NCBI RefSeq assembly: GCF_017068395.1
Contig: NZ_CP070619.1
Location: 4,588,001 to 4,652,000, forward strand
Origin: Rhodococcus pseudokoreensis
GTDB lineage: Bacteria > Actinomycetota > Actinomycetes > Mycobacteriales > Mycobacteriaceae
DNA: 64,000 nucleotides
Reading direction: 5' to 3'
Below, in pieces: positions 1-64,000 of this stretch. Made by a program: the position numbers and the translations under genes. Positions within the stretch are counted from its first letter, which is position 1. The number at the start of each line of letters is the position of its first letter. Below the pieces are notes generated by a model that made no database searches, was not told the origin of the DNA, and saw nothing but the letters and a program-made list of their open reading frames with translations.

Positions 1-577
1 CGGTCAGACCGGGAGTGCCTGCGTCGATGAGCACCGAGCCGATGCCCCCCACACCCGGGCCGAATCGCACGTACACCAGGTACACCGAGGCGTCCGCACT
101 GTGGGTTCCGAACACCTTGGTGCCGTTGATGACGAACCCGTTGTCCTTACGGATTGCGGTTGTCTGCAGGTCCGTCACCGCCGAGCCTGCCTCGGGCTCG
201 GTCATGCTCAGTCCGATGACCGACCTCCCAGCCAGCAGGTTCGGCAGGTACTTCTCACGCTGCTCGGGCGACGCGTACTCGGCGAAGGTTCGGATCGCGC
301 CGAAGTTGCCTGCCTGGACGACGTCCGCCGATCGCGGGCAGTGCGCTGCGACAGCTTGGATGGCGACGACAGCGGCGAGCAGCGAGGCGCCCTGTCCGCC
401 CTTGTCCTCGGGGATGGTCAGTCCGAGCAGCCCTTGCTGCCCCATCTGCGCGGCGACGTCCCAGGGAAATTCGGGAGCGTGCGCCCTGGCGAGGGCACCC
501 GGCGCGAGCGTCTTGGCTGCAAACGCCGAGACGGAGGCGCGGAAGTCCTCGATGTCATCGGGAAGGCGGAAGTCCAC
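1..577 (-). CDS. Acyl-CoA dehydrogenase (3' end cut by window edge)
   Basis: N-terminal 192 residues of an acyl-CoA dehydrogenase, the FAD enzyme that introduces the alpha,beta double bond into acyl-CoA thioesters. Visible family features are the helical N-terminal domain, the segment GLTIPEDKGG, the flavin-contact segment IGLSMTEPEAGS and the following beta-domain stretch with NGTKVFGTHS. The catalytic C-terminal domain lies outside the window. Start chosen as GTG at 577, because AGGAG lies 8 nt upstream (586-590) and the first residues MDFRLPDD match a normal family N-terminus. It is the last visible gene of a leftward operon, 28 bp after the MBL hydrolase. Chain-length specificity cannot be read. 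Confidence 0.93.
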   Translation of the reverse strand, partial: MDFRLPDDIEDFRASVSAFAAKTLAPGALARAHAPEFPWDVAAQMGQQGLLGLTIPEDKGGQGASLLAAVVAIQAVAAHCPRSADVVQAGNFGAIRTFAEYASPEQREKYLPNLLAGRSVIGLSMTEPEAGSAVTDLQTTAIRKDNGFVINGTKVFGTHSADASVYLVYVRFGPGVGGIGSVLIDAGTPGLT

Positions 578-605
578 GGCGAAATCTCCTGTGTTGTGCG
601 GTGAG

Positions 606-1421
606 TCAGTGCTGTGCGGGTGCGGGGTGGGGCGTGGGCTGTCGGTGCAGCGCGACCATCCCGTCGGGAAGATCGCCGGAGACCGTGCCGAACCGTTCCA
701 TGACGGCGGGGTCGTGGCCCGGCACCACATGATCGGGTCCGTCGGCGAGTTGCAGGACGGTGTCGAAGGCGTCGAGCATCGCGGGTACGTCGACGATCGC
801 CGGGAACGGGTTCCGTAGTTCGAGGTTTGCGTAGTAGTGGAGCGCGTCGGAGGCGAGCACGACCCACCCGCGTTCGGTGCGCACCCGAACCACCTGCAGG
901 CCGGGGGTGTGTCCGCCGACCGGGTGCAGTTCGACTCCGTCGGTCACTACGTGGCGACCGTCGATCTGGCGGACTCGGCCGTCGAAGGTTCGGCGCACGA
1001 TGTCGCACACGTCGTCCACGTCGAAGAAGTGAGATAATTGCCGGTGCCGCATGCTGTTGCCGGTCGCGTACGCGACCTCGGCACCCTGGATCCAGATGTC
1101 AGCGCCGGGGAAGTCTCCGAGATTGCCGGCATGGTCGTAGTGCAGGTGCGTGACGACGATGTCGGTGACCTCGTCGGGCGCGATTCCCAACTCGCGCAGA
1201 GCGTCCGCCGGGCGACGCTCCAGCGCTCGACCGCGACGCTCTCCGGCTTCAGGGCTGAAGCCGGTGTCCACCAGGATGATCCGATCCTCGTTGCGGACGA
1301 CCCAGATGTCGAAGTCGAGCCGCATCGCGCCCGCGAGGTGCGGGTCGCCGAGGAAGTTGTCCCGGGCGACCCGGTCGACATGCCCGAGCCGGATCGCGAC
1401 GACGTCGAAGGTCGCGCTCAT
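606..1421 (-). CDS. MBL-fold metallo-hydrolase (lactonase-like)
   Basis: 271-aa metallo-beta-lactamase-fold hydrolase. The dinuclear metal motif is HLHYDH (H92, H94, D96, H97), followed by H171 in GGHTPG, D192 in ASDALHY and H236 in VPGHDP, so the metal site looks complete. The layout resembles N-acyl-homoserine-lactonase-like and other lactone or thioester hydrolases. In an acyl-CoA operon it could open a lactone intermediate or hydrolyse a CoA thioester, which is inference. Its ATG overlaps the stop of the upstream dehydrogenase by 4 nt, so the two are probably translationally coupled. No signal peptide is seen, so it should be cytosolic. Quorum quenching is possible but the context does not favour it. 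Confidence 0.85.
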   Translation of the reverse strand: MSATFDVVAIRLGHVDRVARDNFLGDPHLAGAMRLDFDIWVVRNEDRIILVDTGFSPEAGERRGRALERRPADALRELGIAPDEVTDIVVTHLHYDHAGNLGDFPGADIWIQGAEVAYATGNSMRHRQLSHFFDVDDVCDIVRRTFDGRVRQIDGRHVVTDGVELHPVGGHTPGLQVVRVRTERGWVVLASDALHYYANLELRNPFPAIVDVPAMLDAFDTVLQLADGPDHVVPGHDPAVMERFGTVSGDLPDGMVALHRQPTPHPAPAQH

Positions 1422-2302
1422 TTCCGCGTGCCCCCTTCGATGAGCTTGACCATGACGGGGTAGTACTCGTCGCGGTAGCCGGCGTCGCGGGTGGCCTCCA
1501 ACAGTTTCATGGTCTGATCCGCAGAGGCGGTGGGGACGCCCTCGTCGCGGGCGAGCTGGAGCGCCAGGTTCAGATCCTTGATGGCGTACACGGTCGGGAA
1601 CGTCTTGACCGGGAAGCTGTCGACGGCGAGGGTACTCAGCGCCGACTTGCGCAGGACGAAGCTGTCCGCAGATCCGAGGGTGAGCGTCTCGAACAGCAAC
1701 TTCGGGTCCACCCCTGCCGCGGTACCGATGGCACGGGCCTCCGCGAGCGCGTTGACGGTCTGGAAGACCACCATGTTGTTGAGGATCTTGATGACCTGCC
1801 CGCTGCCGAGTGCGCCGGCATGGACGATGTCGGATCCCATGCAGGACAACAGCGGTTGCAGGTCGGTGAACCGTTCCGGCGTGGCGCCGACGGTGATCAG
1901 CAGGGTGCCGTCCTTGGCGGCCTGCCGCAACCGGGCCACCGGCGCGTCGACCAATTCGACGCCGTCCTTGTCTACCAGCGCCCCGAGCGCACGCGTCCGG
2001 GTCACATCGCTCGTGCTCATGTCGACGATGATCTTCGGTGGGTTGGTTGCGGACAGGAGTTCCGCTGCGACGGCTTCCACCTGGACGATGCTGGGGAGCG
2101 AGAGGAAGACGATGTCGGCCTGCTCGGCGACGTCGACCACGCTCGCGCCCCGCTTCGCGCCGGCGTCGACCACTCGGTCCAGCGACTCGGTGCTCAGATC
2201 GAAGGCGATCATCTCGTGGCCCGATCGGGTCACCAAGTTGATACTCATCGGGCCTCCCATGACGCCGAGTCCGACGAATCCGAGAGTGCGCTTGCTGCTC
2301 AT
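1418..2302 (-). CDS. NAD(P)-dependent 3-hydroxyisobutyrate dehydrogenase family protein
   Basis: 294-aa beta-hydroxyacid dehydrogenase. The N-terminal Rossmann motif GLGVMGGP is at residues 11-18, VDMST is at 93-97, and the catalytic lysine region GSGQVIKILNN has K172 and N175. Length is normal for the family, whose members oxidise 3-hydroxyisobutyrate, tartronate semialdehyde or related beta-hydroxyacids. The usual substrate loop DAPVSGG is replaced by DAPVARLRQAA (about 119-129), so the substrate may not be 3-hydroxyisobutyrate. It lies between the MBL hydrolase and an aldehyde dehydrogenase, a pair that could oxidise a hydroxyacid to a semialdehyde and then to an acid. ATG start with a GGAAGG-like site just upstream. 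Confidence 0.88.
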   Translation of the reverse strand: MSSKRTLGFVGLGVMGGPMSINLVTRSGHEMIAFDLSTESLDRVVDAGAKRGASVVDVAEQADIVFLSLPSIVQVEAVAAELLSATNPPKIIVDMSTSDVTRTRALGALVDKDGVELVDAPVARLRQAAKDGTLLITVGATPERFTDLQPLLSCMGSDIVHAGALGSGQVIKILNNMVVFQTVNALAEARAIGTAAGVDPKLLFETLTLGSADSFVLRKSALSTLAVDSFPVKTFPTVYAIKDLNLALQLARDEGVPTASADQTMKLLEATRDAGYRDEYYPVMVKLIEGGTRK

Positions 2303-2344
2303 GTTGGTTTCCTTCCCTACGATCTTTTCGTCGCGTCTCGCCGC

Positions 2345-3805
2345 TCAGTCGAGCGCGACGATCACGCTCTTGACCTGTGTGTAGCCGAGCAGTGCCTCGG
2401 TGCCCTTTTCCCGGCCGATGCCGCTGGCTTTGTATCCGCCGAACGGGATCTCGACGCCCGCCCCGGCATAGCGGTTGATCTGCACCTGGCCGGCCTGCAG
2501 TTCCCGGGCCACTCGATGTGCCCGGCCGATGTCGGAAGTGAAGACACCCGCCGACAGGCCGTACGGTGTGTCGTTCGCCTGCGCGATCGCCTCGCCGAGA
2601 TCGTCGAATGCGATGACGGACTGCACCGGGCCGAACACTTCCTGCTGGGCGATCGCCATGTCGTTCGTCACGGACGCGACGAGGGTCGGCATCACGAAGA
2701 ATCCCGTGTCCCGGCCGGTGGGACGGTGGCCGCCGACGATGATCTCCGCACCGTCCGCTCGGGCCTGTTCCACGATCCCGAGGACCCGGTCGCGTTGAGC
2801 AGCCGACACGAGCGGTCCGAGATCGGGATCGTCGGCACCGGGGCCGACGGACAACCCTTGCATCTCGGCGGCGACCCGTTCGACGAATTCGTCGTGGACC
2901 GCACGATGGACGAACAACCGCGTGGTAGCGAAACAGGACTGGCCCGAGTTCCGAATCACGGCAAGGGCTCCCGCCTTCGCAGCACGCCCGAGGTCGGCGT
3001 CGGCACAGACGATTGTGGGCGATTTTCCACCGAGCTCGAGGTGAGCGCCGACGATTCGCTCCGCAGCCACACGTCCCACGCTCTGGCCCGCTGCCACCGA
3101 TCCGGTGAACGCGATGTGCCGGACCAGTTCGTGCCCGACCAGGGGGCTACCGACAGCAGGTCCGTCGCCGAGGACGATGTTGCACACCCCGGCCGGAAGA
3201 CCGGCCTCGACCATGAGGATCGCGACGAGACCGGTCGTGAGTGGTGTCAGCTCGGACGGCTTGACGACCACCGTGTTTCCGGCGGCGAGACACGGTGCGA
3301 CGCCGCGCATCATCTGGCTGAGCGGGGCATTCCAGGGGGTGATGTGCGCGACGACACCGTATGACTCGCGGACGGTGTAGGCGAAGGTGTCTGCCGCCTG
3401 CGGGATGGTCTCGCCGCCGAATTTGTCACACGCACCGGCGTAGTACTCGAGATAGCGCGCGGTGACGGCGATGTCGCCGCGCGCCTGGGAGATGGGCTTC
3501 CCGGTGTCGGCGGACTCCAGGGTGGCCAGCATGTCTGCGTGAGCGCGGACGGTGTCGGCGAGCCGAGCGAGCACGCGTCCGCGTTCGACCGGTGCGGTCG
3601 CGGCCCAGCCTCGCCACGCGTCGTGGGCGTTGCGGACGGCCTCGTCGACCTGCTGCGCCGTGGTCTGCGCGAACCGTGCGATGACCTGTTCGGTGGCCGG
3701 GTCGTGGACGTCGTGGATTGTCGCGTCGGTTGCTGCCGCCGTCCACTTCCCGCCGATGACGGCGGTCAGGACGTCGGGCAACACCGTGGCCTCAGGCGAG
3801 CTCAT
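2345..3805 (-). CDS. Aldehyde dehydrogenase family protein
   Basis: 486-aa NAD(P)-dependent aldehyde dehydrogenase. It has TPWNAP (N159), VKPSE (K182), the Rossmann segment FTGSVAAG, the general base in LELGGKSP (E257) and the nucleophile in [10 protein letters not shown] (C291). It ends in a typical oligomerisation segment ([12 protein letters not shown]). The GQSC motif is of the betaine-aldehyde/general class, not the GQRC of CoA-acylating methylmalonate-semialdehyde dehydrogenase, so the product is probably a free acid. Start chosen at 3805, overlapping the crotonase stop by 14 nt; a longer frame upstream would run into the crotonase. It probably works with the hydroxyacid dehydrogenase 42 bp downstream. 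Confidence 0.93.
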
Positions 3806-4607
3806 GGGATGCATTCGGGGTGAAGTTCGGGGCGCGGCGCTCGCGATGGGAGGCAACGCCTTCGGCGACGTCGGGGCCGTTGAAGGCGAGGAACTCGAGG
3901 CCGAGGGATGCGTCGAAGATCGGCCCGGCCTGGCGGTACCAGCCGTTGATCGCCTGTTTGGTCCATCGGATGGCATCCTGTGCGCCGTCCGCGAGGTCTT
4001 TGGCGATGGTCGTGGCGGTGTCGAGCAGCTGCTCCTTGTCGACGGTGAGGGAGACCAGTCCCGCCCGCTCGGCGTCCTGCCCGGAGACCTCGCGGCAGGT
4101 CATCAGGAGGTATTTCGATTTCGCGATGCCGCAGAGGAGCGGCCAGACGGCGGCGGCATGGTCTCCGGCGGCGACACCGAGTCGGGTGTGGCCGTCGATG
4201 ATGCGTGCGTCTGTGGCGGCGACCGAGATGTCGGCCATCAGTGCGATGACGAGCCCGGCCCCGACGGCGGGTCCGTGGATGGCCGAGACGATGGGCTTCG
4301 AGCAACCGATGATGTTGTAGTACAGGTCTCGGGCCTCCTGCATGACGCGCATGTTGATCCTGTGGTCGGCGATCTGCGCCTCGACCATGTCGAAGCTGCC
4401 GCCTGCGGAGAACGCCTTGCCCACACCGTGCACGAGGACCACCCGGACCTGCGGGTCGCGGTCGATGACCTGCCAGATGAGGGCGAGTTCGCGGTGCTGG
4501 TCTTCGGTCACGGCGTTGAGGTTGGGCCCGTCGAAGACGAGCTCGAGCACGCCGGGGTGGTTGTTCTCGAACTTCAGGCTGGAGAACTGCTCATAAGTGG
4601 ACAACAT
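3792..4607 (-). CDS. Enoyl-CoA hydratase/isomerase family protein
   Basis: 271-aa crotonase-fold protein acting on acyl-CoA thioesters. The oxyanion-hole segments are AFSAGGSFD (about 66-74) and HGPAVGAG (111-118). The two glutamates of classical enoyl-CoA hydratase are not at their usual places: the region reads [17 protein letters not shown], with D149 where the second acid normally lies. This H/GD..WP pattern occurs in a crotonase subgroup of uncertain reaction. It could be a hydratase, isomerase or C-C hydrolase for the pathway substrate. Start ATG at 4607, with GGAACG-type spacing to the previous gene (24 bp). Function at the subfamily level is uncertain. Confidence 0.88.
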
Positions 4608-4631
4608 GGGGCGTTCCTTCGTGGCGGTGGG

Positions 4632-5774
4632 TCAGGAGGGCAGGCCCGCCGGAGCGGACCAGGTTGCGAGGACGTCGTCGACGGTTGCTCCCTCACGGGC
4701 GGACAGGCCCGGCCGGCGGGCCGGTGTTCGGTGCAGACGCGGTGAGGGCGCGGGATGGCAGATCCCGTGGACGTCGACGTACACCCCGCGTTCGGCGTTG
4801 TGTGCGTCGCGGGCCGCCTCGGGGAAGTTCAGCACCGCCGTCACGCAGGCATCGGTGCCGTCGAAGATCTCGGTCCACTCGGCCATCGAGCGGGTCGCGA
4901 CCCGTTCCTCGATCAATGCCCGCAGCGTCGGCCAGTTCGCCTCGTCGTCCCGGTCGGGCCACGCCGTGGTGTCCTCTCCGAGCCCGGCGAGGAACGCGAG
5001 GTAGAAATCCGCTTCGAGGGCGCCGACGGCGACGTACCGCCCGTCGGCGCAGCGGTAGGTGTCGTAGAACGGTGCCCCGTTGTCGATGTGATTGGTTCCG
5101 GGCTCGTCGGAGAACAGGCCTGCCGCACGCAGGCCCTGCATGCGTGCGGTGAGCAGTGCGGCTCCGTCCACCATCGAGACGTCGACGACTTGCCCCTCGC
5201 CCGACCGAGCGGACTCGAACAGGGCGCAGACGATTCCGTAGGCGCCGAGTGCGCCGCCGCCGGCGTAGTCGCCGAGGTAGTTCACCGCCGGCCGGGGGCG
5301 TTCACCGGGATGTCCGAGGGTGTGCAGGACACCGGACTGGGCGACGTAGTTGATGTCGTGTCCGACAGCCTTCGCCAGGCGGCCGGTCTGGCCGTAGCCG
5401 GTGATCCGTGCGAACACAATCGCCGGATTGCGGTCGAGGACGACGTCCGGGCCGAGACCGAGCCGCTCGGCGACGCCGGGACGGTAGCCCTCCATGAAGA
5501 TGTTCGCCGAGTCGATGAGGCGGAGCACGGATTCGATCCCGGCGGGACTCTTGAGATCGGCTTCGACGGAGGTGGTCCCCCGGTTGACCACGTCCCGGTC
5601 CGGGGACAGTCCCTTGGTCTGTCCGATCTCGCGCGCGGAGCGGTGCTGTGGGCGCGCGACGCGGACGACGTCGGCGCCCATGTCGGAGAGCAGCATCGAG
5701 ATGAACGGGGTGGGCCCGAGTCCCTCCAGAACGACAACTCGTGTTCCGGAGAGGGCACCGCGCCGCGCGGACAT
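4632..5774 (-). CDS. Family III CoA-transferase / alpha-methylacyl-CoA racemase-like
   Basis: 380-aa CaiB/BaiF family protein. The segments GPTPFISMLLSDMGADVVRV, ITGYGQTG, VGHDINYVAQSG and NYLGDYAGGG are those of the alpha-methylacyl-CoA racemase branch. By comparison with the mycobacterial racemase, H139 and D169 would be the two catalytic residues. That points to epimerisation of 2-methyl-branched acyl-CoA rather than CoA transfer, though the family does both and some members are dicarboxylate CoA-transferases. The start at 5774 shares one base with the stop of the acyl-CoA dehydrogenase upstream. A racemase next to acyl-CoA dehydrogenases suggests a methyl-branched substrate. Confidence 0.88.
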   Translation of the reverse strand: MSARRGALSGTRVVVLEGLGPTPFISMLLSDMGADVVRVARPQHRSAREIGQTKGLSPDRDVVNRGTTSVEADLKSPAGIESVLRLIDSANIFMEGYRPGVAERLGLGPDVVLDRNPAIVFARITGYGQTGRLAKAVGHDINYVAQSGVLHTLGHPGERPRPAVNYLGDYAGGGALGAYGIVCALFESARSGEGQVVDVSMVDGAALLTARMQGLRAAGLFSDEPGTNHIDNGAPFYDTYRCADGRYVAVGALEADFYLAFLAGLGEDTTAWPDRDDEANWPTLRALIEERVATRSMAEWTEIFDGTDACVTAVLNFPEAARDAHNAERGVYVDVHGICHPAPSPRLHRTPARRPGLSAREGATVDDVLATWSAPAGLPS

Positions 5775-6940
5775 CAGTACGACCTCGGCATTTTGAGGAC
5801 GTTGTGCGAGACGAAGTTGAGCACCATCTCCTGCGAGAACGGCGCGTTCAGCTGGAGGCGGCATTCCCGCCACAGCCGCTCGACGTGGTATTCCTTCGAG
5901 TACGCGTAGCCGCCCAGGGTCGACATCGCGCGATTGCAGGCTTCGAACCCGGCTTCGGCACCGAGGAATTTCGCTGCGGCGGCTTCCTTGCCGCATCGCT
6001 GTTGCGTGTCGAACAGGGTTGCCGCATGCATGGCCATCCGCTCAGCTGCCTCGAGGCGGATCCACGAGTCTGCCAGTGGATGCGCTACCGCCTGATTCTT
6101 GCCGATGGGCCGATCGAACACGACGCGGTCCTTGGCGTACTGAACCGCGATGTCCATTGCGGCGCGACCGATTCCGATTTGTTCCATGGCGACAACGATG
6201 CGCTCGGGGTTGAGTCCGTCGATGAGGTACTGGAATCCCTTGCCGACTTCGCCGACGACCTCGTCGTCCCGGACCGGCAGGTCGTCGATGAACAGCTCGT
6301 TCGAGTCCAGCGCCGAGCGGCCGCACTTCTCGATCTCCCGGATGGTGACGTGGTCCCGGTTGAGATCGGTGAAGAAGATCGTCATGCCGTCGAGCGGGTT
6401 GGCGTCATCGCGCGGTGAGGTGCGGGCGAGCAGCAGGATCTTGTCCGCGTTCTGCGCGTTGCTGATCCAGACCTTCTGACCGTTGACAACCCAGCCCCCG
6501 TCGACCTTCTTGGCCATGGTGCGGATGCGGGAGGTGTCGACGCCGGCGGTGGGTTCGGTGACGCCGAAGCACATGAGGATTTCGCCGCTGGCGATCTTCG
6601 GTAGCCACTGCTTCTTCATTTCCTCGGAGCCGAAGTTGATGATCGGCGCCGGGGGGAAGATCGAGAAGTGGATCGCCGACGCACCACTGTTCGCGGCACC
6701 GGAGGCGGAGATCTCGTAGAGCATCACGGCCGCCTCGGTCATCCCGAGCCCGAGTCCGCCGTATTCCTCGGGGATGATCAGGCCCAGCCAGCCACCGTCG
6801 GCGAACGCCTTGACGAACTCGCGAGGGTATTCGGCCTTCTTGTCCTTCTGCCGCCAGTATTCGAGATCGAAGCTGCGGGCCAGATCGCGTGTCGCCTTTC
6901 TGACGACGTCGACGGTGGTTTCCTCGGTGACGATGGTCAT
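5774..6940 (-). CDS. Acyl-CoA dehydrogenase
   Basis: 388-aa full-length acyl-CoA dehydrogenase. It has MCFGVTEPTAG (flavin and substrate contact), the beta-domain with NGQKVWISNAQNAD, and a C-terminal helical domain with GGYAYSKEYHVERLWREC; the glutamate near 350 is at the usual catalytic-base position. This is the second such enzyme in the operon, and the two probably act on different intermediates or chain lengths. It follows the acyl-CoA ligase by 10 bp, so activation and first oxidation are coupled in the transcript. The electron acceptor would be ETF, which is not encoded here. Specificity is unassigned. Confidence 0.95.
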   Translation of the reverse strand: MTIVTEETTVDVVRKATRDLARSFDLEYWRQKDKKAEYPREFVKAFADGGWLGLIIPEEYGGLGLGMTEAAVMLYEISASGAANSGASAIHFSIFPPAPIINFGSEEMKKQWLPKIASGEILMCFGVTEPTAGVDTSRIRTMAKKVDGGWVVNGQKVWISNAQNADKILLLARTSPRDDANPLDGMTIFFTDLNRDHVTIREIEKCGRSALDSNELFIDDLPVRDDEVVGEVGKGFQYLIDGLNPERIVVAMEQIGIGRAAMDIAVQYAKDRVVFDRPIGKNQAVAHPLADSWIRLEAAERMAMHAATLFDTQQRCGKEAAAAKFLGAEAGFEACNRAMSTLGGYAYSKEYHVERLWRECRLQLNAPFSQEMVLNFVSHNVLKMPRSY

Positions 6941-6950
6941 GGTGTTTCTC

Positions 6951-8897
6951 CTAATTCTGCAAAGAGGGAATGGCGGCGAGACTGTCCACGGAGTCGAGTG
7001 CGGCGAGATCGCCCGTCGGTTCTCCGAGATGCTGTGCGCGGATGACGCGGCGCATTATCTTGCCGTTCTTGGTCTTCGGCAGAGCCGACACAAGGTGGAC
7101 GTCGGGGGCGAATGACCGCCCGACGTTGTGGACCGCCGTGGCGACGAGGTCGTCCTCGTCGGTCCCGGCGTCCCGCACGACGACAAAGGCAACGACCTTC
7201 TGGCCGCGGTGTTCGTCGGGCACCCCGATCACGGCGACCTCGACGATGCGAGGATCCTTGAGCAGGGCGGCCTCGAGCTCCGCGGGCCCGATTCGCCGCC
7301 CGGACACCTTCATCGTGTCGTCCGAACGGCCGTGGATCTTCCAGCTCCCGGACGGCGACACGCTTGCCAGGTCACCGTGAACCCAGACGTCGGGCCAGGT
7401 GTCCCAATAGGTTTTCAGATAGCGGTCGGTATCCCTCCAGAACGAGTGGGTCATTCCGGGCCAGGTGTTCATCACGGCCAGTTCCCCGATTTCGTCGAAG
7501 ACCGGCGCACCGGCCGCGTCGAGGACGGCGGCGTCCATACCCAGCATGGGGCCGTTGAACGACGCTGCGTCCGCGGCGAGGAACGGGTAGCAGACGATGA
7601 TTCCGCCGGGGACCTCGGTTCCGCCGCTGTAGTTGATCACGGGGCGGGTGCCTTTGCCGACGTGGTCGAACAACCACCGCCAGGTGGGCTCGTCCCATGC
7701 CTCACCGGTGGAGGCGAAGGAAACGAGCGTCGACAGGTCCTGCCCGATTTCCTCGTTCTGTGTGGCAGCCATGATCGCCCGTGCCGCGGTCGGAGCGATG
7801 CCCTGCAGGGTGACACCGTTGCGTTCGACGATTTCCCACAGCCGGTCCCGGCTCGGGTACGTCGGGACGCCTTCGGTCAGAACCAGGGTGGCGCCGTGCT
7901 GGAGAACTCCGATGAGGAGTACGCCGTACAGCATCCAGCCGATGTCGGCGATCCAGGCGACGACATCGCCCCGGTGGACGTCGAATCCGTAGGCCGCGTC
8001 GACACCGCACTTGGCGGCCAATCCGCCGTGTGAGTGGACGATGCCCTTCGGTGCGCCGGTGGTACCGGAGGTGTAGGCGATGACGACCGGGTCGTTGGGG
8101 TCGGTGTCCACGGTCGGGGTCGGCGCGGGGTCGGCCGGGAGTTCGTCCCAGTAGAGGTCGCGGCCGGCAGTCATCGGAGCCCCGTCGCCGAGATTGCGAA
8201 CGACGATGACCTTCCGGATCGACGTCGTCTCCGCGAGGGCCTCGTCCGCGGTCTCCTTGAGGGGTACCCTTTTGCCGCGGCGGGTCGTCGCGTCCGCCGT
8301 CACGAGCACTACCGCCTCGGAGCTGCGGATGCGTGAGGCTACGGCCTCGGCGCCGTAGCCGGAGAACGCCGGGACCACGACCGCGCCGATCATGGCGGCA
8401 GCGAGGAAGGCCACCGCGGTCTCGGTGGCCACCGGGGTGAACAGCACGATCCGGTCGCCCTTGCCGACGCCGAGGTCGCGCAGGTTCGCCGCGAACCGGC
8501 GCACTTCACGGTCGAGTTCGGCGAAGGTGAGCGCCCGTCGAGTGCCGTTGTCGGCCTCGTAGACGATGGCGTCACGGTCGGCGAGGTCGCCCGCCGCGTG
8601 GCGGTGTGAACACAGGTGCGCCAGATTGATCCCGCCTCCGACGAACCACTTCGGAAGCGGTTTGCCGGCGGAGTCGTCGAGCACCGCGGTGAACGGGCGG
8701 CCGAACTCGATGCCGAGGTCGTCGATCACCGCCCGCCAGAACCACTCGGGATCGTCGATCGATGCGGTATGTAGTTCCTCCACCGACTCGTATCCCCACC
8801 GCTTCATCGCTGCGAGCAGCCGGTTCCGGGAGATGATCTCCTCGGTTGGCATCCAGGCGGGTGAGGAGGAGGTTCCGAAGACGCATTGCCCCTTCAT
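6951..8897 (-). CDS. AMP-dependent acyl-CoA synthetase (acetoacetyl/acetyl-CoA synthetase branch)
   Basis: 648-aa adenylate-forming CoA ligase that would activate the pathway acid with ATP and CoA. The P-loop-like A3 motif is AYTSGTTGAPKG, there is a GGTEVPGG aromatic/adenine-pocket region, the A7/A8 hinge is WVHGDLAS..HGRSDDTMKVSGRRIGP, and the catalytic lysine motif is KTKNGKIMRR near the C-terminus. Its length and N-terminal cap (WFWRAVIDDL, PKWFVGGGINLAHLC) match the acetyl/acetoacetyl-CoA synthetase branch more than fatty-acid FadD. Start ATG 8897 has AAGGA about 8 nt upstream; an earlier in-frame start would overlap the MaoC gene. It sits directly downstream of the hydratase. Confidence 0.92.
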   Translation of the reverse strand: MKGQCVFGTSSSPAWMPTEEIISRNRLLAAMKRWGYESVEELHTASIDDPEWFWRAVIDDLGIEFGRPFTAVLDDSAGKPLPKWFVGGGINLAHLCSHRHAAGDLADRDAIVYEADNGTRRALTFAELDREVRRFAANLRDLGVGKGDRIVLFTPVATETAVAFLAAAMIGAVVVPAFSGYGAEAVASRIRSSEAVVLVTADATTRRGKRVPLKETADEALAETTSIRKVIVVRNLGDGAPMTAGRDLYWDELPADPAPTPTVDTDPNDPVVIAYTSGTTGAPKGIVHSHGGLAAKCGVDAAYGFDVHRGDVVAWIADIGWMLYGVLLIGVLQHGATLVLTEGVPTYPSRDRLWEIVERNGVTLQGIAPTAARAIMAATQNEEIGQDLSTLVSFASTGEAWDEPTWRWLFDHVGKGTRPVINYSGGTEVPGGIIVCYPFLAADAASFNGPMLGMDAAVLDAAGAPVFDEIGELAVMNTWPGMTHSFWRDTDRYLKTYWDTWPDVWVHGDLASVSPSGSWKIHGRSDDTMKVSGRRIGPAELEAALLKDPRIVEVAVIGVPDEHRGQKVVAFVVVRDAGTDEDDLVATAVHNVGRSFAPDVHLVSALPKTKNGKIMRRVIRAQHLGEPTGDLAALDSVDSLAAIPSLQN

Positions 8898-8929
8898 GTG
8901 CACGTCCTTCTTGTGTGATCGGATGGGGA

Positions 8930-9382
8930 TCAGGCGGGGCGCTTGAGCATGAGCCCGTTGCGGCGGGCGTTGCACACGATCTCGTCACGTTGGTTGAGTC
9001 CGAGGTGACGGAAGAAGACGATTCCGGCGTCGTTGCGGCTCTTGGACTCTCGCTTGCCGATGATCTCGGTGCGGACGTGGATGGTGTCGCCGTGGAACAC
9101 GGGCTTGGGGAACGTGATCTCCTCGAACCCGAGATTCGCGACCGTCGTGCCGAGGGTGGTCTCGGGCACGGGGACACCGCAGACCAGCCCGAGGATGTAG
9201 AGGCTGTTGACCAGCCGCTGACCGAATTCGGTGTTCTTGCTGTACTCCGCATCCAGGTGCAGGGGCGCGAGGTTCAGTGTCAGCGAGCTGAACAGTACGT
9301 TGTCGTACTCGGAGACCGTCCGCCTCGTCGGGTGGTCGATCACGAGACCGGATTCGAACTCCTCGAAATACAAACCGGGCAT
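8930..9382 (-). CDS. MaoC-like hot-dog-fold hydratase
   Basis: 150-aa MaoC-type dehydratase/hydratase, first gene of the leftward operon. Family features are the N-terminal YFEEFESG, the hydratase motif region SSLTLNLAPLHLDAEYS (catalytic D/H pair), and VFHGDTIHVRTEI. This subgroup includes mesaconyl-, itaconyl- and 2-methylfumaryl-CoA hydratases and the mycobacterial MaoC linked to a CitE-like lyase. The CitE-like lyase encoded at 10549 across the regulator gene would be the natural next step (hydratase, then aldol cleavage). That pairing is inference from families. A shared operator lies in the intergenic region upstream. Confidence 0.88.
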   Translation of the reverse strand: MPGLYFEEFESGLVIDHPTRRTVSEYDNVLFSSLTLNLAPLHLDAEYSKNTEFGQRLVNSLYILGLVCGVPVPETTLGTTVANLGFEEITFPKPVFHGDTIHVRTEIIGKRESKSRNDAGIVFFRHLGLNQRDEIVCNARRNGLMLKRPA

Positions 9383-9514
9383 ATCGGCGCCCTGCCTTTC
9401 ACTTTGTTTCGCGTGACGAACGTCTGGCAGTTCCGCCAGGAATAGGAAGTGACCTCACGTCCGCGATGAGCGGGATCGGAGTCGAGTGACATGAGGCGTT
9501 CGCCCCATCCGAGA

Positions 9515-9535
9515 GTTAATCTACTGTCGATTAAC
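9515..9535. promoter_or_regulatory. Operator O1: perfect 7-7-7 inverted repeat
   Basis: GTTAATC, 7-nt spacer, GATTAAC. The dyad is perfect and lies between the divergent MaoC operon (start 9382) and the TetR gene (start 9575). A second copy with the same left arm and spacer start is at 10369-10389 before the lyase gene. It is a good candidate binding site for the TetR protein encoded at 9575, acting on itself and on both arms. The rest of the 192-bp gap (9383-9574) holds no other clear feature. Confidence 0.7.
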
Positions 9536-9574
9536 GTACGAGTCAACAGCGCCTTCTGTGCTAATTTTCAATCG

Positions 9575-10246
9575 ATGACAGACACGAGACGCGGAACCGA
9601 GTCGAACTCGCCCGCCGGAACCAAAGCCGCGCGAACCCGGCAGCGCATCATGGATGCGACCGCTCGGGTGGTCGGAGAACGCGGCTACGCCGGCACCCGA
9701 CTCTTCCAGGTCGCCTCGGAGGCGGGTCTTCAAACGGCGGCGATCTACTACCATTTCGCCTCCCTGGAAGAGCTCATCGAATCGGTCATCCGGGAAGGAA
9801 CTACGCAGGTCAACACCCATGTTCGCCACGCACTGGCCGAATTGCCGCCGGACACGGACCCGCTGGACCGAATCGCGGTCGCAGTCGAGGCGCATCTGCG
9901 CGTGACGCTCGGCATGTCGGACTACACCATCGCCGCGGTCCGTAACTCCCGCCAACTTCCCGACTCCATGCGCGCCGCGATCAGCGTCGACGAGGAGGAA
10001 TACGGCACCGTCTGGCGTGACCTGATGAACGCCGCACACACGGCCGGCCGGATCAGGTCTGACGCCGACCCCTACCTCACGCGCATGCTGATCATGGGCG
10101 CTTTGAACTGGGCCGTGGAATGGTGGCGCGAAGACAGGGTCCCGGTGGAGATCGTGATCGCGACCGCGCAGACCATCGTTCGCCGCGGACTGGAGAACCG
10201 CTCCGCGCAGGCGACGTTCCCGCTGTTCATCGAGCCCCGCGCCTAG
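9575..10246 (+). CDS. TetR-family transcriptional regulator
   Basis: 223-aa TetR repressor. The N-terminal helix-turn-helix is clear (RQRIMDATARVVGERGYAG, then FQVASEAGLQTAAIYYHF at about 25-70). The C-terminal ligand domain carries LIMGALNWAVEWW, also seen in the second TetR of this cluster (15008). The ligand is probably an acyl-CoA or acid of the pathway. Start taken as ATG 9575; an upstream in-frame ATG at 9491 would place the operator O1 inside the coding sequence. It lies between the two arms it probably controls, and the operator upstream suggests autoregulation. Confidence 0.9.
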   Translation: MTDTRRGTESNSPAGTKAARTRQRIMDATARVVGERGYAGTRLFQVASEAGLQTAAIYYHFASLEELIESVIREGTTQVNTHVRHALAELPPDTDPLDRIAVAVEAHLRVTLGMSDYTIAAVRNSRQLPDSMRAAISVDEEEYGTVWRDLMNAAHTAGRIRSDADPYLTRMLIMGALNWAVEWWREDRVPVEIVIATAQTIVRRGLENRSAQATFPLFIEPRA

Positions 10247-10548
10247 CGGATCGAGCCCCGCACCTGCGCGAATCGGGGCGCGTCGGGCCTATCCGTCCTG
10301 GGTGGACGGTGCCCCAGGGCAACGACCGACGGATCGACTCAGGTTCCGGCTATTGTCATCTACATCACGTTAATCTACGATCGATTCACGCACCGGGACG
10401 GCGATTGAACCGGCGGCCCGATCCACGTCGGCAACCGCATGTCGCTCCAATTTCCTTGTCGTGAACTCTGATTCCAGTGATCCGTCGATCCCGGTCCGTC
10501 GAAGTCGATCGAACTCGAAAGACCATCATCTCGAAGGAGAAGTCTTCC
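10247..10548. other. 302-bp intergenic region before the lyase gene
   Basis: No gene is supported here. Just after the TetR stop there is a short tandem duplication (ATCGAGCCCCGC at about 10230 and 10251) and a weak hairpin (GCCCCG 10255-10260 with CGGGGC 10274-10279) that may act as a terminator. The second operator O2 follows at 10369. The lyase ribosome-binding site GAAGGAG lies just before 10549. Confidence 0.5.
10369..10389. promoter_or_regulatory. Operator O2: second copy of the TetR-type dyad
   Basis: GTTAATC, TACGATC, GATTCAC: same architecture as O1, with one mismatch in the right arm. It lies 160-180 bp upstream of the CitE-like lyase gene. Together with O1 it suggests that the lyase, transporter and bifunctional enzyme are co-regulated with the MaoC-ligase-dehydrogenase operon. 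Confidence 0.68.
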
Positions 10549-11448
10549 ATGACCACAATTCGACCGTATCGGTCCATGCTCTTCGTGCCGGGCCACAAGG
10601 GCGCATGGGCCGACAAGGCCGTTGCGTCGGGCACTGACGCGATCATTCTCGACCTGGAGGACTCCGTCCCCGCCTCCGACAAGCTGACCGCACGCGACGT
10701 CGTCGCCGGGACCATCGGCCGTCTCCACGACCAGGGACTACGCGCGGATGTGTGGGTTCGGCCCAACAGCCGCGATACGGGCCTGATGGGCGGTGATCTC
10801 GACGCCGTCGTCGTACCCGGCGTCGCGGGGCTGCTGCTTCCGAAGACCTTCAACGCCGAGGACATCGTCCGGATCGACGCTGTCGTATCCCATCTCGAAG
10901 AAACCCGTGGTCTTCCCGCTGGAAAGATCGGTTTCCTGCTGAGCCTCGAAACCGCCTCGTCGATGGCGAACTGCGAGGCGATGGCCGCGGCCACTCCGCG
11001 GGTTGCTGCACTCCTCGGCGCCACCGGACCCAACGCCGATGTCGGACGTGAGCTTGGATTCGAATTTACCCCGGAGGGCCTCGAAACCCTGTATCTGCGC
11101 AGCCGCATCGTGCTCGCGTCCCGGGCGAACGGGCTCCACCACCCGATCGGCGGCGTGTGGCAGGACATCGCAGATCTGGACGGATTCCGCACCTTCTGTG
11201 AGGACAACCGCCGCCTCGGGTACCGGGGCATGACCCTCATCCACCCGTCCCACGTCGAGATCGCCAACGAGGTCTTCACCCCCTCCCCCGAAAAGGTCGA
11301 CTTCTACCGACGCATGGTCCAGGCCTTCCACGACGCCGAAGCTCAGGGACACGGTGCAGTCGACTTCGAGGGCCAGCACATCGACCTCGCTCACGCCAAG
11401 ACCGCGGAGGGCGTCATCGCCCTCGCCGACGCCCTCGCCCTCGTCTGA
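10549..11448 (+). CDS. CitE-like HpcH/HpaI-family beta-hydroxyacyl-CoA lyase
   Basis: 299-aa CoA ester lyase of the CitE-like group. YRSMLFVPGHK at the N-terminus is the usual CoA-binding start, DLEDSV carries metal ligands, VWVRPNS carries the substrate arginine, and LSLETASS supplies the glutamate. The segment ATGPNADVGRELGFE replaces the usual GxEDLAxDLG, so the metal-binding aspartate region is changed. Family members cleave citramalyl-CoA, malyl-CoA or HMG-CoA-like substrates to acetyl-CoA plus an oxoacid. Start ATG 10549 has GAAGGAG upstream; an earlier start at 10477 lacks this. It probably acts after the MaoC hydratase. Confidence 0.87.
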   Translation: MTTIRPYRSMLFVPGHKGAWADKAVASGTDAIILDLEDSVPASDKLTARDVVAGTIGRLHDQGLRADVWVRPNSRDTGLMGGDLDAVVVPGVAGLLLPKTFNAEDIVRIDAVVSHLEETRGLPAGKIGFLLSLETASSMANCEAMAAATPRVAALLGATGPNADVGRELGFEFTPEGLETLYLRSRIVLASRANGLHHPIGGVWQDIADLDGFRTFCEDNRRLGYRGMTLIHPSHVEIANEVFTPSPEKVDFYRRMVQAFHDAEAQGHGAVDFEGQHIDLAHAKTAEGVIALADALALV

Positions 11449-11516
11449 ACCATCCCGACTGAATCCGCTCTCCCCCAACAAAGTTCTCCCCTCCCCGGCC
11501 CTCCGGAAGGATTGCC

Positions 11517-12860
11517 ATGCCCTCCGCCCATGTGTCCTCGCCACCGAGACAAGTCACCGAATCCGCGGCGCGCCGCCGCGCCATCTACGCCGGCGCCATT
11601 GGCAACTTCATCGAGTGGTACGACTTCGGCCTCTACGGCTTCTTCGCTGTCACCATCTCGGCGCTGTTCTTCCCGTCGTCCGACCCGAGCGCCGCGCTCC
11701 TGTCCACCTTCGCGGTGTTCGCGCTGGGATTCTTCGTCCGCCCCTTCGGGGCCTTCGTGTTCGGGTGGATCGGTGACCGCATCGGTCGTCGGGCCGCCCT
11801 CCTGACCGCCGTGATCCTCATGAGCCTGTCGACCGTCCTGCTCGGCGTGCTGCCGACGCACGCGGGCCTCGGCGTGTGGGCCACCGTCCTGCTCGTCGTC
11901 CTGCGGGTGTTCCAGGGGTTGTCGGCCGGTGGCGAGTATGCCGGCGCGACGATCTACGTGGTCGAGCATGCACCCCGGGGATGGCGCGGGCGATACGGTT
12001 CGCTCTCGCCCGCCGCGGTCGGCATCGGAACCGCAACCGCCGCGGTCGTCTCCCTCATCGTGACCTCGTCGGTGTCCGAGGCCGACCTCGCCTCGTGGGG
12101 CTGGCGGATCCCGTTCCTGCTCGCCGGACCGATGGGCATCATCGCCATCTTCCTGCGGATGCGTATCGAGGAGACACCGGAATTCAAGGCGGTGCGCGAA
12201 TCCGGCCAGGTCGAGTCGGCGCCGCTCGCCGAGGGCATCCGGGTAGCGAAGAAGTCGATGGCCACCGTCTTCGGATGGAACATGCTCAACGGTGTCGCCT
12301 TCTACATGCTCACCGGCTTCACGGTGGCCTACATGATGAAGGTGGCCGCGCTCAGCTACACCGCGTCGCTCAGCGCCCTGGCCATCGCACTGCTTTTCTA
12401 CACCGCCGTGTCCCCCGTCTACGGGCTGTGCGTGGACAAGATCGGCCGCCGCCAGGTCGCCGTGTTCGCGGCACTGGGTATGGCAATGTTCGCGCCGCTG
12501 GCGTTCTACCTGCTCCACAAACAGACGTTCGCCGCATCGTTAGTCGCCTTGATGGGGATCGGGTTCTTCGCCGCCGGTGTGACCTCCATCGTGGCCGTCT
12601 CCATGGTCGACCTCTTCCCCGCCCGCATCCGATTCTCCGCCGGCGCAGTGCCCTATCAGATCTCCATCGCCGTCTTCGGTGGCACCGCGCCCTATGTGGC
12701 CACCTGGCTGGGGGGCACCGATATCGAGCTGGCGCCCGGGTACTACCTGTCCCTCATCTCCGCCATCGCGGCAATCGTCGCGTGGTTCGGGTTCAAGGGC
12801 GTCAACGAGAATTCCAACGCCGAGTTCGTCGCCCCCGCGGCCGAACGCATCGAGAAATAG
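11517..12860 (+). CDS. MFS transporter, metabolite:H+ symporter (MHS) type
   Basis: 447-aa twelve-helix major facilitator. GNFIEWYDFGLYGFF near the N-terminus is the MHS-subfamily signature; DRIGRRAAL in the loop between helices 2 and 3 and a matching KIGRRQVAV in the second half are the MFS loop motifs. Relatives carry dicarboxylates, shikimate, proline/betaine and similar organic acids by proton symport. It lies 68 bp downstream of the lyase with GGAAGGA before its start, so it is probably the uptake system for the pathway acid. The precise substrate cannot be read. Confidence 0.9.
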   Translation: MPSAHVSSPPRQVTESAARRRAIYAGAIGNFIEWYDFGLYGFFAVTISALFFPSSDPSAALLSTFAVFALGFFVRPFGAFVFGWIGDRIGRRAALLTAVILMSLSTVLLGVLPTHAGLGVWATVLLVVLRVFQGLSAGGEYAGATIYVVEHAPRGWRGRYGSLSPAAVGIGTATAAVVSLIVTSSVSEADLASWGWRIPFLLAGPMGIIAIFLRMRIEETPEFKAVRESGQVESAPLAEGIRVAKKSMATVFGWNMLNGVAFYMLTGFTVAYMMKVAALSYTASLSALAIALLFYTAVSPVYGLCVDKIGRRQVAVFAALGMAMFAPLAFYLLHKQTFAASLVALMGIGFFAAGVTSIVAVSMVDLFPARIRFSAGAVPYQISIAVFGGTAPYVATWLGGTDIELAPGYYLSLISAIAAIVAWFGFKGVNENSNAEFVAPAAERIEK

Positions 12861-12873
12861 TCTCGACATCCCG

Positions 12874-12916
12874 CGTGCCGACCAGCACTGGCTCACCGCC
12901 TCTGCTGGTCGGCACG
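12874..12916. terminator. 14-bp stem-loop after the MFS gene
   Basis: Perfect inverted repeat of 14 bp (CGTGCCGACCAGCA at 12874-12887 with its complement at 12903-12916) and a 15-nt loop. It lies between the transporter stop and the next gene. There is no U-tract, as is common in high-GC actinobacteria. It may reduce read-through into the bifunctional enzyme gene or process the transcript. Confidence 0.7.
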
Positions 12917-12995
12917 ATATCGGAGACTCCCGTCCTCGCCCTCGGCGACGTCAATTCCGAACGATCACGATGTGCGACGAAGAAAGGCCCTCATC

Positions 12996-15011
12996 ATGTC
13001 CACGGTCACCACCAGCCTTCGCGGAACGATCGCGGTACTTCTCCTGAACAACCCCCCGGTGAACATGGGCAATGCGACTCTGCGGGCCGACCTCGCCCGG
13101 TCCCTGCAGAACCTCGCGACGGATCGGCAGGTGGAAGGTGTGGTGATCGCCTCGGCGCTGACGCACTTCTACGCCGGCTCGGACCTTTCCGAGTTCGCCG
13201 GAGAGCTTCGGGAACCGCAACTGCCCTCGGTCATCGCGGCCGTCGAACAGCTGGACGTGCCCGTGGTCGCCGCCCTCACCGGGCTCGCCCTGGGCGGCGG
13301 ACTCGAATTCGCTCTCGGCTGCGACCGACGGATCGGAGACCCCACGGTCCAGGTCGGATTCCCCGAAGTGACCCTCGGGATGGTGCCGGGTGCCGGCGGA
13401 ACGGTCCGGACGCCCCGCCTCACCGGTGTCCCCATCGCCATCGATCTGGTGGCGTCAGCGCGGCGAATCAATGCCGACGAGGCACTCCGCGTCGGCATTC
13501 TCGACGACATCGTTCCGGCCGACGAACTCGTCGATCGCGCGGTCGAGCTCGCGAGGTCGATCAGCGGCAAGTCCCGACTGATCGACCGGCAGGTGCCACC
13601 CGCTACCGCCGAAGACATCGAAGCGGTGGTCGCGCGGGTGAGCCGGCGGGCTCGCCCCAACGTCCTCGAGGCGATCGACCTGGTTTGCCGCGCGGGTGAT
13701 GGCGAGGTCGATGAGGTCCTCGATGCGGAACGGAAGGTGTTCAACCGGCTCAGGCTGTCCGGCGAGGCGAGCAACCTGCGCTATTTGTTCTTCGCACGCC
13801 GGGCGGCAGCGAAAGCGCTTCGCTCACCCGCAAACCCACTGCCGGTCCGCACGGTGGGCATCGCCGGCGCGGGAACCATGGGCGCATCCCTCGCCCGAGC
13901 CTTCATCGATCACGGGTTCGCGGTCGTCGTCTACGACCGGGACCCTGCCGCGGTGGAACGGCTCGACTCACAGGTCAGCGGGATCCGTACCGCCGCAGAC
14001 ATCACCGGTCTGTCCGACTCCGATCTCGTCATCGACGCCGTGTTCGAGGACATGGGAGTCAAGACCGACCTGCTCGAAAACCTGGAGCCCAAACTTCGGG
14101 ACGACGCGATCATCGCGAGCAACACCTCCTATCTCGATCTCTGTGAGATGTCGCGTGCGCTCGAGTATCGCAATCGATTCGCCGGGCTGCATTTCTTCAA
14201 TCCGCCACATCGCAATCCCCTCGTCGAGGTGATCCGCACTCCGGCAACCGACGACGCAACCGCCGCCACCCTGTCCCGGATCGCCTCCACCCTGGGCAAG
14301 GTCGCAATTCCCGCCGGACTCGGTGACGGGTTCGTTGCCAATCGCGTCTACGCCGACTACCGCACGCAGGTCGAGTTCCTGGTCGAACAAGGCGCCTCAC
14401 CGTCGGACGTCGACCGTGCGATGCGCGGACTCGGCATGCCGATCGGCCCCTTCGCTGTCGCCGACATGTCCGGACTCGACATCGCCTGGGCGCGCCGAAA
14501 ACGGCTGGCAGCCACGCGTGATCCACGGCAACGTTATGTCGCGATCGCCGACCGACTGTGCGAAACCGGCCGACTCGGGCAGAAGACCGGAGCCGGGTGG
14601 TTCACCTATCCCGACGGTTCGCGACGCGGAGAACCCGATCCCGATGTCGACAGAATCATCGCGGCCGAACGTGCGATAAAAGGAGTCGAGCCCCGCCACA
14701 TCGACGATTCGGAGATCCGAGACAGGGTCCTCGCCTCGATGCTGTGCGGCGCCGCGGTCCTCGTGGACTGCGCAACCGCCGAGCGCGCATCCGACATCGA
14801 TGTGGCCATGACCGAAGGGTTCGCATTCCCCAAAGCGCTAGGTGGTCCGGTCCGAGCGATGTCCGCGCGGCCCGACAGCGAGATCGTCGAGGCTCTTGCC
14901 GCTGTTCACGCGTCGTGCCCGGTCACCTTCTCGGTGGCCGAACCCGCATCGCGCGGTCACCTCCCGGAAGCCGTTGCACGCTGCCTGAACGAGGTTCGCG
15001 AGCGGCGATGA
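12996..15011 (+). CDS. Bifunctional enoyl-CoA hydratase / 3-hydroxyacyl-CoA dehydrogenase
   Basis: 671-aa fused beta-oxidation enzyme. The N-terminal crotonase domain (about 1-180) has HFYAGSDLSEF and ALTGLALGGGLEFALGCD. The Rossmann domain begins near 288 with VGIAGAGTMGASLA; DAVFEDMGVKTDLL, ASNTSYLD and GLHFFNPPHRNPLVEVI follow, and a C-terminal helical dehydrogenase domain with GFVANRVYADY completes it. This order is that of the peroxisomal-type multifunctional enzyme, shorter than bacterial FadB. It would hydrate an enoyl-CoA and oxidise the hydroxyacyl-CoA with NAD. Start ATG 12996 has GAAAGG upstream. Its last codon overlaps the next TetR start by 4 nt. Confidence 0.93.
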   Translation: MSTVTTSLRGTIAVLLLNNPPVNMGNATLRADLARSLQNLATDRQVEGVVIASALTHFYAGSDLSEFAGELREPQLPSVIAAVEQLDVPVVAALTGLALGGGLEFALGCDRRIGDPTVQVGFPEVTLGMVPGAGGTVRTPRLTGVPIAIDLVASARRINADEALRVGILDDIVPADELVDRAVELARSISGKSRLIDRQVPPATAEDIEAVVARVSRRARPNVLEAIDLVCRAGDGEVDEVLDAERKVFNRLRLSGEASNLRYLFFARRAAAKALRSPANPLPVRTVGIAGAGTMGASLARAFIDHGFAVVVYDRDPAAVERLDSQVSGIRTAADITGLSDSDLVIDAVFEDMGVKTDLLENLEPKLRDDAIIASNTSYLDLCEMSRALEYRNRFAGLHFFNPPHRNPLVEVIRTPATDDATAATLSRIASTLGKVAIPAGLGDGFVANRVYADYRTQVEFLVEQGASPSDVDRAMRGLGMPIGPFAVADMSGLDIAWARRKRLAATRDPRQRYVAIADRLCETGRLGQKTGAGWFTYPDGSRRGEPDPDVDRIIAAERAIKGVEPRHIDDSEIRDRVLASMLCGAAVLVDCATAERASDIDVAMTEGFAFPKALGGPVRAMSARPDSEIVEALAAVHASCPVTFSVAEPASRGHLPEAVARCLNEVRERR

Positions 15012-15691
15012 CCCGTACCCGCGATGACGGCGTGATGCCTCGGGTCCTCTACCGTGAACCGGTGACGAAGGACACCTCCGGCAAGGGACGGCGTGGCGAC
15101 GCCCCCGCGCGCAGCGGCAAGCACACCCGTCAGCTGATACTCGATGCCGCCGCAGAGGTCATGTTCCGGGATGGATATGCGGGAACCAAGCTTGCAGACA
15201 TCGCCGAGATCGCGGGAATCAGAGCACCCGCGATCTACCGCTACTTCCCCTCACGAGACGACCTCGTCGACGAGGTGATGACCGTCGGACATCGACGATT
15301 CATCGAACACGTGACCTTCATCATCGACGCTCTCCCGGCCACCGCGACGCCACTCGATCGGATACTCGCGGCCGTTGCGGGACATCTGGAAGTAGCCTTG
15401 ACGATCTCGCACTACGCGGCGGCCTCGACCCGCAATATGAGCCAGATGCCCGAGGATATCCGGGAACGGCAACAAGAGTTGCGCCGAGATTACGGCATGA
15501 TCTGGCGACGACACCTCGCCGAGGCGGCCGAAGCCGGACAACTTCAACCCGACTTGAATCTCTATGCGGCGCAAGGACTGATCATCGGAGCATTGAGCTG
15601 GGCCAACGAGTGGTGGGACCCTGAACGGCAGACCCTCCAGTCTGTGATCCGAAACGCGCAGGACCTCGTCCGCAACGGCATCGGTCGCTGA
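15008..15691 (+). CDS. Second TetR-family regulator of the acyl-CoA cluster
   Basis: 227-aa TetR regulator, translationally coupled to the bifunctional enzyme (ATGA overlap at 15008-15011). The helix-turn-helix reads RQLILDAAAEVMFRDGYAGTK, then IAEIAGIRAPAIYRYF (about 40-85). The C-terminal domain shares LIIGALSWANEWW with the TetR at 9575, so the two are paralogues, possibly sensing different CoA intermediates. A basic N-terminal tail of about 35 residues precedes the DNA-binding domain. No palindromic site is evident in the gap to the next gene, so its target is not clear. Confidence 0.9.
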   Translation: MTRTRDDGVMPRVLYREPVTKDTSGKGRRGDAPARSGKHTRQLILDAAAEVMFRDGYAGTKLADIAEIAGIRAPAIYRYFPSRDDLVDEVMTVGHRRFIEHVTFIIDALPATATPLDRILAAVAGHLEVALTISHYAAASTRNMSQMPEDIRERQQELRRDYGMIWRRHLAEAAEAGQLQPDLNLYAAQGLIIGALSWANEWWDPERQTLQSVIRNAQDLVRNGIGR

Positions 15692-15789
15692 TTGGCAACC
15701 ATCGTTTGACGGCTGTTCGGGTCGCGACTTAAGGTCACACTTTCGCGCCATCCGGGGCGAGTGTCGGATCAGGTGAGCAGGGTGTTGCA

Positions 15790-17493
15790 GTGACGGCGAG
15801 GGATGTCGGCGGTTCCGCTCCCGGGTTCCGCGCAGCCGCCGGCACCGGCAACGGGACTGGTCCGGGCGTTGCGCCGCAACCGTTCGCCGACGTGCTGGCG
15901 TCCGATCTCCTCGTCTCCCCGACCCTCGTGGCCGGCGCGACCGGCACCTCCCGTGAGGTGTCGAACGTCGCCGTGATGGCGGTGCCGGACATCGGACCGT
16001 GGCTCCGGCCCGGGCAGTTGCTGATCACCACGTCCGCGGTTCTGGGTCGGCTGGTCGAGCCGATCGACGCGTTCCTCGCCCGGCTCGACAGGCGGGGCGT
16101 CGCCGGGCTCGCCGTGCGCCTCGACGACCCTGCCGCGGTGTTGCCGGCCGAGATGACCGATGCGGCCGACGAACTCGGGTTTCCCGTCGCCGTCGTCGCT
16201 GAGCCATACTCGCAGGAACATCCGCTGTCCGGGGCTCTCGCCGAGTCGTCGGCCCGGCAGGTCGACGCCGTGTTCGAGGCGGACCGGCTGCGCCGGGTGC
16301 TCGTCGACGTCGTGATGGCCGGCGGTGGGTTCGCCGAACTCGCCGTCGCCGTCGCCGCCGAACTGGGCGGGGCCGTGCTGGTCACGACACCCGACGGACG
16401 CCAGTTGTGCCGGGCCGGCGACGAGTCCGAACTCGCGCTGCTGGCGTCGAGTGCGGCGCTCGACGCCACCGGGCGGGTCCGCACCGATTCCACGGAGGGC
16501 GGACTCGGCCTGCACCGCCTCGGCGACGAGTCCATCGCGGTGTCGGCGATTTCGGCCAACGGCATCGACCACGGGCGGCTGGTGCACTTTTGCACCGGAC
16601 GCGCGCTGCGTAGCGAAGACCAGTACCTCGTCGAGCAGGCGGCCGCTGTGTGCGCCCTCGTGGTGGCCCGCGAACTGGTCGTCTCCTCGGTGGAGGAGAA
16701 GCACCGCGCCAACTTCGTGCGCGACCTGCTGCTCGGCCGCGGCGGCGAACACGAGCACGTGGTCGCGCACGCCAAGACGTTCGGCTGGGACCTGGACCGT
16801 CCCGTGGTGGTCGTGGTGATCGAACCGGATCCGGTCGGCGAGGACGAACCGTCGATGCCCACCCGCCTGCCGCTCGTCGAACGGCAGGCGCGGGCCTTCA
16901 CCAGCGCCGTCGCGGGCCGCGACCAGGGCGCCGCCGTCACCGCGATGGCGACGGAGACGGTGATCCTGATGGGTGTCGGCACCGACACGATGAACCTCGT
17001 CCACGAACTCGTCGCCACCGTGCGCGGCGCCGGCGGCGGTGGTCGCCGCGCGTTCGGCGTGGGCGTTTCCCGGCCGACGGACTCGGTGGACGGCATCCCC
17101 GCCCTCTACGGTCAGGCCCGGACCGCGCTGAAGGTGGGACGGCAGATCACCGGCGCCTGGGCGGTGACGCATTTCGACGACCTCGGCGTCTACCGGTTGC
17201 TGAGCCTCGTCGAGGACGACCGCGAACTCGAATCGTTCGCGAGCGAGACGCTGCGCGAACTGACGGCCGACACAGCCGAGGCGCAGGACATGCGGCGCAC
17301 CCTCGAGGTGCTGCTCGCCACCAACATCAACATCGCCGAAACCGCACGTCAACTCCACTTTCACTACAACACCCTGCGGTACCGGGTGGTGAAGCTGGAG
17401 AAGATGCTCGGGTCGTTCACCGATCACCCCGAATTGCGTCTCGACCTGTCGCTCGCCCTCAAGATCATGGCGATGCGCGGCATCAATTCCTAA
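15790..17493 (+). CDS. PucR-family transcriptional regulator
   Basis: 567-aa PucR-type activator. The N-terminal purine-catabolism-regulator domain (about 33-155) includes VPDIGPWLRPGQLLITT. A central CdaR/GGDEF-like region follows, and the C-terminal helix-turn-helix (about 505-545) has NINIAETARQLHFHYNTLRYRV. Proteins of this type respond to purine or other nitrogen-compound availability. GTG start at 15790. It precedes a nucleobase-type permease and a molybdenum hydroxylase operon, which it probably activates. No operator is recognised in the 165-bp gap before the permease. Confidence 0.92.
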   Translation: MTARDVGGSAPGFRAAAGTGNGTGPGVAPQPFADVLASDLLVSPTLVAGATGTSREVSNVAVMAVPDIGPWLRPGQLLITTSAVLGRLVEPIDAFLARLDRRGVAGLAVRLDDPAAVLPAEMTDAADELGFPVAVVAEPYSQEHPLSGALAESSARQVDAVFEADRLRRVLVDVVMAGGGFAELAVAVAAELGGAVLVTTPDGRQLCRAGDESELALLASSAALDATGRVRTDSTEGGLGLHRLGDESIAVSAISANGIDHGRLVHFCTGRALRSEDQYLVEQAAAVCALVVARELVVSSVEEKHRANFVRDLLLGRGGEHEHVVAHAKTFGWDLDRPVVVVVIEPDPVGEDEPSMPTRLPLVERQARAFTSAVAGRDQGAAVTAMATETVILMGVGTDTMNLVHELVATVRGAGGGGRRAFGVGVSRPTDSVDGIPALYGQARTALKVGRQITGAWAVTHFDDLGVYRLLSLVEDDRELESFASETLRELTADTAEAQDMRRTLEVLLATNINIAETARQLHFHYNTLRYRVVKLEKMLGSFTDHPELRLDLSLALKIMAMRGINS

Positions 17494-17658
17494 AGTTGCC
17501 AATTTCGCCGGGCACGTGCTGGCAGATTCTTCTCACGCCGGGTGGCTGACGCTGTAATAACGTTTCCCTCCTATCGAGGTGTAACTGTGACGTGCGGCAC
17601 ATCGCCAGAAGCGGGCCGTCGGCACCCCTGCACCGACACCTGTCTGAAAGGTCCCCCT

Positions 17659-19095
17659 ATGCCTATCTGGACACTGCACGGAGATGGCAAGACCATCGCA
17701 CCCGGGGAGGTCGTCACCCCCAGCGAACGGCTCAGCTGGGGCCGCACGATCGGGCTCGGCGGGCAGCACGTGGTCTCGATGTTCGGCGCCACGTTCGTCT
17801 TCCCGATCATCATGGGCCTCAATCCTCAACTGGCCGTGATGATGTCGGGTTTCTGCACGCTCTTCTTCCTGCTGGTCGTCAAGGGCCGGATTCCCAGCTA
17901 CCTGGGGACGTCGGCCGCATTCGTCGGCGGCATCGCCGCGATCCGCGCCCAGGGCGGCACGTCGGCGCAGGTGACGGGCGCGATCCTGGTGTCGGGTCTC
18001 GTGCTCGCCGGGATCGGTGTGCTCATCCACTTCCTCGGAGGCGGGGTGGTGTTCAAGATCCTGCCGCCCGTGGTCACCGGCGCCGTCGTCATGCTGATCG
18101 GATTCAACCTGGCCCCGGTGGTGGCCGGAACGTACTGGCCCCAGGACCAGTGGGTCGCGCTGACGGTGATGGTCGTGCTGGTGGTGGCGAGCGTCGCGCT
18201 GCGCGGATTCCTCGGGCGGGTCGCGATCTTTCTGACACTGCTGTTCGGCTACGTGCTGTCGTGGGTGCTCGACCTGACGACCGGCATGATCACGTCGTAC
18301 GACCCGGTCGCCGGCGCGGTGACCGAACACTTCCGCGTCAACTGGGACGGCGTCTCCTCCGCATCGTGGATCGGGCTTCCGCCGTTCTCCGACGAGGCGA
18401 ACGGCATCGTCGGTATCCACGCGCCGTCGTTCAGTCTCACGTTCATCGTCCTCGTGCTGCCCGGTGTCATCGCGCTGATCGCGGAGAACGCCGGACACGT
18501 CAAGGCCGTCGCCGAGATCACCAAGACCGACCTCGACCCGATGATGGGACGCGCCCTGATCGGCGACGGCCTGGCCACCACCATCGCGACCAGCGTCGGC
18601 GGATCGCCCACGACGACGTACGCGGAGAACATCGGCGTCATGGCCGCGACCAAGGTGTACTCGACCGCCGCGTACGCCGCGGCCGGGGTGATCGCGATGC
18701 TGCTGGGCTTCTCCCCCAAATTCGGTGCCGTCATCTCCGCGACCCCCGGCGGGGTGCTCGGCGGAATCACGGTGGTGCTCTACGGGATCATCGGCCTGCT
18801 CGGCGCGAAGATCTGGAAGGAGAACGGCGTCGACTTCGGCAATCCGCTCAACCTGATGCCCATCGCAGCCGGCCTGATCATCGCGATCGGTGACGTGGAG
18901 CTGACGTTCAGCGACAGCTTCTCCCTGAGCGGCATCGCGCTCGGCACGATCGTGGTGATCGGGATGTACCACCTGTGCCGCGTCATCGCACCGAAGGACG
19001 CCGACAATGCCGACGACTCCGGCACCGGCCGTCACCACCCGAAGCCGACCACCGACGACGGAACGGTCCCGGATCGGGTCGGTCAACTCACGTGA
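17659..19095 (+). CDS. NCS2-family uracil/xanthine permease
   Basis: 478-aa membrane protein with about 12-14 hydrophobic helices. QHVVSMFGATFVFPIIMG is the NCS2 helix-1 motif; AENAGHVKAVAEITKTDL carries the conserved acidic residue, and SVGGSPTTTYAENIGVMAAT is the signature loop. The pattern is closest to the UraA/RutG (uracil) branch, though xanthine carriers share it. Start chosen at ATG 17659 with GAAAGG upstream; a longer in-frame start at 17542 adds a 39-residue non-membrane tail that looks spurious. It probably imports the substrate of the adjacent molybdenum hydroxylase. Confidence 0.92.
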   Translation: MPIWTLHGDGKTIAPGEVVTPSERLSWGRTIGLGGQHVVSMFGATFVFPIIMGLNPQLAVMMSGFCTLFFLLVVKGRIPSYLGTSAAFVGGIAAIRAQGGTSAQVTGAILVSGLVLAGIGVLIHFLGGGVVFKILPPVVTGAVVMLIGFNLAPVVAGTYWPQDQWVALTVMVVLVVASVALRGFLGRVAIFLTLLFGYVLSWVLDLTTGMITSYDPVAGAVTEHFRVNWDGVSSASWIGLPPFSDEANGIVGIHAPSFSLTFIVLVLPGVIALIAENAGHVKAVAEITKTDLDPMMGRALIGDGLATTIATSVGGSPTTTYAENIGVMAATKVYSTAAYAAAGVIAMLLGFSPKFGAVISATPGGVLGGITVVLYGIIGLLGAKIWKENGVDFGNPLNLMPIAAGLIIAIGDVELTFSDSFSLSGIALGTIVVIGMYHLCRVIAPKDADNADDSGTGRHHPKPTTDDGTVPDRVGQLT

Positions 19096-19122
19096 TCTGC
19101 CAGCGTCAGCACGTGAGTTTTG
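19085..19122 (+). terminator. Intrinsic terminator after the permease
   Basis: Perfect 10-bp stem (AACTCACGTG at 19085-19094 and CACGTGAGTT at 19110-19119) with a 15-nt loop, followed directly by TTG. The permease stop codon is inside the left arm. It would separate permease transcription from the oxidoreductase operon that starts 50 bp later. Confidence 0.72.
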
Positions 19123-19171
19123 TCACTAGTTCACGAAACGCCGAGCGTACGATACGGGCAGGATCTGAGGA

Positions 19172-20083
19172 ATGAAACCGTCGCCACTGACTTATCACCG
19201 ACCTCGGTCGATCGACGAGGCCTGTCAGATTCTCGCGGACGTGGCACACGAGGGCAAGGTGCTCGCGGGCGGGCAGTCGCTGATCCCGCTGCTCTCGATG
19301 CGGCTGGCCGCGCCCGCGCACCTCGTCGACATCGGATCGATCCCCCGGCTGGACGCGGTGTCGTCCTCGCGTGACCTCGGTGTCACGTTCGACGCCCTGA
19401 CCACGCACTCGGTGCTCGAAGCAGACCGCGGCGCCGCACAGGTGCAGCCGCTGATCGGCCGCGGGCTGCGCCTCGTCGCGCACCCGACCATCCGCAACCG
19501 CGGCACGACGGTCGGGTCCATCGTGCACGCCGACCCGTCCGCGGAGATGCCGGCGGTGCTCGCGCTGCTCGGTGGCTCGATCACCGTGCGCTCGGTGCGC
19601 GGCGTCCGGGAGATCCGGTCGACCGACCTGTTCGCCGGGCCGCTCGAAAGCACACTCGAGGCGGACGAGATCGCGACCAGTGTGACGGTCCCGGCCGCCG
19701 AACCCGGTGTCGGGACGGCGATCGACGAGATCGCCCGCAGGCACGGCGACTACGCGCTCGTCGGGGTCGCCGCCCAGGTGCGGGTCGAGGACGGTGCGGT
19801 GGCCGAGGCCCGGATGACGTACGTGTCGGCCGGCGAACTCGGTGAGGTCGTCGACTACACGGAGATCCTGCAGGGCGCGTCCGCGACGGACGACCGGGAC
19901 CCGTTGTGGCGGAATCTGTCCGAGTTCGCGCGGGAACGAATCGACACCGAACCCGACATCCACGCCACGGCGCGGTACCGGTCGCAACTGGTGGCGGCCC
20001 TGACCGCCCGAGTGGGGTTCGCGGCCGCGCAGGATGCAGTGCTCGACGGTGCCGCCGTGCACGTGTCGGCGGGAGGAAGGTGA
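19172..20083 (+). CDS. FAD-binding subunit of a molybdenum hydroxylase
   Basis: 303-aa medium subunit (CoxM/xanthine dehydrogenase FAD type). It has the FAD pyrophosphate loop AGGQSLIPLLSMR (about 31-43) and NRGTTVGSIVHADPSAEMPA (about 108-127). The C-terminal CO-dehydrogenase flavoprotein domain runs from about 180. It passes electrons from the Fe-S subunit to NAD or quinone. ATG start with TGAGGA upstream. First gene of a four-gene unit (FAD, Fe-S, Mo, CoxG) with 2-nt or overlapping junctions. Confidence 0.93.
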   Translation: MKPSPLTYHRPRSIDEACQILADVAHEGKVLAGGQSLIPLLSMRLAAPAHLVDIGSIPRLDAVSSSRDLGVTFDALTTHSVLEADRGAAQVQPLIGRGLRLVAHPTIRNRGTTVGSIVHADPSAEMPAVLALLGGSITVRSVRGVREIRSTDLFAGPLESTLEADEIATSVTVPAAEPGVGTAIDEIARRHGDYALVGVAAQVRVEDGAVAEARMTYVSAGELGEVVDYTEILQGASATDDRDPLWRNLSEFARERIDTEPDIHATARYRSQLVAALTARVGFAAAQDAVLDGAAVHVSAGGR

Positions 20084-20085
20084 CC

Positions 20086-20730
20086 ATGACAAAGGCGCAG
20101 CGCAGCATCGACGAGCAACTCGCCGAACTGCAGGAAGATACCGGTGAACAGCACGTCGCGGTGACGTTCACGCTCAACGCGGTGACACAGACGGTGGTGC
20201 TGCCGTCGCGCACGCTGGCGTCCGACGCGATCCGGCATCATCTGCGGCAGACGGGGACGCACGTGGGCTGCGAGCACGGGGTGTGCGGCGCGTGCACCGT
20301 GCTGCTCGACGGCAAACCGGTGCGGTCGTGCCTGGTGCTCGCGGCGAGCCTCGAGGGCCGGGAGATCACCACGGTCGAGGGTCTCGTCGAACCCGACGGC
20401 ACGCTGCATCCGGTGCAGCAGGCGTTCGTCGACTGTCACGGCCTGCAGTGCGGGTTCTGCACTCCCGGATTCGTCACGACCATCGCGGCGTTCCTCGAGG
20501 AGAACGACTCGCCCACTCGCGAGGAGGCCACCGACGCGATCGCCGGCAACCTCTGCCGGTGCACCGGCTACCAGAACATCCGGGCGGCCGTGTTGCGCGC
20601 CGCAGAGATCAAGCGGGAGCGTTCGGGCGAATTCCCGCTCGGCAAGGACGACGAGTCGGCACGCGCCTCACTCGATCCGAAGGTCCGCGGCACCACCAAC
20701 CCCGTCGGGGGAAGGGCAGGGCGAGCATGA
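20086..20730 (+). CDS. [2Fe-2S] subunit of the molybdenum hydroxylase
   Basis: 214-aa small subunit. The plant-ferredoxin-type cluster ligands are C62, C67, C70 and C82 (GCEHGVCGACTVLLDG), and the second cluster ligands are C122, C125, C157 and C159 (CGFCTPGF, NLCRCTGY). A 25-residue N-terminal extension and a basic C-terminal tail of about 40 residues go beyond the usual ~160 aa. It shuttles electrons between the molybdenum site and FAD. It starts 2 nt after the FAD subunit and overlaps the large subunit by 4 nt. Confidence 0.94.
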   Translation: MTKAQRSIDEQLAELQEDTGEQHVAVTFTLNAVTQTVVLPSRTLASDAIRHHLRQTGTHVGCEHGVCGACTVLLDGKPVRSCLVLAASLEGREITTVEGLVEPDGTLHPVQQAFVDCHGLQCGFCTPGFVTTIAAFLEENDSPTREEATDAIAGNLCRCTGYQNIRAAVLRAAEIKRERSGEFPLGKDDESARASLDPKVRGTTNPVGGRAGRA

Positions 20731-23228
20731 GCGTCACGAAACCCCGCACCGCGCCGGCGGGCACGAAGGACACCGGCCGGGACACCGCCGAATCCGAGAA
20801 GCTGTTCGGCAAACCGATTCCCCGCACCGAGGACGCCCGGCTGCTGTCCGGCAACGGCCGCTACCTGGACGACCTGGGCCACAACGCGCTCATCGCCGCA
20901 TTTGTTCGATCGCCGCACGCGCACGCCCGGATCACCGGGATCGACATCGACGCCGCCCTGGATCTGCCCGGCGTGCACGCGATCTACACGTACGACGACC
21001 TCGTCGACGACTCGCCGGAGATGGCCGAGAACCTGCCCCTCCTCATCCCGCATCCGGCGATCACCGCGCCGCGCAACGGGTATCCGCTCGCCAAGGACGA
21101 GGTCAACCACGTCGGCGAGGCGATCGCGATGGTCGTCGCCGACAACCGGTACGTCGCCGAGGACGCGTGCGCCAAGATCGACGTCACGTACGAGATGCTC
21201 CAACCGGTCGTCGGGATCGACGTGGCCCGGCAGGCGGCCGCCGCCGTGCACGCGGACGTCCCCGACAACGTCGCGGCGCACCTGCAGCACGGATTCGGTG
21301 ACGTGGACGCGGAACTTGCGAAGGCGCCGCACCGGCTCACCCTGAACCTCGAGATCGAACGGTCGGCGTCGATGCCGATGGAGGGCAAGGGCGTCTACGC
21401 CCGCTGGGACACCGACGAGCAGGCGCTCACGTTCTGGACATCGACGCAGACATCGACGTCGGCGCGGGCGGCGATCGCGGCACGACTGAACATGGCGCAC
21501 AACAAGGTCCACTGCATCGCCCCGGACGTCGGCGGCGGGTTCGGGGTGAAGATCGTCCACCCGTGGCCGGAGGAGGTCATGGTCACCTGGGCCGCGCGCC
21601 GGCTCGGGACGGCCGGCATCTCCAGCGAGGTCAAATGGGTCGAGGACCGGCGTGAGCACTTCGTGTCCAGCGCGCACGAACGCGGCCAGATCCAGGAAGT
21701 GACGGTCGGATTCGACGACGACGGCACCCTCCTCGCGTTCGACTTCACCTTCTGGCACGACAACGGCGCCTACCTGCCGTACGGCATCATCGTCATGCTG
21801 AACACGTCGACGCAGGTCCTCGGGCCGTACAAGCCGAAATCGTTCCGGGTGGACGCGTATTCGCTGTACACGAACACCGTCATCGTGACGCCCTACCGCG
21901 GCGCCGGCCGCCCGCAGGCCGTGTTCGCGATGGAACGGGCGATGGACGCGATCGCGAAATATCTCGGCAAGGACGTCATCGAGGTCCGCGAGCACAACTT
22001 CATCCGGCCCGAGGAGATGCCGTACGACTTCCACCTCACGTTCCAGGACGGCCGCCCGCTGATTTACGACACCGGCAACTACCAGGCCGGGATCGACAAA
22101 CTCAAGAAGCTCATCGACTGGGACGGGTTCGCCGAGTACAAGAAGCAGGCGAAGGCCGAGGGCCGGGCCGTGGGCATCGGGATCGGCGCCTACGTGGAGG
22201 GAACCGGGCCGGGCCCGTACGAGGGCGCCCACGTCCTCGTCGAAACGTCCGGGAAGGTGAAGGCCGCAACGGGTCTGACCACCCAGGGGCAGGGTCACCA
22301 GACGGCGTTCGCGCAGATCGTCGCGGACGACCTCGGCGTGCCGGTCACCGACGTCGAGATCGTCACCGGCGACACCCGCCGATTCGGTTATGCCGTCGGC
22401 ACGTTCGCGTCCCGCGGCGCCGTGATGTCCGGTTCCGCGTTCCACGTGGCCGCGCAGATGGTCGCGGAGAAGGCCCGCAAGATCGCCGGGGACGCGCTGA
22501 ACCTCGACCCCGCCGAACTGGAACTTCGCGGTGGGCACGTGTGCAAGATCGGCACGCTGCCCGGCGCCGAGGGCACGTCCATCTCGCTGGGTGTGGTCGC
22601 CGTGCTGTCGAACCCGCTGCGCTACGCGTTCGACGACGCGTCGCGGCAGGCCACCGGATTCGCGAAAGCCGACACGGACATGACGATTCCGCCGGTCCGG
22701 GAAGGCGAACAGCCCGGACTCGAGGCCACCGGTTACTACTCGCCGCCGACGTCGACGTTCGCGTCGGGCGTGCACGCGGCGATCGTCGAAACCGATCCGG
22801 TGACGGCGGAGATCCACGTGCGGCGGTACGCCGTCATCCACGACTGCGGCAACGTCATCAACCCGCGGATCGTCGAGGGCCAGGTCATGGGCGCGGTCGC
22901 GCAGGGGGTCGGCGGCGCGCTGTACGAGAAGATCGTCTACGACGAGCACGGCCAGATGCTGAACGCGTCGTACATGGACTTCCTGATGCCGTTCGTCACC
23001 GAGATGCCCGACTCGCTCGAGATGGACCACACCGTCACCCCGTCCGGTCTCAATCCCCTCGGCATGAAGGGTGCGGGTGAGGCGGGCGTGATTCCGACGT
23101 CCGCCGTCATCGCCGCCGCGATCGAGGACGCGGAAGGCATCCCGATCACATCCATGCCGATATCCCCTTCGGAGTTGTTCGAGCTTCGCCTCGCGCACGC
23201 GTCGTCACAGAGCAAGGAGAACGAATGA
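20727..23228 (+). CDS. Molybdopterin-binding large subunit, xanthine dehydrogenase family (non-CODH type)
   Basis: 833-aa molybdopterin-cytosine-dinucleotide-type catalytic subunit. The N-terminal GKPIPRTEDARLLSGNGRYLDDL starts the a/b hammerhead domain, GGGFGVKIVHPWPEE binds cofactor, and the C-terminal GMKGAGEAGV supplies the catalytic base E785. The active-site loop reads TPYRGAGRP (Y390-R395), not the AYXCSFR of true aerobic CO dehydrogenase, so this hydroxylates an organic (probably heteroaromatic) substrate. ATG at 20727 overlaps the Fe-S gene stop. The neighbouring uracil/xanthine permease and hydantoinase genes suggest an N-heterocycle, but the substrate is not proven. Confidence 0.93.
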   Translation: MSVTKPRTAPAGTKDTGRDTAESEKLFGKPIPRTEDARLLSGNGRYLDDLGHNALIAAFVRSPHAHARITGIDIDAALDLPGVHAIYTYDDLVDDSPEMAENLPLLIPHPAITAPRNGYPLAKDEVNHVGEAIAMVVADNRYVAEDACAKIDVTYEMLQPVVGIDVARQAAAAVHADVPDNVAAHLQHGFGDVDAELAKAPHRLTLNLEIERSASMPMEGKGVYARWDTDEQALTFWTSTQTSTSARAAIAARLNMAHNKVHCIAPDVGGGFGVKIVHPWPEEVMVTWAARRLGTAGISSEVKWVEDRREHFVSSAHERGQIQEVTVGFDDDGTLLAFDFTFWHDNGAYLPYGIIVMLNTSTQVLGPYKPKSFRVDAYSLYTNTVIVTPYRGAGRPQAVFAMERAMDAIAKYLGKDVIEVREHNFIRPEEMPYDFHLTFQDGRPLIYDTGNYQAGIDKLKKLIDWDGFAEYKKQAKAEGRAVGIGIGAYVEGTGPGPYEGAHVLVETSGKVKAATGLTTQGQGHQTAFAQIVADDLGVPVTDVEIVTGDTRRFGYAVGTFASRGAVMSGSAFHVAAQMVAEKARKIAGDALNLDPAELELRGGHVCKIGTLPGAEGTSISLGVVAVLSNPLRYAFDDASRQATGFAKADTDMTIPPVREGEQPGLEATGYYSPPTSTFASGVHAAIVETDPVTAEIHVRRYAVIHDCGNVINPRIVEGQVMGAVAQGVGGALYEKIVYDEHGQMLNASYMDFLMPFVTEMPDSLEMDHTVTPSGLNPLGMKGAGEAGVIPTSAVIAAAIEDAEGIPITSMPISPSELFELRLAHASSQSKENE

Positions 23229-23881
23229 GAATCGCAGGCACCGCCCTACTGACCGCACCGCCGGAGGCCGTGTACGACAACCTGCAGGACGGAAAGGTCC
23301 TCGCGGCCACCATTCCCGGGGTGCAGTCGCTCGAGCAGGTCAGCGACAACCATTACAAGCTGTCCATCACGGCCGGCGTCGCGTCCATCAAGGGCACCTA
23401 TGACGGCGAAGTGATTCTGTCGCAGCAGAATCGGCCGCAGTCGTTCGTGATGACGGCGTCCGGGGCGGGCGCACCCGGCACCGTCAAGGCCGACGTGACG
23501 GTGCGGCTCGAGGAACGCGACGGCGGCACCCTGCTCAGCTACGACGCGGACGCCGTCGTCGGCGGCATGGTCGGCGGCGTCGGGCAGCGGATGATCACCG
23601 GGGTCGCGAAGAAGATGGCCGGGGTGTTCTTCAAGGGCATCGACGGCGTCATCGCGAACGGCATCCCACCGGCCGAGGTCGCCGCGGCGGCGGGTGAGGC
23701 CCCGGCGGTCGCCGGCGTCCCGCACGCTGCCCCGGTTCCCGCGGCGGCCGCGGCCCGGCTGCGGGCACCCGAGGCGGCGTCCACGGCAACCGTTCTCGCG
23801 TCGGCAGCGCTGGGCGCCGGCATCGCCCTCGCCGGTGTTCTCGTCGGCGGCATCCTCGTGCGGGGCACCTGCTCGAAGTAA
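23225..23881 (+). CDS. coxG: CoxG-like SRPBCC protein with C-terminal membrane anchor
   Basis: 218-aa protein of the carbon-monoxide-dehydrogenase subunit G family. The N-terminal SRPBCC fold (about 1-150) has the typical YDNLQDGKVLAATIPGVQSLE and ends with VGGVGQRMITGVAKKM. An Ala/Pro-rich linker (about 158-185) leads to a hydrophobic helix (about 190-213) ending in basic residues and Cys, fitting a membrane anchor. CoxG is known to recruit CO dehydrogenase to the respiratory membrane; here it probably does the same for this hydroxylase. It overlaps the large-subunit stop by 4 nt. Confidence 0.9.
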   Translation: MRIAGTALLTAPPEAVYDNLQDGKVLAATIPGVQSLEQVSDNHYKLSITAGVASIKGTYDGEVILSQQNRPQSFVMTASGAGAPGTVKADVTVRLEERDGGTLLSYDADAVVGGMVGGVGQRMITGVAKKMAGVFFKGIDGVIANGIPPAEVAAAAGEAPAVAGVPHAAPVPAAAAARLRAPEAASTATVLASAALGAGIALAGVLVGGILVRGTCSK

Positions 23882-23902
23882 CCCGCGCACACCCTCGACA
23901 CG

Positions 23903-23930
23903 GCACCCCGAACCGCCCGGTTCGGGGTGC
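23903..23930 (+). terminator. Strong stem-loop after the molybdenum hydroxylase operon
   Basis: Perfect 12-bp stem (GCACCCCGAACC at 23903-23914, complement at 23919-23930) with a GCCC loop, starting 21 bp after the CoxG stop. There is no long U-run, but TGTCGTCTGT follows. It separates the hydroxylase unit from hyuAB. Confidence 0.8.
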
Positions 23931-24050
23931 TGTCGTCTGTCCGGGGCGGGCAGCGCCGAACGGAGACCGCCGAGTTCGGCGATATGTGACAAAGAAACCG
24001 GGCGGCGGAAACGGTGCAATTGCCTTACAGAGACGAGCCCAGGAGGAATC

Positions 24051-26153
24051 GTGGAATCCAGGAAGATTCGGGTCGGTATCGACACCGGCGGAACATTCAC
24101 CGACGTCGTGGCTGTGGACGAGGAGTCCGGAGCCGTCGTCACCACCAAGACCCCCTCGACGCCCGCCGACCCGGCGCAGGGATTCCTCACCGGAATCGAG
24201 AAGGTGCTCGCCAAGCTCGGCGAGACCGGCGACGCGATCGGCGCCGTCAGCCACGGCACCACCGTCGCCACCAACAAACTCCTCGAAGGCAAGGTCGAGA
24301 ACCTCGGGTTCATCACCACCGAGGGGTACGAGCACGTCCTCGAGATCGCCCGGCAGTCCGTCCCCGACGGCTACGGCAACTCCTACTTCTGGGTCAAGCC
24401 CGACCGCATCGTCCCCGCCGACCGCGTCCGCACCATCGGCGGCCGGCTCGCGTTCGACGGCAGCGAGATCCGCCCCCTCGTCGAGGACGACGTCCGCACG
24501 GCCGCCCGCTTCTTCGCCGACCGCGGCATCCGCACCATCGGCGTGTGCCTCATGCACTCCTACGCCAACCCGGGCCACGAGCGCCGCGTCCGGGATATTC
24601 TGCTCGAGGAATACCCCGAGGCGACGGTGAGCATCTCCAGCCAGGTGCTGCGCGAGTACCGCGAATACGAGCGGTCCATCACCACGCTCGTCGACGCGGC
24701 CGTGAAGCCGAACATCCGCAACTACGTGAACAACATCGCGAACCGGCTGCGCGAATTCTCCTCCGACGAGGGCGAGGCCCGCGACATCCCGTTCTACGTG
24801 ATGAAGTCCAACGGCGGCGTGCTCTCCGCGAAGGAGGTCGTGCACCAGCCCATCACCACGGTGCTGTCCGGCCCGGCGGCAGGCGCGCTCGGTGCCGCGC
24901 TCATCGCGAGTGTCGCGGGCGTCGAACAGGTCCTCACGTGCGACGGCGGCGGAACGTCGACCGACGTCACCGTCGTGGTCCGCGGCGAGCCCGCGCTCAC
25001 CACCGAGGGCCGGGTGGGGGCGTACCCGTCGAAGATCCCGATGATCGACGTCGTCACCGTCGGCGCAGGCGGCGGCTCCATCGCCTGGCAGACCCCCGAG
25101 GGCACGCTGCGCGTCGGACCGCAGTCGGCGGGCGCCGACCCCGGCCCGCTCTGCTACGGCAAGGGCGGCAGCGAGCCGACCATCACCGACGCCCACGTGC
25201 TGCTCGGCCGCATCCCACCCCACCTGCTCGGCGGCGAGATCCCCCTCGACACCGAACTGGCCCGCAAGGGCGTCGAGCAGCTCGCGCACCAGCTGAAGCT
25301 CGACTTCGAGGCCTGCGCCACCGGCATCCTCGAGGTGTCGGCGTGGAACCAGGCCAACGCGCTGCGGCAGATCACGGTCAAGCGCGGCCTCGACGTCCGC
25401 GACTTCACCCTGGTCACGTTCGGCGGCTCCGGGTCGCTGCTCGCCTGCCGGCTCGTCGACATCCTCGGACTGAAGGACGTCCTCGTCCCGCTGAACCCGG
25501 GCAACGTGTCCGCGTTCGGACTGCTCACCGTCGACGTCCGCAACGACTACGTGCAGACCCACGTCTGCCGGCACGACCGGCTGGAGATCGCCGAACTGCA
25601 GTCGGGGCTGGACGCGCTCGCCGCCGAGGCGGAAATCGCCCTCGCCGACGAGGGCTTCGGGGAGTCGGAGCGCAAGTACGCGCGGTCGGCCGACCTCCGC
25701 TACCTCGGTCAGGCGTTCGAGGTGCGCGTGCCCGTCGGCGACGGTCCCGTCACCCCGGAGCTGATGGACGAGGCCGCGGAACGGTTCCACCAGGCGCACA
25801 AGGAGCTGTACGGGTACGACTTCCGCGGCGACCCGCATCAGCACGTGGAGTGGGTGAACCTGCGGGTCAGCGGTATCGGCCCGATCAAGCGCCCGACGCT
25901 GAACGAGATCGCGGCGGGCACGGGAGCGGAGTCCGCCGTGACCGGCACCCGCCCGGCGTACTTCGACGAATGGGTCACCACCCAGGTCTACGACCGGGCC
26001 CGGCTCGGCGCCGGCGACGTGCTCGAGGGCCCCGCGGTGATCGAGGAATTCAGCTCCACCATCCCCGTGCACCCCGGTTTCCGGGCGCGGATCGACACCT
26101 TCGGAAACATCCGCATCACCAAGATCGCCGACTCGAACGGAGCGAACCGATGA
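24051..26153 (+). CDS. hyuA: Hydantoinase/oxoprolinase subunit A
   Basis: 700-aa ATP-binding subunit of the hydantoinase A/oxoprolinase family. The actin-like ATPase phosphate motifs are GIDTGGTFTDVV (about 9-20) and CDGGGTSTDVTVV (about 297-309); GAGGGSIAW and a C-terminal domain follow. With HyuB it hydrolyses cyclic amides (hydantoins, N-methylhydantoin, 5-oxoproline) using ATP; a related branch (acetone and acetophenone carboxylases) carboxylates ketones. Start GTG 24051 has a perfect AGGAGG 4 nt upstream. Next to a molybdenum hydroxylase it may open the ring of the oxidised product, which is inference. Confidence 0.93.
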   Translation: MESRKIRVGIDTGGTFTDVVAVDEESGAVVTTKTPSTPADPAQGFLTGIEKVLAKLGETGDAIGAVSHGTTVATNKLLEGKVENLGFITTEGYEHVLEIARQSVPDGYGNSYFWVKPDRIVPADRVRTIGGRLAFDGSEIRPLVEDDVRTAARFFADRGIRTIGVCLMHSYANPGHERRVRDILLEEYPEATVSISSQVLREYREYERSITTLVDAAVKPNIRNYVNNIANRLREFSSDEGEARDIPFYVMKSNGGVLSAKEVVHQPITTVLSGPAAGALGAALIASVAGVEQVLTCDGGGTSTDVTVVVRGEPALTTEGRVGAYPSKIPMIDVVTVGAGGGSIAWQTPEGTLRVGPQSAGADPGPLCYGKGGSEPTITDAHVLLGRIPPHLLGGEIPLDTELARKGVEQLAHQLKLDFEACATGILEVSAWNQANALRQITVKRGLDVRDFTLVTFGGSGSLLACRLVDILGLKDVLVPLNPGNVSAFGLLTVDVRNDYVQTHVCRHDRLEIAELQSGLDALAAEAEIALADEGFGESERKYARSADLRYLGQAFEVRVPVGDGPVTPELMDEAAERFHQAHKELYGYDFRGDPHQHVEWVNLRVSGIGPIKRPTLNEIAAGTGAESAVTGTRPAYFDEWVTTQVYDRARLGAGDVLEGPAVIEEFSSTIPVHPGFRARIDTFGNIRITKIADSNGANR

Positions 26154-28099
26154 CCGTCACCACCGAACCCGTTGCAGTGCAGGCGGTCAAGCCCTACCGG
26201 CTGACACCGGTCGACGGAACGACACCCGACCCGGTGCTCGTGGAGATCGTCGCCGGCTACCTCGCCAGCGTCGAGATGGAGGTCGAGACGTCCATCTCGC
26301 GGACCTCGCGCTCCCCGATGATCCGCGACGCGCACGACTTCCGCGCCGGCATCCACGACCGCAACCTCCGGAAGCTCACGGGCCGTTCGTATTCGGCGCT
26401 GGTGCATCCGGTGGCGCGGGACTTCCCGCTCGACACCATGAAGCCCGGCGACGTCTACTTCCACAACGACGTCTACCTGTCCGAAGGCGGCATCGGCCAC
26501 CTCCCCGACCTCTGCGTCACCGTCCCGGTGTTCGCGACGCGGCCGGGCGACACGGAACCGTCCGTCGTCGCGTTCGTGCAGGCGTTCGGCCACCACGACG
26601 ACATCGGCGGCTGCTGCCCGGGATCGATGCCGTCCGGCGCGACCACCGTGTACGAGGAGGGCCTGATGGTCCCGCCGATCAAGCTGTGGGATCAGGGTGT
26701 GCCCAACGAGGCCGCGCTGCGCATCATGACCCGCAACTCGCGGATGCCCGACGCGCTGGCCGCCGACCTCGACGCCGAATGCTCGGCCTGCCTGATGGGC
26801 GCCCGGCGTCTCACCGAACTGTTCGAGCGGTACGGCTGCGACACCGTCGAGGCGTGCTTCGACGCGATGATGGACGCGACCACCGAGACGTACCGGCGGG
26901 AGATCCTCAGCAAGATCCCGAAGGGCGAGTACACGTGGGAGGACTACGCCGAACACGACGGCGTCGACGAGCCCATGCTGCACCGGCAGCGGATCACGCT
27001 GACCAAGACCGGCCCGGAGGACGAGGGCGGCGAACGCCTCATCCTCGACTTCAACGGCACCGGCCCGCAGGCGAAGGGTCCGATCAACCACTGCGGTGAC
27101 TACGCCGACGGCAACTTCCTCATCAAGTGGCTCGCGCCGATTCTGCGGAACCTCGCGGACAGTCCCGAGCGGATGGCGGAACTCGACGTCAACGAGGGCG
27201 TCGTGCCGTTGATCGAGATGAAGTTCCCGGAGAAGGGCACCCTGATCACGCCGATCTTCCCGGCGCCCACCAACGCCCGCACGTTCGTGATCCTGCGGCT
27301 GCTCGGCGTGCTCGCCGGCGTCGTCGCGAAGGCCGTCGACGGCAACATGCCCGCCGACCAGGAGACCATCCGGTACACCGGGGTGTACGGCGAGGACTTC
27401 GACGGGCATTCGTACCTGATGCGGGAGGTGCTCGGCGGCGGGTCCGGCGGCAGGCACTACGCGGACGGTGAGGACACCATCCACGTCGTTCCCGACTCGC
27501 GGAACCTGCCGACCGAGTTCACCGAGAGCCGGTTCCCGTTCATCGTCGAGAAGCTGGGCCTGGCGAAGGACTCCGGCGGCGCCGGACGCTACCGGGGCGG
27601 CCTGGGCTACGAGAAGCACATCCGGATGCTCAAGGACGCGAACTTCATGTCCATCGCCGACCGCTCGATCCTCTCCTGCTGGGGAGTCAAGGGCGGCAAG
27701 GCCGGACGGCCCTTCTCCGTGGTCCTCGACCCGGGCGGCCCGAACGAGCGCGAGTTCGACGCGCTGACCGACGCCGAACCGATCAAGGCCGGCGAGGTGG
27801 TGCGGATCCGCACCACCGGTGGCGGCGGCTGGGGCGACCCCCTCGATCGTCCGATCGAGGAAGTCGTCCGGGACGTGCTGTGGGGCAAGGTGTCCGCCGA
27901 GGGTGCCCGCGCCGACTACGGTGTGGTGCTGACGTCGTCGGACGGGGAGCCGGTCGTGGACGCCGACGCCACCGAGGCGCTGCGCGAGCAGATGCGCGAC
28001 AGCCGCGGCCTGGACGAGCCGTTCTTCGACCGCGGTCCCGGCTACGAACGCCTCTCCGGCGGTGCGAAGTTCGCCGAGTTCGACTTCATCGACCGGTGA
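26150..28099 (+). CDS. hyuB: Hydantoinase/oxoprolinase subunit B
   Basis: 649-aa catalytic partner of HyuA. It shows the family segments ISRTSRSPMIRDAHDF, GDVYFHNDVYLSEGGIGHLPD, FGHHDDIGG, FNGTGPQAKGPINHCG and GGGGWGDPLDR near the C-terminus. It is longer than many HyuB proteins (about 520-590 aa), which places it near the large HyuB/AcxB-type subunits. ATG 26150 overlaps the hyuA stop by 4 nt. HyuA and HyuB form a heteromeric complex in known systems. The reaction here is cyclic-amide hydrolysis or, less likely, carboxylation. Confidence 0.92.
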   Translation: MTVTTEPVAVQAVKPYRLTPVDGTTPDPVLVEIVAGYLASVEMEVETSISRTSRSPMIRDAHDFRAGIHDRNLRKLTGRSYSALVHPVARDFPLDTMKPGDVYFHNDVYLSEGGIGHLPDLCVTVPVFATRPGDTEPSVVAFVQAFGHHDDIGGCCPGSMPSGATTVYEEGLMVPPIKLWDQGVPNEAALRIMTRNSRMPDALAADLDAECSACLMGARRLTELFERYGCDTVEACFDAMMDATTETYRREILSKIPKGEYTWEDYAEHDGVDEPMLHRQRITLTKTGPEDEGGERLILDFNGTGPQAKGPINHCGDYADGNFLIKWLAPILRNLADSPERMAELDVNEGVVPLIEMKFPEKGTLITPIFPAPTNARTFVILRLLGVLAGVVAKAVDGNMPADQETIRYTGVYGEDFDGHSYLMREVLGGGSGGRHYADGEDTIHVVPDSRNLPTEFTESRFPFIVEKLGLAKDSGGAGRYRGGLGYEKHIRMLKDANFMSIADRSILSCWGVKGGKAGRPFSVVLDPGGPNEREFDALTDAEPIKAGEVVRIRTTGGGGWGDPLDRPIEEVVRDVLWGKVSAEGARADYGVVLTSSDGEPVVDADATEALREQMRDSRGLDEPFFDRGPGYERLSGGAKFAEFDFIDR

Positions 28100-28103
28100 T
28101 CCG

Positions 28104-28907
28104 ATGACCGAGTCAGTCTCCCGCGGCGCCGGCATCGCCGTCGTCGGCGCCGCAGGGAAGACCGGAGCCGCCGTCGTGGCGGCGCTCGACGGACTCGCCG
28201 ACGTACGCCGGGTGGTGCACACCGCCCGGCGTTCCGGCGATCACGCCGTCGACCTCGAGACCGGGGCGGGACTGGCCGGCGCGCTGTCGGGGTGCCGGGG
28301 CGTGTACTTCATCGCCCCGAATGTGCATCCCGACGAGCCGGCCCTCGTGCGCCGGGCTCTCTCGGCCGCCGCCGACGCCGGCGTCGAGCATTTCGTCTAC
28401 CACTCGGTCGCGTGGCCGTACACCCCGGCGATGCCGCACCACGTCGACAAGGCGCGGTGCGAGGACGAACTGAGGACGTTCGGCGGGCTCCGGTGGACCG
28501 TCCTGCAGCCGTGCGCCTACGCGGAGAACTTCGCCGCGGTCCTCGACGGCACGGCCACCGCGGTCGACGTGCCGTACAGCCCCGACGCCCGGTTCTCGTT
28601 CGTGCGCCTCACCGACGTCGCGGAGGTGGCGGCCCGCGTCCTCGTCGACGGCGCGGACGTCCACCACGGCGCCACCTACGAGCTCGGCGGCCCGCAGGCC
28701 CTCAGCGTGCGGGACCTCTGCGACCGGGCGAACGGTCCGGTGTCGGTGAAGCAGGTGTCCGTCGACGAGTGGATGTCGCGGCACGGGCAGTCGCTGTCCG
28801 ACGACGGTCGTGCCCGGTTGTCCGCGATGTTCGAGTTCTACGACCGGCACGGGTTCACCGCGGGCCACGCCGTGTTCGAGTCGCTGCTCGGCCGTCCACC
28901 CAGGTGA
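28104..28907 (+). CDS. NmrA-like NAD(P)-binding protein
   Basis: 267-aa atypical short-chain dehydrogenase of the NmrA/HSCARG group. The glycine-rich NAD(P) loop is GAAGKTGAAVV (about 15-25), with HFVYHSVAWPYTP in the position of the SDR active site but without the YxxxK catalytic pair. Such proteins often sense NAD(P) ratio rather than catalyse. ATG 28104 starts 4 bp after the hyuB stop, so it belongs to the hyu unit. An accessory or regulatory role is possible. Its stop codon lies inside the following hairpin. Confidence 0.8.
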   Translation: MTESVSRGAGIAVVGAAGKTGAAVVAALDGLADVRRVVHTARRSGDHAVDLETGAGLAGALSGCRGVYFIAPNVHPDEPALVRRALSAAADAGVEHFVYHSVAWPYTPAMPHHVDKARCEDELRTFGGLRWTVLQPCAYAENFAAVLDGTATAVDVPYSPDARFSFVRLTDVAEVAARVLVDGADVHHGATYELGGPQALSVRDLCDRANGPVSVKQVSVDEWMSRHGQSLSDDGRARLSAMFEFYDRHGFTAGHAVFESLLGRPPR

Positions 28908-28946
28908 GCGGCAAAGCGTGCCGGGGCACACTTTGCCGCTCACCTG
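28901..28946. terminator. Bidirectional terminator between convergent genes
   Basis: 16-bp perfect stem (left arm 28901-28916, right arm 28931-28946) with an inner GTGCC/GGCAC helix. The left arm contains the NmrA stop codon and the right arm abuts the stop of the PhoX-like gene (28947) on the other strand. It can serve both directions. Its sequence differs from the seven triple-hairpin elements elsewhere in the window. Confidence 0.8.
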
Positions 28947-31016
28947 TCAGACGCCGATCCGGCCGCCCGACTTCCAGACCGCGACGACGGCGGGACGTGG
29001 CTGCGTGTCGCCGCCGTCGGGCCAGTGCGACGCCGGGTTGTCGGCGCTCGCGCCGTCCAGTTCACCCGGGTGCTGCACGCACACCGTGACCCGCTCCTCG
29101 CTGACGATCGGACCGCACGTCTCGGCGCCCTTGGGCACGGAGAGGAACTGCTTGGTCTCCCCGCGGTTCGCGCCGTCGAGGACGACGCTGAACAGGCCGT
29201 CGTTCGACTTCAGCGCGTTGCCGTCGGTGGAGATCCACAGGTTGCCGTGCGGGTCGAACGCCAGGTTGTCGGGGCAGGAGATCGGGCTGACGCTCGCCTT
29301 GTCGAACCCGCCGAAGTAGGTGTCGGCCGCCGTCGGGTCGCCGCACACGAGCAGCAGGTTCCAGGTGAACTCGGTGCCGGCGTGGTCGTCGGTGAGTTCG
29401 AGGACCTGGCCGTTCTTGTTGTTGTTCCGCGGGTTGGCCTCGTCGGCCGCCGCCGCGCCGTCGACGCCGCGCTTGGTGTTGTTGGTCAGCGCCACGTACA
29501 CCTTGCCGGTGGTCGGGCTGGGCTCGAAGTCCTCGGGGCGGTCCATCTTGGTGGCACCGACCTTGTCGCCGGCCTGCCGGGTGAACACCGCCACCTCCTC
29601 GGCGCTCATGCCGTCGACGAGCGACTCGCCGCGGCCGTCCTCGCCGGTGCGCAGCAGCGGGATCCACTCCCCGGTGCCGTCGAACGTGCCGCTCGACGGT
29701 AGCGCCCCCGACCCGTCGATCTGGTCCGCGGAGTTGCCGGCGAACTTCGCGACGTACAGCGTGCCCGCGTCGAGCAGCGTCATGTTGTTGCGGACGGCGG
29801 CCTGGCTGTTGCCGTCCATCATCTTCCGGCTGGAGACGAACTTGTACATGTAGTCGAAGCGTTCGTCGTCGCCGCTGTACGCCACGACCGTGCCGTCGTC
29901 GGTGACGTGGATGGTGGCGGCCTCGTGCTTGAACCGGCCCAGCGCCGTGTGCTTGACGGGCGCGGACGTCGCGTCCCACGGGTCGACCTCGACGACCCAG
30001 CCGAAGCGGTTGACCTCGTTCGGCTCCTGGGCGAGGTCGAAACGCTTGTCGAAACGCTCCCACTTGCGCTCGGAGGCAGCACCTTCCACGCCGTACCGCT
30101 TCAGCCGCGTGGCGACGGCGGGGTCGGTGACCAGTTCGGCGTTCGCGAAGTACTGGTTGAAGTTCTCCTCCCCCGACAGCACCGTGCCCCACGGGGTGAC
30201 GCCACCGGAACAGTTGTTGAGCGTGCCGAGCACCTTCGTGCCCGTCGGGTCCGCGGACGTCTTCAGGAACTCGCTGCCCGCGGCGGGACCGGTGACGACG
30301 AATTCCGTCGTCGCCGTGATGCGCCGGTTGTACGGCCCGAAGTCGGGAGTGAGCGCGCCCGAGCTGGATTCACCCTTCACCTGCACCACGGACAGTCCGT
30401 GGGCGGCGAGCGCCGTCTGGAACTGCTCCGGCGACGGGTTCTCGGCGTCGTATCCCTTGAACATGAACGGTTCGGTGGTGTACTCGTGGTTGACCACCAG
30501 CAGGAAGGTGTTCGGCTGCCCCTCGACCGGCAGCAGTCCGGCGAAGTCGTTGTTGAACCCGAACTGCTGCGCCTGCGCCTGGGCGGTCTGGTTGTCGAAG
30601 TCGAACGCGGGGGCCCCGGGCAGCACCGGGTCGCCCCAGCGGATCACGACGGCCTGCTCGTACCCTTCGGGGACGACGACGGCGTCCTCGGTGTTGGGGG
30701 CGACGGCGTCGAAGCTCGTTCCGGCCGGGGTGCCACCGTCCGAACCGCCCGTGCCGGAGACGCTTCCGCTGCCGGAGTCGTCGGAGCAGGCCACCAGCGC
30801 ACTGCCCGCGCCGACGGCGAGGACGGCCATCCCCGTCCCGCGCAGCATCCCGCGCCGCGACAGGGCGGCGCGGGCGATGTCGCGGAAGTATTCGCCGTGC
30901 GAGGTGTTGGGCACGTCGTGGGAGCACGCGTTGCCGCACTTGTACTGGCAGGTGACGGAGGCGCGTGAGGACGCGCCGTCATGGTTGACGAACAGTGCGA
31001 GGGGTTTCAAACTCAC
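28947..31016 (-). CDS. PhoX-like (DUF839) Tat-exported phosphatase family protein
   Basis: 689-aa PhoX/DUF839 protein. The N-terminus has CQYKCGNAC (C23, C27, C31) and a twin-arginine signal SRRGMLRG (about 53-60) before a hydrophobic stretch and a lipobox-like ALVAC. The mature part has NNCSGGVTPWGTVLSGEEN, the conserved metal-site region of PhoX, and the beta-propeller repeats RPEDFE and NLAFDPHGNLWISTDG. PhoX enzymes are Ca/Fe phosphatases that release phosphate outside the cell, but many actinobacterial homologues are untested. GTG 31016 chosen because MSLKPLALF fits family N-termini and GGGAG lies upstream; an ATG at 31052 is the alternative. Confidence 0.88.
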   Translation of the reverse strand: MSLKPLALFVNHDGASSRASVTCQYKCGNACSHDVPNTSHGEYFRDIARAALSRRGMLRGTGMAVLAVGAGSALVACSDDSGSGSVSGTGGSDGGTPAGTSFDAVAPNTEDAVVVPEGYEQAVVIRWGDPVLPGAPAFDFDNQTAQAQAQQFGFNNDFAGLLPVEGQPNTFLLVVNHEYTTEPFMFKGYDAENPSPEQFQTALAAHGLSVVQVKGESSSGALTPDFGPYNRRITATTEFVVTGPAAGSEFLKTSADPTGTKVLGTLNNCSGGVTPWGTVLSGEENFNQYFANAELVTDPAVATRLKRYGVEGAASERKWERFDKRFDLAQEPNEVNRFGWVVEVDPWDATSAPVKHTALGRFKHEAATIHVTDDGTVVAYSGDDERFDYMYKFVSSRKMMDGNSQAAVRNNMTLLDAGTLYVAKFAGNSADQIDGSGALPSSGTFDGTGEWIPLLRTGEDGRGESLVDGMSAEEVAVFTRQAGDKVGATKMDRPEDFEPSPTTGKVYVALTNNTKRGVDGAAAADEANPRNNNKNGQVLELTDDHAGTEFTWNLLLVCGDPTAADTYFGGFDKASVSPISCPDNLAFDPHGNLWISTDGNALKSNDGLFSVVLDGANRGETKQFLSVPKGAETCGPIVSEERVTVCVQHPGELDGASADNPASHWPDGGDTQPRPAVVAVWKSGGRIGV

Positions 31017-31172
31017 CGTGGCTCCCGATTCGAATGCGGACAACTCCGGCACCGTAGAAGTCGTAAGCGAGGGAAAGGGAACGTGGGTGTGAACGCGCGG
31101 ACAACGAGGCGACCCTAAGTCTGGAGTGATTTACGTCTAGCCAGCAGCCCGGACGGCGTGCACGATGGATAG

Positions 31173-32189
31173 ATGGACGCCGTCGATGCGCTGCGGGAAA
31201 TTGCGTTCTGGCTCGAGCGTTCGCGCGACGAGGGACCCAGGATCGGCGCCTTCCGCCGGGCGGCCGATGTGCTCGAGTCCTCGACCGCCGAGGAGCGGGA
31301 AGCCCTGGCGGCGAACGGCTGGGTATACCTGCCCGACATCGGCTCCGAGGCGGCCGCGATCATCCGTGAGTGCGCCGATGCGGTGCCGCTGTACCTGACA
31401 TATCTGCGCGGTTCGGCGGAACCGATCGGGCTGGGCGGAACGGAACTGCTCGAGGCCCTCCGCGGCGACCTGCACACCCATTCGGATTGGTCGGACGGCC
31501 GGTGCCAGCTCCGGGAGATGATGCGGCGCGCGGCCGCGCTGGGGCACGACTACTGCGCGATCACCGACCACTCGCCGCGGCTGACGGTCGCGAACGGGCT
31601 GTCTTCGGAGCAACTGCTCGTCCAGTTGAACGTGGTCGCCGAACTGAACGTCGAGCTGGCGCCGTTCCGGGTGCTCACCGGCATCGAGGTCGACATCCTC
31701 GACGACGGCTCCCTCGACCAGGACGACGACCTGCTCGCCGACCTGGACATCGTGGTCGCGAGCGTGCACTCGCACCTGGACACCGATCGGGCGACGACGA
31801 CCAAGCGGATGCTGCAGGCCGTCAAGTCTCCGCACGTCGACGTGCTCGGGCACTGCACCGGCCGGCTCGTCGAGGGGATCCGGGGACCGCGGCCCGAATC
31901 GAAATTCGACGCGGAACGCGTGTTCGACGCGTGCCGCGAGTACGGCACCGCGGTGGAGATCAACTCCCGTCCCGAGCGCCGCGACCCGCCGGGACGGCTG
32001 ATCGACCTCGCACTGAACAGCGGCTGCAAGTTCTCCATCGACACCGACGCGCACACCACCGGGCACCTCGCCTGGCAGGGCTACGCGTGCGAGCGCGCCG
32101 CCGAACGCGGAGTCGAGCCGTCGGATGTGATCAACACCCTGCCCGTGGCCGAGTTGCTGGAGTGGACCGGCGCGCCGATTCGGCAATGA
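31173..32189 (+). CDS. PHP-domain phosphoesterase (PolX-like)
   Basis: 338-aa protein. The N-terminal ~75 residues resemble the helix-hairpin-helix region of family X polymerases (LPDIGSEAAAII), but there is no polymerase domain. The PHP domain starts at about 98 with DLHTHSDWSDG (H101, H103), followed by AITDHSPR, TGIEVDIL, ASVHSHLD, GHCTGR, VEINSRP and DTDAHTTGHL, which give a complete trinuclear metal set. It is probably a phosphoesterase; the substrate (DNA 3' ends or a small phosphate ester) is not known. It is divergent from the PhoX-like gene across a 156-bp region with no recognised motif. Confidence 0.88.
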   Translation: MDAVDALREIAFWLERSRDEGPRIGAFRRAADVLESSTAEEREALAANGWVYLPDIGSEAAAIIRECADAVPLYLTYLRGSAEPIGLGGTELLEALRGDLHTHSDWSDGRCQLREMMRRAAALGHDYCAITDHSPRLTVANGLSSEQLLVQLNVVAELNVELAPFRVLTGIEVDILDDGSLDQDDDLLADLDIVVASVHSHLDTDRATTTKRMLQAVKSPHVDVLGHCTGRLVEGIRGPRPESKFDAERVFDACREYGTAVEINSRPERRDPPGRLIDLALNSGCKFSIDTDAHTTGHLAWQGYACERAAERGVEPSDVINTLPVAELLEWTGAPIRQ

Positions 32190-32460
32190 TTCGTGTCGTA
32201 CTGATCGCGGCCGCGGTGGTCGCGTGCTGATCGCTGCCGCGTGGGTGCTGCAGCGAAAACTGATCTACTTCCCCGACACCACTCCGGTGCCGCCCGCCGG
32301 CAGGGTTATCGCCGGGGCGGAGGACGTCACGCTGGGGCTGGCACTCGACGTCCGGGCCGGCCGCCGGCACCTCGTCGACGAGCGTCGCGTGCCGCCGGAG
32401 CGGCTGCTCTACTTCGGGGAGAGCCTCGGCACCGGCGATCTGGCGCTCCGCGCCCCGTGA
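32186..32460 (+). pseudogene. Remnant of an alpha/beta-hydrolase membrane-anchored protein
   Basis: ATG 32186 overlaps the PHP-gene stop. The first frame reads MIRVVLIAAAVVAC then stops at 32228. The next frame continues the same anchor sequence (LIAAAWVLQRKLIYFPDTTPVPPAG), so about one base has been lost near 32225. After GAEDVTL the text jumps to RRHLVDERRVPPERLLYFGESLG, which in alpha/beta-hydrolases of this type lies about 80-100 residues later, around the nucleophile elbow. The serine motif is GESLG and the catalytic Asp/His part is gone. It reads as an internally deleted, frameshifted and truncated gene ending in a repeat element. Confidence 0.75.
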
Positions 32461-32510
32461 GTGGTTAACGAGTCTCTGGACTCGCCCGCCACGCACGGGC
32501 GCGTCAGCGC
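32442..32510. repeat. Triple-hairpin palindromic element, copy 1
   Basis: Left hairpin GGCGC-TCC-GCGCC (32442-32454), central palindrome 32454-32499 with GAGTC-TCTG-GACTC at its tip, right hairpin GCGC-GTCA-GCGC (32499-32510). The hydrolase-remnant stop (32458-32460) and the lutC stop (32504-32506, other strand) both lie inside. It probably works as a bidirectional terminator. Confidence 0.8.
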
Positions 32511-33115
32511 ACGATCACGACGTCCAGCGTCCGGGGACCGTGCACGCCTTCGACGCGGTTGAGTTCGATGTCGCTGGTGGCGCTGGGACCGCTGATGAAC
32601 GTCAGCGGTGCGGTCGGGTCGAGCGTCTGGAAGGCCTGCGGCACGGTGTCGACGATCTGGTCGGTGCGCACGATGCAGATGTGATGGTCCGGGACCAGGG
32701 TCAGCGCCCGCCGGCCCTGACCTGCGCCGCCGTCGAGCACGATGGTCCCGGTGGCGGCGATCCCGAGGGTGCAGCCGGTGACGACCACGTCGATGGCGTC
32801 GAGTTCGAGCGTCGACAGTTCGGCGGGTGCGCGGTCGACGACGACGTCACCGCGCGGTCGCCACGACTGCGGAAGGTCCGGTGGGACGACGGCCCGCTTC
32901 CCCTCCGCGATCAGTCCGGTGACGATCTCGACGACGGTGGTCTCGTCGGCGCGGTGGACCTGTGCGCGGTAGTCGTCGACGGTGTGCGCGAACAACTCGA
33001 CGTCGCCGGGGCCGGACGCCGGCTCGCGGTGGTAGTCGCGGGGAACGGGTTCGGGGGCCGGCGCGTCGGCGATTGCTGACCGGATCCGGGACAGTATCTC
33101 TGCGCGTGCGGTCAT
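32504..33115 (-). CDS. lutC: Lactate utilization protein C (LUD domain)
   Basis: 203-aa LutC/YkgG protein with one LUD domain, third gene of lutABC. Characteristic segments are VVVTGCTLGIAATGTIVLDGG and ALTLVPDHHICIVRTDQIVDTVPQAF, then FISGPSATSDIELNRVEGVHGP near the C-terminus. LutABC together oxidise L-lactate to pyruvate in the cytosol; LutC's own chemistry is not well defined. ATG 33115 overlaps the lutB stop by 4 nt. The stop codon lies in the loop of the right hairpin of repeat copy 1. Confidence 0.93.
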   Translation of the reverse strand: MTARAEILSRIRSAIADAPAPEPVPRDYHREPASGPGDVELFAHTVDDYRAQVHRADETTVVEIVTGLIAEGKRAVVPPDLPQSWRPRGDVVVDRAPAELSTLELDAIDVVVTGCTLGIAATGTIVLDGGAGQGRRALTLVPDHHICIVRTDQIVDTVPQAFQTLDPTAPLTFISGPSATSDIELNRVEGVHGPRTLDVVIVR

Positions 33116-34593
33116 CGTGTCGTGTCCTCGTGAGTGCGGGCCCACCATTGTCGGAACGTCTCCTTCGGCGGGGCGGGCAGGTCGCGGCTCGCGGTCCATT
33201 TCGACGCCGGGTACGGCAGCGACGTGATGCGTCCGGACCGGCCGCCCAGCACCCGGCCGACCTTGGCCGCCGTCTCGGCGGCGGCGAACCGTTTCTCCGA
33301 CCCCATCACGAAGCCGGCGGCCTTCATCGCGAGGTCCTGGCCGCCCGGCAGTCCGTGCCGTTCGGAGTCGACCTGTTCCGCGCGCAGGTGCACGAGAATG
33401 CTGGGGATGTCGATGCGCACGGGGCAGGCGTCGAAGCAGGCGCCGCACAGGGTGGACGCGTAGGGCAGTGACGCGTTCGGGTCGTCGTGGCCGGTGGTCC
33501 CGGTGAGTTGCGGGCTGAGGATCGCGCCGATCGGCCCGGGGTAGACCGACCCGTACGCGTGCCCGCCCGCCCGCTCGTACACGGGGCACACGTTCAGGCA
33601 GGCGCTGCAGCGGATGCAGTGCAGCGCGGACCGCCCGGTCTCGTCCGCGAGGACGTTGGTGCGACCGTTGTCGAGGAGGACGACGTGGAAGTTCTGCGGA
33701 CCGTCGCCGGGGTGCACCCCGGTCCACATGGAGGTGTACGGGTTCATCCGCTCGGCGGTGGACGACCGCGGCAGCAGTTGCATGAACACCTCGAGGTCGG
33801 TGAACGTGGGGACCAGTTTCTCGATGCCCATGAGGGTGATGAGCGTGTCGGGGAGGGTGAGGCACATCCGTCCGTTGCCCTCCGATTCCACCACCGCGAG
33901 GGTTCCGGTCTCCGCGACCCCGAAGTTCGCACCGCTGATCGCGACCTTGGCGGACAGGAACTTTCGACGCAGGTGTGCCCGCGCGGCCATCGCCAGCGCC
34001 CGGGGGTCGTCGGTGATGTCCTTGTCGACGCCCGGCATCGCGTTCAGGAAGATCTCCCGGATTTCGGCGCGGTTGCGGTGGATGGCGGGCACCAGGATGT
34101 GGCTCGGTTTGTCCTCGCCGAGTTGGACGATGAGTTCGGCGAGGTCGGTTTCGATCGCCGCGATCCCGTTCTCCTCGAGATGCTCGTTGAGGCCCGTCTC
34201 CTGCGTGGCCATCGACTTGACCTTCACCACCTCGTCGGAGCCGGTGGCCCGGACGAGGTCGGTGATGATCCGGTTCGCCTCGTCCGCGTCGCGTGCCCAG
34301 TGGACGGTGCCGCCGCGGGCGGTGACGTTCTCCTCGAACTGCACGAGCAGTTCGGGGAGCCGGGCCATCACGTCCGCCTTCAGGGCGCTGCCGGCCCGTC
34401 GCAGTTCCTCCCAGTCGTCGACCTCGGCGACCGCGGCGATCCGCTTGTTGCGGATGGTGGTGGTGGCGGCGCCGAGGTTGGCGCGCAGCTGGGTGTCGGT
34501 GAGCGCCTTCCGGGCCGCGTCAGGGAAAGATTCTGTGCCCCGGATGTTTCCGGTGCCCGGGTGGAAGGTGGGTGAGCCGAGGAAAGTGGTCAT
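33112..34593 (-). CDS. lutB: Lactate utilization iron-sulfur protein B
   Basis: 493-aa LutB. The N-terminal LUD domain (to about 300) includes VVKVKSMATQETGLNEHLE and ANFGVAETGTLAVVESEGNGR. Two 4Fe-4S motifs follow: CIRCSACLNVC (C326, C329, C332, C336) and CGACFDACPV about 55 residues later. The C-terminal DUF3390-type tail ends in FRQWWARTHED. It carries electrons in the LutABC lactate oxidase complex. Start ATG 34593 overlaps the lutA stop (ATGA). Confidence 0.95.
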   Translation of the reverse strand: MTTFLGSPTFHPGTGNIRGTESFPDAARKALTDTQLRANLGAATTTIRNKRIAAVAEVDDWEELRRAGSALKADVMARLPELLVQFEENVTARGGTVHWARDADEANRIITDLVRATGSDEVVKVKSMATQETGLNEHLEENGIAAIETDLAELIVQLGEDKPSHILVPAIHRNRAEIREIFLNAMPGVDKDITDDPRALAMAARAHLRRKFLSAKVAISGANFGVAETGTLAVVESEGNGRMCLTLPDTLITLMGIEKLVPTFTDLEVFMQLLPRSSTAERMNPYTSMWTGVHPGDGPQNFHVVLLDNGRTNVLADETGRSALHCIRCSACLNVCPVYERAGGHAYGSVYPGPIGAILSPQLTGTTGHDDPNASLPYASTLCGACFDACPVRIDIPSILVHLRAEQVDSERHGLPGGQDLAMKAAGFVMGSEKRFAAAETAAKVGRVLGGRSGRITSLPYPASKWTASRDLPAPPKETFRQWWARTHEDTTR

Positions 34594-35345
34594 GCGTTGC
34601 TCCCGATCTTCTCGGTGCTCGCCAGGATCTCGGCGAGGTGGACGGTGCGGACGCCGCTGCGCAGCCGGGACAGCCCGCCGCCGATGTGCATCAGGCAGGA
34701 CGAGTCGCCCGCGCTGCACACCTCGGCGCCGGTGCTCAGGACGTTGCCCATCTTGTCGGCGAGCATCGCGGTCGACGTCTCGGAGTTCTTCAGCGCGAAC
34801 GTTCCGCCGAAGCCGCAACAGGATTCGGCCGCGGGCAGCTCGATCAGGGTCATCCCCCGCACCGCGCGCAGCAGTTGCAGCGGTTTGTCGGCGACGCGCA
34901 GCATCCGCAGCGAGTGGCACGTCGGGTGGTACGTGACCCGGTGCGGGTAGTAGGCGCCGACCTCGGTGACACCGAGGACGTCGACGAGCAGTTCCGACAG
35001 TTCGTACGTCCGGGACGCGACGTCCTCGGCGCGGGTCGCGAGCGATTCGTCCCCGTACCGGCGGGCGACCATCGCGTGCTGGTGCCGGACGGATCCGACG
35101 CACGAACCGGACGGGGCCACCGCGACGTCCCACGACGGTCCGCTCTCGAACGCCTCCACGTGGTGACGGACGAGCGGCAGCGCCTCGGCCTGGTAGCCGG
35201 TGTTGACGTGCATCTGCCCGCAGCACGTCTGCTTCGGCGGGAACACGACCTCGTGGCCGAGCCGCTCGAGGAGGCGGACGGTGGCGGTGGCGGATTCGGG
35301 GAACAGGGCATCCGCCAGGCAGGTGGCGAACAGGGCGATTCTCAT
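34590..35345 (-). CDS. lutA: Lactate utilization Fe-S protein A (CCG domains)
   Basis: 251-aa LutA with two cysteine-rich CCG domains: KQTCCGQMHVNTGY (C41, C42) and AESCCGFGGTFALKN (about 175-190), plus the upstream cysteines of each domain (ATCLAD, SGSCVGS, YHPTCHS, DSSCLMH). These bind Fe-S clusters as in heterodisulfide-reductase-like proteins. First gene of the lutABC operon, read leftward from a promoter that carries two LldR-type operators. ATG 35345 is preceded by GGAGTACCCG. Confidence 0.94.
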   Translation of the reverse strand: MRIALFATCLADALFPESATATVRLLERLGHEVVFPPKQTCCGQMHVNTGYQAEALPLVRHHVEAFESGPSWDVAVAPSGSCVGSVRHQHAMVARRYGDESLATRAEDVASRTYELSELLVDVLGVTEVGAYYPHRVTYHPTCHSLRMLRVADKPLQLLRAVRGMTLIELPAAESCCGFGGTFALKNSETSTAMLADKMGNVLSTGAEVCSAGDSSCLMHIGGGLSRLRSGVRTVHLAEILASTEKIGSNA

Positions 35346-35368
35346 CGGGTACTCCAACCGGGCTGGGC

Positions 35369-35383
35369 TGTGGTCTGACCACA
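35369..35383. promoter_or_regulatory. LldR-type operator 1
   Basis: TGTGGTCTGACCACA, a perfect palindrome with 7-bp arms. It contains TGGTCTGACCA, which fits the TNGTNNNACNA pattern reported for the Corynebacterium LldR repressor. Located between lutA and the divergent GntR-type regulator gene. Confidence 0.85.
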
Positions 35384-35392
35384 GTAGCGCAC

Positions 35393-35407
35393 TGTGGTCA
35401 GACCACA
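35393..35407. promoter_or_regulatory. LldR-type operator 2
   Basis: TGTGGTCAGACCACA, a perfect palindrome identical to operator 1 except for the central base. The centres are 24 bp apart, so two dimers could bind cooperatively. It ends 17 bp before the regulator start codon, suggesting autoregulation. Confidence 0.85.
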
Positions 35408-35424
35408 CCAGGTAAACTTCGGTC

Positions 35425-36120
35425 GTGCGCACACACGAGGTCGTCCTGCACCGCATCGAGCAGGATCTGGCGGCCGGCAAACTCACCGTCGGCGGTCGTC
35501 TGCCCGCCGAGCGCGCACTGGCCGAGGAACTGGGCGTCGGACGCTCGTCCGTCCGCGAGGCCATGCGGGTGCTCGAGGCGATGGGCATCGTCCGCACCGC
35601 CGTCGGCTCCGGGCCGGACGCGGGCGCGATCGTCGCCGCCGACCCGGCCGCGTCGATCGGCGCGGCCCTGCGACTGCACATGGCGACGCGCACCCTGCCG
35701 ATCCGCGACGTCGTCCAGACACGCACGCTGCTCGAGTCGTGGGCGGTGCAGGAGGCCGCCGGGCAGTCCGGTGACCTGGACTTCTCGGCCATCGACGCGC
35801 TGCTCGACGCGATGGACGACGAAGACCTCTCCCCGGAGGCGTTCCACCGCCTCGACGCCGACCTGCACGTCGCGATGGCCGGACTCGCCGGAAACGTCCT
35901 CGTCGAGGCGATGATGGTCTCGCTCCGCGACTCCATCCACGGCTACGTCATCCAGGCGGTTCCGCTGCTCGACGACTGGCCCGCGGTCGCGACCCACCTC
36001 CGCTGCGAGCACCGCGGTATCGTCGCCGCCCTCCGCGCCGGACGCGGCGTCGAGGCCGCCGGTCTGGTGCGCGAGCACATCGAGGGGTTCTACGGGCGCT
36101 TCGCGCCCGTGCGTGGGTAA
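35425..36120 (+). CDS. GntR/FadR-family repressor of the lut operon (LldR-like)
   Basis: 231-aa GntR regulator. The winged helix-turn-helix (about 5-70) reads RLPAERALAEELGVGRSSVREAMRVLEAMGIV. The C-terminal FCD ligand domain has metal-ligand features (DLHVAMAGLAGN, CEHRGIVAALRAG, REHIEGFYGRF). Divergent from lutABC with two perfect operators between, so a lactate-responsive repressor is the natural reading. GTG start. The last residues (GRFAPVRG) and the TAA stop are encoded by repeat copy 2, so the C-terminus has been set by that element. Confidence 0.93.
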   Translation: MRTHEVVLHRIEQDLAAGKLTVGGRLPAERALAEELGVGRSSVREAMRVLEAMGIVRTAVGSGPDAGAIVAADPAASIGAALRLHMATRTLPIRDVVQTRTLLESWAVQEAAGQSGDLDFSAIDALLDAMDDEDLSPEAFHRLDADLHVAMAGLAGNVLVEAMMVSLRDSIHGYVIQAVPLLDDWPAVATHLRCEHRGIVAALRAGRGVEAAGLVREHIEGFYGRFAPVRG

Positions 36121-36163
36121 GGAGTCCCTGGACTCGTCAACCGCTCACGGGGCGGTACGCCCC
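36094..36163. repeat. Triple-hairpin palindromic element, copy 2
   Basis: Left hairpin GGGCGC-TTC-GCGCCC (36094-36108), central palindrome to 36151 with GAGTC-CCTG-GACTC, right hairpin GGGGCG-GTA-CGCCCC (36149-36163). Both convergent genes end inside it: the LldR-like protein in APVRG-stop and the GntR protein in RPVSG-stop, the two arms encoding nearly the same tail on opposite strands. Confidence 0.85.
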
Positions 36164-36850
36164 CAGGATCTGCGCCTCGGCGTCTTCGAGGTACGTCTTG
36201 AGTAGCTGACCTGCGGCTTCGGTGTTGCCGGCGACGAGAGCGTCGTAGATCTCGTGGTTACGGGTGAGGTACGGCCCGTGGAAGCGGTGGGCGTCGTCCA
36301 TGACGTGGAAGACGAGCCGCGCCTCGTTCCACACGCTGCGCATGAGTTCGTCGATGCGGTTGCTCTTGTTGAGGCTGGCGAGGGCGATGTGGAAGTAGAT
36401 GTCGGCGGTGCCGACGCCGGTCCAGTCCTCGACGGCGAACCGCTCGTCGGCCAGGTTGAGGGCCTCGGCGACGCCGGACAGGTCGCCGGTCTCGGGGTCG
36501 AATCCGTTGACGCCGGCGCATTCGACGACGCGCCGGCAGATGTAGAGCTCGGTGATGTCCTCGGCGGTGGGCACGCGGACGAAGACGCCGCGGTTGAGTT
36601 CGTGCGCGACGAGGCGGTCTTCGATGAGGATCTGGAAGGCCTCGCGGACGGTGTTGCGGGAGACGTCGAGGGCGGCGCAGATGTCGGGTTCGGACAGTCG
36701 CGCCCCTGGTTGGAACGTTCCGTCGATGATGGCGTCCCGCAGAATGCCGGCGACCCGGGTAGTCCTGCTGGTGCGTTCGAGCAGGCCGCGGTGAGCGGCC
36801 AGGCGGGAATGCGCATCGCCGCGAAGGGCATTCGAGCTGGTCAAGTCCAC
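36137..36850 (-). CDS. GntR-family regulator (FCD domain) of the 5-oxoproline/glutamate operon
   Basis: 237-aa GntR regulator. DNA-binding domain at about 27-95 (GARLSEPDICAALDVSRNTVREAFQILIEDRLV), FCD effector domain after that (DIYFHIALASLNKSNRI, RNHEIYDALVAGN). Divergent from the MFS-cyclase-pxp-gdh operon, so it probably controls that operon in response to D-glutamate, 5-oxoproline or a related acid. A candidate site is at 36942-36952. The GTG at 36850 has its purine-rich site only 1 nt away; TTG at 36844 has AGGAG at a 5-nt spacing and may be the true start. The end is encoded by repeat copy 2. Confidence 0.9.
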   Translation of the reverse strand: MDLTSSNALRGDAHSRLAAHRGLLERTSRTTRVAGILRDAIIDGTFQPGARLSEPDICAALDVSRNTVREAFQILIEDRLVAHELNRGVFVRVPTAEDITELYICRRVVECAGVNGFDPETGDLSGVAEALNLADERFAVEDWTGVGTADIYFHIALASLNKSNRIDELMRSVWNEARLVFHVMDDAHRFHGPYLTRNHEIYDALVAGNTEAAGQLLKTYLEDAEAQILGAYRPVSG

Positions 36851-36940
36851 TCCTCAGGTTTCGATCTCGACCGCAATCATAGTTGTCAGCTCGGTTCCGC
36901 GATTTCTTCCAGGATAACAATCCCCTCGAGGTATTGCAGG

Positions 36941-36953
36941 ATCGTTGAACGAT
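36941..36953. promoter_or_regulatory. Candidate GntR/FCD operator
   Basis: ATCGT-TGA-ACGAT, a 5-bp palindrome whose core TCGTTGAACGA (36942-36952) fits TNGTNNNACNA. It lies in the 169-bp divergent region between the GntR gene and the MFS gene, about 70 bp before the MFS start. Two direct GTTACATC copies (about 36970 and 36993) are also present. Confidence 0.5.
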
Positions 36954-37019
36954 TTGTACCGTGATGGGAGTTACATCGGATTCTTCGAGCAGTTACATCC
37001 CTTCTTCAGGCGAGGTGCC

Positions 37020-38288
37020 ATGACCACAGATACACAGACCGAGGTCGCGCAGGCGCGCCCCTTCGACTGGTTCCGCACCCTCGGGCCGAAGGGAAAAAGA
37101 GCCTTCATCGGCGCGTTCGGCGGATACGGTCTCGACTCCTACGACTTCCAGGTCCTCCCGCTCGGCCTCGCGGCCATCGCCGCCTACTTCGGCCTCACCA
37201 CCGGTCAGGCAGGCCTGCTGACGACGGTGACGCTGGTGGTGTCCGCGCTCGGCGGCGCCCTCGCCGGCATCCTCGTCGACAAGATCGGCCGGGTCCGCAC
37301 CCTGCAGGTCACCGTCGCGACGTACACGATTTTCACGGTGCTGTGCGGTTTCGCGCAGAACTTCGAGACGCTGCTGATCTTCCGCGCCTTCCAGGGCCTC
37401 GGCTTCGGCGGTGAGTGGGCGGCAGGCGCGATCCTCGTCGCCGAGTACGCCCGCGCCGAGTACCGCGGCCGGGCGGTCGCCTTCGTGCAGAGCGCGTGGG
37501 CCGTCGGCTGGGCGCTGGCCGTGATCGTCTACACCGTCGTCTTCCAGCTGTTCGACCCCGACGTCGCGTGGCGCGTGCTGTTCTTCACCGGTGTGCTGCC
37601 CGCCTTCCTCATCATCTGGGTTCGCCGGAATCTGAAGGACCCCGAGGTCGTCACGGAGCGCCGCGAGTCCGCGGGCAAGCAGACGGGCTCGTTCGCCGCC
37701 ATCTTCCGCGGCAAGCTGCTCCGCACCACCGTGCTCGCGTCGCTGCTCGCCACCGGTGTGCAGGGCGGCTACTACACGCTCGCGTCCTGGCTGCCGACGT
37801 TCCTCAAGACTTCGCGCGGACTCGACGTCGTCGGCACCGGCGGCTACCTGGCGATCCTCATCTCCGGCGCATTCCTCGGCTATGTCAGCGGCGGCATCCT
37901 CACCGACAAGCTGGGCCGCAAGCGGACCATGCAGTTGTTCGCGTTCCTGTCGGCGATCTTCATGGTCGGCTACACCCAGGTGCCGGAGGGCGCGAACACG
38001 CTGATCCTGATCCTGGGCTTCCCGCTCGGCTTCTGCACGTCGGCGATCTTCAGCGGATTCGGATCGTTCCTGTCCGAGCTGTACCCGACGCAGTCCCGCG
38101 GCACCGGCCAGGGCTTCACGTACAACTTCGGGCGCGCGGTCGGCGCCGTGTTCCCCGCCGTCGTCGGATTCCTGGCCGCCACCCACCTGGGCATCGGCGG
38201 CGCGATGATCTTCGGCGCGCTCGGGTACGCCATCGCCGTGTTCGCCCTGTTCTTCCTCCCCGAGACCCGCGGGAGCGAACTTGCCTGA
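37020..38288 (+). CDS. MFS transporter of the 5-oxoproline/D-glutamate operon
   Basis: 422-aa twelve-helix major facilitator of the acid:H+ symporter type. [16 protein letters not shown] in helix 1 carries the acidic residue of this group; DKIGRVRTL and DKLGRKRTM are the two MFS loop motifs, and [22 protein letters not shown] is the helix 4-5 signature. First gene of the operon, so it is probably the importer of 5-oxoproline, D-glutamate or a related acid. Start ATG 37020 chosen; an upstream TTG frame overlaps the likely operator. It overlaps the next gene by 8 nt. Confidence 0.9.
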
Positions 38289-39069
38289 CTCGCCGACCGA
38301 CCTCCGCTCCGCGTTCCGCTCGGGACGCGTCACCCCGACCGCCGGTCTGGCGCCCGGATTCGCGCAGACGAATCTCATCGCCGTCCCGCAGGACTGGGCG
38401 TACGACGTGCTGCTGTTCACCCAGCGGAACCCCAAGCCGTGCCCCGTCCTCGACGTCGGCGACGCCGGCTCCCGGACGACGATGCTCGCCCCCGGCGCCG
38501 ACATCACCACGGACCTGCCGCTGTACCGGGTGTGGAAGGACGGCGAACTCGCTGACGAGACCACGGACGTGTCCTCGCTGTGGCGCGACGACCTCGTGGC
38601 GTTCCACATCGGGTGCAGTTTCACGTTCGAGCACCCGGTGGCCGCGGCCGGGGTGCCGCTCCGGCACGTCGAGCAGGGCAGCAACGTCCCGATGTACGTG
38701 ACCGACCGCGAGTGCAGGCCCGCCGGCCGGGTCATCGGGCCGATGGTGGTGTCGATGCGACCCGTCCCCGAACACCAGGTGGCCCTCGCGGCGGCGATCT
38801 CGGCGCGGATGCCCGCAGTCCACGGCGGACCCGTGCACATCGGTGATCCCGCGGAACTCGGCATCGCCGACCTCGCGGCCCCCGACTTCGGCGATCCGGT
38901 GACCTTCCAGCCCGGCGACGTCCCGATGTTCTGGGCGTGCGGGGTCACCCCGCAGGCGGCGGTGATGGCGTCCAAGTTGCCGTTCGCGATCACTCACGCA
39001 CCCGGGTACATGCTGATCACCGACACCCCGGACAGCGAGTACGTCCTGGAGGTCCCCGATGCGCGTTGA
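38281..39069 (+). CDS. D-glutamate cyclase family protein (DUF1445)
   Basis: 262-aa protein of the DUF1445/D-glutamate cyclase family. Family segments are [32 protein letters not shown] (about 110-119), [11 protein letters not shown] and [12 protein letters not shown]. The mammalian member (DGLUCY) turns D-glutamate into 5-oxo-D-proline; bacterial members were long called putative hydro-lyases. Here the gene is sandwiched between a transporter and the three 5-oxoprolinase genes, which strongly supports a cyclase role feeding that enzyme. TTG start at 38281 overlapping the MFS stop; it overlaps pxpA by 11 nt. Confidence 0.88.
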
Positions 39070-39814
39070 TCTCAACTGCGACCTCGGCGAGGGCTTCGGG
39101 CAGTGGACGCTGGCCGACGACGAGGCCCTCCTCGACATCGTCACCAGCGCGAACGTCGCGTGCGGGTTTCACGCGGGCGATCCGATGATCATCCGCAAGG
39201 CCTGCGAGCGGGCGGCCGAGCGGGGCGTCGCGATCGGTGCACACGTGGGGTTCCGGGATCTGGCCGGATTCGGCCGGCGGGAACTCGCCGTGTCGCCCGC
39301 GGATCTGCGCGACGAGACGCTGTACCAGATCGGCGCGCTCGCCGGGTTCGCCCGCGCCGCCGGATCCTCGGTGACGTACGTCAAACCGCATGGTGCGCTC
39401 TACAATTCCGCGGCACTCGACTTCGAGCGGGCCGATGCGGTCGCGTCGGCCATCGACGAGTTCACCGAGCCGCTCACGCTGATGGGACCACCCGGATCGC
39501 AGTTGCAGCGGGCCGCGGAGGCGCACGGCATCGAGTTCGTCGCAGAAGGGTTCGCCGACCGCCGCTACACCGCCGCGGGCACGCTGACCCCGCGCTCGGT
39601 GTCCGGCGCCGTCATCGACGACCCCGACGTCGCCGCCGCCCAGGCCGTGCGGATGGTGTCGACCGGAACGGTGCAGTCGATCGACGGGGACGACGTCGCG
39701 GTGGCGGTGCGCAGCATCTGCGTCCACGGCGACACGCCCGGGTCCGTGCACACCGCGCGCCGGGTCCGTCACGCGCTGGAGAGTGCCGACGTCACGCTCG
39801 GATCCTTCACATGA
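39059..39814 (+). CDS. pxpA: 5-oxoprolinase subunit A (LamB/YcsF)
   Basis: 251-aa Pxp[12 protein letters not shown] at the N-terminus, [12 protein letters not shown] (about 30-41) and VKPHGALYN (about 107-115) are family hallmarks; [12 protein letters not shown] and [10 protein letters not shown] are near the end. PxpABC is the widespread bacterial ATP-dependent 5-oxoprolinase that opens 5-oxoproline to glutamate; PxpA carries the hydrolytic side. Start ATG 39059 overlaps the cyclase by 11 nt and its stop overlaps pxpB by 4 nt. Confidence 0.96.
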
Positions 39815-40452
39815 CCACCCCCACCCGGATCCTCCCGGCGGGCGATCGGGCCCTGCTCGTCGAACTCGACTCGGAACCCCTGGTCGTGTCGCTGACCGAA
39901 CGCCTGCGCCGGACACCGGTTCCCGGCATGGAGGACGTGCTGCCCGCGGCGCGCACGGTGCTCGTCACCACCACACCGCGGACCGACCTCGACGAGGTGC
40001 GCCGCGCGCTGCGGACGATGACCGTCGACCTCGAGGCGCACGACCACACCGGCGTCCCCGAATCGGAACCGGTCACCATCCCGGTCCGCTACGACGGCGC
40101 CGATCTCGCCGACGTCGCCGGCCTTCTGCGGATGAGCCGCGACGACGTGATCGCCGCCCACACCGCGGCCACCTGGCGCTGTGTATTCATTGGATTCGCA
40201 CCGGGTTTCGCCTACCTGAGTTGCGGCGACGACCGGCTCACCGTGCCCCGGCGCGCGCAGTCCCGCACCGTGGTGCCCGCCGGGTCCGTGGCCCTCGCCG
40301 GCGGCTACGGCGCCGTGTATCCGCGGTCCTCACCCGGCGGATGGCAGATCATCGGAACCACGGATTCCCCGATGTGGAACCTCGACGCGGAACCCCCGGC
40401 GCTGCTGCAGCCGGGACGTCGCGTCCGATTCGTCGACGAGGAAACACTGTGA
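39811..40452 (+). CDS. pxpB: 5-oxoprolinase subunit B (KipI-like)
   Basis: 213-aa PxpB/KipI. It starts TRILPAGDRALLVEL and has CVFIGFAPGFAYL (about 126-138), VPRRAQSRTVVPAGSVALAGG and YPRSSPGGWQIIGTT, all typical. With PxpC it forms the allophanate-hydrolase-like half that phosphorylates 5-oxoproline. ATGA overlap with pxpA and GTGA overlap with pxpC indicate strict coupling. The old name KipI (sporulation kinase inhibitor) does not apply to this context. Confidence 0.96.
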   Translation: MTTPTRILPAGDRALLVELDSEPLVVSLTERLRRTPVPGMEDVLPAARTVLVTTTPRTDLDEVRRALRTMTVDLEAHDHTGVPESEPVTIPVRYDGADLADVAGLLRMSRDDVIAAHTAATWRCVFIGFAPGFAYLSCGDDRLTVPRRAQSRTVVPAGSVALAGGYGAVYPRSSPGGWQIIGTTDSPMWNLDAEPPALLQPGRRVRFVDEETL

Positions 40453-41312
40453 GTGAACTCGAAGTACTCGAAACGGGTCCGCTCAGCCTGATCCAGGACC
40501 TCGGCCGCCCCGGCTACCTGAGTTCGGGTGTCGGCGTGTCCGGCGCCGCCGACCGCGGGTCCGCGCGGCTGGCGAATCGACTGGTCGGCAACGACGAGAA
40601 CGGCGCGTGCATCGAGGTGCTGATGGGCGGGCTCGCGCTGCGTGCGCGCACGGTGACGACCGTTGCCGTCACCGGTGCGCCCGCCACGGCGCTGCTCGAC
40701 GGCATCCCGATGGGCCACGCGAGCGTCATCGTGATGGAGCCGGGGCAGACGCTGCGGTTGCAGTACGCGCAGGTCGGGCTGCGCAGCTACGTGGGTGTCC
40801 GCGGCGGCCTCGCGGTTCCGGACGTGCTCGGCTCCCGCAGCACCGACACGCTCTCCGGGATCGGACCGGAAGCGTTGAAGCCCAACGACGTCCTGCCCGT
40901 CGGCACGTGGACGAGGAACTTCCCCAACGTCGACGTCGCACCTGTCCCCGCGATGGACCCGGGACCGCTGTCGGTGCGGGTCATCGGCGGCCCCCGCGAC
41001 GACTGGTTCACCAACCCGGACGCGCTGACCACCGGTGCGTGGGCGGTTTCCCCGGACACCGACCGCATCGGCGCCCGCCTGAACCGGCACGCCGGCGCAC
41101 CTGCCCTGCAACGAACCTCCGAGGCCGAACTCCCCACCGAGGGCGTCGCTCTCGGGTCCATCCAGGTTCCGCCGAGCGGGCAGCCCGTCGTGTTCCTCGC
41201 GGACCATCCCATCTCCGGCGGTTACCCCGTCATCGGCGTCGTCGCGGACGAGGACATCGACCGGATCGCCCAAGCCCGCCCAGGCCAACTGATTCGCTTC
41301 ACCACTGCGTGA
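40449..41312 (+). CDS. pxpC: 5-oxoprolinase subunit C (KipA-like)
   Basis: 287-aa PxpC/KipA, biotin-dependent-carboxylase-like fold. Typical segments are GPLSLIQDLGRPGY, GVGVSGAADRGSARLANRLVGN, GLRSYVGVRGG, GSRSTDTLSGIG and ILADHPISGGYP-like FLADHPISGGYPVIG near the end. Completes PxpABC. GTG start at 40449. A short hairpin (41311-41328) covers its stop codon before the dehydrogenase gene. Confidence 0.96.
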   Translation: MSELEVLETGPLSLIQDLGRPGYLSSGVGVSGAADRGSARLANRLVGNDENGACIEVLMGGLALRARTVTTVAVTGAPATALLDGIPMGHASVIVMEPGQTLRLQYAQVGLRSYVGVRGGLAVPDVLGSRSTDTLSGIGPEALKPNDVLPVGTWTRNFPNVDVAPVPAMDPGPLSVRVIGGPRDDWFTNPDALTTGAWAVSPDTDRIGARLNRHAGAPALQRTSEAELPTEGVALGSIQVPPSGQPVVFLADHPISGGYPVIGVVADEDIDRIAQARPGQLIRFTTA

Positions 41313-41328
41313 TCGGCTCGCGCCGATC
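41311..41328 (+). terminator. Short hairpin between pxpC and the dehydrogenase gene
   Basis: GATCGGC-TCGC-GCCGATC, a perfect 7-bp stem with a 4-nt loop, overlapping the pxpC stop (41310-41312). No U-tract. It may act as a partial terminator or processing site that sets the ratio of pxp to glutamate dehydrogenase transcript. Confidence 0.5.
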
Positions 41329-41354
41329 CCACTACAGGAGATCACCCCATCGCC

Positions 41355-44300
41355 ATGAACAGCATCGGCACGGAACTCGACACACCCTGGTCCCACGAGT
41401 CGTGGCGCAACACGCTGCTCGCGGAACCGCACCGTCAGGGCACCGCGGTCGCGCGCCACTACGCGTCCGCGCTGCCGATCAGCTATGCCACCGAAACCGA
41501 TCCGGCACAGGCGATCCGCGACGTCGCCGAGGTGGAACGACTCGACGTCGACAGCGTGGCGCTGACGTTCACCACCACCGAGGCGTCCGCGCCGTACGAG
41601 AACCTCAAGATCTACGCCGTCGGGAAACCCGCACCGCTCAACGAGGTTCTGCCGATCCTGTCCAGCCTGGGCGTCAACGCCCTCGACGAACGCCCGGCCG
41701 CGCTGACCCGGCCGGACGGCAGTCGTGCCTGGATCTACGACCTGACCGTCGACCTGCCTGCCGTCACGGACGGCCACGGGACGACGCGGGACGGCCGGAT
41801 CGCGGACGCGTTCCGCGCGGCGTGGACGGGTGAGACCGAGGTCGACGGGTTCAACGCGCTCGTCCTGCACGCCGGGCTCGGCTGGCGTCAGGTGACCGTC
41901 CTGCGGGCGTACGCCGCGTACCTGCGCCAGGCCGGGCTCCCGTACAGCCGCAGCAACGTCGAACGAGTCCTGCTGGGCAACACCGGCATCACCCAACTGC
42001 TCGTCGAGTTGCACGCACTCCGGCTCGACCCGGCCCTCGCACGGGACGCCGCCGCGGAGGACGCGCTCGAAGACCGCATCTCGGCCGCGATCGACGCCGT
42101 CGCCGGAATCGACGCCGACCGGATCCTGCGGGCCCTGCTGTCGCTGATCCGCGCCACCACCCGCACGACCTACTACGCCGGCGACCCCCGGCCCGGGCGC
42201 GCCCTCGCGTTCAAGTTCGATTCCTCGTCGATCGACGAATTGCCGCTGCCCCGGCCGAAATACGAGGCCTACGTGTACTCGCCGCAGATGGAGGGCGTGC
42301 ACCTGCGGTTCGACGATGTCGCCCGCGGCGGCCTCCGGTGGTCCGATCGGCGCGACGACTTCCGCACCGAGATCCTCGGACTCGTGAAGGCGCAGGCGGT
42401 CAAGAACGCCGTCATCGTCCCCGCCGGGGCGAAGGGCGGCTTCGTCGTCAAGAACCCGCCCGCGCCGACCGGCGACGCCGCCGCCGACCGGGAGGCGATG
42501 CTGGCGGCCGGGATCTCCTGCTACCGCGAATTCATCTCGAGCCTCCTCGACATGACGGACAACCTCGACATCGCGACCCGGCACGTCATCGCGCCGGACG
42601 GCATCGTCCGCCGCGACGGCGACGACACCTACCTCGTGGTCGCCGCGGACAAGGGCACCGCGGCGTTCTCGGACGTCGCCAACGCCGTGGCGCTCGAACG
42701 CGGGTACTGGCTGGGCGACGGATTCGCGTCCGGCGGGTCCGTCGGCTACGACCACAAGGCGATGGGCATCACCGCCCGCGGCGCGTGGGAGAGTGTCGTG
42801 CAGCACTTCCGTGAGATGGGCGTCGACACCCGCACCGACGACTTCACCGTCGTCGGCATCGGCGACATGAGCGGCGACGTGTTCGGCAACGGGATGCTGC
42901 TCAGCCCGCACATCCGCCTCGTCGCGGCGTTCGACCACCGTCACGTCTTCATCGACCCCGATCCCGACCCGCAGACGTCCTGGGACGAGCGGGCGCGCCT
43001 GTTCGGCCTCGGCAGGTCCAGTTGGAAGGACTACGACCGGGCGGTCCTCAGCGAGGGCGCGATGATCGTCGACCGTGCGGCGAAGTCGGTTCGGCTCACA
43101 CCGCAGGCGCGGCGCGCGCTGGGAATCGACACGGATCGGGCGCTCACCACCGTCGAACTCGTCCGCGCCGTCCTCGCAGCGCCCGCGGACCTGCTGTGGA
43201 ACGGCGGCGTCGGCACGTACGTCAAGGCCACGTCGGAGAGCCACGCGGACGTCGGCGACAAGTCGAACGACGCCGTCCGGCTCGACGCGCCCGCGCTGCG
43301 CGTCCGGGTGGTCGGCGAGGGCGGCAACCTCGGCCTCACCCAGCTCGGCCGGATCGAGCACGCGCGCAACGGTGGTCGCGTCAACACCGACGCACTCGAC
43401 AACTCCGCCGGTGTCGACTGCTCCGATCACGAGGTCAACATCAAGATCGCCCTCGCGGGTGCCACCGCCGACAACACGCTCACCGCGCAGGACCGTCGAG
43501 AACTGCTGTCCGACATGACCGAAGACGTCAGCCGGCTCGTCCTCGCCGACAACCGCAGCCAGAACGAGATGATGAGCCTCAACCGGGCGCAGGCGGCGAC
43601 GCTCGTCAGCTTCCACTCCCGCATGGTCGACGACCTGGAGCGGCGCGGCCACGTGGACCGTGCGATCGACGTGCTCCCGACGTCCGCTCAGTTCGGTGCC
43701 CTCGAACGCGAGCAGAAGGGCCTGACCAGCCCGGAACTGGCGCAGCTCACCGCGCAGGTCAAGCGGTTCATCAAGAGCGAGGTGTCGGGCACCACGCTCC
43801 CCGACAACAAGGTCTACGCCGGCCGGCTCCACGACTACTTCCCGCCGCGGCTCGGCCGCGAGTACGCGCACACGGTCGCCGTGCACCCGCTGCGCCGGGA
43901 GATCGTCACCACGTCCGTCGTCAACGACATGGTCGACCGCGCCGGGATGACGTTCGCCTTCCGGCTGCGGGAGGAGACCGGCGCCGACTCGGCGGAGGCG
44001 GTGAACGCCTTCACCGCCGTCACCGAGATCTTCGACCTCGGAGCGACTTTCGAGCGGATCCGGGCGGCGGCCGCCAGCACCCCGGCGTCCGGGACGAACG
44101 CGCTGACCGTGCAGACGCAGCGGCTGATAGACCGGGCGTCGCGGTGGCTGACCACGCACCGGCCGCAACCGCTGCCGCTCGAGGCCACCATCGCCCGCTA
44201 CCGGCCGGTGGTCCGCGAACTCGGACCCCGCGTGCGGGAATGGTTGCAGGGCGACGAGATCACCGCCGTCGAGGGCCGAACCGGGGCCCTGACGTCGCGG

Positions 44301-44747
44301 GGCGCGGACGCCGGGATCGCCGCGGACGTCGCGGATCTCCTGCACACGTACTGCCTCCTCGACATCGTGGACATCGCGGAGATCTCCCAGCACCGCGCGG
44401 AGGACGTCGCCGAACTGTATTTCGCGCTGTCGGCGCACCTGCACATCAACACCGCGCTGACCGCCGTCACGGCGCTGCCGCGACTGGACCGGTGGCACGC
44501 CCTCGCCCGCCTCGCCCTGCGCGACGACCTCTACAGTTCGCTGCGCGCCATCACCCTCGACGCGCTGTCCGTCAGCGAACCCGGCGACGACGCTGCCGAC
44601 AAGGTCGACCAGTGGGAGCAGCACAACGCCGCCCGGCTCGCCCGCGCGCGGGCACTGCTCACCGAGATCGAGTCGGAGGTCGCCACCGCACCCACGCTGG
44701 CGCTGATCTCCGTCGCGGCCAGGCGGATCCGGGCGATGACGCGGTAG
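41355..44747 (+). CDS. Large NAD-dependent glutamate dehydrogenase (short form)
   Basis: 1130-aa NAD-specific glutamate dehydrogenase of the GDH-180-like family, which deaminates glutamate to 2-oxoglutarate. The catalytic core at about 310-365 has EGVHLRFDDVARGGLRWSDR and VKAQAVKNAVIVPAGAKGGF; VAADKGTAAFSDVAN, GDMSGDVFGNGML and VVGEGGNLGLTQLGR follow, with a C-terminal helical domain. The usual proteins are about 1600 aa; the N-terminal ~450-500 residues with ACT-like regulatory domains are absent, so allosteric control may differ. ATG with AGGAGA upstream, 42 bp after pxpC. The TAG stop is the first codon of repeat copy 3. Confidence 0.92.
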   Translation: MNSIGTELDTPWSHESWRNTLLAEPHRQGTAVARHYASALPISYATETDPAQAIRDVAEVERLDVDSVALTFTTTEASAPYENLKIYAVGKPAPLNEVLPILSSLGVNALDERPAALTRPDGSRAWIYDLTVDLPAVTDGHGTTRDGRIADAFRAAWTGETEVDGFNALVLHAGLGWRQVTVLRAYAAYLRQAGLPYSRSNVERVLLGNTGITQLLVELHALRLDPALARDAAAEDALEDRISAAIDAVAGIDADRILRALLSLIRATTRTTYYAGDPRPGRALAFKFDSSSIDELPLPRPKYEAYVYSPQMEGVHLRFDDVARGGLRWSDRRDDFRTEILGLVKAQAVKNAVIVPAGAKGGFVVKNPPAPTGDAAADREAMLAAGISCYREFISSLLDMTDNLDIATRHVIAPDGIVRRDGDDTYLVVAADKGTAAFSDVANAVALERGYWLGDGFASGGSVGYDHKAMGITARGAWESVVQHFREMGVDTRTDDFTVVGIGDMSGDVFGNGMLLSPHIRLVAAFDHRHVFIDPDPDPQTSWDERARLFGLGRSSWKDYDRAVLSEGAMIVDRAAKSVRLTPQARRALGIDTDRALTTVELVRAVLAAPADLLWNGGVGTYVKATSESHADVGDKSNDAVRLDAPALRVRVVGEGGNLGLTQLGRIEHARNGGRVNTDALDNSAGVDCSDHEVNIKIALAGATADNTLTAQDRRELLSDMTEDVSRLVLADNRSQNEMMSLNRAQAATLVSFHSRMVDDLERRGHVDRAIDVLPTSAQFGALEREQKGLTSPELAQLTAQVKRFIKSEVSGTTLPDNKVYAGRLHDYFPPRLGREYAHTVAVHPLRREIVTTSVVNDMVDRAGMTFAFRLREETGADSAEAVNAFTAVTEIFDLGATFERIRAAAASTPASGTNALTVQTQRLIDRASRWLTTHRPQPLPLEATIARYRPVVRELGPRVREWLQGDEITAVEGRTGALTSRGADAGIAADVADLLHTYCLLDIVDIAEISQHRAEDVAELYFALSAHLHINTALTAVTALPRLDRWHALARLALRDDLYSSLRAITLDALSVSEPGDDAADKVDQWEQHNAARLARARALLTEIESEVATAPTLALISVAARRIRAMTR

Positions 44748-44820
44748 GCGGCTCCGCCGCCCGTGCGTGCTTAAGGAGTCTCTGGACTCGTCAACCACGC
44801 ACGGGCCGCGTAGCGGCCTA
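44745..44820. repeat. Triple-hairpin palindromic element, copy 3
   Basis: Left hairpin GGCGGC-TCC-GCCGCC (44747-44761), central palindrome 44760-44805 with GAGTC-TCTG-GACTC, right hairpin GGCCGC-GTA-GCGGCC (44804-44818). It begins with the TAG stop of the dehydrogenase and ends with the CTA (TAG on the other strand) of the ABC ATPase. It lies between convergent genes. Confidence 0.87.
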
Positions 44821-45543
44821 CAGTACCTGCGACAGGAACTGCTGCAGCCGTTCGGTTTCGGGCTTGTCGAACAGCTGGCCCGGTGTGCCGGTTTCGACGA
44901 CGGCGCCGTGGTCCATGAACAGCACGGTGTCGGACACCTCGCGGGCGAAGCCCATTTCGTGGGTGACGACGACCATCGTCATGCCACCCTTGGCGAGGTC
45001 GGCCATCAGGGCGAGCACGCCTTTCACCAGTTCGGGGTCGAGTGCGGACGTGGCCTCGTCGAAGAACATCACTTCGGGTTTCATCGCGAGGGCGCGGGCG
45101 ATCGCGACGCGCTGCTGCTGCCCGCCGGACAGGTTGCCGGGGCGTGAGTCGGCCTTGTTGGCGAGGCCGACGAGTTCGAGTTGCTCGAGCGCCACCGACC
45201 GAGCCTCGTCCTTCGACATGCCCTTGAGCTTGCGGGGGCCGAGGGCGATGTTGTCGACGACGGTCTTGTGCGGGAACAGGTTGAAGTGCTGGAACACCAT
45301 GCCGATGCGCTGCCGCAGCTTGTCGGGGTTGTCCTGCAGCACGGACTTGCCGTCGAGGAGGACGTCGCCCTGGTCGGGTTCGTGCAGCCGGTTGAGGACC
45401 CGCAGCAGGGTGGACTTGCCGGAGCCGGACGGCCCGATGACGGTGACGGTGTCGCCGGCGTCGACGTGGAGGTCGACGCCGCGCAGCACCTGGTTGGCGC
45501 CGAACGCGAGGTGCAGGTTGGTTCCAGTGAGAGAGACGGCCAT
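44818..45543 (-). CDS. Polar amino-acid ABC transporter ATP-binding protein
   Basis: 241-aa GlnQ/GluA-type ATPase. Walker [11 protein letters not shown] (37-46), Q-loop [18 protein letters not shown], signature LSGGQQQR, Walker [13 protein letters not shown] and the H-loop [10 protein letters not shown]. It energises the transporter encoded 4 bp upstream (binding protein/permease fusion). Polar amino-acid importers of this type carry glutamate, glutamine or similar. The stop lies at the edge of repeat copy 3. Convergence on a glutamate-forming operon fits glutamate-family uptake, but specificity is inferred. Confidence 0.94.
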
Positions 45544-45547
45544 CGCC

Positions 45548-47359
45548 CTATCCCCTTTCCACGACGATGGACTGTTCCACCGGGTCGAGCGTGCCGGACG
45601 TGTCGGCGCGGCCGGTGCGCAGACGGTTGTCGATGTAGTTGACGAGGTGCGTCAGCGGGATGGTGAGCGCCAGGTAGAACAGGCCGGCGGCGACGAGCGG
45701 TGACAGGTTGCCGGTCTGCGCGTTGAGGTCGCGGCCGACGGCGAACAGTTCCCGCTGGCTGACGAGGAGGCCGAGGAAGTAGATCAGCGACGAGTCCTTG
45801 ATCAGGGAGATGAACTGGTTCATCAGCGCGGGCAGCACCCGCCGCACACCCTGCGGGACGACGACGAGCGTCATCGACTTCCGGTAGCTGAAGCCGAGCG
45901 CCCGGGACGCCTCGAGCTGCCCGGGTTCGACGCTCTGGATGCCGGACCGGAAGATCTCACCGATGTACGCGGACGCCAGCAGCGACAGCGCGGCGGCGCC
46001 GAGCCAGTACGGGTTGTTGCCGGTGAGTCCCTTGACGACGGGTCCGGCGCCGAGTCCGACGATGAGGATGATGACGACGGCGGGCAGGCCGCGGAACACG
46101 TCCGTGTAGACGCGGGCGGGCCAGCGCAGCCAGCGGGTGCGGGAGATGCCGGCCATCGCGAGCAGCATGCCGAGGACGGTGCCGACGATGCCGGACGCCA
46201 ACGCCAGGATCAGTGTGTTCGGCAGACCGGTCTTCAGCAGGTCGGGGAAGGCCCGGGTGTAGAGGTCCCAGTCGAAGAACGTGTCCTTCAGTTGCTGGAG
46301 TGTCGACTTGGGTTCGGCGACGGGGGTTTCGGTCGTGTTGTTCGCGTTCTGGGCGGCGAGCGCGGCGAAGTCCGGGAGGTCGGGCGCCGGCGCCGCCTTG
46401 CTGCCCGGCTTCCAGCCCTCGGGCAGTTCGCGGGGCACCCAGTCGGAGTACAGCTGGGCCCAGGTGCCGTCGGCGATGACGGCGTCGAGCCCGGAGTTCA
46501 GTGCGTCGACGAGCGGCTGGTTCTCCTTGTTGACGGCCCAGCCCACATAGTTGTTGACGCTGAAGGTGTTCTCGACGATCGACGTGGGATCGCCCGGCGC
46601 GATGGCGCCCTCGGCCTGCTGCGACGGCGCCACCCACGCGTCGATCTGCCCGGTCTTGAGGTTGGCGTACGCGGTGGCGTAGTCGGGGAACTTCACCGGG
46701 TTCAGCTTCAGCGTGTTGACGACGTAGTCGTCCTGGACGGTGCCCTGGACGACGCCGATGCGGGTCGACGCGTTCAGGTCGTCGAAGCTCTGGATCGGTC
46801 CGCCGTTGGGAACGACGAGCGAGAAGTAGCCGAAGTCGTAGCCGTTGGTGAAGCCGACGGTGTTGCGGCGTTCGTCCGTCGTGGTGATGGACGAGGACCC
46901 GACGTCGAAGCGGCGCCCGGCCACTTGGGCGAGAAGCCCGGCGAATTCGGTGCCGACGAAGTCGACGCGCAGGCCCAGCTTGTCGGCGACGGCTCGCAGC
47001 AGTTCGTTGTCGTAGCCGGTGAACTGGTTGTCCGAGTTCACGCAGATGCTCGGCGGCGCGTCGGACAGAGTGCCGACGGTGAGCACCCCGGGGGTGATGA
47101 GGTTCAGTTTCGACGTGTCGATCTGGTCGAGCGGGGTGGTCGACGGCGTCGTGTAGCGGTCCTCGGCCGCGGCGCCCGAGGCGGCGAGGTTGGTCGGGGC
47201 GGCGGTGGCCGCGCCGACTCCCGGCGGGGAACACAGATCCTGCGGCGCCGACCCCGAGTTGTCGCCGCCCCTCGAACACGACGACAGGGTCAACGCCAGC
47301 AGGGCGGTGAGCAGTAGCGCCACCACCACACGGATCTTCGCTCCGACGGAAGAAAACAT
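45548..47359 (-). CDS. Fused substrate-binding protein and permease, polar amino-acid ABC transporter
   Basis: 603-aa fusion. A lipoprotein signal (hydrophobic run to LSSC, C28) leads to a family 3 solute-binding domain (about 75-320: [43 protein letters not shown]). A linker follows, then a HisM/GlnP-type permease with about five helices (about 370-585), including the inner loop [24 protein letters not shown] that contacts the ATPase. Tethering the binding protein to the channel is known in some lactic-acid and actinobacterial glutamine transporters. Start ATG 47359 chosen over 47443 because it gives a proper signal peptide. Confidence 0.9.
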
Positions 47360-47432
47360 GGTGAGCAGCGTAACCCTGGCAGGCGGGTCTTCCGGGGTCG
47401 GAGGACGCCTCGGGCGACGCCCGTCACTCCTC

Positions 47433-47451
47433 TTGTTTGTCATACAAACAA
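47433..47451. promoter_or_regulatory. TetR-type operator, distal copy
   Basis: TTGTTTGT-CAT-ACAAACAA, a perfect 8-bp palindrome. It lies in the 135-bp region between the divergent ABC fusion gene and the TetR gene. A second copy is centred 29 bp downstream. Confidence 0.8.
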
Positions 47452-47460
47452 AGAGAAGTT

Positions 47461-47481
47461 ATTGTTTGTCGTACAAACAAT
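47461..47481. promoter_or_regulatory. TetR-type operator, proximal copy
   Basis: ATTGTTTGT-CGT-ACAAACAAT, a perfect 9-bp palindrome ending 13 bp before the TetR start codon and directly before its GGAGGGG ribosome-binding site. The position implies autorepression and control of the downstream acyl-CoA genes. Confidence 0.83.
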
Positions 47482-47494
47482 TGGAGGGGCAGCC

Positions 47495-48130
47495 ATGGTG
47501 TCGCAGACGGGCCGAGCAGCGCGCGGAACCCGGGAGTCCGGTCGGCAGACCCGCGACGCCCTGTTCACCGCCGCCACCGAACTCTTCCTCGAACACGGCG
47601 ACGGCGTCGCGATCACCCAGATCTGCGCCGCCGCCGGGGCCCACCCCAACCAGGTGACGTATTACTACGGGTCCAAGGAACGGCTCTTCGTCGAGGTGGC
47701 CTGCGCTGCCGTGCTGCGCGCAGGCAAGCGGGCCGAGGACGACGCCGCCACCGCGGAGACCGTCGGCGACTACACGGAGAAACTCGTCGGCTCCCTGCTC
47801 GGACCGGGCGCACCCAGCGTCGAACTGTTCGTGGAAGCGATGCTGATGACGGGCCGCCGCGGCGAACTCCGCGACCTCATCACCGACACTCTCCGCACTC
47901 TGCACTCCTCGGGCGAGGACGCACTCATCCGCACCCTGATGCGCACCGGGTGGCAACTGCGCGCAGGCATCGACGTGGAGGCCAAGGCGTTCTGGTCGGC
48001 GATCTTCGGGCTGGTGATCCAGAAGTCCGCCACCGGCGAGAGCTTCGGCTATTCGCTCGAGGAGGCCGTCGCCGTCATCTTCGCGAACCTGCAGATCCCC
48101 GAGACCGTCCTCAACACCTCCATCGACTGA
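47495..48130 (+). CDS. TetR-family regulator of the acyl-CoA ligase/AidB-like operon
   Basis: 211-aa TetR repressor. The helix-turn-helix (about 17-60) reads RDALFTAATELFLEHGDGVAITQICAAAGAHPNQVTYYY; the C-terminal domain is helical (LFVEAMLMTGRRGELRDLI). ATG 47495 chosen because GGAGGGG is 7 nt upstream; an upstream TTG frame at 47462 would place the operator inside the coding region. Two perfect palindromes lie in its promoter. It is 19 bp from the acyl-CoA synthetase gene, so it is probably the first gene of the operon it controls. Confidence 0.92.
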   Translation: MVSQTGRAARGTRESGRQTRDALFTAATELFLEHGDGVAITQICAAAGAHPNQVTYYYGSKERLFVEVACAAVLRAGKRAEDDAATAETVGDYTEKLVGSLLGPGAPSVELFVEAMLMTGRRGELRDLITDTLRTLHSSGEDALIRTLMRTGWQLRAGIDVEAKAFWSAIFGLVIQKSATGESFGYSLEEAVAVIFANLQIPETVLNTSID

Positions 48131-48149
48131 CCCCTCTTCAAGGAGCGCG

Positions 48150-49655
48150 ATGAACATTGTTCGCGTATTCGACAGCAACGTCCGCAAGACGCCCGACAAG
48201 GCGTTTCTCCACTTCCAGGGCCGAAACCATACGTATGGTTCCGTGCAGGACGGCAGCCGCCACGCCGCGGCACTCCTGCGGAAACTGGGAGTCGGGCGCG
48301 GTGACCGCGTCGCCCTCATGTGTTTCAACACCCCCGGCTTCGTCTACGCCATGCTCGGCGCCTGGCGCATCGGCGCGGTGGTGGTGCCGGTCAACCACAA
48401 GATGCAGGCGCCCGAGGTCGACTACGTCCTGCGGCACGCGCACGTGCAGGTGTGCGTCTTCGACGGCGAACTCGCGCCCGTGATCGAGCGGTTGCAGACG
48501 TCGGTGGTGCTGCTGTCCACCGACACCGCGGTGGACGGATACCCGTTCTTCGACGACGCGATCGCCGACCTCGATCCGATCGACGGCATCGACGTCGACG
48601 AGAACGACCCGGCCGAGATCCTCTACACGTCCGGCACCACCGGCGCGCCCAAGGGCTGCGTGCACAGCCACCGCAACGTCGTGCGCGTCGCAACCACGGC
48701 GGCGCTCGGGCTGTCCATCACCCGCGACGAGCGGCTGCTGATGGCCGTCCCGATCTGGCACGCGTCCCCGCTGAACAACTGGCTGATGGCCGCGCTGTAC
48801 ATGGGCGGCACCGTGGTGCTCGTGCGCGAGTATCACCCCGTCCAATTTCTGGAAGCGGTTCAGCAGCAACGCATCACGCTGTGCTTCGGGCCGCCGGTCA
48901 TCTACACCACGGCACTGAACGCGGTCCCCGACTTCGCCGCCTACGACCTGTCCAGTGTCCGGGCCTGGCTGTACGGCGGCGGGCCGATCGGCGCGGACGT
49001 GGCCCGCAGGCTCGTCGAGTCGTACCGGACCACCCGCTTCTACCAGGTGTACGGGATGACGGAGACCGGTCCCGTCGGGGCCGTGCTGTACCCGGAAGAG
49101 CAACTGACCAAGGCCGGCTCCATCGGCCGGGTCGCGCTCGCCGGCGTCGACATGCGCCTGGCCGGACCCGGCGGCGCCGACGTGCCCGCCGGGGGGATCG
49201 GCGAGATCTGGGTGCGCACCGACACCGTGATGCTGGGCTACCTCGACGACCCCGACGCCACCGCGGCCGCCTTCGCCGACGGCGGCTGGTACCGCACGGG
49301 CGATCTCGCCCGCACGGACGACGACGGCTACCTCTTCATCGTCGACCGCGCGAAAGACATGATCATCACCGGCGGTGAGAACGTCTATTCCAAGGAAGTG
49401 GAGGACGCGATCTCCGGCCACCCCGACGTCGTCGACGTCGCCGTCGTGGGACGCCCGCACCCCGAGTGGGGCGAGACCGTCGTCGCGCACGTCGTGTGGC
49501 GGGAACCGGACGTCGTGGGAGCCGACGACCTCCGCGACTATCTGTCGGACAAGCTGGCGCGCTACAAGATTCCCCGCGACTACGTGTTCGCCACCGTGCT
49601 GCCCCGCACCCCCACCGGCAAGATCCAGAAGCACCTGATCCGCACCGCGAGCTGA
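48150..49655 (+). CDS. AMP-dependent acyl-CoA synthetase
   Basis: 501-aa adenylate-forming acyl-CoA ligase of the medium/short-chain FadD type. A3 motif LYTSGTTGAPKG (about 157-168), YGMTETGPVG, YRTGDLARTDDDGYLFIVDRAKDMIITGGENV (hinge) and the catalytic lysine region PTGKIQKHLIR at the C-terminus. It forms acyl-CoA for the dehydrogenase that follows 18 bp later. AAGGAGCG precedes the ATG. Substrate not identifiable. Confidence 0.93.
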   Translation: MNIVRVFDSNVRKTPDKAFLHFQGRNHTYGSVQDGSRHAAALLRKLGVGRGDRVALMCFNTPGFVYAMLGAWRIGAVVVPVNHKMQAPEVDYVLRHAHVQVCVFDGELAPVIERLQTSVVLLSTDTAVDGYPFFDDAIADLDPIDGIDVDENDPAEILYTSGTTGAPKGCVHSHRNVVRVATTAALGLSITRDERLLMAVPIWHASPLNNWLMAALYMGGTVVLVREYHPVQFLEAVQQQRITLCFGPPVIYTTALNAVPDFAAYDLSSVRAWLYGGGPIGADVARRLVESYRTTRFYQVYGMTETGPVGAVLYPEEQLTKAGSIGRVALAGVDMRLAGPGGADVPAGGIGEIWVRTDTVMLGYLDDPDATAAAFADGGWYRTGDLARTDDDGYLFIVDRAKDMIITGGENVYSKEVEDAISGHPDVVDVAVVGRPHPEWGETVVAHVVWREPDVVGADDLRDYLSDKLARYKIPRDYVFATVLPRTPTGKIQKHLIRTAS

Positions 49656-49673
49656 CTCACGAAAGACAGTGCC

Positions 49674-51365
49674 ATGACTACCTTCTCCGACACGAACGTC
49701 ACCCATCCCGCACCCCACCGGACACACACCGTGCTCAACCAGTCGGTGCCCCGCACCGACGTCAACGAGTTCACGCTCGACACGGTGCTGTCCGAGGCCG
49801 TGCGCCGCCACGACGCCGACTGGGCCACTGCGGAACTCACCGATATCGGGGAGCTCGTCGGCAGCGCCACGTTCCAGCACGACGCCGAACTCGCCAACTC
49901 GATCATCCCCGAACTGAAGACGTTCGACCGCTGGGGCAACCGGATCGACGAGGTCGAGTACCACCCGTCCTACCACCGGATCATCTCCGCGGCCGTCGCA
50001 CACGGCGCGCACACGTCCGCGTGGGCCGATCCGAAACCCGGCGCAAACGTCGCTCGCGCAGCCGCATTCATGCTGTTCGCGCAGATCGAGCCGGGCCACT
50101 CGTGCCCGATCTCGATGACCAACGCCGTCATCCCCTCCCTCGAACTGCAACCCGACGTCGCCGCGATCTGGAAGCCGCGTGCCCTGTCCCGCAGCTACAC
50201 CCCGGAACTCGACGCACCGGGCAAGGCGTCCGCGATCTTCGGCATGTCGATGACGGAGAAGCAGGGCGGCTCCGACGTCCGCGCCAACACTACCGTCGCG
50301 AAACCCGCGGGTCGCGGCGGTCCCGGCGCCGACTACCTGCTCACCGGCCACAAGTGGTTCTGCTCCGCGCCGATGTCCGACGCGTTCCTCGTGCTCGCGC
50401 AGGCGGAAGGTGCGGGCGGCGAGGGACTCTCGTGCTTCCTGCTGCCGCGCATTCTCCCGGACGGCACCCGCAACGTCTTCCGCATCCAGCGGCTGAAGAA
50501 CAAGCTCGGCAACAAGTCCAACGCGTCGTCCGAGATCGAACTCGACGGTACCGTCGGCGTCATGGTCGGTGAACCCGGTCGCGGGGTCCGCACCATCATC
50601 GAGATGGTCGCGCGCACCCGGCTCGACTGCGTGCTCGGCAGCGCGTCGGGGATGCGGCAGTCCGTCGCCGAGGCCGTGTGGCACGCCCGGCACCGTGCCG
50701 CGTTCGGTACCGTCCTGGCCGATCAGCCCGCCATGACGTCGGTGCTCGCCGACCTCGCGATCGAGTCCGAGGCGGCCACCGTCACCGCGCTGCGACTCGC
50801 CCGCGCTCACGACGACGACGCCGGTGAGCAGGAACGCAGCTTCCGCCGGCTCGCGACCGCCGTCGCGAAGTACTGGATCTGCAAACGCGGCCCGCACCAC
50901 GCCTACGAGGCGCTGGAATGCCTGGGCGGCAACGGATACACCGAAGACTTCCCGCTCGCCCGCCGCTACCGCGAACAGCCCGTCATGGCCGTCTGGGAGG
51001 GGTCGGGGAACGTCATCGCCCTCGACGTCCTGCGCGCGATGACCCGCGAACCCGACAGCGTCGCCGCGTTCGACGCCGAGGTGAACCTGGCCCGCGGCGC
51101 CAACACCGTGCTGGACGCGCACCTCGACCGAGTTCGCACTCAGCTCGGCGACCTCGCCGGACTCGACCCCGCCGACGCCCAGCGCCGCGCCCGGACCGTC
51201 GTCGAATCGATGGCCCTCGCGCTGCAGGCGTCGCTGCTCACCCGGTTCTCGCCCGCCGCGGTCGCGGACTGTTTCGTCGACGCCCGCCTCGGCCCCGACC
51301 GCAGCCACGAATACGGCACCCTCTCCCCGGCCGCCGACCTGCAGGCGATCCTGCATCGCGCGTAG
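49674..51365 (+). CDS. AidB-like acyl-CoA dehydrogenase
   Basis: 563-aa flavoprotein of the AidB/acyl-CoA dehydrogenase group, longer than ordinary acyl-CoA dehydrogenases (about 390 aa). It has HTVLNQSVP at the N-terminus, GMSMTEKQGGSDVRANTT (flavin region), YLLTGHKWFCSAPMSDAFLVLAQ, LGNKSNASSEIELDG and ALECLGGNGYTEDFPLARRYREQPVMAVWEGSGNV. E. coli AidB is a DNA-binding alkylation-response flavoprotein, but here pairing with an acyl-CoA ligase points to acyl-CoA oxidation. The TAG stop is the first codon of repeat copy 4. Confidence 0.92.
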   Translation: MTTFSDTNVTHPAPHRTHTVLNQSVPRTDVNEFTLDTVLSEAVRRHDADWATAELTDIGELVGSATFQHDAELANSIIPELKTFDRWGNRIDEVEYHPSYHRIISAAVAHGAHTSAWADPKPGANVARAAAFMLFAQIEPGHSCPISMTNAVIPSLELQPDVAAIWKPRALSRSYTPELDAPGKASAIFGMSMTEKQGGSDVRANTTVAKPAGRGGPGADYLLTGHKWFCSAPMSDAFLVLAQAEGAGGEGLSCFLLPRILPDGTRNVFRIQRLKNKLGNKSNASSEIELDGTVGVMVGEPGRGVRTIIEMVARTRLDCVLGSASGMRQSVAEAVWHARHRAAFGTVLADQPAMTSVLADLAIESEAATVTALRLARAHDDDAGEQERSFRRLATAVAKYWICKRGPHHAYEALECLGGNGYTEDFPLARRYREQPVMAVWEGSGNVIALDVLRAMTREPDSVAAFDAEVNLARGANTVLDAHLDRVRTQLGDLAGLDPADAQRRARTVVESMALALQASLLTRFSPAAVADCFVDARLGPDRSHEYGTLSPAADLQAILHRA

Positions 51366-51438
51366 GCGGCTCCGCCGCCCGTGCGTGGTTAACGAGTCCA
51401 GAGACTCCTTTCCCACGCACAGGCGGCGAAGCCGCCTA
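51363..51438. repeat. Triple-hairpin palindromic element, copy 4
   Basis: Left hairpin GGCGGC-TCC-GCCGCC (51365-51379), central palindrome with GAGTC-CAGA-GACTC (tip inverted relative to copies 1-3 and 5), right hairpin GGCGGC-GAA-GCCGCC (51422-51436). The two ends are TAG stop codons of the convergent neighbours. This is the most symmetrical copy (76 bp). Confidence 0.87.
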
Positions 51439-52749
51439 CCGCAGGACCGTCGGGCCCAGGAACTCGCACACCTGCAGGGCGAGTGCGAGATCCAGTTTGC
51501 TGTGTGTGCCGGTGGCCGGGTCGCCGAGTGCCTTGGTGATGCGGTATTTGACGGTGTTGCGGTGCAGGTTCATCTGCTGAGCGGTGTGGAGGTGGCTCTC
51601 GCCGGTCGCGAAGTAGGTGCTCAGCGTGGCCCTCAGGGTCGCGGCCTGGTCGGTGTTCTCGGCGAGCGGGCCGAGGACCTCCCACACCCATGCCCGGGTG
51701 GAGTCCAGGTTCTCGGCGAGGAGGGACACGACGGCGACGCCGCGGTCGCCGAAACCGACGATCGGCCGGACCTGGGTGTGGGGCACGGTGGCGACGGAGT
51801 AGGCGGCCCGCGCCTGTTCGTGCGACCGCCGGAATCCGGCGACCCCGGGCGCGGGCAGGCCGATCGCGCTCCGGATGCCTGGCTTCGACGGCAGGGCGGC
51901 GGCGAGTTCGGTGGTGTCGAGGACGGGTTTGCGTCGACCGAAAGGCAGCCAGGCCCAAAGTGTTCGGCGGTCGATGGCGGTGACGATGGGCGCCGAGTCG
52001 GTGACGAGGTGGCGGGCCAGGTCGCGCACATAGTGGTCGAGTGCGTTGAGGCTCGCCTCGGTGTCGGCGCCGGTGGACCAGAGGATCATCGCGACGTGCG
52101 TCTGGTCGAGCCGGTACTGCGTCTCGGCCTCGAACGCGGACCCGTCGGAGCCGGTCCCGGTGAGGAGGGTGTGGATGGTCGACGAGTGCACATTGCCGCG
52201 GGCGCCCAGCCACCGCCGGCGTTCCTGCTCGTAGGCGTCGAACACGTACAGCGTGATCCAGTCGATGTAGCTGTACACGACCTCCGAAATATGTTTGAGC
52301 ACAGCGAGGGTCAGCGGTCCGGGCAGGTCGAGGGCGCTGACCTCGTCGTAGCAGATCTTCATCAGATCGTCCTGGCCCATGTGATACGCGCGCACCAGCG
52401 AATTCGACGACACGTCGCGTTGCGCCAGCCGCAGCGCGTACTCCACGGCGGCGGTGGTGGGCTGGAGATGGTCGACGGGAATGTCGTTGGCCAGGACGTG
52501 GACGATCGTCGAGACGTTGCCGTGGACACTGGCCTCGAGCAGTTCGACGAGTTGCGGGTCCTCGTCGAGTTGGTCGATCTCGTGCGCGAGCAGCGCACTC
52601 ATCGCGCGGGTGATCTCCGCCTGCCGCACATCGAGTTTCCGTGCGATGCCGGCCACGATGTCGAGGACCTCGGTCTCCGCCATCGCCGGCACCCGCGCCA
52701 TCCGGCGGCGGGCGCCGGCGCGGCGGTCGCCGGGGGCGGGACTGCTCAC
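51436..52749 (-). CDS. CdaR/PucR-type transcriptional regulator
   Basis: 437-aa regulator. The N-terminal part (about 20-170) resembles the RsbRD-like sensor region found in actinobacterial PucR relatives (SNSLVRAYHMGQDDLMKIC). A central CdaR GGDEF-like domain and a C-terminal PucR helix-turn-helix (TAQQMNLHRNTVKYRITKALG at about 390-412) follow. It lacks the N-terminal purine domain seen in the regulator at 15790. GTG 52749 overlaps the oxidoreductase stop (GTGA), so it is the last gene of the operon it probably regulates. The stop is in repeat copy 4. Confidence 0.88.
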   Translation of the reverse strand: MSSPAPGDRRAGARRRMARVPAMAETEVLDIVAGIARKLDVRQAEITRAMSALLAHEIDQLDEDPQLVELLEASVHGNVSTIVHVLANDIPVDHLQPTTAAVEYALRLAQRDVSSNSLVRAYHMGQDDLMKICYDEVSALDLPGPLTLAVLKHISEVVYSYIDWITLYVFDAYEQERRRWLGARGNVHSSTIHTLLTGTGSDGSAFEAETQYRLDQTHVAMILWSTGADTEASLNALDHYVRDLARHLVTDSAPIVTAIDRRTLWAWLPFGRRKPVLDTTELAAALPSKPGIRSAIGLPAPGVAGFRRSHEQARAAYSVATVPHTQVRPIVGFGDRGVAVVSLLAENLDSTRAWVWEVLGPLAENTDQAATLRATLSTYFATGESHLHTAQQMNLHRNTVKYRITKALGDPATGTHSKLDLALALQVCEFLGPTVLR

Positions 52750-54179
52750 AGCACGTCCCCTCCGGCGCGGCGCAGGTAGCGCAACGCGGACTGGGCGGCG
52801 TTGTACCCGCACATGCCGTGCGCGCCGGCGCCGGGCGGCGCGGATGCCGAGCAGAGGTAGGTGCCCGGAATCCCGGTGCTGTACGGGTCGAGGGCGATCC
52901 GGGGACGCAGGACCACCTGGGTTTCGGTGTTGGCGCCGCCGATGATGTCGCCGCCGACGTAGTTCGCGTTGGACGCGGCCAGTTGCACGGGACCACTGCT
53001 GACGGTGGCGACGACGCGGTCCCGGAACCCGGGGGCGAACCGTTCGATCTGCGCGACCACAGCCTCGGTCGCGTCCCCGGTGTACCCGTGCGGGACATGG
53101 GCATACGCGTACAGCGGGTGCAGGCTCCCGTTGGACCGTCCGGGGTCGGCGACGTACTGCTGTCCGACGAGGACGAACGGCCGCTGCGGCATCCGGCCCG
53201 TCGCGACGGCGCGTTCGGCGTCGGCGATCTCCGCGAAGGTGCCACCCAGGTGCACGGTTCCGGCGCGACCGCAGGCGGGGTCGGCCCACGGCACGCCGCC
53301 GTCGACGGCGAAGTCGACCTTGAACGCAGCCGGTCCGTGCCGGTACCGGCGGTAGGCCTTGGCGACCCGCGGCGGCAACCGGTCGCCGAGGATGTCGGCG
53401 GCGGCGGACGGCGCGAGGTCGAGAAGCACGACGTCGGCCGGCGGAATGTCCCGCGGGCTGCGGACCCGGGTGCCGGTGGTGATCTTGCCGCCCCGGTCGG
53501 TGAGCATCGCGGCGAGCGCGGCGGTGATCGACTGCGACCCGCCCTCGGCGACCGGCCAGCCGTAGCGGTGCCCGGCGGCGACGATCATCAACCCGACGGC
53601 GGACGTCGCGGGCCGGTCGAGGCGGTAGTACGCGTGCGCGGCGACGCCGCCGAACAGTGCGCGGGCCTTCTCGGTGCGCCACCAGCGGGCCGTGACGGTG
53701 GCCGGGAGCAGGGCGCGGGGGCCGAAACTCGCGAGTTTGATCGGGTGCCGGGGGATGTTCGCGATCGGGCGCATGAGGTCGGCGGCGAGGTCGTCGAAGC
53801 CGTCGGCGAGGCCGCCGAACATTCGCTGCCAGCGGGTTCCGTCGTCGCCCAGGCCGGCGGCGGTGTCCTCGACGGAGCGGTGCAGCAGCCCGGCATCACC
53901 GGTGTCGAGGGGGTGCGCGCAGTCGATGTCCGGCCACTTCCAGGTCAGCCCGAATCGTTCGAGGTCGAGGGTCCGCAGGTACGGCGACCCGGCGCCCATC
54001 GGGTGGAACGCGGAGCACTCGTCGTGCAGCAGTCCGGGGACGGTGAGTTCGCCGGAGCGGGTGCCGCCGCCGATGGTGTCGGCGGCCTCGAGGACCTGGA
54101 CGTCGACGCCGTGCCGGGCGAGGTGGACCGCGGCGGCGAGCCCGTTGGGCCCGCTACCGACCACGACCGCCGTCGTCAC
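52746..54179 (-). CDS. FAD-dependent oxidoreductase, phytoene desaturase-like
   Basis: 477-aa flavoprotein. The dinucleotide fold VVVGSGPNGLAAAVHLARHGVDVQVLEA (about 5-32) and the C-terminal FAD segment GTYLCSASAPPGAGAHGMCGYNAA match the carotenoid desaturase/isomerase (NDP) superfamily, whose actinobacterial members include many untested lipid oxidoreductases. Start GTG 54179 overlaps the DUF3556 stop by 4 nt. With a membrane protein and an acyl-CoA ligase in the same operon, a lipid or polyprenoid substrate is plausible; no other carotenoid genes are near. Confidence 0.86.
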   Translation of the reverse strand: MTTAVVVGSGPNGLAAAVHLARHGVDVQVLEAADTIGGGTRSGELTVPGLLHDECSAFHPMGAGSPYLRTLDLERFGLTWKWPDIDCAHPLDTGDAGLLHRSVEDTAAGLGDDGTRWQRMFGGLADGFDDLAADLMRPIANIPRHPIKLASFGPRALLPATVTARWWRTEKARALFGGVAAHAYYRLDRPATSAVGLMIVAAGHRYGWPVAEGGSQSITAALAAMLTDRGGKITTGTRVRSPRDIPPADVVLLDLAPSAAADILGDRLPPRVAKAYRRYRHGPAAFKVDFAVDGGVPWADPACGRAGTVHLGGTFAEIADAERAVATGRMPQRPFVLVGQQYVADPGRSNGSLHPLYAYAHVPHGYTGDATEAVVAQIERFAPGFRDRVVATVSSGPVQLAASNANYVGGDIIGGANTETQVVLRPRIALDPYSTGIPGTYLCSASAPPGAGAHGMCGYNAAQSALRYLRRAGGDVL

Positions 54180-55984
54180 GGCCGCACCGCCACGTTCGAC
54201 TTCGGCAACTCGCTCTCCTTCTGGACGTCTCCCTCCAGTCTCCACCGCACGTCGAACGGAATGGGCCCGTTCGGCAGCCACGGCTGCTCGGCGATGGCAT
54301 CGGACACCTTGTAGGTGCCCCGCTCGATGACCCCGAGGGCGGCGTCGATCACCTTGTACTCCTGGATGCCCTTGTGGATGGGCTGCGATTCGATCCAGGC
54401 GATCACGAATTCGCCGGGAGCGAAGTTGCAGCGCCGCTGCAGAGCGGCGATCAGGAACTCGTTGTGCAGGTGGCCGTCACCGAAGTTGAACGCCACCAGC
54501 GAGTTACAGCTGAACTCGGCCTCCCGCAGCGAGTACGTGTCGATGTCGTCGCCGAGGTGGTTCATCATCAGCGAGAACAGGGCGCGGCCCTGGCTGTGCA
54601 TCGACCGCCAGCCGAGCAGTTGGTGCATCACCACGTCCGCGACGTCCGGCGGGTAGGTGGCGAGCAACTGGGTGCGGGTGTTCTGGCTGGGCCGCTTCAC
54701 GAATCGGTCGAGCTTCTCCTCGGCGCCCGGCGCGAACGCCCAGGTGGCCGACGCCCAGTTGCCGGCGTACTGGCGCATCGACGGCAGGAACGAGACGAGG
54801 TCGGGGCGCAGGTTGCCGAGGATCGGGAAGAACACCAGGGCGGCGACGATCGCCGCGGTCAGCCACACCGAGGACATGTCGGCGACGCCGTACCCGTCCC
54901 AGGCAGGGAACCCGACGAACAGGAAGATCGACGCGTAGGCGAACAGCAGATTCCATTCGAGCGGCACCGCGAGCGGGAACGTGGACAGGATGAACAGGTG
55001 GAACGCCACCATCAACGCGACCGCGAGCAGCGTCAGCGTGCGGTTGGTGGAGAACAGCAGCACCAGCGGTGTCACCACCTCCACGACCGTGCCGAGCACG
55101 TGGGCGACACCCCCGGCGACGATCGACGGTCGCAGGTCCTCCGGGAAGCTGCGGTAGTGGGCGCGCTTGATCTTCTTGAACGGCATCCACGGCGTGTTGG
55201 ACAGCATCGGCGGCACCACCATCGAGAAGTGGTGGCCGAGTTTGGAGACACCGGCGCCGACCCACACCGACACGATGAGCAGCTTGAGCGCGATGATCAT
55301 GTCCACGAAAGGCAGGACGCCGAAGAAGACGACGGCCGGGAAATACTGCTCACCGCGGGCGGCGATGAAGATGACCTTGTCCCGCAGCCCGATCACGATC
55401 AGCAGTGCGATCAGCGGCAACAGAAGCGTGGGGTTCACCAGGCCGTGGTTGCCGGGCAGCACCGCGTCGATGGACGGTGTGGGCACGCCGCCGAACCCGA
55501 GCGCGAGCACGATGTTGATCAGAATTGCGACGTAGATCAGGACGTCGAACACAGTGCGGGTGTCCCCGGCGGTGAGCGGCACCTTCCCCGGCCACGGTGG
55601 GAGCCGGATGGTGCCGGGGCGGAGCCAGAACAGGGCGCCACCCATCATCGGTTTGAAGTGGCCTGCGAGCGGACCCCAGGAACCGCCCAGGCCGATCGTC
55701 TCGATCAGCAGGGTCCACAGGATCAGTTTCTGGTACACGATCGGTGCGTTCCACCACGCGCCGACGTCGAGGACGTTGTACCCGGAGGTGAACGTCGCGA
55801 TCGACAGTCCGGCGCCGAGGTAGAGGACGAGCAGCTTCAGAATGTAGATGGTGTGCACCATCTTCGGGGTCCCGAAGCCGTAGTCGGCCCAATGCGTCGA
55901 CATGGCGCGCAGGCGGTCGCGGAACGGGAGGTCGAGGAAGGTGGCGGGGTCGACTTCGGGGAAGTTCCCGGTCTTGAATCCCAT
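54176..55984 (-). CDS. DUF3556 multi-pass membrane protein
   Basis: 602-aa integral membrane protein. About eight hydrophobic segments lie between residues 45 and 410 (for example TIYILKLLVLYLGAGLSIAT, LLLPLIALLIVIG, AALVFFPILG). A soluble C-terminal domain (about 420-600) holds GDGHLHNEFLIAALQRRCNF. It matches the DUF3556 family known from mycobacteria and relatives; function is not established. It overlaps the desaturase-like gene by 4 nt and follows the acyl-CoA ligase by 66 bp, so the three probably work on one membrane lipid or polyprenoid process. ATG start with GGAGCC upstream. Confidence 0.82.
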   Translation of the reverse strand: MGFKTGNFPEVDPATFLDLPFRDRLRAMSTHWADYGFGTPKMVHTIYILKLLVLYLGAGLSIATFTSGYNVLDVGAWWNAPIVYQKLILWTLLIETIGLGGSWGPLAGHFKPMMGGALFWLRPGTIRLPPWPGKVPLTAGDTRTVFDVLIYVAILINIVLALGFGGVPTPSIDAVLPGNHGLVNPTLLLPLIALLIVIGLRDKVIFIAARGEQYFPAVVFFGVLPFVDMIIALKLLIVSVWVGAGVSKLGHHFSMVVPPMLSNTPWMPFKKIKRAHYRSFPEDLRPSIVAGGVAHVLGTVVEVVTPLVLLFSTNRTLTLLAVALMVAFHLFILSTFPLAVPLEWNLLFAYASIFLFVGFPAWDGYGVADMSSVWLTAAIVAALVFFPILGNLRPDLVSFLPSMRQYAGNWASATWAFAPGAEEKLDRFVKRPSQNTRTQLLATYPPDVADVVMHQLLGWRSMHSQGRALFSLMMNHLGDDIDTYSLREAEFSCNSLVAFNFGDGHLHNEFLIAALQRRCNFAPGEFVIAWIESQPIHKGIQEYKVIDAALGVIERGTYKVSDAIAEQPWLPNGPIPFDVRWRLEGDVQKESELPKSNVAVRP

Positions 55985-56014
55985 GGGGAGGCTCCTTGCG
56001 GGTAGGGGTCATCG

Positions 56015-56033
56015 CCTCGGGTGGCGCCCGAGG
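56015..56033 (-). promoter_or_regulatory. Intra-operon hairpin between the ligase and DUF3556 genes
   Basis: CCTCGGG-TGGCG-CCCGAGG, a perfect 7-bp stem with a 5-nt loop, in the 66-bp gap. It could be a partial terminator or an RNA processing site that separates expression of the ligase from the downstream three genes. Confidence 0.45.
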
Positions 56034-56050
56034 TCCGGAGTGGTGCTGGA

Positions 56051-57517
56051 TCAGTTGACGGCGGCGGGCCGGTGACGGCTGCGCAGACCGGGCTTGTCGA
56101 TCTTGCCGACGGGGTTCCGGGGCAGCGCCTCGACGATGTGAATGGCCACGGGCAGTTTGACCTTCGTCAGTCGGTCGCGCAGATGCTCGTCGAGCTGATC
56201 GTCGGTGACCGGGCTGTCGGGGTAGGCGACGACGTAGGCGACCGGGACCTCGCCGTACACCTCGTGCGGGGCGCCGATCACGGCCGCCTCGAGGACGTCG
56301 TCGTGGGTGGCGAGGGCGTTCTCGATCTCCTTGGGATAGATGTTCTCCCCGCCGCGGATGATCATGTCCTTGATGCGGTCGACGAGGGTGAGATAGCCGT
56401 CCTCGTCGAGGCGTCCGACGTCGCCGGTGTGCAGCCAGCCGTCGACGACGGTGCGTTCGGTTTCCTCGGGCCGTCCGAGGTAGCCGCGCATCACGTTCGC
56501 ACCCCGGATCACCACCTCGCCGACGGTCCCCACCGGTGCCGGCGCGCCGGACTCGTCGACGATCGCGATGGTCTGACCCGCCAGCGCGGGGCCGACCGTG
56601 CCCAGCTTGCGGACACCGCCCGGCGGATTGCACGCCGACGCGCACGTCCCCTCGGTCAGCCCGTAGCCCTCGACGATGACGAGCCCGAAACGCTGCTCGG
56701 CGCGGTCGAGGAGTTCCTTCGAGATCGGCGCGGCCCCGCACACCGCGAACCGCAGCGACGAGAGGTCGGTGGCGGCGTCCTGGGAAACCAGCAGCGCGTA
56801 GATGGTCGGGACCGCGGAGAAGTACGTCGGGCGCAGGCGGGCGACGTCGTCGAAGAACCGGGCCGGGGAGAAGCGTCCGGTGACGCTCAGCTGACCGCCG
56901 GCCAGCATCGGAGCAAGGAAGCTGACGCAGATCGCGTTGACGTGGAACAGCGGCAGGATCAGCAGGCAGTGGTCGTCGGTGGTGAGCGAGAAGTGCTGCA
57001 CCATCGACGAACTCATGAACTGCAGGTTCTCGTGGGTGAGCATCACGCCCTTGGGGCGCCCGGTCGAACCGGACGTGTAGATCAGCAGGGCGACGTCGTC
57101 TGCGCCGGCGGTCGGGCCCGGCGCCCACTTCGGGTCGGGGGTGGTCGCCATGTCGTCGACGGCGATCGCCTGCCGGCCGCCGGTGGGCGCGTCCGGTCCC
57201 TCGCTGACGACGAGTACTGCGGCGGCGTCCGCGATCTGATACTCGGCCTCCGTCGCGGTGAAGGTGGGATTGACCGGGGTCGCGGCCGCCCCGATCCGCC
57301 AGGCCGCCATGAGGGCGACGAGCAGTTCGGCGCGGTTGGGCAGCATGATCGCGAGAACGTCACCGCGACCGACACCGTGCCCGGACAACTGCGCGGCGAA
57401 CGCGTCGACCCGCTGCGCGAACTGCCGGTAGGTCAGGTCGAGGCGGTCGTCGCGCAGGCACGGCGCATCTGCGCGCTGCGCGGCGAGGTCCCAAGCGAAA
57501 TAGCCGATGTGCGACAC
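56051..57517 (-). CDS. Acyl-CoA synthetase (class I adenylate-forming)
   Basis: 488-aa acyl-CoA ligase. It has LLIYTSGSTGRPKGVMLTHEN (A3, about 144-162), EGYGLTEGTCASACN, GWLHTGDVGRLDEDGYLTLVDRIKDMIIRGGENIYPKEIE (hinge) and LPRNPVGKIDKPGLR (catalytic lysine). First gene of the operon with DUF3556, the oxidoreductase and the CdaR regulator. GTG start at 57517. It is divergent from the thiolase gene across a 255-bp region with a dyad operator, so the two may be co-regulated. Confidence 0.92.
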   Translation of the reverse strand: MSHIGYFAWDLAAQRADAPCLRDDRLDLTYRQFAQRVDAFAAQLSGHGVGRGDVLAIMLPNRAELLVALMAAWRIGAAATPVNPTFTATEAEYQIADAAAVLVVSEGPDAPTGGRQAIAVDDMATTPDPKWAPGPTAGADDVALLIYTSGSTGRPKGVMLTHENLQFMSSSMVQHFSLTTDDHCLLILPLFHVNAICVSFLAPMLAGGQLSVTGRFSPARFFDDVARLRPTYFSAVPTIYALLVSQDAATDLSSLRFAVCGAAPISKELLDRAEQRFGLVIVEGYGLTEGTCASACNPPGGVRKLGTVGPALAGQTIAIVDESGAPAPVGTVGEVVIRGANVMRGYLGRPEETERTVVDGWLHTGDVGRLDEDGYLTLVDRIKDMIIRGGENIYPKEIENALATHDDVLEAAVIGAPHEVYGEVPVAYVVAYPDSPVTDDQLDEHLRDRLTKVKLPVAIHIVEALPRNPVGKIDKPGLRSRHRPAAVN

Positions 57518-57683
57518 GATTTCGTCCGCCCTTTCGTTGTGGTGTGATCCACGACACTATCGGCGGTTTCGAGTGTGAGAAACGGTCTCGGGGGCTCGAG
57601 TTCGGACGCCGCGTTGTCGGTTGAGCACAACCGCAGCCGTCCGGGGGTTGACACCGCGCCGCAGCCGTGGTCAATATATGCAA

Positions 57684-57712
57684 ATGCTTAGAAAATAAGC
57701 AGATGCTTAGAA
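57684..57712. promoter_or_regulatory. Dyad and direct-repeat operator upstream of the thiolase
   Basis: TGCTTA-GAAAA-TAAGCA is a perfect 6-bp palindrome at 57685-57701, and ATGCTTAGAA is directly repeated at 57684-57693 and 57703-57712 (19 bp apart). It is AT-rich against the high-GC background. It lies in the 255-bp gap between the divergent ligase and thiolase genes. The cognate regulator is not identifiable here. Confidence 0.55.
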
Positions 57713-57772
57713 CTGAGGGGCTGCAGGTCCGCACCGACTGCCGTCCACCACGTCAATCGGTAGGAGTTACCC

Positions 57773-58987
57773 ATGCCCGAGGCCGTCATCGTTTCCATTG
57801 CCCGTTCCCCGATCGGTCGCGCCATGAAGGGGTCGCTGGTCGGCATGCGCCCGGACGACCTCGCCGCGCAGATGGTGCAGGCGGCCCTCGACAAGGTGCC
57901 CGCGCTCGACCCGACCGACGTCAACGACCTCATCCTCGGCTGCGGTCTGCCCGGCGGTGAGCAGGGATTCAACATGGGCCGCAACGTCGCCGTCCAGCTC
58001 GGGTACGACTTCATCCCCGGCACCACCATCACCCGATACTGTTCTTCGTCGCTACAGACCACCCGCATGGCGCTGCACGCGATCAAGGCCGGGGAGGGTG
58101 ACGTGTTCATCTCCGCCGGCGTCGAGACGGTCTCCCGGTTCGTGAAGGGCAACTCCGATTCGCTGCCCGACACCCAGAACCCGCTCTACGCGGACGCGCA
58201 GACCCGTACCGAGAAGCTCGCCCAGGGCGGTCAGCGGTGGGTCGACCCCCGCGAGGAGGGCCTGGTCCCCGACACCTACATCGCGATGGGCCAGACCGCC
58301 GAGAACGTCGCCCAGGTCACCGGCATCACCCGCGAGGAGCAGGACCGCTGGGCGGTGCGCTCGCAGAACCGCGCCGAGGAGGCCATCAAGAGCGGCTTCT
58401 TCGCACGCGAGATCACCCCGGTCACCCTCCCCGACGGCACTGTCGTCAGCACCGACGACGGTCCCCGTGCGGGCACCACCTACGAGGCCGTGTCCCAGCT
58501 CAAGCCGGTGTTCCGCCCGGACGGCACCGTGACCGCTGGCAACGCGTGCCCGCTCAACGACGGCGCCGCCGCCCTGGTCATCATGTCCGACACCAAGGCC
58601 AAGGAACTCGGGCTGACTCCGCTCGCCCGGATCGTGTCCACCGGGGTGTCCGGTCTGTCGCCGGAGATCATGGGCCTCGGCCCGATCGAGGCGTCCAAGC
58701 GTGCCCTCGCGATCGCGGGGCTGGGCATCTCCGACATCGACCTCGTCGAGATCAACGAGGCGTTCGCGGTGCAGGTGATCGGGTCGGCGCGGGAGCTGAA
58801 CATCGACGAGGACAAGCTGAACGTCTCCGGCGGCGCGATCGCCCTCGGTCACCCGTTCGGCATGACCGGTGCCCGCATCACCGCCACCCTGCTCAACAAC
58901 CTCACCACCCACGACAAGCAGTTCGGCCTCGAAACCATGTGCGTCGGAGGCGGTCAGGGCATGGCGATGGTCCTCGAGCGGCTGTAG
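57773..58987 (+). CDS. Acetyl-CoA acetyltransferase (thiolase)
   Basis: 404-aa thiolase of the degradative/biosynthetic acetyl-CoA C-acyltransferase type. Nucleophile C90 in TRYCSSSLQ, NGGAIALGHPFGMTGAR-type segment SGGAIALGHPFGMTGAR with the catalytic histidine, and the second cysteine in MCVGGGQGMAM near the C-terminus. It cleaves 3-oxoacyl-CoA or condenses acetyl-CoA. The AT-rich dyad upstream is its likely control region. The TAG stop is the first codon of repeat copy 5. Confidence 0.95.
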   Translation: MPEAVIVSIARSPIGRAMKGSLVGMRPDDLAAQMVQAALDKVPALDPTDVNDLILGCGLPGGEQGFNMGRNVAVQLGYDFIPGTTITRYCSSSLQTTRMALHAIKAGEGDVFISAGVETVSRFVKGNSDSLPDTQNPLYADAQTRTEKLAQGGQRWVDPREEGLVPDTYIAMGQTAENVAQVTGITREEQDRWAVRSQNRAEEAIKSGFFAREITPVTLPDGTVVSTDDGPRAGTTYEAVSQLKPVFRPDGTVTAGNACPLNDGAAALVIMSDTKAKELGLTPLARIVSTGVSGLSPEIMGLGPIEASKRALAIAGLGISDIDLVEINEAFAVQVIGSARELNIDEDKLNVSGGAIALGHPFGMTGARITATLLNNLTTHDKQFGLETMCVGGGQGMAMVLERL

Positions 58988-59058
58988 GCGGCTCCGCCGC
59001 CCGTGCGTGGTTGAGGAGTCTCTGGACTCGCTAACCGCGCACGAGCGCGAAGCGCCTA
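58985..59058. repeat. Triple-hairpin palindromic element, copy 5
   Basis: Left hairpin GGCGGC-TCC-GCCGCC (58987-59001), central palindrome with GAGTC-TCTG-GACTC, right hairpin GCGC-GAA-GCGC (59045-59055). Begins with the TAG stop of the thiolase and ends with the CTA (TAG) of the convergent LLM oxidoreductase. Confidence 0.86.
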
Positions 59059-59850
59059 GGCCAGGCCCGACAGCGGCGGCGGGGTGTTCTCGTCGCGCCA
59101 GGCTATGGCCTCCTTCAGCGTGGTGAGGTCGTAGTCGGGACCGCCCACACCCACCGTGAAGAGAGTGACGCCGGCGTCGACCTGGGCCGCCGCGTCGTCG
59201 CCGCCCGGCCACGACGTCGAGTGCTGGATGCTGTCGGGGCTGCGTCCGGCGCTGCGCGCGTGGTCGGCGAGGATCCCCGACTTACGTCGGTAGGTGTCCA
59301 TGTCGCTGAAGCTGTGCCAGATGTCGCCGTATTTGCCGACCAGCGGCAACGTCTTCTTCTCGCCGCCGCCGCCGATGAGGATCGGAATGTGCCGGGTGGG
59401 TGCGGGTTCCAGCTTCTCGAAGCGGGCGGTGATCCGCGGGAGGTACTCGCCGAGCAGGTTGATGCGCGACCCGGCGGTTCCGAATTCGTAGCCGTACTCG
59501 TCGTAGTCGCGCTCGAACCAGCCGGCGCCGATGCCCAGGATCAGGCGTCCGCCGCTGATGTGGTCGACGGTGCGGGCCATGTCCGCGAGGAGGTCCGGGT
59601 TGCGATAGCCGGCGCATGTGACGAGTGCGCCGATCTCGACCCGTTCCGTCTGTTCGGCGAACGCCCCGAGCATCGTCCAGCATTCGAAGTGGGCGCCGGC
59701 GGGGTCGCCGTACAGCGGGTAGAAGTGATCCCAGTTGAAGACGATGTCGACGCCGGCGTCCTCGGCCCGCAGCACCGCGTCGCGGATCATCCCGTAGTCG
59801 GGCGCGTGTTGCGGCTGAAGTTGGACGCCGATGCGAACTGGACGAGTCAT
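59056..59850 (-). CDS. LLM-class F420-dependent oxidoreductase
   Basis: 264-aa luciferase-like-monooxygenase-fold protein of the F420-dependent branch. VRIGVQLQPQHAPDY, FNWDHFYPLYGDP, LILGIGAGWFERDYDEYGYEFGTAGSR and IPILIGGGGEKKTLPLVGKYGDIWHSF are typical of the actinobacterial TIGR03560-like group. It would pass hydride between F420 and an unknown substrate. ATG 59850 has GAGGAGCC upstream. The stop codon lies in repeat copy 5. It is divergent (94 bp) from a second F420-type protein. Confidence 0.9.
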   Translation of the reverse strand: MTRPVRIGVQLQPQHAPDYGMIRDAVLRAEDAGVDIVFNWDHFYPLYGDPAGAHFECWTMLGAFAEQTERVEIGALVTCAGYRNPDLLADMARTVDHISGGRLILGIGAGWFERDYDEYGYEFGTAGSRINLLGEYLPRITARFEKLEPAPTRHIPILIGGGGEKKTLPLVGKYGDIWHSFSDMDTYRRKSGILADHARSAGRSPDSIQHSTSWPGGDDAAAQVDAGVTLFTVGVGGPDYDLTTLKEAIAWRDENTPPPLSGLA

Positions 59851-59943
59851 TCTGGCTCCTCGGAGTAGACGGTGGGCCTTCTCGATCCATATTGCTCGCG
59901 CGACGGCCGGACGCACAACGAACTGCCGTGGAAGACTGGGCGT

Positions 59944-60423
59944 GTGAAGGTCACCCAGCGGCCCGACCCGCCCACCGGCCTACGGCGGGCGTTCTTCCGC
60001 GCACCGATCTACCTCTACCGCTGCCACCTCGGGTTCCTGCTCGGCGGCCGGTTTCTGCTCCTCGGACACGTCGGACGCAAGACCGGCGCGCGTCGGCAGG
60101 TCGTGCTCGAGGTGGTCAACCACGACGCCGTCGGCGACGGGTACGTGCTGGCCGCCGGGTTCGGTCCCAAGTCCGATTGGTACCGCAACCTGCGGGCGCA
60201 ACCGAACGCGACGGTCCAGGTGGGCCGTCGGCGACTGTCCGTGACAGCGGAATTCCTCGATGCCGAGACCGGCGCGGACTTCATGGCGCACTACGCGGCG
60301 GAGCATCCGAAACTCGGAATGCGGATCGCCCGGGGCATGGGCTTCGACGTCGACGGCAGCGCGTCCGACTTCCGGGCGGCCGGCCGCGAGATCCGTTTCG
60401 TCAGGCTGCGCCCCCGCGACTGA
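59944..60423 (+). CDS. Deazaflavin(F420)-dependent nitroreductase family protein (DDN-like)
   Basis: 159-aa protein of the DDN/DUF385 split-barrel family that uses F420H2. GRFLLLGHVGRKTGARRQVVLEVV (about 36-60) and AAGFGPKSDWYRNLRAQPNATVQVGRRR (about 70-98) are the family core. Mycobacterial DDN reduces quinones and activates nitroimidazole drugs; this member's substrate is unknown. GTG 59944 chosen; an upstream ATG at 59872 gives a poorly conserved tail. It ends 6 bp before the convergent metallopeptidase-like gene. Confidence 0.9.
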   Translation: MKVTQRPDPPTGLRRAFFRAPIYLYRCHLGFLLGGRFLLLGHVGRKTGARRQVVLEVVNHDAVGDGYVLAAGFGPKSDWYRNLRAQPNATVQVGRRRLSVTAEFLDAETGADFMAHYAAEHPKLGMRIARGMGFDVDGSASDFRAAGREIRFVRLRPRD

Positions 60424-60429
60424 CGGTCC

Positions 60430-60954
60430 TCAGTTAAGCCGCACCCCGCCGGCGAGGAGCATGGTCCGCAGGACGAACGCCGCCTCGGGGCCGATGATCT
60501 CCCCGACCAGGGTGAGGTAGCGGTCCACGTATTCCGGTCCGTGCGGCGCGACTGTCGGGTATTCGGGATCGGACGGGTCGAGGTGATGGGCGATCTCGTG
60601 CAGCACCACCAGTTCGCGGAACGCCCAGGCGTTGCCGTTCCGGTGCTCGGGTACCGCGATTGTCGCGCAATCGCTTTCGTAGTGCGCGGCCTTGTTGCCC
60701 GACCTCGCCCGGACGTGGATCGGGGTGGCCGCCCGCGTCCACGTGGACCGCACCCAGTTCAGGGCGAGGACGCGGTCGACGTAGTCCTGCACCGAATCGA
60801 TGGACGCGAACCTGCGTTCCATCGGCAAAGTCACCTGCGAACCCAGGACGTCGACGACCCGCAGGCCGCGTTCGTCGGCGCGGTCGAACATGGTGCGCAC
60901 CAATGCTTCCGCGTCGTACACGGCGGTGCGCTGAGTGTCGCGGGGCCGCTTCAC
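60430..60954 (-). CDS. Putative zinc metallohydrolase (TIGR04338-like)
   Basis: 174-aa protein with the gluzincin motif HEIAHH (about 120-125) preceded by AFRELVVL and followed by HGPEYVDRYLTLV, which could supply further ligands. It resembles the actinobacterial TIGR04338 family of putative metallohydrolases, often found beside DUF2786 proteins as here. GTG 60954 overlaps the DUF2786 stop by 4 nt, so the two are translationally coupled. No signal peptide. Biological role unknown. Confidence 0.82.
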   Translation of the reverse strand: MKRPRDTQRTAVYDAEALVRTMFDRADERGLRVVDVLGSQVTLPMERRFASIDSVQDYVDRVLALNWVRSTWTRAATPIHVRARSGNKAAHYESDCATIAVPEHRNGNAWAFRELVVLHEIAHHLDPSDPEYPTVAPHGPEYVDRYLTLVGEIIGPEAAFVLRTMLLAGGVRLN

Positions 60955-61769
60955 GACGGGATCTGTCGGCGTGCGACAGACAGTTCGGGGGAGTTGTTCA
61001 ACCGGGCGGTCCGGGCGGCGCGATCCCCCGCTCGCTGTGCGCTCGACGAATGTCCGGCGGACGCCCGGCCGCCCCGCCACGTGCCGCGGGCCTGGGAGTT
61101 CTCCGAGTAATAGTCCTTCAGCTCGAGCTGCTTGTCGCGCAGGACCAGCGCCGTCTCCGCCGACGACTCCGGCACCGACACCGCCTGCTCCTCGGCCTCC
61201 TTCTTGGCGTCGGCGAGGCGCTGCCCGATCCGTGCGGCGTAGGCGAGCTGGAAGTTCAACCGGGCGGTGACCCCGGCGACCGGGCGGCGCACCCGGGTCG
61301 CGACCCGGCGGCGTCCGCGCGTCTCGACCTGCGTCCGGACCGTCGTCTCGTCGCGGTACTCACCGGACTTGATGTAGGCGTCCGACGCCCGGACCATCTG
61401 GATCAGCAGGCTCGCGTACAGGGCCTCGCAGACGTCGATGTCGCCGGCGAACCCGTACGCGTAGATGACGGCCGACGTCTGCGCGATGTCGCACTGCACG
61501 TCGTTGGCGGCGGCGATCGCCAGGAACAGTTGCGCGTACGTCCGCAGACCCTTCTTGCCGGGTTCGCCGATCGTGATCAGCCGCTGCGTGGGCGTCGCCT
61601 GCTTCTCCCGGCCGGCCGCGTGCGCGCGCGCCACCGCGAGGTCGATCGAGGAGGCGGTGGCGAGCCGCTGGGCCGCCGCCATGAAGGCCTCGCCCTCGTG
61701 CGGGTTGTCGGTGGATTCCGCCTGCCGGAGGAGCCCACCGATGCGGGTCAGCATCTTGTCGGAACTCAC
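60951..61769 (-). CDS. DUF2786 domain protein
   Basis: 272-aa protein with an N-terminal DUF2786 region (about 4-50: MLTRIGGLLRQAESTDNPHEGEAFMAAAQRLA). A middle domain follows with DVQCDIAQTSAVIYAYGFAGDIDVCEALYASLL, and a basic, low-complexity tail from about 225. GTG start at 61769. Function is unknown; in actinobacteria this gene recurs next to the TIGR04338-like metallohydrolase, suggesting a conserved pair. Confidence 0.82.
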   Translation of the reverse strand: MSSDKMLTRIGGLLRQAESTDNPHEGEAFMAAAQRLATASSIDLAVARAHAAGREKQATPTQRLITIGEPGKKGLRTYAQLFLAIAAANDVQCDIAQTSAVIYAYGFAGDIDVCEALYASLLIQMVRASDAYIKSGEYRDETTVRTQVETRGRRRVATRVRRPVAGVTARLNFQLAYAARIGQRLADAKKEAEEQAVSVPESSAETALVLRDKQLELKDYYSENSQARGTWRGGRASAGHSSSAQRAGDRAARTARLNNSPELSVARRQIPS

Positions 61770-61770
61770 C

Positions 61771-61844
61771 AGGGCAGGCTATCGCCCTGTGCGTGCTTAG
61801 CGAGTCCAGGCACTCGTCAACCACGCACGGGCGCGAAGCGCCTA
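61771..61844. repeat. Triple-hairpin palindromic element, copy 6
   Basis: Left hairpin AGGGC/GCCCT with an 8-nt loop (61771-61788), central palindrome 61786-61831 with GAGTC-CAGG-CACTC, right hairpin GGCGC-GAA-GCGCC (61830-61842). Contains the TAG stop of the siderophore-binding gene. This is the only copy between tandem genes: it follows one gene and precedes the start of the next on the same strand. Confidence 0.82.
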
Positions 61845-62810
61845 CAGCCGCTCGAGGTCGTCGAGGATCAGGTTTGCGCCGGTAAGCCCGATGCCGGTGA
61901 TCCACACCCGGTAGTCGGTCTGGCGGACGCCGTCGCGTCGGGACGGTCCCATCTGCCCGACGAGGACGGGGTCGATGCCCAGGTCACCGGGTCCGGCGGT
62001 GTTGGCGACGAACGCGATGTCGGAGTCGATCTGGGCGACGTTCTCGAGCGAGATCTCGGACATGTCGTTCTTCGCGTCCCACGGCTGCCCGGTGATGATG
62101 TAGCCGGCGGCGGTCAGCACCGAACCCGAGAACGTGCCGGGACCGTGGAGGCGCAGTCCGTCGTCCATCACACGGATGACGTGTGCGGTGCGGCCGCGGG
62201 TGGTCTCGCTGAGCGCGGCGGCGCGGGCGTGGAATTCCGACAGTTTCTGCTCGGCGGCCTGCGTTTCGCCCATGGCCTCGGCGAACAGCCGCAGCGTCCC
62301 CTGCCAGTCGACGGCGGGCGACACGGAGAAGACGGTGGGCGCGATTGCCGACAGTGCGTTGTACAGGTCGCCGTGCCGCTGCTTGCTGCTGAGGATGAGG
62401 TCGGGTTGCAGCGCGGCGATGGCCTCGAGGTTCGGTTCGGCGATCGACCCGACGACGGTGGTGCTGTCCAGTCCGCCGCCGAGGTAGGCGGGCAGCGCGT
62501 CGGCGGAACCGGCCTGAGCCGCGCCGACCGGGGTCTTTCCGAGGGTGACGACGGTGTCGATGGGCAGGCTGTCGAGGGCGACGATGCGGCTGGGCCGGTT
62601 GCTCACCGTCGTCGTCCCCATGGCGTGGGTGACCGTCCGCTGCCCGCCGCTGTCGCCGGCCGACGCCGCCTCGGGTCCCGCGCACGCAGCGGTGAACGTG
62701 GCCAGCGCTGCTGCGCCCAGCCCGGCGCCGAACTGTCGTCGCGTGAGGGCGTCGACGATCTCCTGCCATTGGACGTCGGTGACATTCGGGGAGCACGTGG
62801 TTGAACGCAT
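61842..62810 (-). CDS. Iron-siderophore ABC transporter substrate-binding protein (FecB-like)
   Basis: 322-aa periplasmic-binding protein of the FecB/FepB type. The N-terminus has a twin-arginine-like TRRQFGAGLGAAALATFTAACAG with a lipobox cysteine, so it should be an exported lipoprotein. The mature part has the ferric-siderophore domain RIVALDSLPIDTVVTLGKTPVGA, NLEAIAALQPDLILSS and GRTAHVIRVMDDG. No permease or ATPase genes are adjacent. An IdeR-like box at 62841-62859 lies upstream, so iron repression is expected. The stop is in repeat copy 6. Confidence 0.92.
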   Translation of the reverse strand: MRSTTCSPNVTDVQWQEIVDALTRRQFGAGLGAAALATFTAACAGPEAASAGDSGGQRTVTHAMGTTTVSNRPSRIVALDSLPIDTVVTLGKTPVGAAQAGSADALPAYLGGGLDSTTVVGSIAEPNLEAIAALQPDLILSSKQRHGDLYNALSAIAPTVFSVSPAVDWQGTLRLFAEAMGETQAAEQKLSEFHARAAALSETTRGRTAHVIRVMDDGLRLHGPGTFSGSVLTAAGYIITGQPWDAKNDMSEISLENVAQIDSDIAFVANTAGPGDLGIDPVLVGQMGPSRRDGVRQTDYRVWITGIGLTGANLILDDLERL

Positions 62811-62840
62811 CCTGGACCTCGATCTCGAAGGGGGAAGAAG

Positions 62841-62859
62841 ATAGGTGAACCTAACCTTA
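62841..62859. promoter_or_regulatory. IdeR/DmdR-type iron box
   Basis: ATAGGTGAACCTAACCTTA matches the actinobacterial IdeR/DmdR consensus TTAGGTTAGGCTAACCTAA at 14 of 19 positions. It is placed between the divergent siderophore-binding gene (start 62810) and the sucrase/ferredoxin-like gene (start 62872), so both would be repressed by iron. Confidence 0.75.
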
Positions 62860-62871
62860 TACAGTTCGGGT

Positions 62872-63795
62872 GTGAGTGTGCTGACGACGACGCCGCCCGA
62901 GGGGTGGACGCCACCGGCCTGCGCGGCGCTCTCCCAGTCACTGCAGGAGCCGTTGTGCGGCACCGCACCCCGGGTGCGCGGATGGCTGCTGATCGAGCAA
63001 CCCGGACCGTGGGGACGCGACCGACTGCGGCAGAGCCGTCTCGACCCGGTCCTCGGTGACGCGCTCGCCGCCCGGTGCGCCGACGCCGGAGTGCGTCCGG
63101 TGCTGATCCGCACCCGGCAGCGCCGTGACCTCGCGGCCGGACGGCACGTCTATCTCACCCGGCCGGGCCGCGATGACGGCTGGGCCGAGCGACTGCTGGT
63201 GCGCGAGGACCGGGAACTGCTCGACCTGGACCTCACCGTCGACGCGCCACCCGGGCTCGGTGAGCGTCTCGACGCCACCGAATCACTGTTCCTGGTCTGC
63301 ACCCACGGCAAGAAGGACGCCTGCTGCGCGTCGTTCGGACGCCCCGTGGTCACCGGCCTCGGCCATCGCGGTGGCCGGGTCTGGGAGTCGACGCACGTTG
63401 GCGGCGACCGGTTCGCCGCGACCATGGTGTGCCTGCCGTCCGGCATCTATTACGGGAGGGTCACGGCGGAGGCGGCGGAACGCATTGTCGCCGAGCACGA
63501 TCGCGGACGGGTCGTGCTCGAGCACTACCGCGGCCGGTGCACCGACGACCCGGTGCTGCAGTTCGCCGAGCACACTGTCCGGACGGAGCGGGCGCTGCCC
63601 GGACTCGACGACGTGATCCCGCTGTCGGCGGTCCCACGGCCGGACGGTGACACGGACGTCCTGGTCAGGCACGCCGGCGGCATCGACCGGGTACATGTCC
63701 GCACGACCCGCGCCGAACCCCGGCTGACCGCCTGCAGCGCCGGTGTCGTGGACAGCCCGGACCGGTTCGAGAAGGCTCCGCCCGTGCGCGCTTGA
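62872..63795 (+). CDS. Sucrase/ferredoxin-like family protein
   Basis: 307-aa protein of the sucrase/ferredoxin-like family (thioredoxin-like [2Fe-2S] ferredoxin fold). Conserved segments are CTHGKKDACCASFGRPV (about 142-158, four-residue cysteine cluster) and ESTHVGGDRFAATMVCLPSGIYYGRV. The N-terminal half has GTAPRVRGWLLIEQPGPWG. Its place beside a siderophore-binding gene and behind an iron box suggests a role in iron-siderophore reduction. GTG 62872 chosen because the upstream GTG at 62845 lies in the iron box. The last residues (PPVRA) and TGA stop come from repeat copy 7. Confidence 0.87.
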   Translation: MSVLTTTPPEGWTPPACAALSQSLQEPLCGTAPRVRGWLLIEQPGPWGRDRLRQSRLDPVLGDALAARCADAGVRPVLIRTRQRRDLAAGRHVYLTRPGRDDGWAERLLVREDRELLDLDLTVDAPPGLGERLDATESLFLVCTHGKKDACCASFGRPVVTGLGHRGGRVWESTHVGGDRFAATMVCLPSGIYYGRVTAEAAERIVAEHDRGRVVLEHYRGRCTDDPVLQFAEHTVRTERALPGLDDVIPLSAVPRPDGDTDVLVRHAGGIDRVHVRTTRAEPRLTACSAGVVDSPDRFEKAPPVRA

Positions 63796-63839
63796 CGAGT
63801 CCAGAGACTCCTTTCCCACGCACGGGGCGCGAAGCGCCC
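63774..63839. repeat. Triple-hairpin palindromic element, copy 7
   Basis: Left hairpin GGC-TCC-GCC (63774-63782), central palindrome 63781-63826 with GAGTC-CAGA-GACTC (inverted tip, as in copy 4), right hairpin GGGCGC-GAA-GCGCCC (63825-63839). The stop codon of the sucrase/ferredoxin-like gene (63793-63795) lies in the left arm. Confidence 0.84.
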
Positions 63840-63840
63840 T

Positions 63841-64000
63841 GTGTTCACACGGCATTCACGACCCCGTTTCATTAGGGCGTTCATCCCCAGCTGTGGAGAA
63901 ACCTGTACATGAATCCGACCAACATGATTCGGACCGAGGGGAATTCGTACCGGACCACCCACAGGTGAGTGAGAAAGTGTGTCAACAGGTACATTTTCAC
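63841..64000. other. Non-coding right edge
   Basis: No gene is supported. ACAGGT occurs at 63961-63966 and 63985-63990 and as its complement ACCTGT at 63901-63906. TGTGGAGAA at 63892-63900 is one base from a DnaA-box complement. It is probably the upstream region of a gene beyond the window. Confidence 0.4.

Follow-up and report, generated by a model that had tools for sequence, protein, structure and literature searches.

A dispersed hairpin element sits at Rhodococcus gene ends; about 80 copies, named type A after their centre, are in the genome of R. pseudokoreensis (G000). It lies mostly between two facing (convergent) genes and supplies their stop codons. At orthologous gene ends, the 40-nt central palindrome comes in two versions unrelated in sequence, A and B; it has been swapped between these classes and in some cases inverted, with no detectable transfer of the flanks. 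This wholesale exchange of the central palindrome between species is what is new beyond the published GTAG REPs. Among the papers listed by literature searches, one of them with the letters of the element, none describes it.

Results

Copies of the element supply the stop codons of their neighbours

The window, a 64,000-nt stretch of G000, was described in an earlier note as holding seven copies of a stop-carrying element made of three hairpins. All seven are where the note had placed them, and a related hairpin lies upstream of them:

32442..32512, no strand assigned, copy 1 (type A centre 32457-32496)
36094..36165, no strand assigned, copy 2 (type A centre 36109-36148)
44745..44821, no strand assigned, copy 3 (type A centre 44763-44802)
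51363..51439, no strand assigned, copy 4 (type A centre 51381-51420)
58985..59058, no strand assigned, copy 5 (type A centre 59003-59042)
61771..61845, no strand assigned, copy 6 (type A centre 61789-61828)
63774..63840, no strand assigned, copy 7 (type A centre 63784-63823)
28904..28943, no strand assigned, type C gene-end hairpin, related, of another tip family (40 nt)

The two TAG edges are the ends of NAD-glutamate dehydrogenase and ABC ATPase genes in copy 3, of an AidB-like acyl-CoA dehydrogenase and a PucR-like regulator in copy 4, and of thiolase and luciferase-like genes in copy 5. The right TAG of copy 6 ends a periplasmic-binding-protein gene, and its left flank looks like a 5′ end. 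In copy 2, two GntR/FCD regulator genes stop within the centre (TAA and TGA), as does a Suc_Fer-like gene in copy 7 (TGA), on whose right side a gene end was looked for and none found. In copy 1, a minus-strand gene (LUD domain) ends at a TGA in the right part and a weakly coding plus-strand frame at a TGA within the centre. With a minimum length of 200 codons, measured from stop to stop, 11 coding-like frames end in the copies, in agreement with the eleven intact genes claimed earlier, and the claimed remnant corresponds to the weak frame at 32457. The stops of the 11 frames are often TAG, as the note had said (TAG 7, TGA 3, TAA 1), against TGA 29, TAG 4 and TAA 2 in the 35 other coding-like frames of the window (Fisher p=0.0014). 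The further claim that the first 32 kb is free of the element is right for the type A family and fails for the related type C hairpin at 28904-28943; the ortholog of this hairpin was not found in the comparison, and four other type C sites of G000 are also C in G006, the closest genome to G000. In the window, no Rfam family matched above its gathering score and a tRNA search found none.

We scanned G000 with a 40-nt pattern, allowing up to 3 mismatches. As 79 places fit the type A pattern and none fit a reversed-pattern control, the copies are not due to chance; among the matches listed, all type A places of G000 are on contig C6. At the 77 copies analysed, 126/154 flanks read as gene 3′ ends (tested against 50%, p=4.8e-16), and in 121 of the 126 the stop codon lies within the element; coding frames were called by a GC-position heuristic that is weak for some flanks. 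The view of a dispersed, hairpin-forming, stop-carrying gene-end element thus holds in G000.

The element recurs across the genus

A scan of Rhodococcus genomes showed that further copies occur across the genus. Type A matches number 26 in G009 and 20 in G027, while a B half-pattern gives, on the two strands, 8/13 matches in G000, 50/54 in G009 and 57/49 in G027. Tip families are near 40 nt, within search patterns that limited the lengths that could show up. Both this common length and the variation of the dominant tip class between these genomes could be read as signs that the tip is the binding site of a lineage-specific DNA-binding protein and switches class en masse with that protein, like the dialects of DNA uptake sequences, which in Neisseria are located in terminators (PMC3630211). 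We regard this as improbable, since the B half-pattern is also matched in 18/22 genomes with A pattern matches.

Six plasmid records, all from Rhodococcus, carry the element, which is therefore not confined to chromosomes in the genus; a phage search gave no match. We examined the deposited annotation in two named plasmid records. In that of R. opacus PD630 the annotated ends of both facing genes are at the edges of one copy, and in that of R. oxybenzonivorans one annotated gene end lies inside a copy between tandem genes. A named-genome scan for NAD-GDH (80 loci, ~50-55% identity) was left out of the results.

Hairpin structure and the terminator question

An outer hairpin with a stem of at least 4 is present in 131/154 arms, and in 84 of these NTAG occurs close to the foot, as GTAG in 54. 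The most frequent feet, however, stop at GTA, and the final G of GTAG then belongs to the paired stem. The earlier statement that pairing holds while stem sequences differ stands for the outer stems, judged by eye, and hardly for the central stem: across 77 type A copies, 75 of them distinct, 87.0% of it is paired, and column shuffles give 86.3%. The observed pairing was reached by 30/500 shuffles and the covariation score by 35/500; slid controls were 27-45% paired. Pairing is missing in 17-33 of 75 copies at columns 11-16, in 23 at column 7 and in 27 at column 21. The covariation signal across copies is thus weak, not strong, and for this reason the sequences are no proof that the element acts as RNA. 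Nor was the three-hairpin plan borne out as an RNA fold: one long hairpin had the lowest energy in 5/5 folds, computed for type A from four window copies. Fold z-scores ranged from -12.8 to -2.4 (eight sequences). The sequence common to the copies exceeds what a hairpin needs.

Of the features of a canonical Rho-independent terminator, the GC hairpin is present and the U-tract is absent: 5 T in 8 nt occurred right after the centre in 0/154 arms and past the element in only 5/154. In the earlier description as a dispersed terminator, the dispersal is supported and the terminator role is a putative one. I-shaped intrinsic terminators are strong hairpins without a U-tract, and the Rhodococcus element is likewise such a hairpin. 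It differs from them in consisting of repeated sequence families with stops inside and an exchangeable centre. The term has been used for intrinsic terminators of GC-rich bacteria (PMC8914203).

The earlier note also had the element replacing gene ends. This is the exception: the stop position is the same in 86/98 ends compared with G006, a set from which poorly anchored ends and those whose coding signal was weak were dropped, and which includes 2 at the centre-less 36109 site. One changed gene end is that at the 36094 copy, where the plus-strand gene has an earlier TAG end in G006, G009 and G027. Gene ends are thus rarely replaced by the element.

The centre is exchanged between unrelated classes

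At the 77 type A sites of G000, the G006 junctions comprised 46 A, 17 B, 1 centre-less, 5 with long inserts and 8 not found; those of G009 comprised 16 A, 31 B, 1 long and 29 not found. We dropped the sites without a junction and also the long ones, because at L105 the label of a long insert with an A centre hides a type B centre beside the left flank in G006. Among directly comparable sites, 17/63 are accordingly B in G006 and 31/47 in G009. Sites with short junctions in all three genomes (G000, G006, G009) read AAA 15, AAB 14, ABB 12 and ABA 1. The copy 5 site has a type B centre in G006, G008, G009 and G027, and tip class at the window sites does not follow the gene tree. Since the sites were picked as type A in G000, and loci in the relatives were located mostly through model hits, these figures give too low a number of losses and of B-to-B sites.

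Tip classes are common to several species, as they would be if the swaps were ordinary homologous recombination with DNA of other Rhodococcus strains bearing the other tip. In the first three 12-nt bins outward, G000-G006 flank identity is 0.934, 0.949 and 0.973 at the 17 swapped sites and 0.925, 0.934 and 0.944 at the 46 unswapped ones. Equality from the first 12 nt outward disfavours import of the tip together with its flanks. Unusual outer hairpins were kept at some swapped sites (L084, L089), and an outer hairpin changed as well at L072, L086 and L060. We consider recombination of this kind most improbable.

Stops persist through the swaps. Outer stops are the same at 20/22 in swapped sites; of three tip stops there, one is the same and two have given way to a TAG that is part of the B tip. 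The non-stop TGG is scarce at the inner stop position (2/119, Fisher p=0.0005; 1/85 in G006 and 0/39 in G009, two sets with sites in common). A tip stop is present at 3/17 swapped and 18/46 unswapped sites, a difference that is not significant (p=0.14). Orthologous A tips are more alike (mean identity 0.89 for G000/G006 and 0.88 for G000/G009) than random A pairs (0.79), so turnover of the tips has stayed incomplete. Only among the 16 G006/G009 B pairs is the likeness no greater than in random pairs (p=0.49). Tips were inverted in 2/46 and 0/16 orthologous A pairs and in 1/16 B pairs.

Discussion

GTAG REPs are palindromes of 20-40 bp with an unpaired GTAG foot. The type A element has many copies in opposite pairing, mainly at gene 3′ ends, and by sequence its outer hairpins seem to resemble a head-to-head GTAG-REP dimer. 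Published dimers (BIMEs/REPINs) share with it the short GC hairpins, in part with a GTAG foot, opposite pairing, many copies, location at gene 3′ ends, the use of TAG by neighbouring genes as their stop, and coexisting spacer types whose abundance varies between related species; GTAG REPs between convergent genes that lend TAG stops are thus already on record (PMC3733652). Unlike these dimers, the present element is in Rhodococcus, usually has the last G of GTAG paired in the stem, and has a palindromic 40-nt spacer that shows swaps, and in some cases inversion, between orthologous sites. The main text of PMC3733652 has no mention of Actinobacteri, Actinomycet or six actinobacterial genera. 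A further difference is that the REP-transposase domain PF01797 (Y1_Tnp) has no match in G000; we rejected a REP transposase as the present driver there on this ground. As published REPs are also known without a cognate RAYT (PMC3733652, PMC3686654), we call the element "REP-dimer-like". The domain is matched in 11/28 genomes of the genus, among them G006. In the REP "orthoswitch" of Pseudomonas and Stenotrophomonas, one REP class likewise partly yields to another over time; there, however, the incoming class is spread together with its RAYT and old copies decay in place (PMC3686654), whereas in Rhodococcus the centre changes within retained copies.

The element might instead be a selfish GTAG-REP/REPIN-like family without gene-end function, spread by a now-lost RAYT into harmless spots, its TAG stops being by-products. 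The NTAG feet and the likeness of copies beyond hairpin needs would fit, as would published GTAG REPs between convergent or unidirectional genes that often give a TAG stop, and published head-to-head dimers that tend to conserved spacers of several types (PMC3733652). PF01797 is, however, unmatched also in the copy-rich G010, G024, G026 and G027, and feet, stops and hairpins persist through tip swaps, with inner stops that look maintained. We therefore give this explanation a real but minor chance.

We consider it fairly probable that the element is a two-way gene-end hairpin and that its centre is exchanged when very short tracts are copied from one element to another; both the RNA 3′-end role and the exchange mechanism are what we infer. 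It is built like a REP dimer: a 40-nt palindromic spacer, the tip, lies between two GC hairpins whose (G)TAG feet point outward. Flanking genes usually take their stops from the foot TAG, and otherwise from a stop in the tip. Read from either strand, a strong RNA hairpin would most likely form or protect the 3′ ends of the mRNAs from the two genes, and may also block read-through. The tip would be replaceable because mainly the hairpin and the stop codon matter. Tips of the unrelated classes A and B would be swapped between dispersed copies, and occasionally inverted, in events limited to the element, most likely by microhomology-guided template switching or very short-tract conversion. Template-switch mutations similarly invert loops and correct arms in hairpins (PMC8794818), but act within one hairpin, while for a swap from A to B a second copy must serve as template. 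More speculatively, and in our view unlikely, a dedicated Rhodococcus process that works on single-stranded or cruciform DNA could recognise the GTGMG/CKCAC hairpin base and replace or invert the 40-nt tip as a cassette, leaving neighbours intact and gene stops kept while genomes drift between tip classes.

The dozens of matched sites can be used to probe what it is in a gene-end hairpin that matters, and let one ask how 40 nt is replaceable with its neighbours undisturbed. They also carry a warning that orthologous 3′ regions may differ completely with the gene end still kept. Closely related Rhodococcus genomes here catch a REP-like change half-way: the gene ends are shared, as are most outer hairpins and stops, and the centre is unrelated.

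A triple-hairpin element found throughout the genus

All seven copies that the earlier note had described in the window are present. In each, GC hairpins on the left and right enclose a central 40-nt palindrome with GTG and CAC at its two ends. We refer to palindromes of this class as type A. Eleven coding-like frames and one weak remnant frame terminate within these copies, as had also been claimed. Since the Pfam matches of the glutamate dehydrogenase and the thiolase extend to the profile ends, the element occupies ordinary gene ends at these two genes and their proteins are not truncated. A thiolase paralog elsewhere in the genome (contig C6:1415512-1416804), 82% identical to the window thiolase, has its own type A element at its end (L078). 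The window also holds a 222-nt inverted repeat, 72% complementary (49274-49495 and 56229-56450), which probably represents paralogous coding domains. As for the further proposal that pairing is maintained across the copies, the centre showed little covariation beyond column make-up; one pair near its base is coupled, alternating between C-G and A-T (Fisher p=0.0014).

The R. pseudokoreensis genome (G000) is 9.87 Mb in size, with the window on its 8.73-Mb contig. Searching it with the 40-nt pattern at up to 3 mismatches gave 79 places, and the reversed-pattern control gave 0. A covariance model built from 17 copies, restricted to the best 150 scored candidates and combined with the pattern, gave at least 77 places. 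The covariance-model scan of Rhodococcus genomes that the earlier note had called for found matches in 25 of 28 genus genomes (E 1e-4), and pattern matches were present in 22 of the 28. Six plasmid records, all from Rhodococcus, carried a match, and an order-wide search of 150 genomes, with 31 candidates scored per genome and stricter filters, gave no match beyond G000 itself. The element is real and genus-wide.

Stop codons at fixed positions within the element

We assigned flanking reading frames for 77 copies from codon-position GC content over 300 nt per side. This heuristic, which performs weakly on part of the flanks, classed 126 of the 154 as gene 3′ ends. Convergent genes surround 50 copies, a single 3′ end adjoins 26, and 1 sits between two 5′ ends. 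Stop codons fall within the element at 121 of the 126 gene ends, occupying a few fixed offsets that together span all three frames. The commonest is the TAG of the outer foot, at -18 and -16 from GTG, and the remainder are mainly TGA at +1, a stop at +9, TAA at +29 or TAG at -8. The inner stop position reads TAA, TGA or TAG in 117 of 154 arms; TGG is rare there (2 of the 119 arms with TAA, TAG, TGA or TGG). In the deposited annotations, both genes facing an R. opacus PD630 plasmid copy end at its two edges, and one gene ends inside an R. oxybenzonivorans plasmid copy, the next running in the same direction.

Stop positions were the same in G000 and G006, the closest of ten tree genomes, at 86 of 98 compared gene ends. 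At the site of the window copy at 36094, G006 (L250) has one short hairpin instead, and the terminal residues of the plus-strand gene there differ from those in G000; this is a clear changed gene end. We infer that the element probably serves as a gene-end hairpin that works in both directions and brings its own stop codons.

Resemblance to REP dimers

An outer hairpin was found in 131 of 154 arms. Of these, 84 have NTAG near the foot (GTAG in 54), the last G of the motif usually being paired in the stem. In its outer hairpins and feet the element is like GTAG-tagged REPs that pair head to head around a structured spacer, and it is REP-dimer-like. In the genome survey PMC3733652, GTAG-tagged REPs are placed mainly between convergent and unidirectional genes, their ends often supply a TAG stop, conserved spacers tend to occur in head-to-head dimers, and spacer types vary in abundance among related species. 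The gene-end location and stop codons of the element are therefore not new in kind. A search of that paper's main text for a set of actinobacterial terms gave no hit. The REP transposase domain PF01797 had no match in G000 and had matches in 11 of the 28 genus genomes.

Exchange of the central palindrome

Comparison with syntenic regions from nine congeners revealed two alternatives for the centre, type A and an unrelated type B (CCTTTYTGGT...ACCARAAAGG); the outer hairpins and stops are mostly retained whichever class is present. We fetched elements with their flanks from G006 and a second congener, G009, and matched sites by flanks (Table).

Table. State of the 77 type A sites of G000 in two congeners
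Genome: type A; type B; without centre; long insert; not found
G006: 46; 17; 1; 5; 8
G009: 16; 31; none listed; 1; 29

Median flank identity is 96.4% for G000-G006, 94.8% for G000-G009 and 94.6% for G006-G009. At one site (L073/L316), 35 nt per side are identical and the intervening 30 nt are of different class. Flank identity at the 17 swapped and 46 unswapped sites is alike from the first 12-nt bin outward, so no measurable flank was carried along. One of the outer hairpins also changed at some swapped sites (L060, L072, L086). Stop positions were unchanged between G000 and G006 at 21 of 25 compared gene ends of B-swapped sites; where two tip stops were lost, a TAG within the B tip takes over. 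At the window site 51363, the single G000 element has as its counterpart in G006 (L250) a pair of type B elements, separated by about 2.4 kb that includes extra DNA.

Of 13 sites that are A in G000 and B in G006 and could be scored in G009, 12 are B there, which suggests that A replaced B on the G000 branch; this reading is provisional because being A in G000 was the criterion for choosing sites. In a tree of four window genes, the type B genome G008 groups with the type A genomes G005 and G026 (support 1.00), and G009 (type B) groups weakly with G000 and G006 (0.65). It seems that there has been more than one change of tip class.

Further palindrome classes

Two further 40-nt palindromes at gene ends, types C and D, have outer hairpins less frequently: 4 of 14 type D arms in G000 and 19 of 38 in G006, and 1 of 14 type C arms in G006. 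Among the small number of orthologs found in G006, class was kept at 4 of 4 type C sites and at 3 of 4 type D sites, the other lacking a centre. The window contains one type C hairpin, distinct from those four sites:

28904-28943, at a gene end, type C, likewise 40 nt long

Type D (GTGAGTACTTGTTAACC...GGTTAACAAGTACTCAC) occurs very often in G000, mostly at gene ends (e.g. L371, L372, L374, L375). By inspection, the 50 listed of 114 places (first 3.6 Mb of the contig) comprise 31 D, 18 A and 1 B, all equal in length even though the search would have accepted 44 to 49 letters. The unrelated families A, B, C and D have a common length of about 40 nt.

Inversion of the central palindrome

For some orthologous tips, reverse-complementing one member of the pair improves the match. 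This held for 2 of 46 type A pairs between G000 and G006, 0 of 16 between G000 and G009, and 1 of 16 type B pairs between G006 and G009. At the thiolase site in six genomes, 7 of 15 pairs were better inverted by at least 0.1, each pairing G000 or G026 with one of the other four; at the 61767 site, inversion was favoured in 0 of 15. Orthologous A tips resemble each other more than random A tips do, whereas the 16 orthologous B pairs of G006 and G009 show no more similarity than B tips paired at random. Template switching, according to PMC8794818, inverts loops inside hairpins. None of the papers examined describes exchange or inversion of a central palindrome at conserved gene ends. What is new and well supported about the Rhodococcus element is that its central palindrome is exchanged wholesale, and now and then inverted, at gene ends that are themselves conserved.
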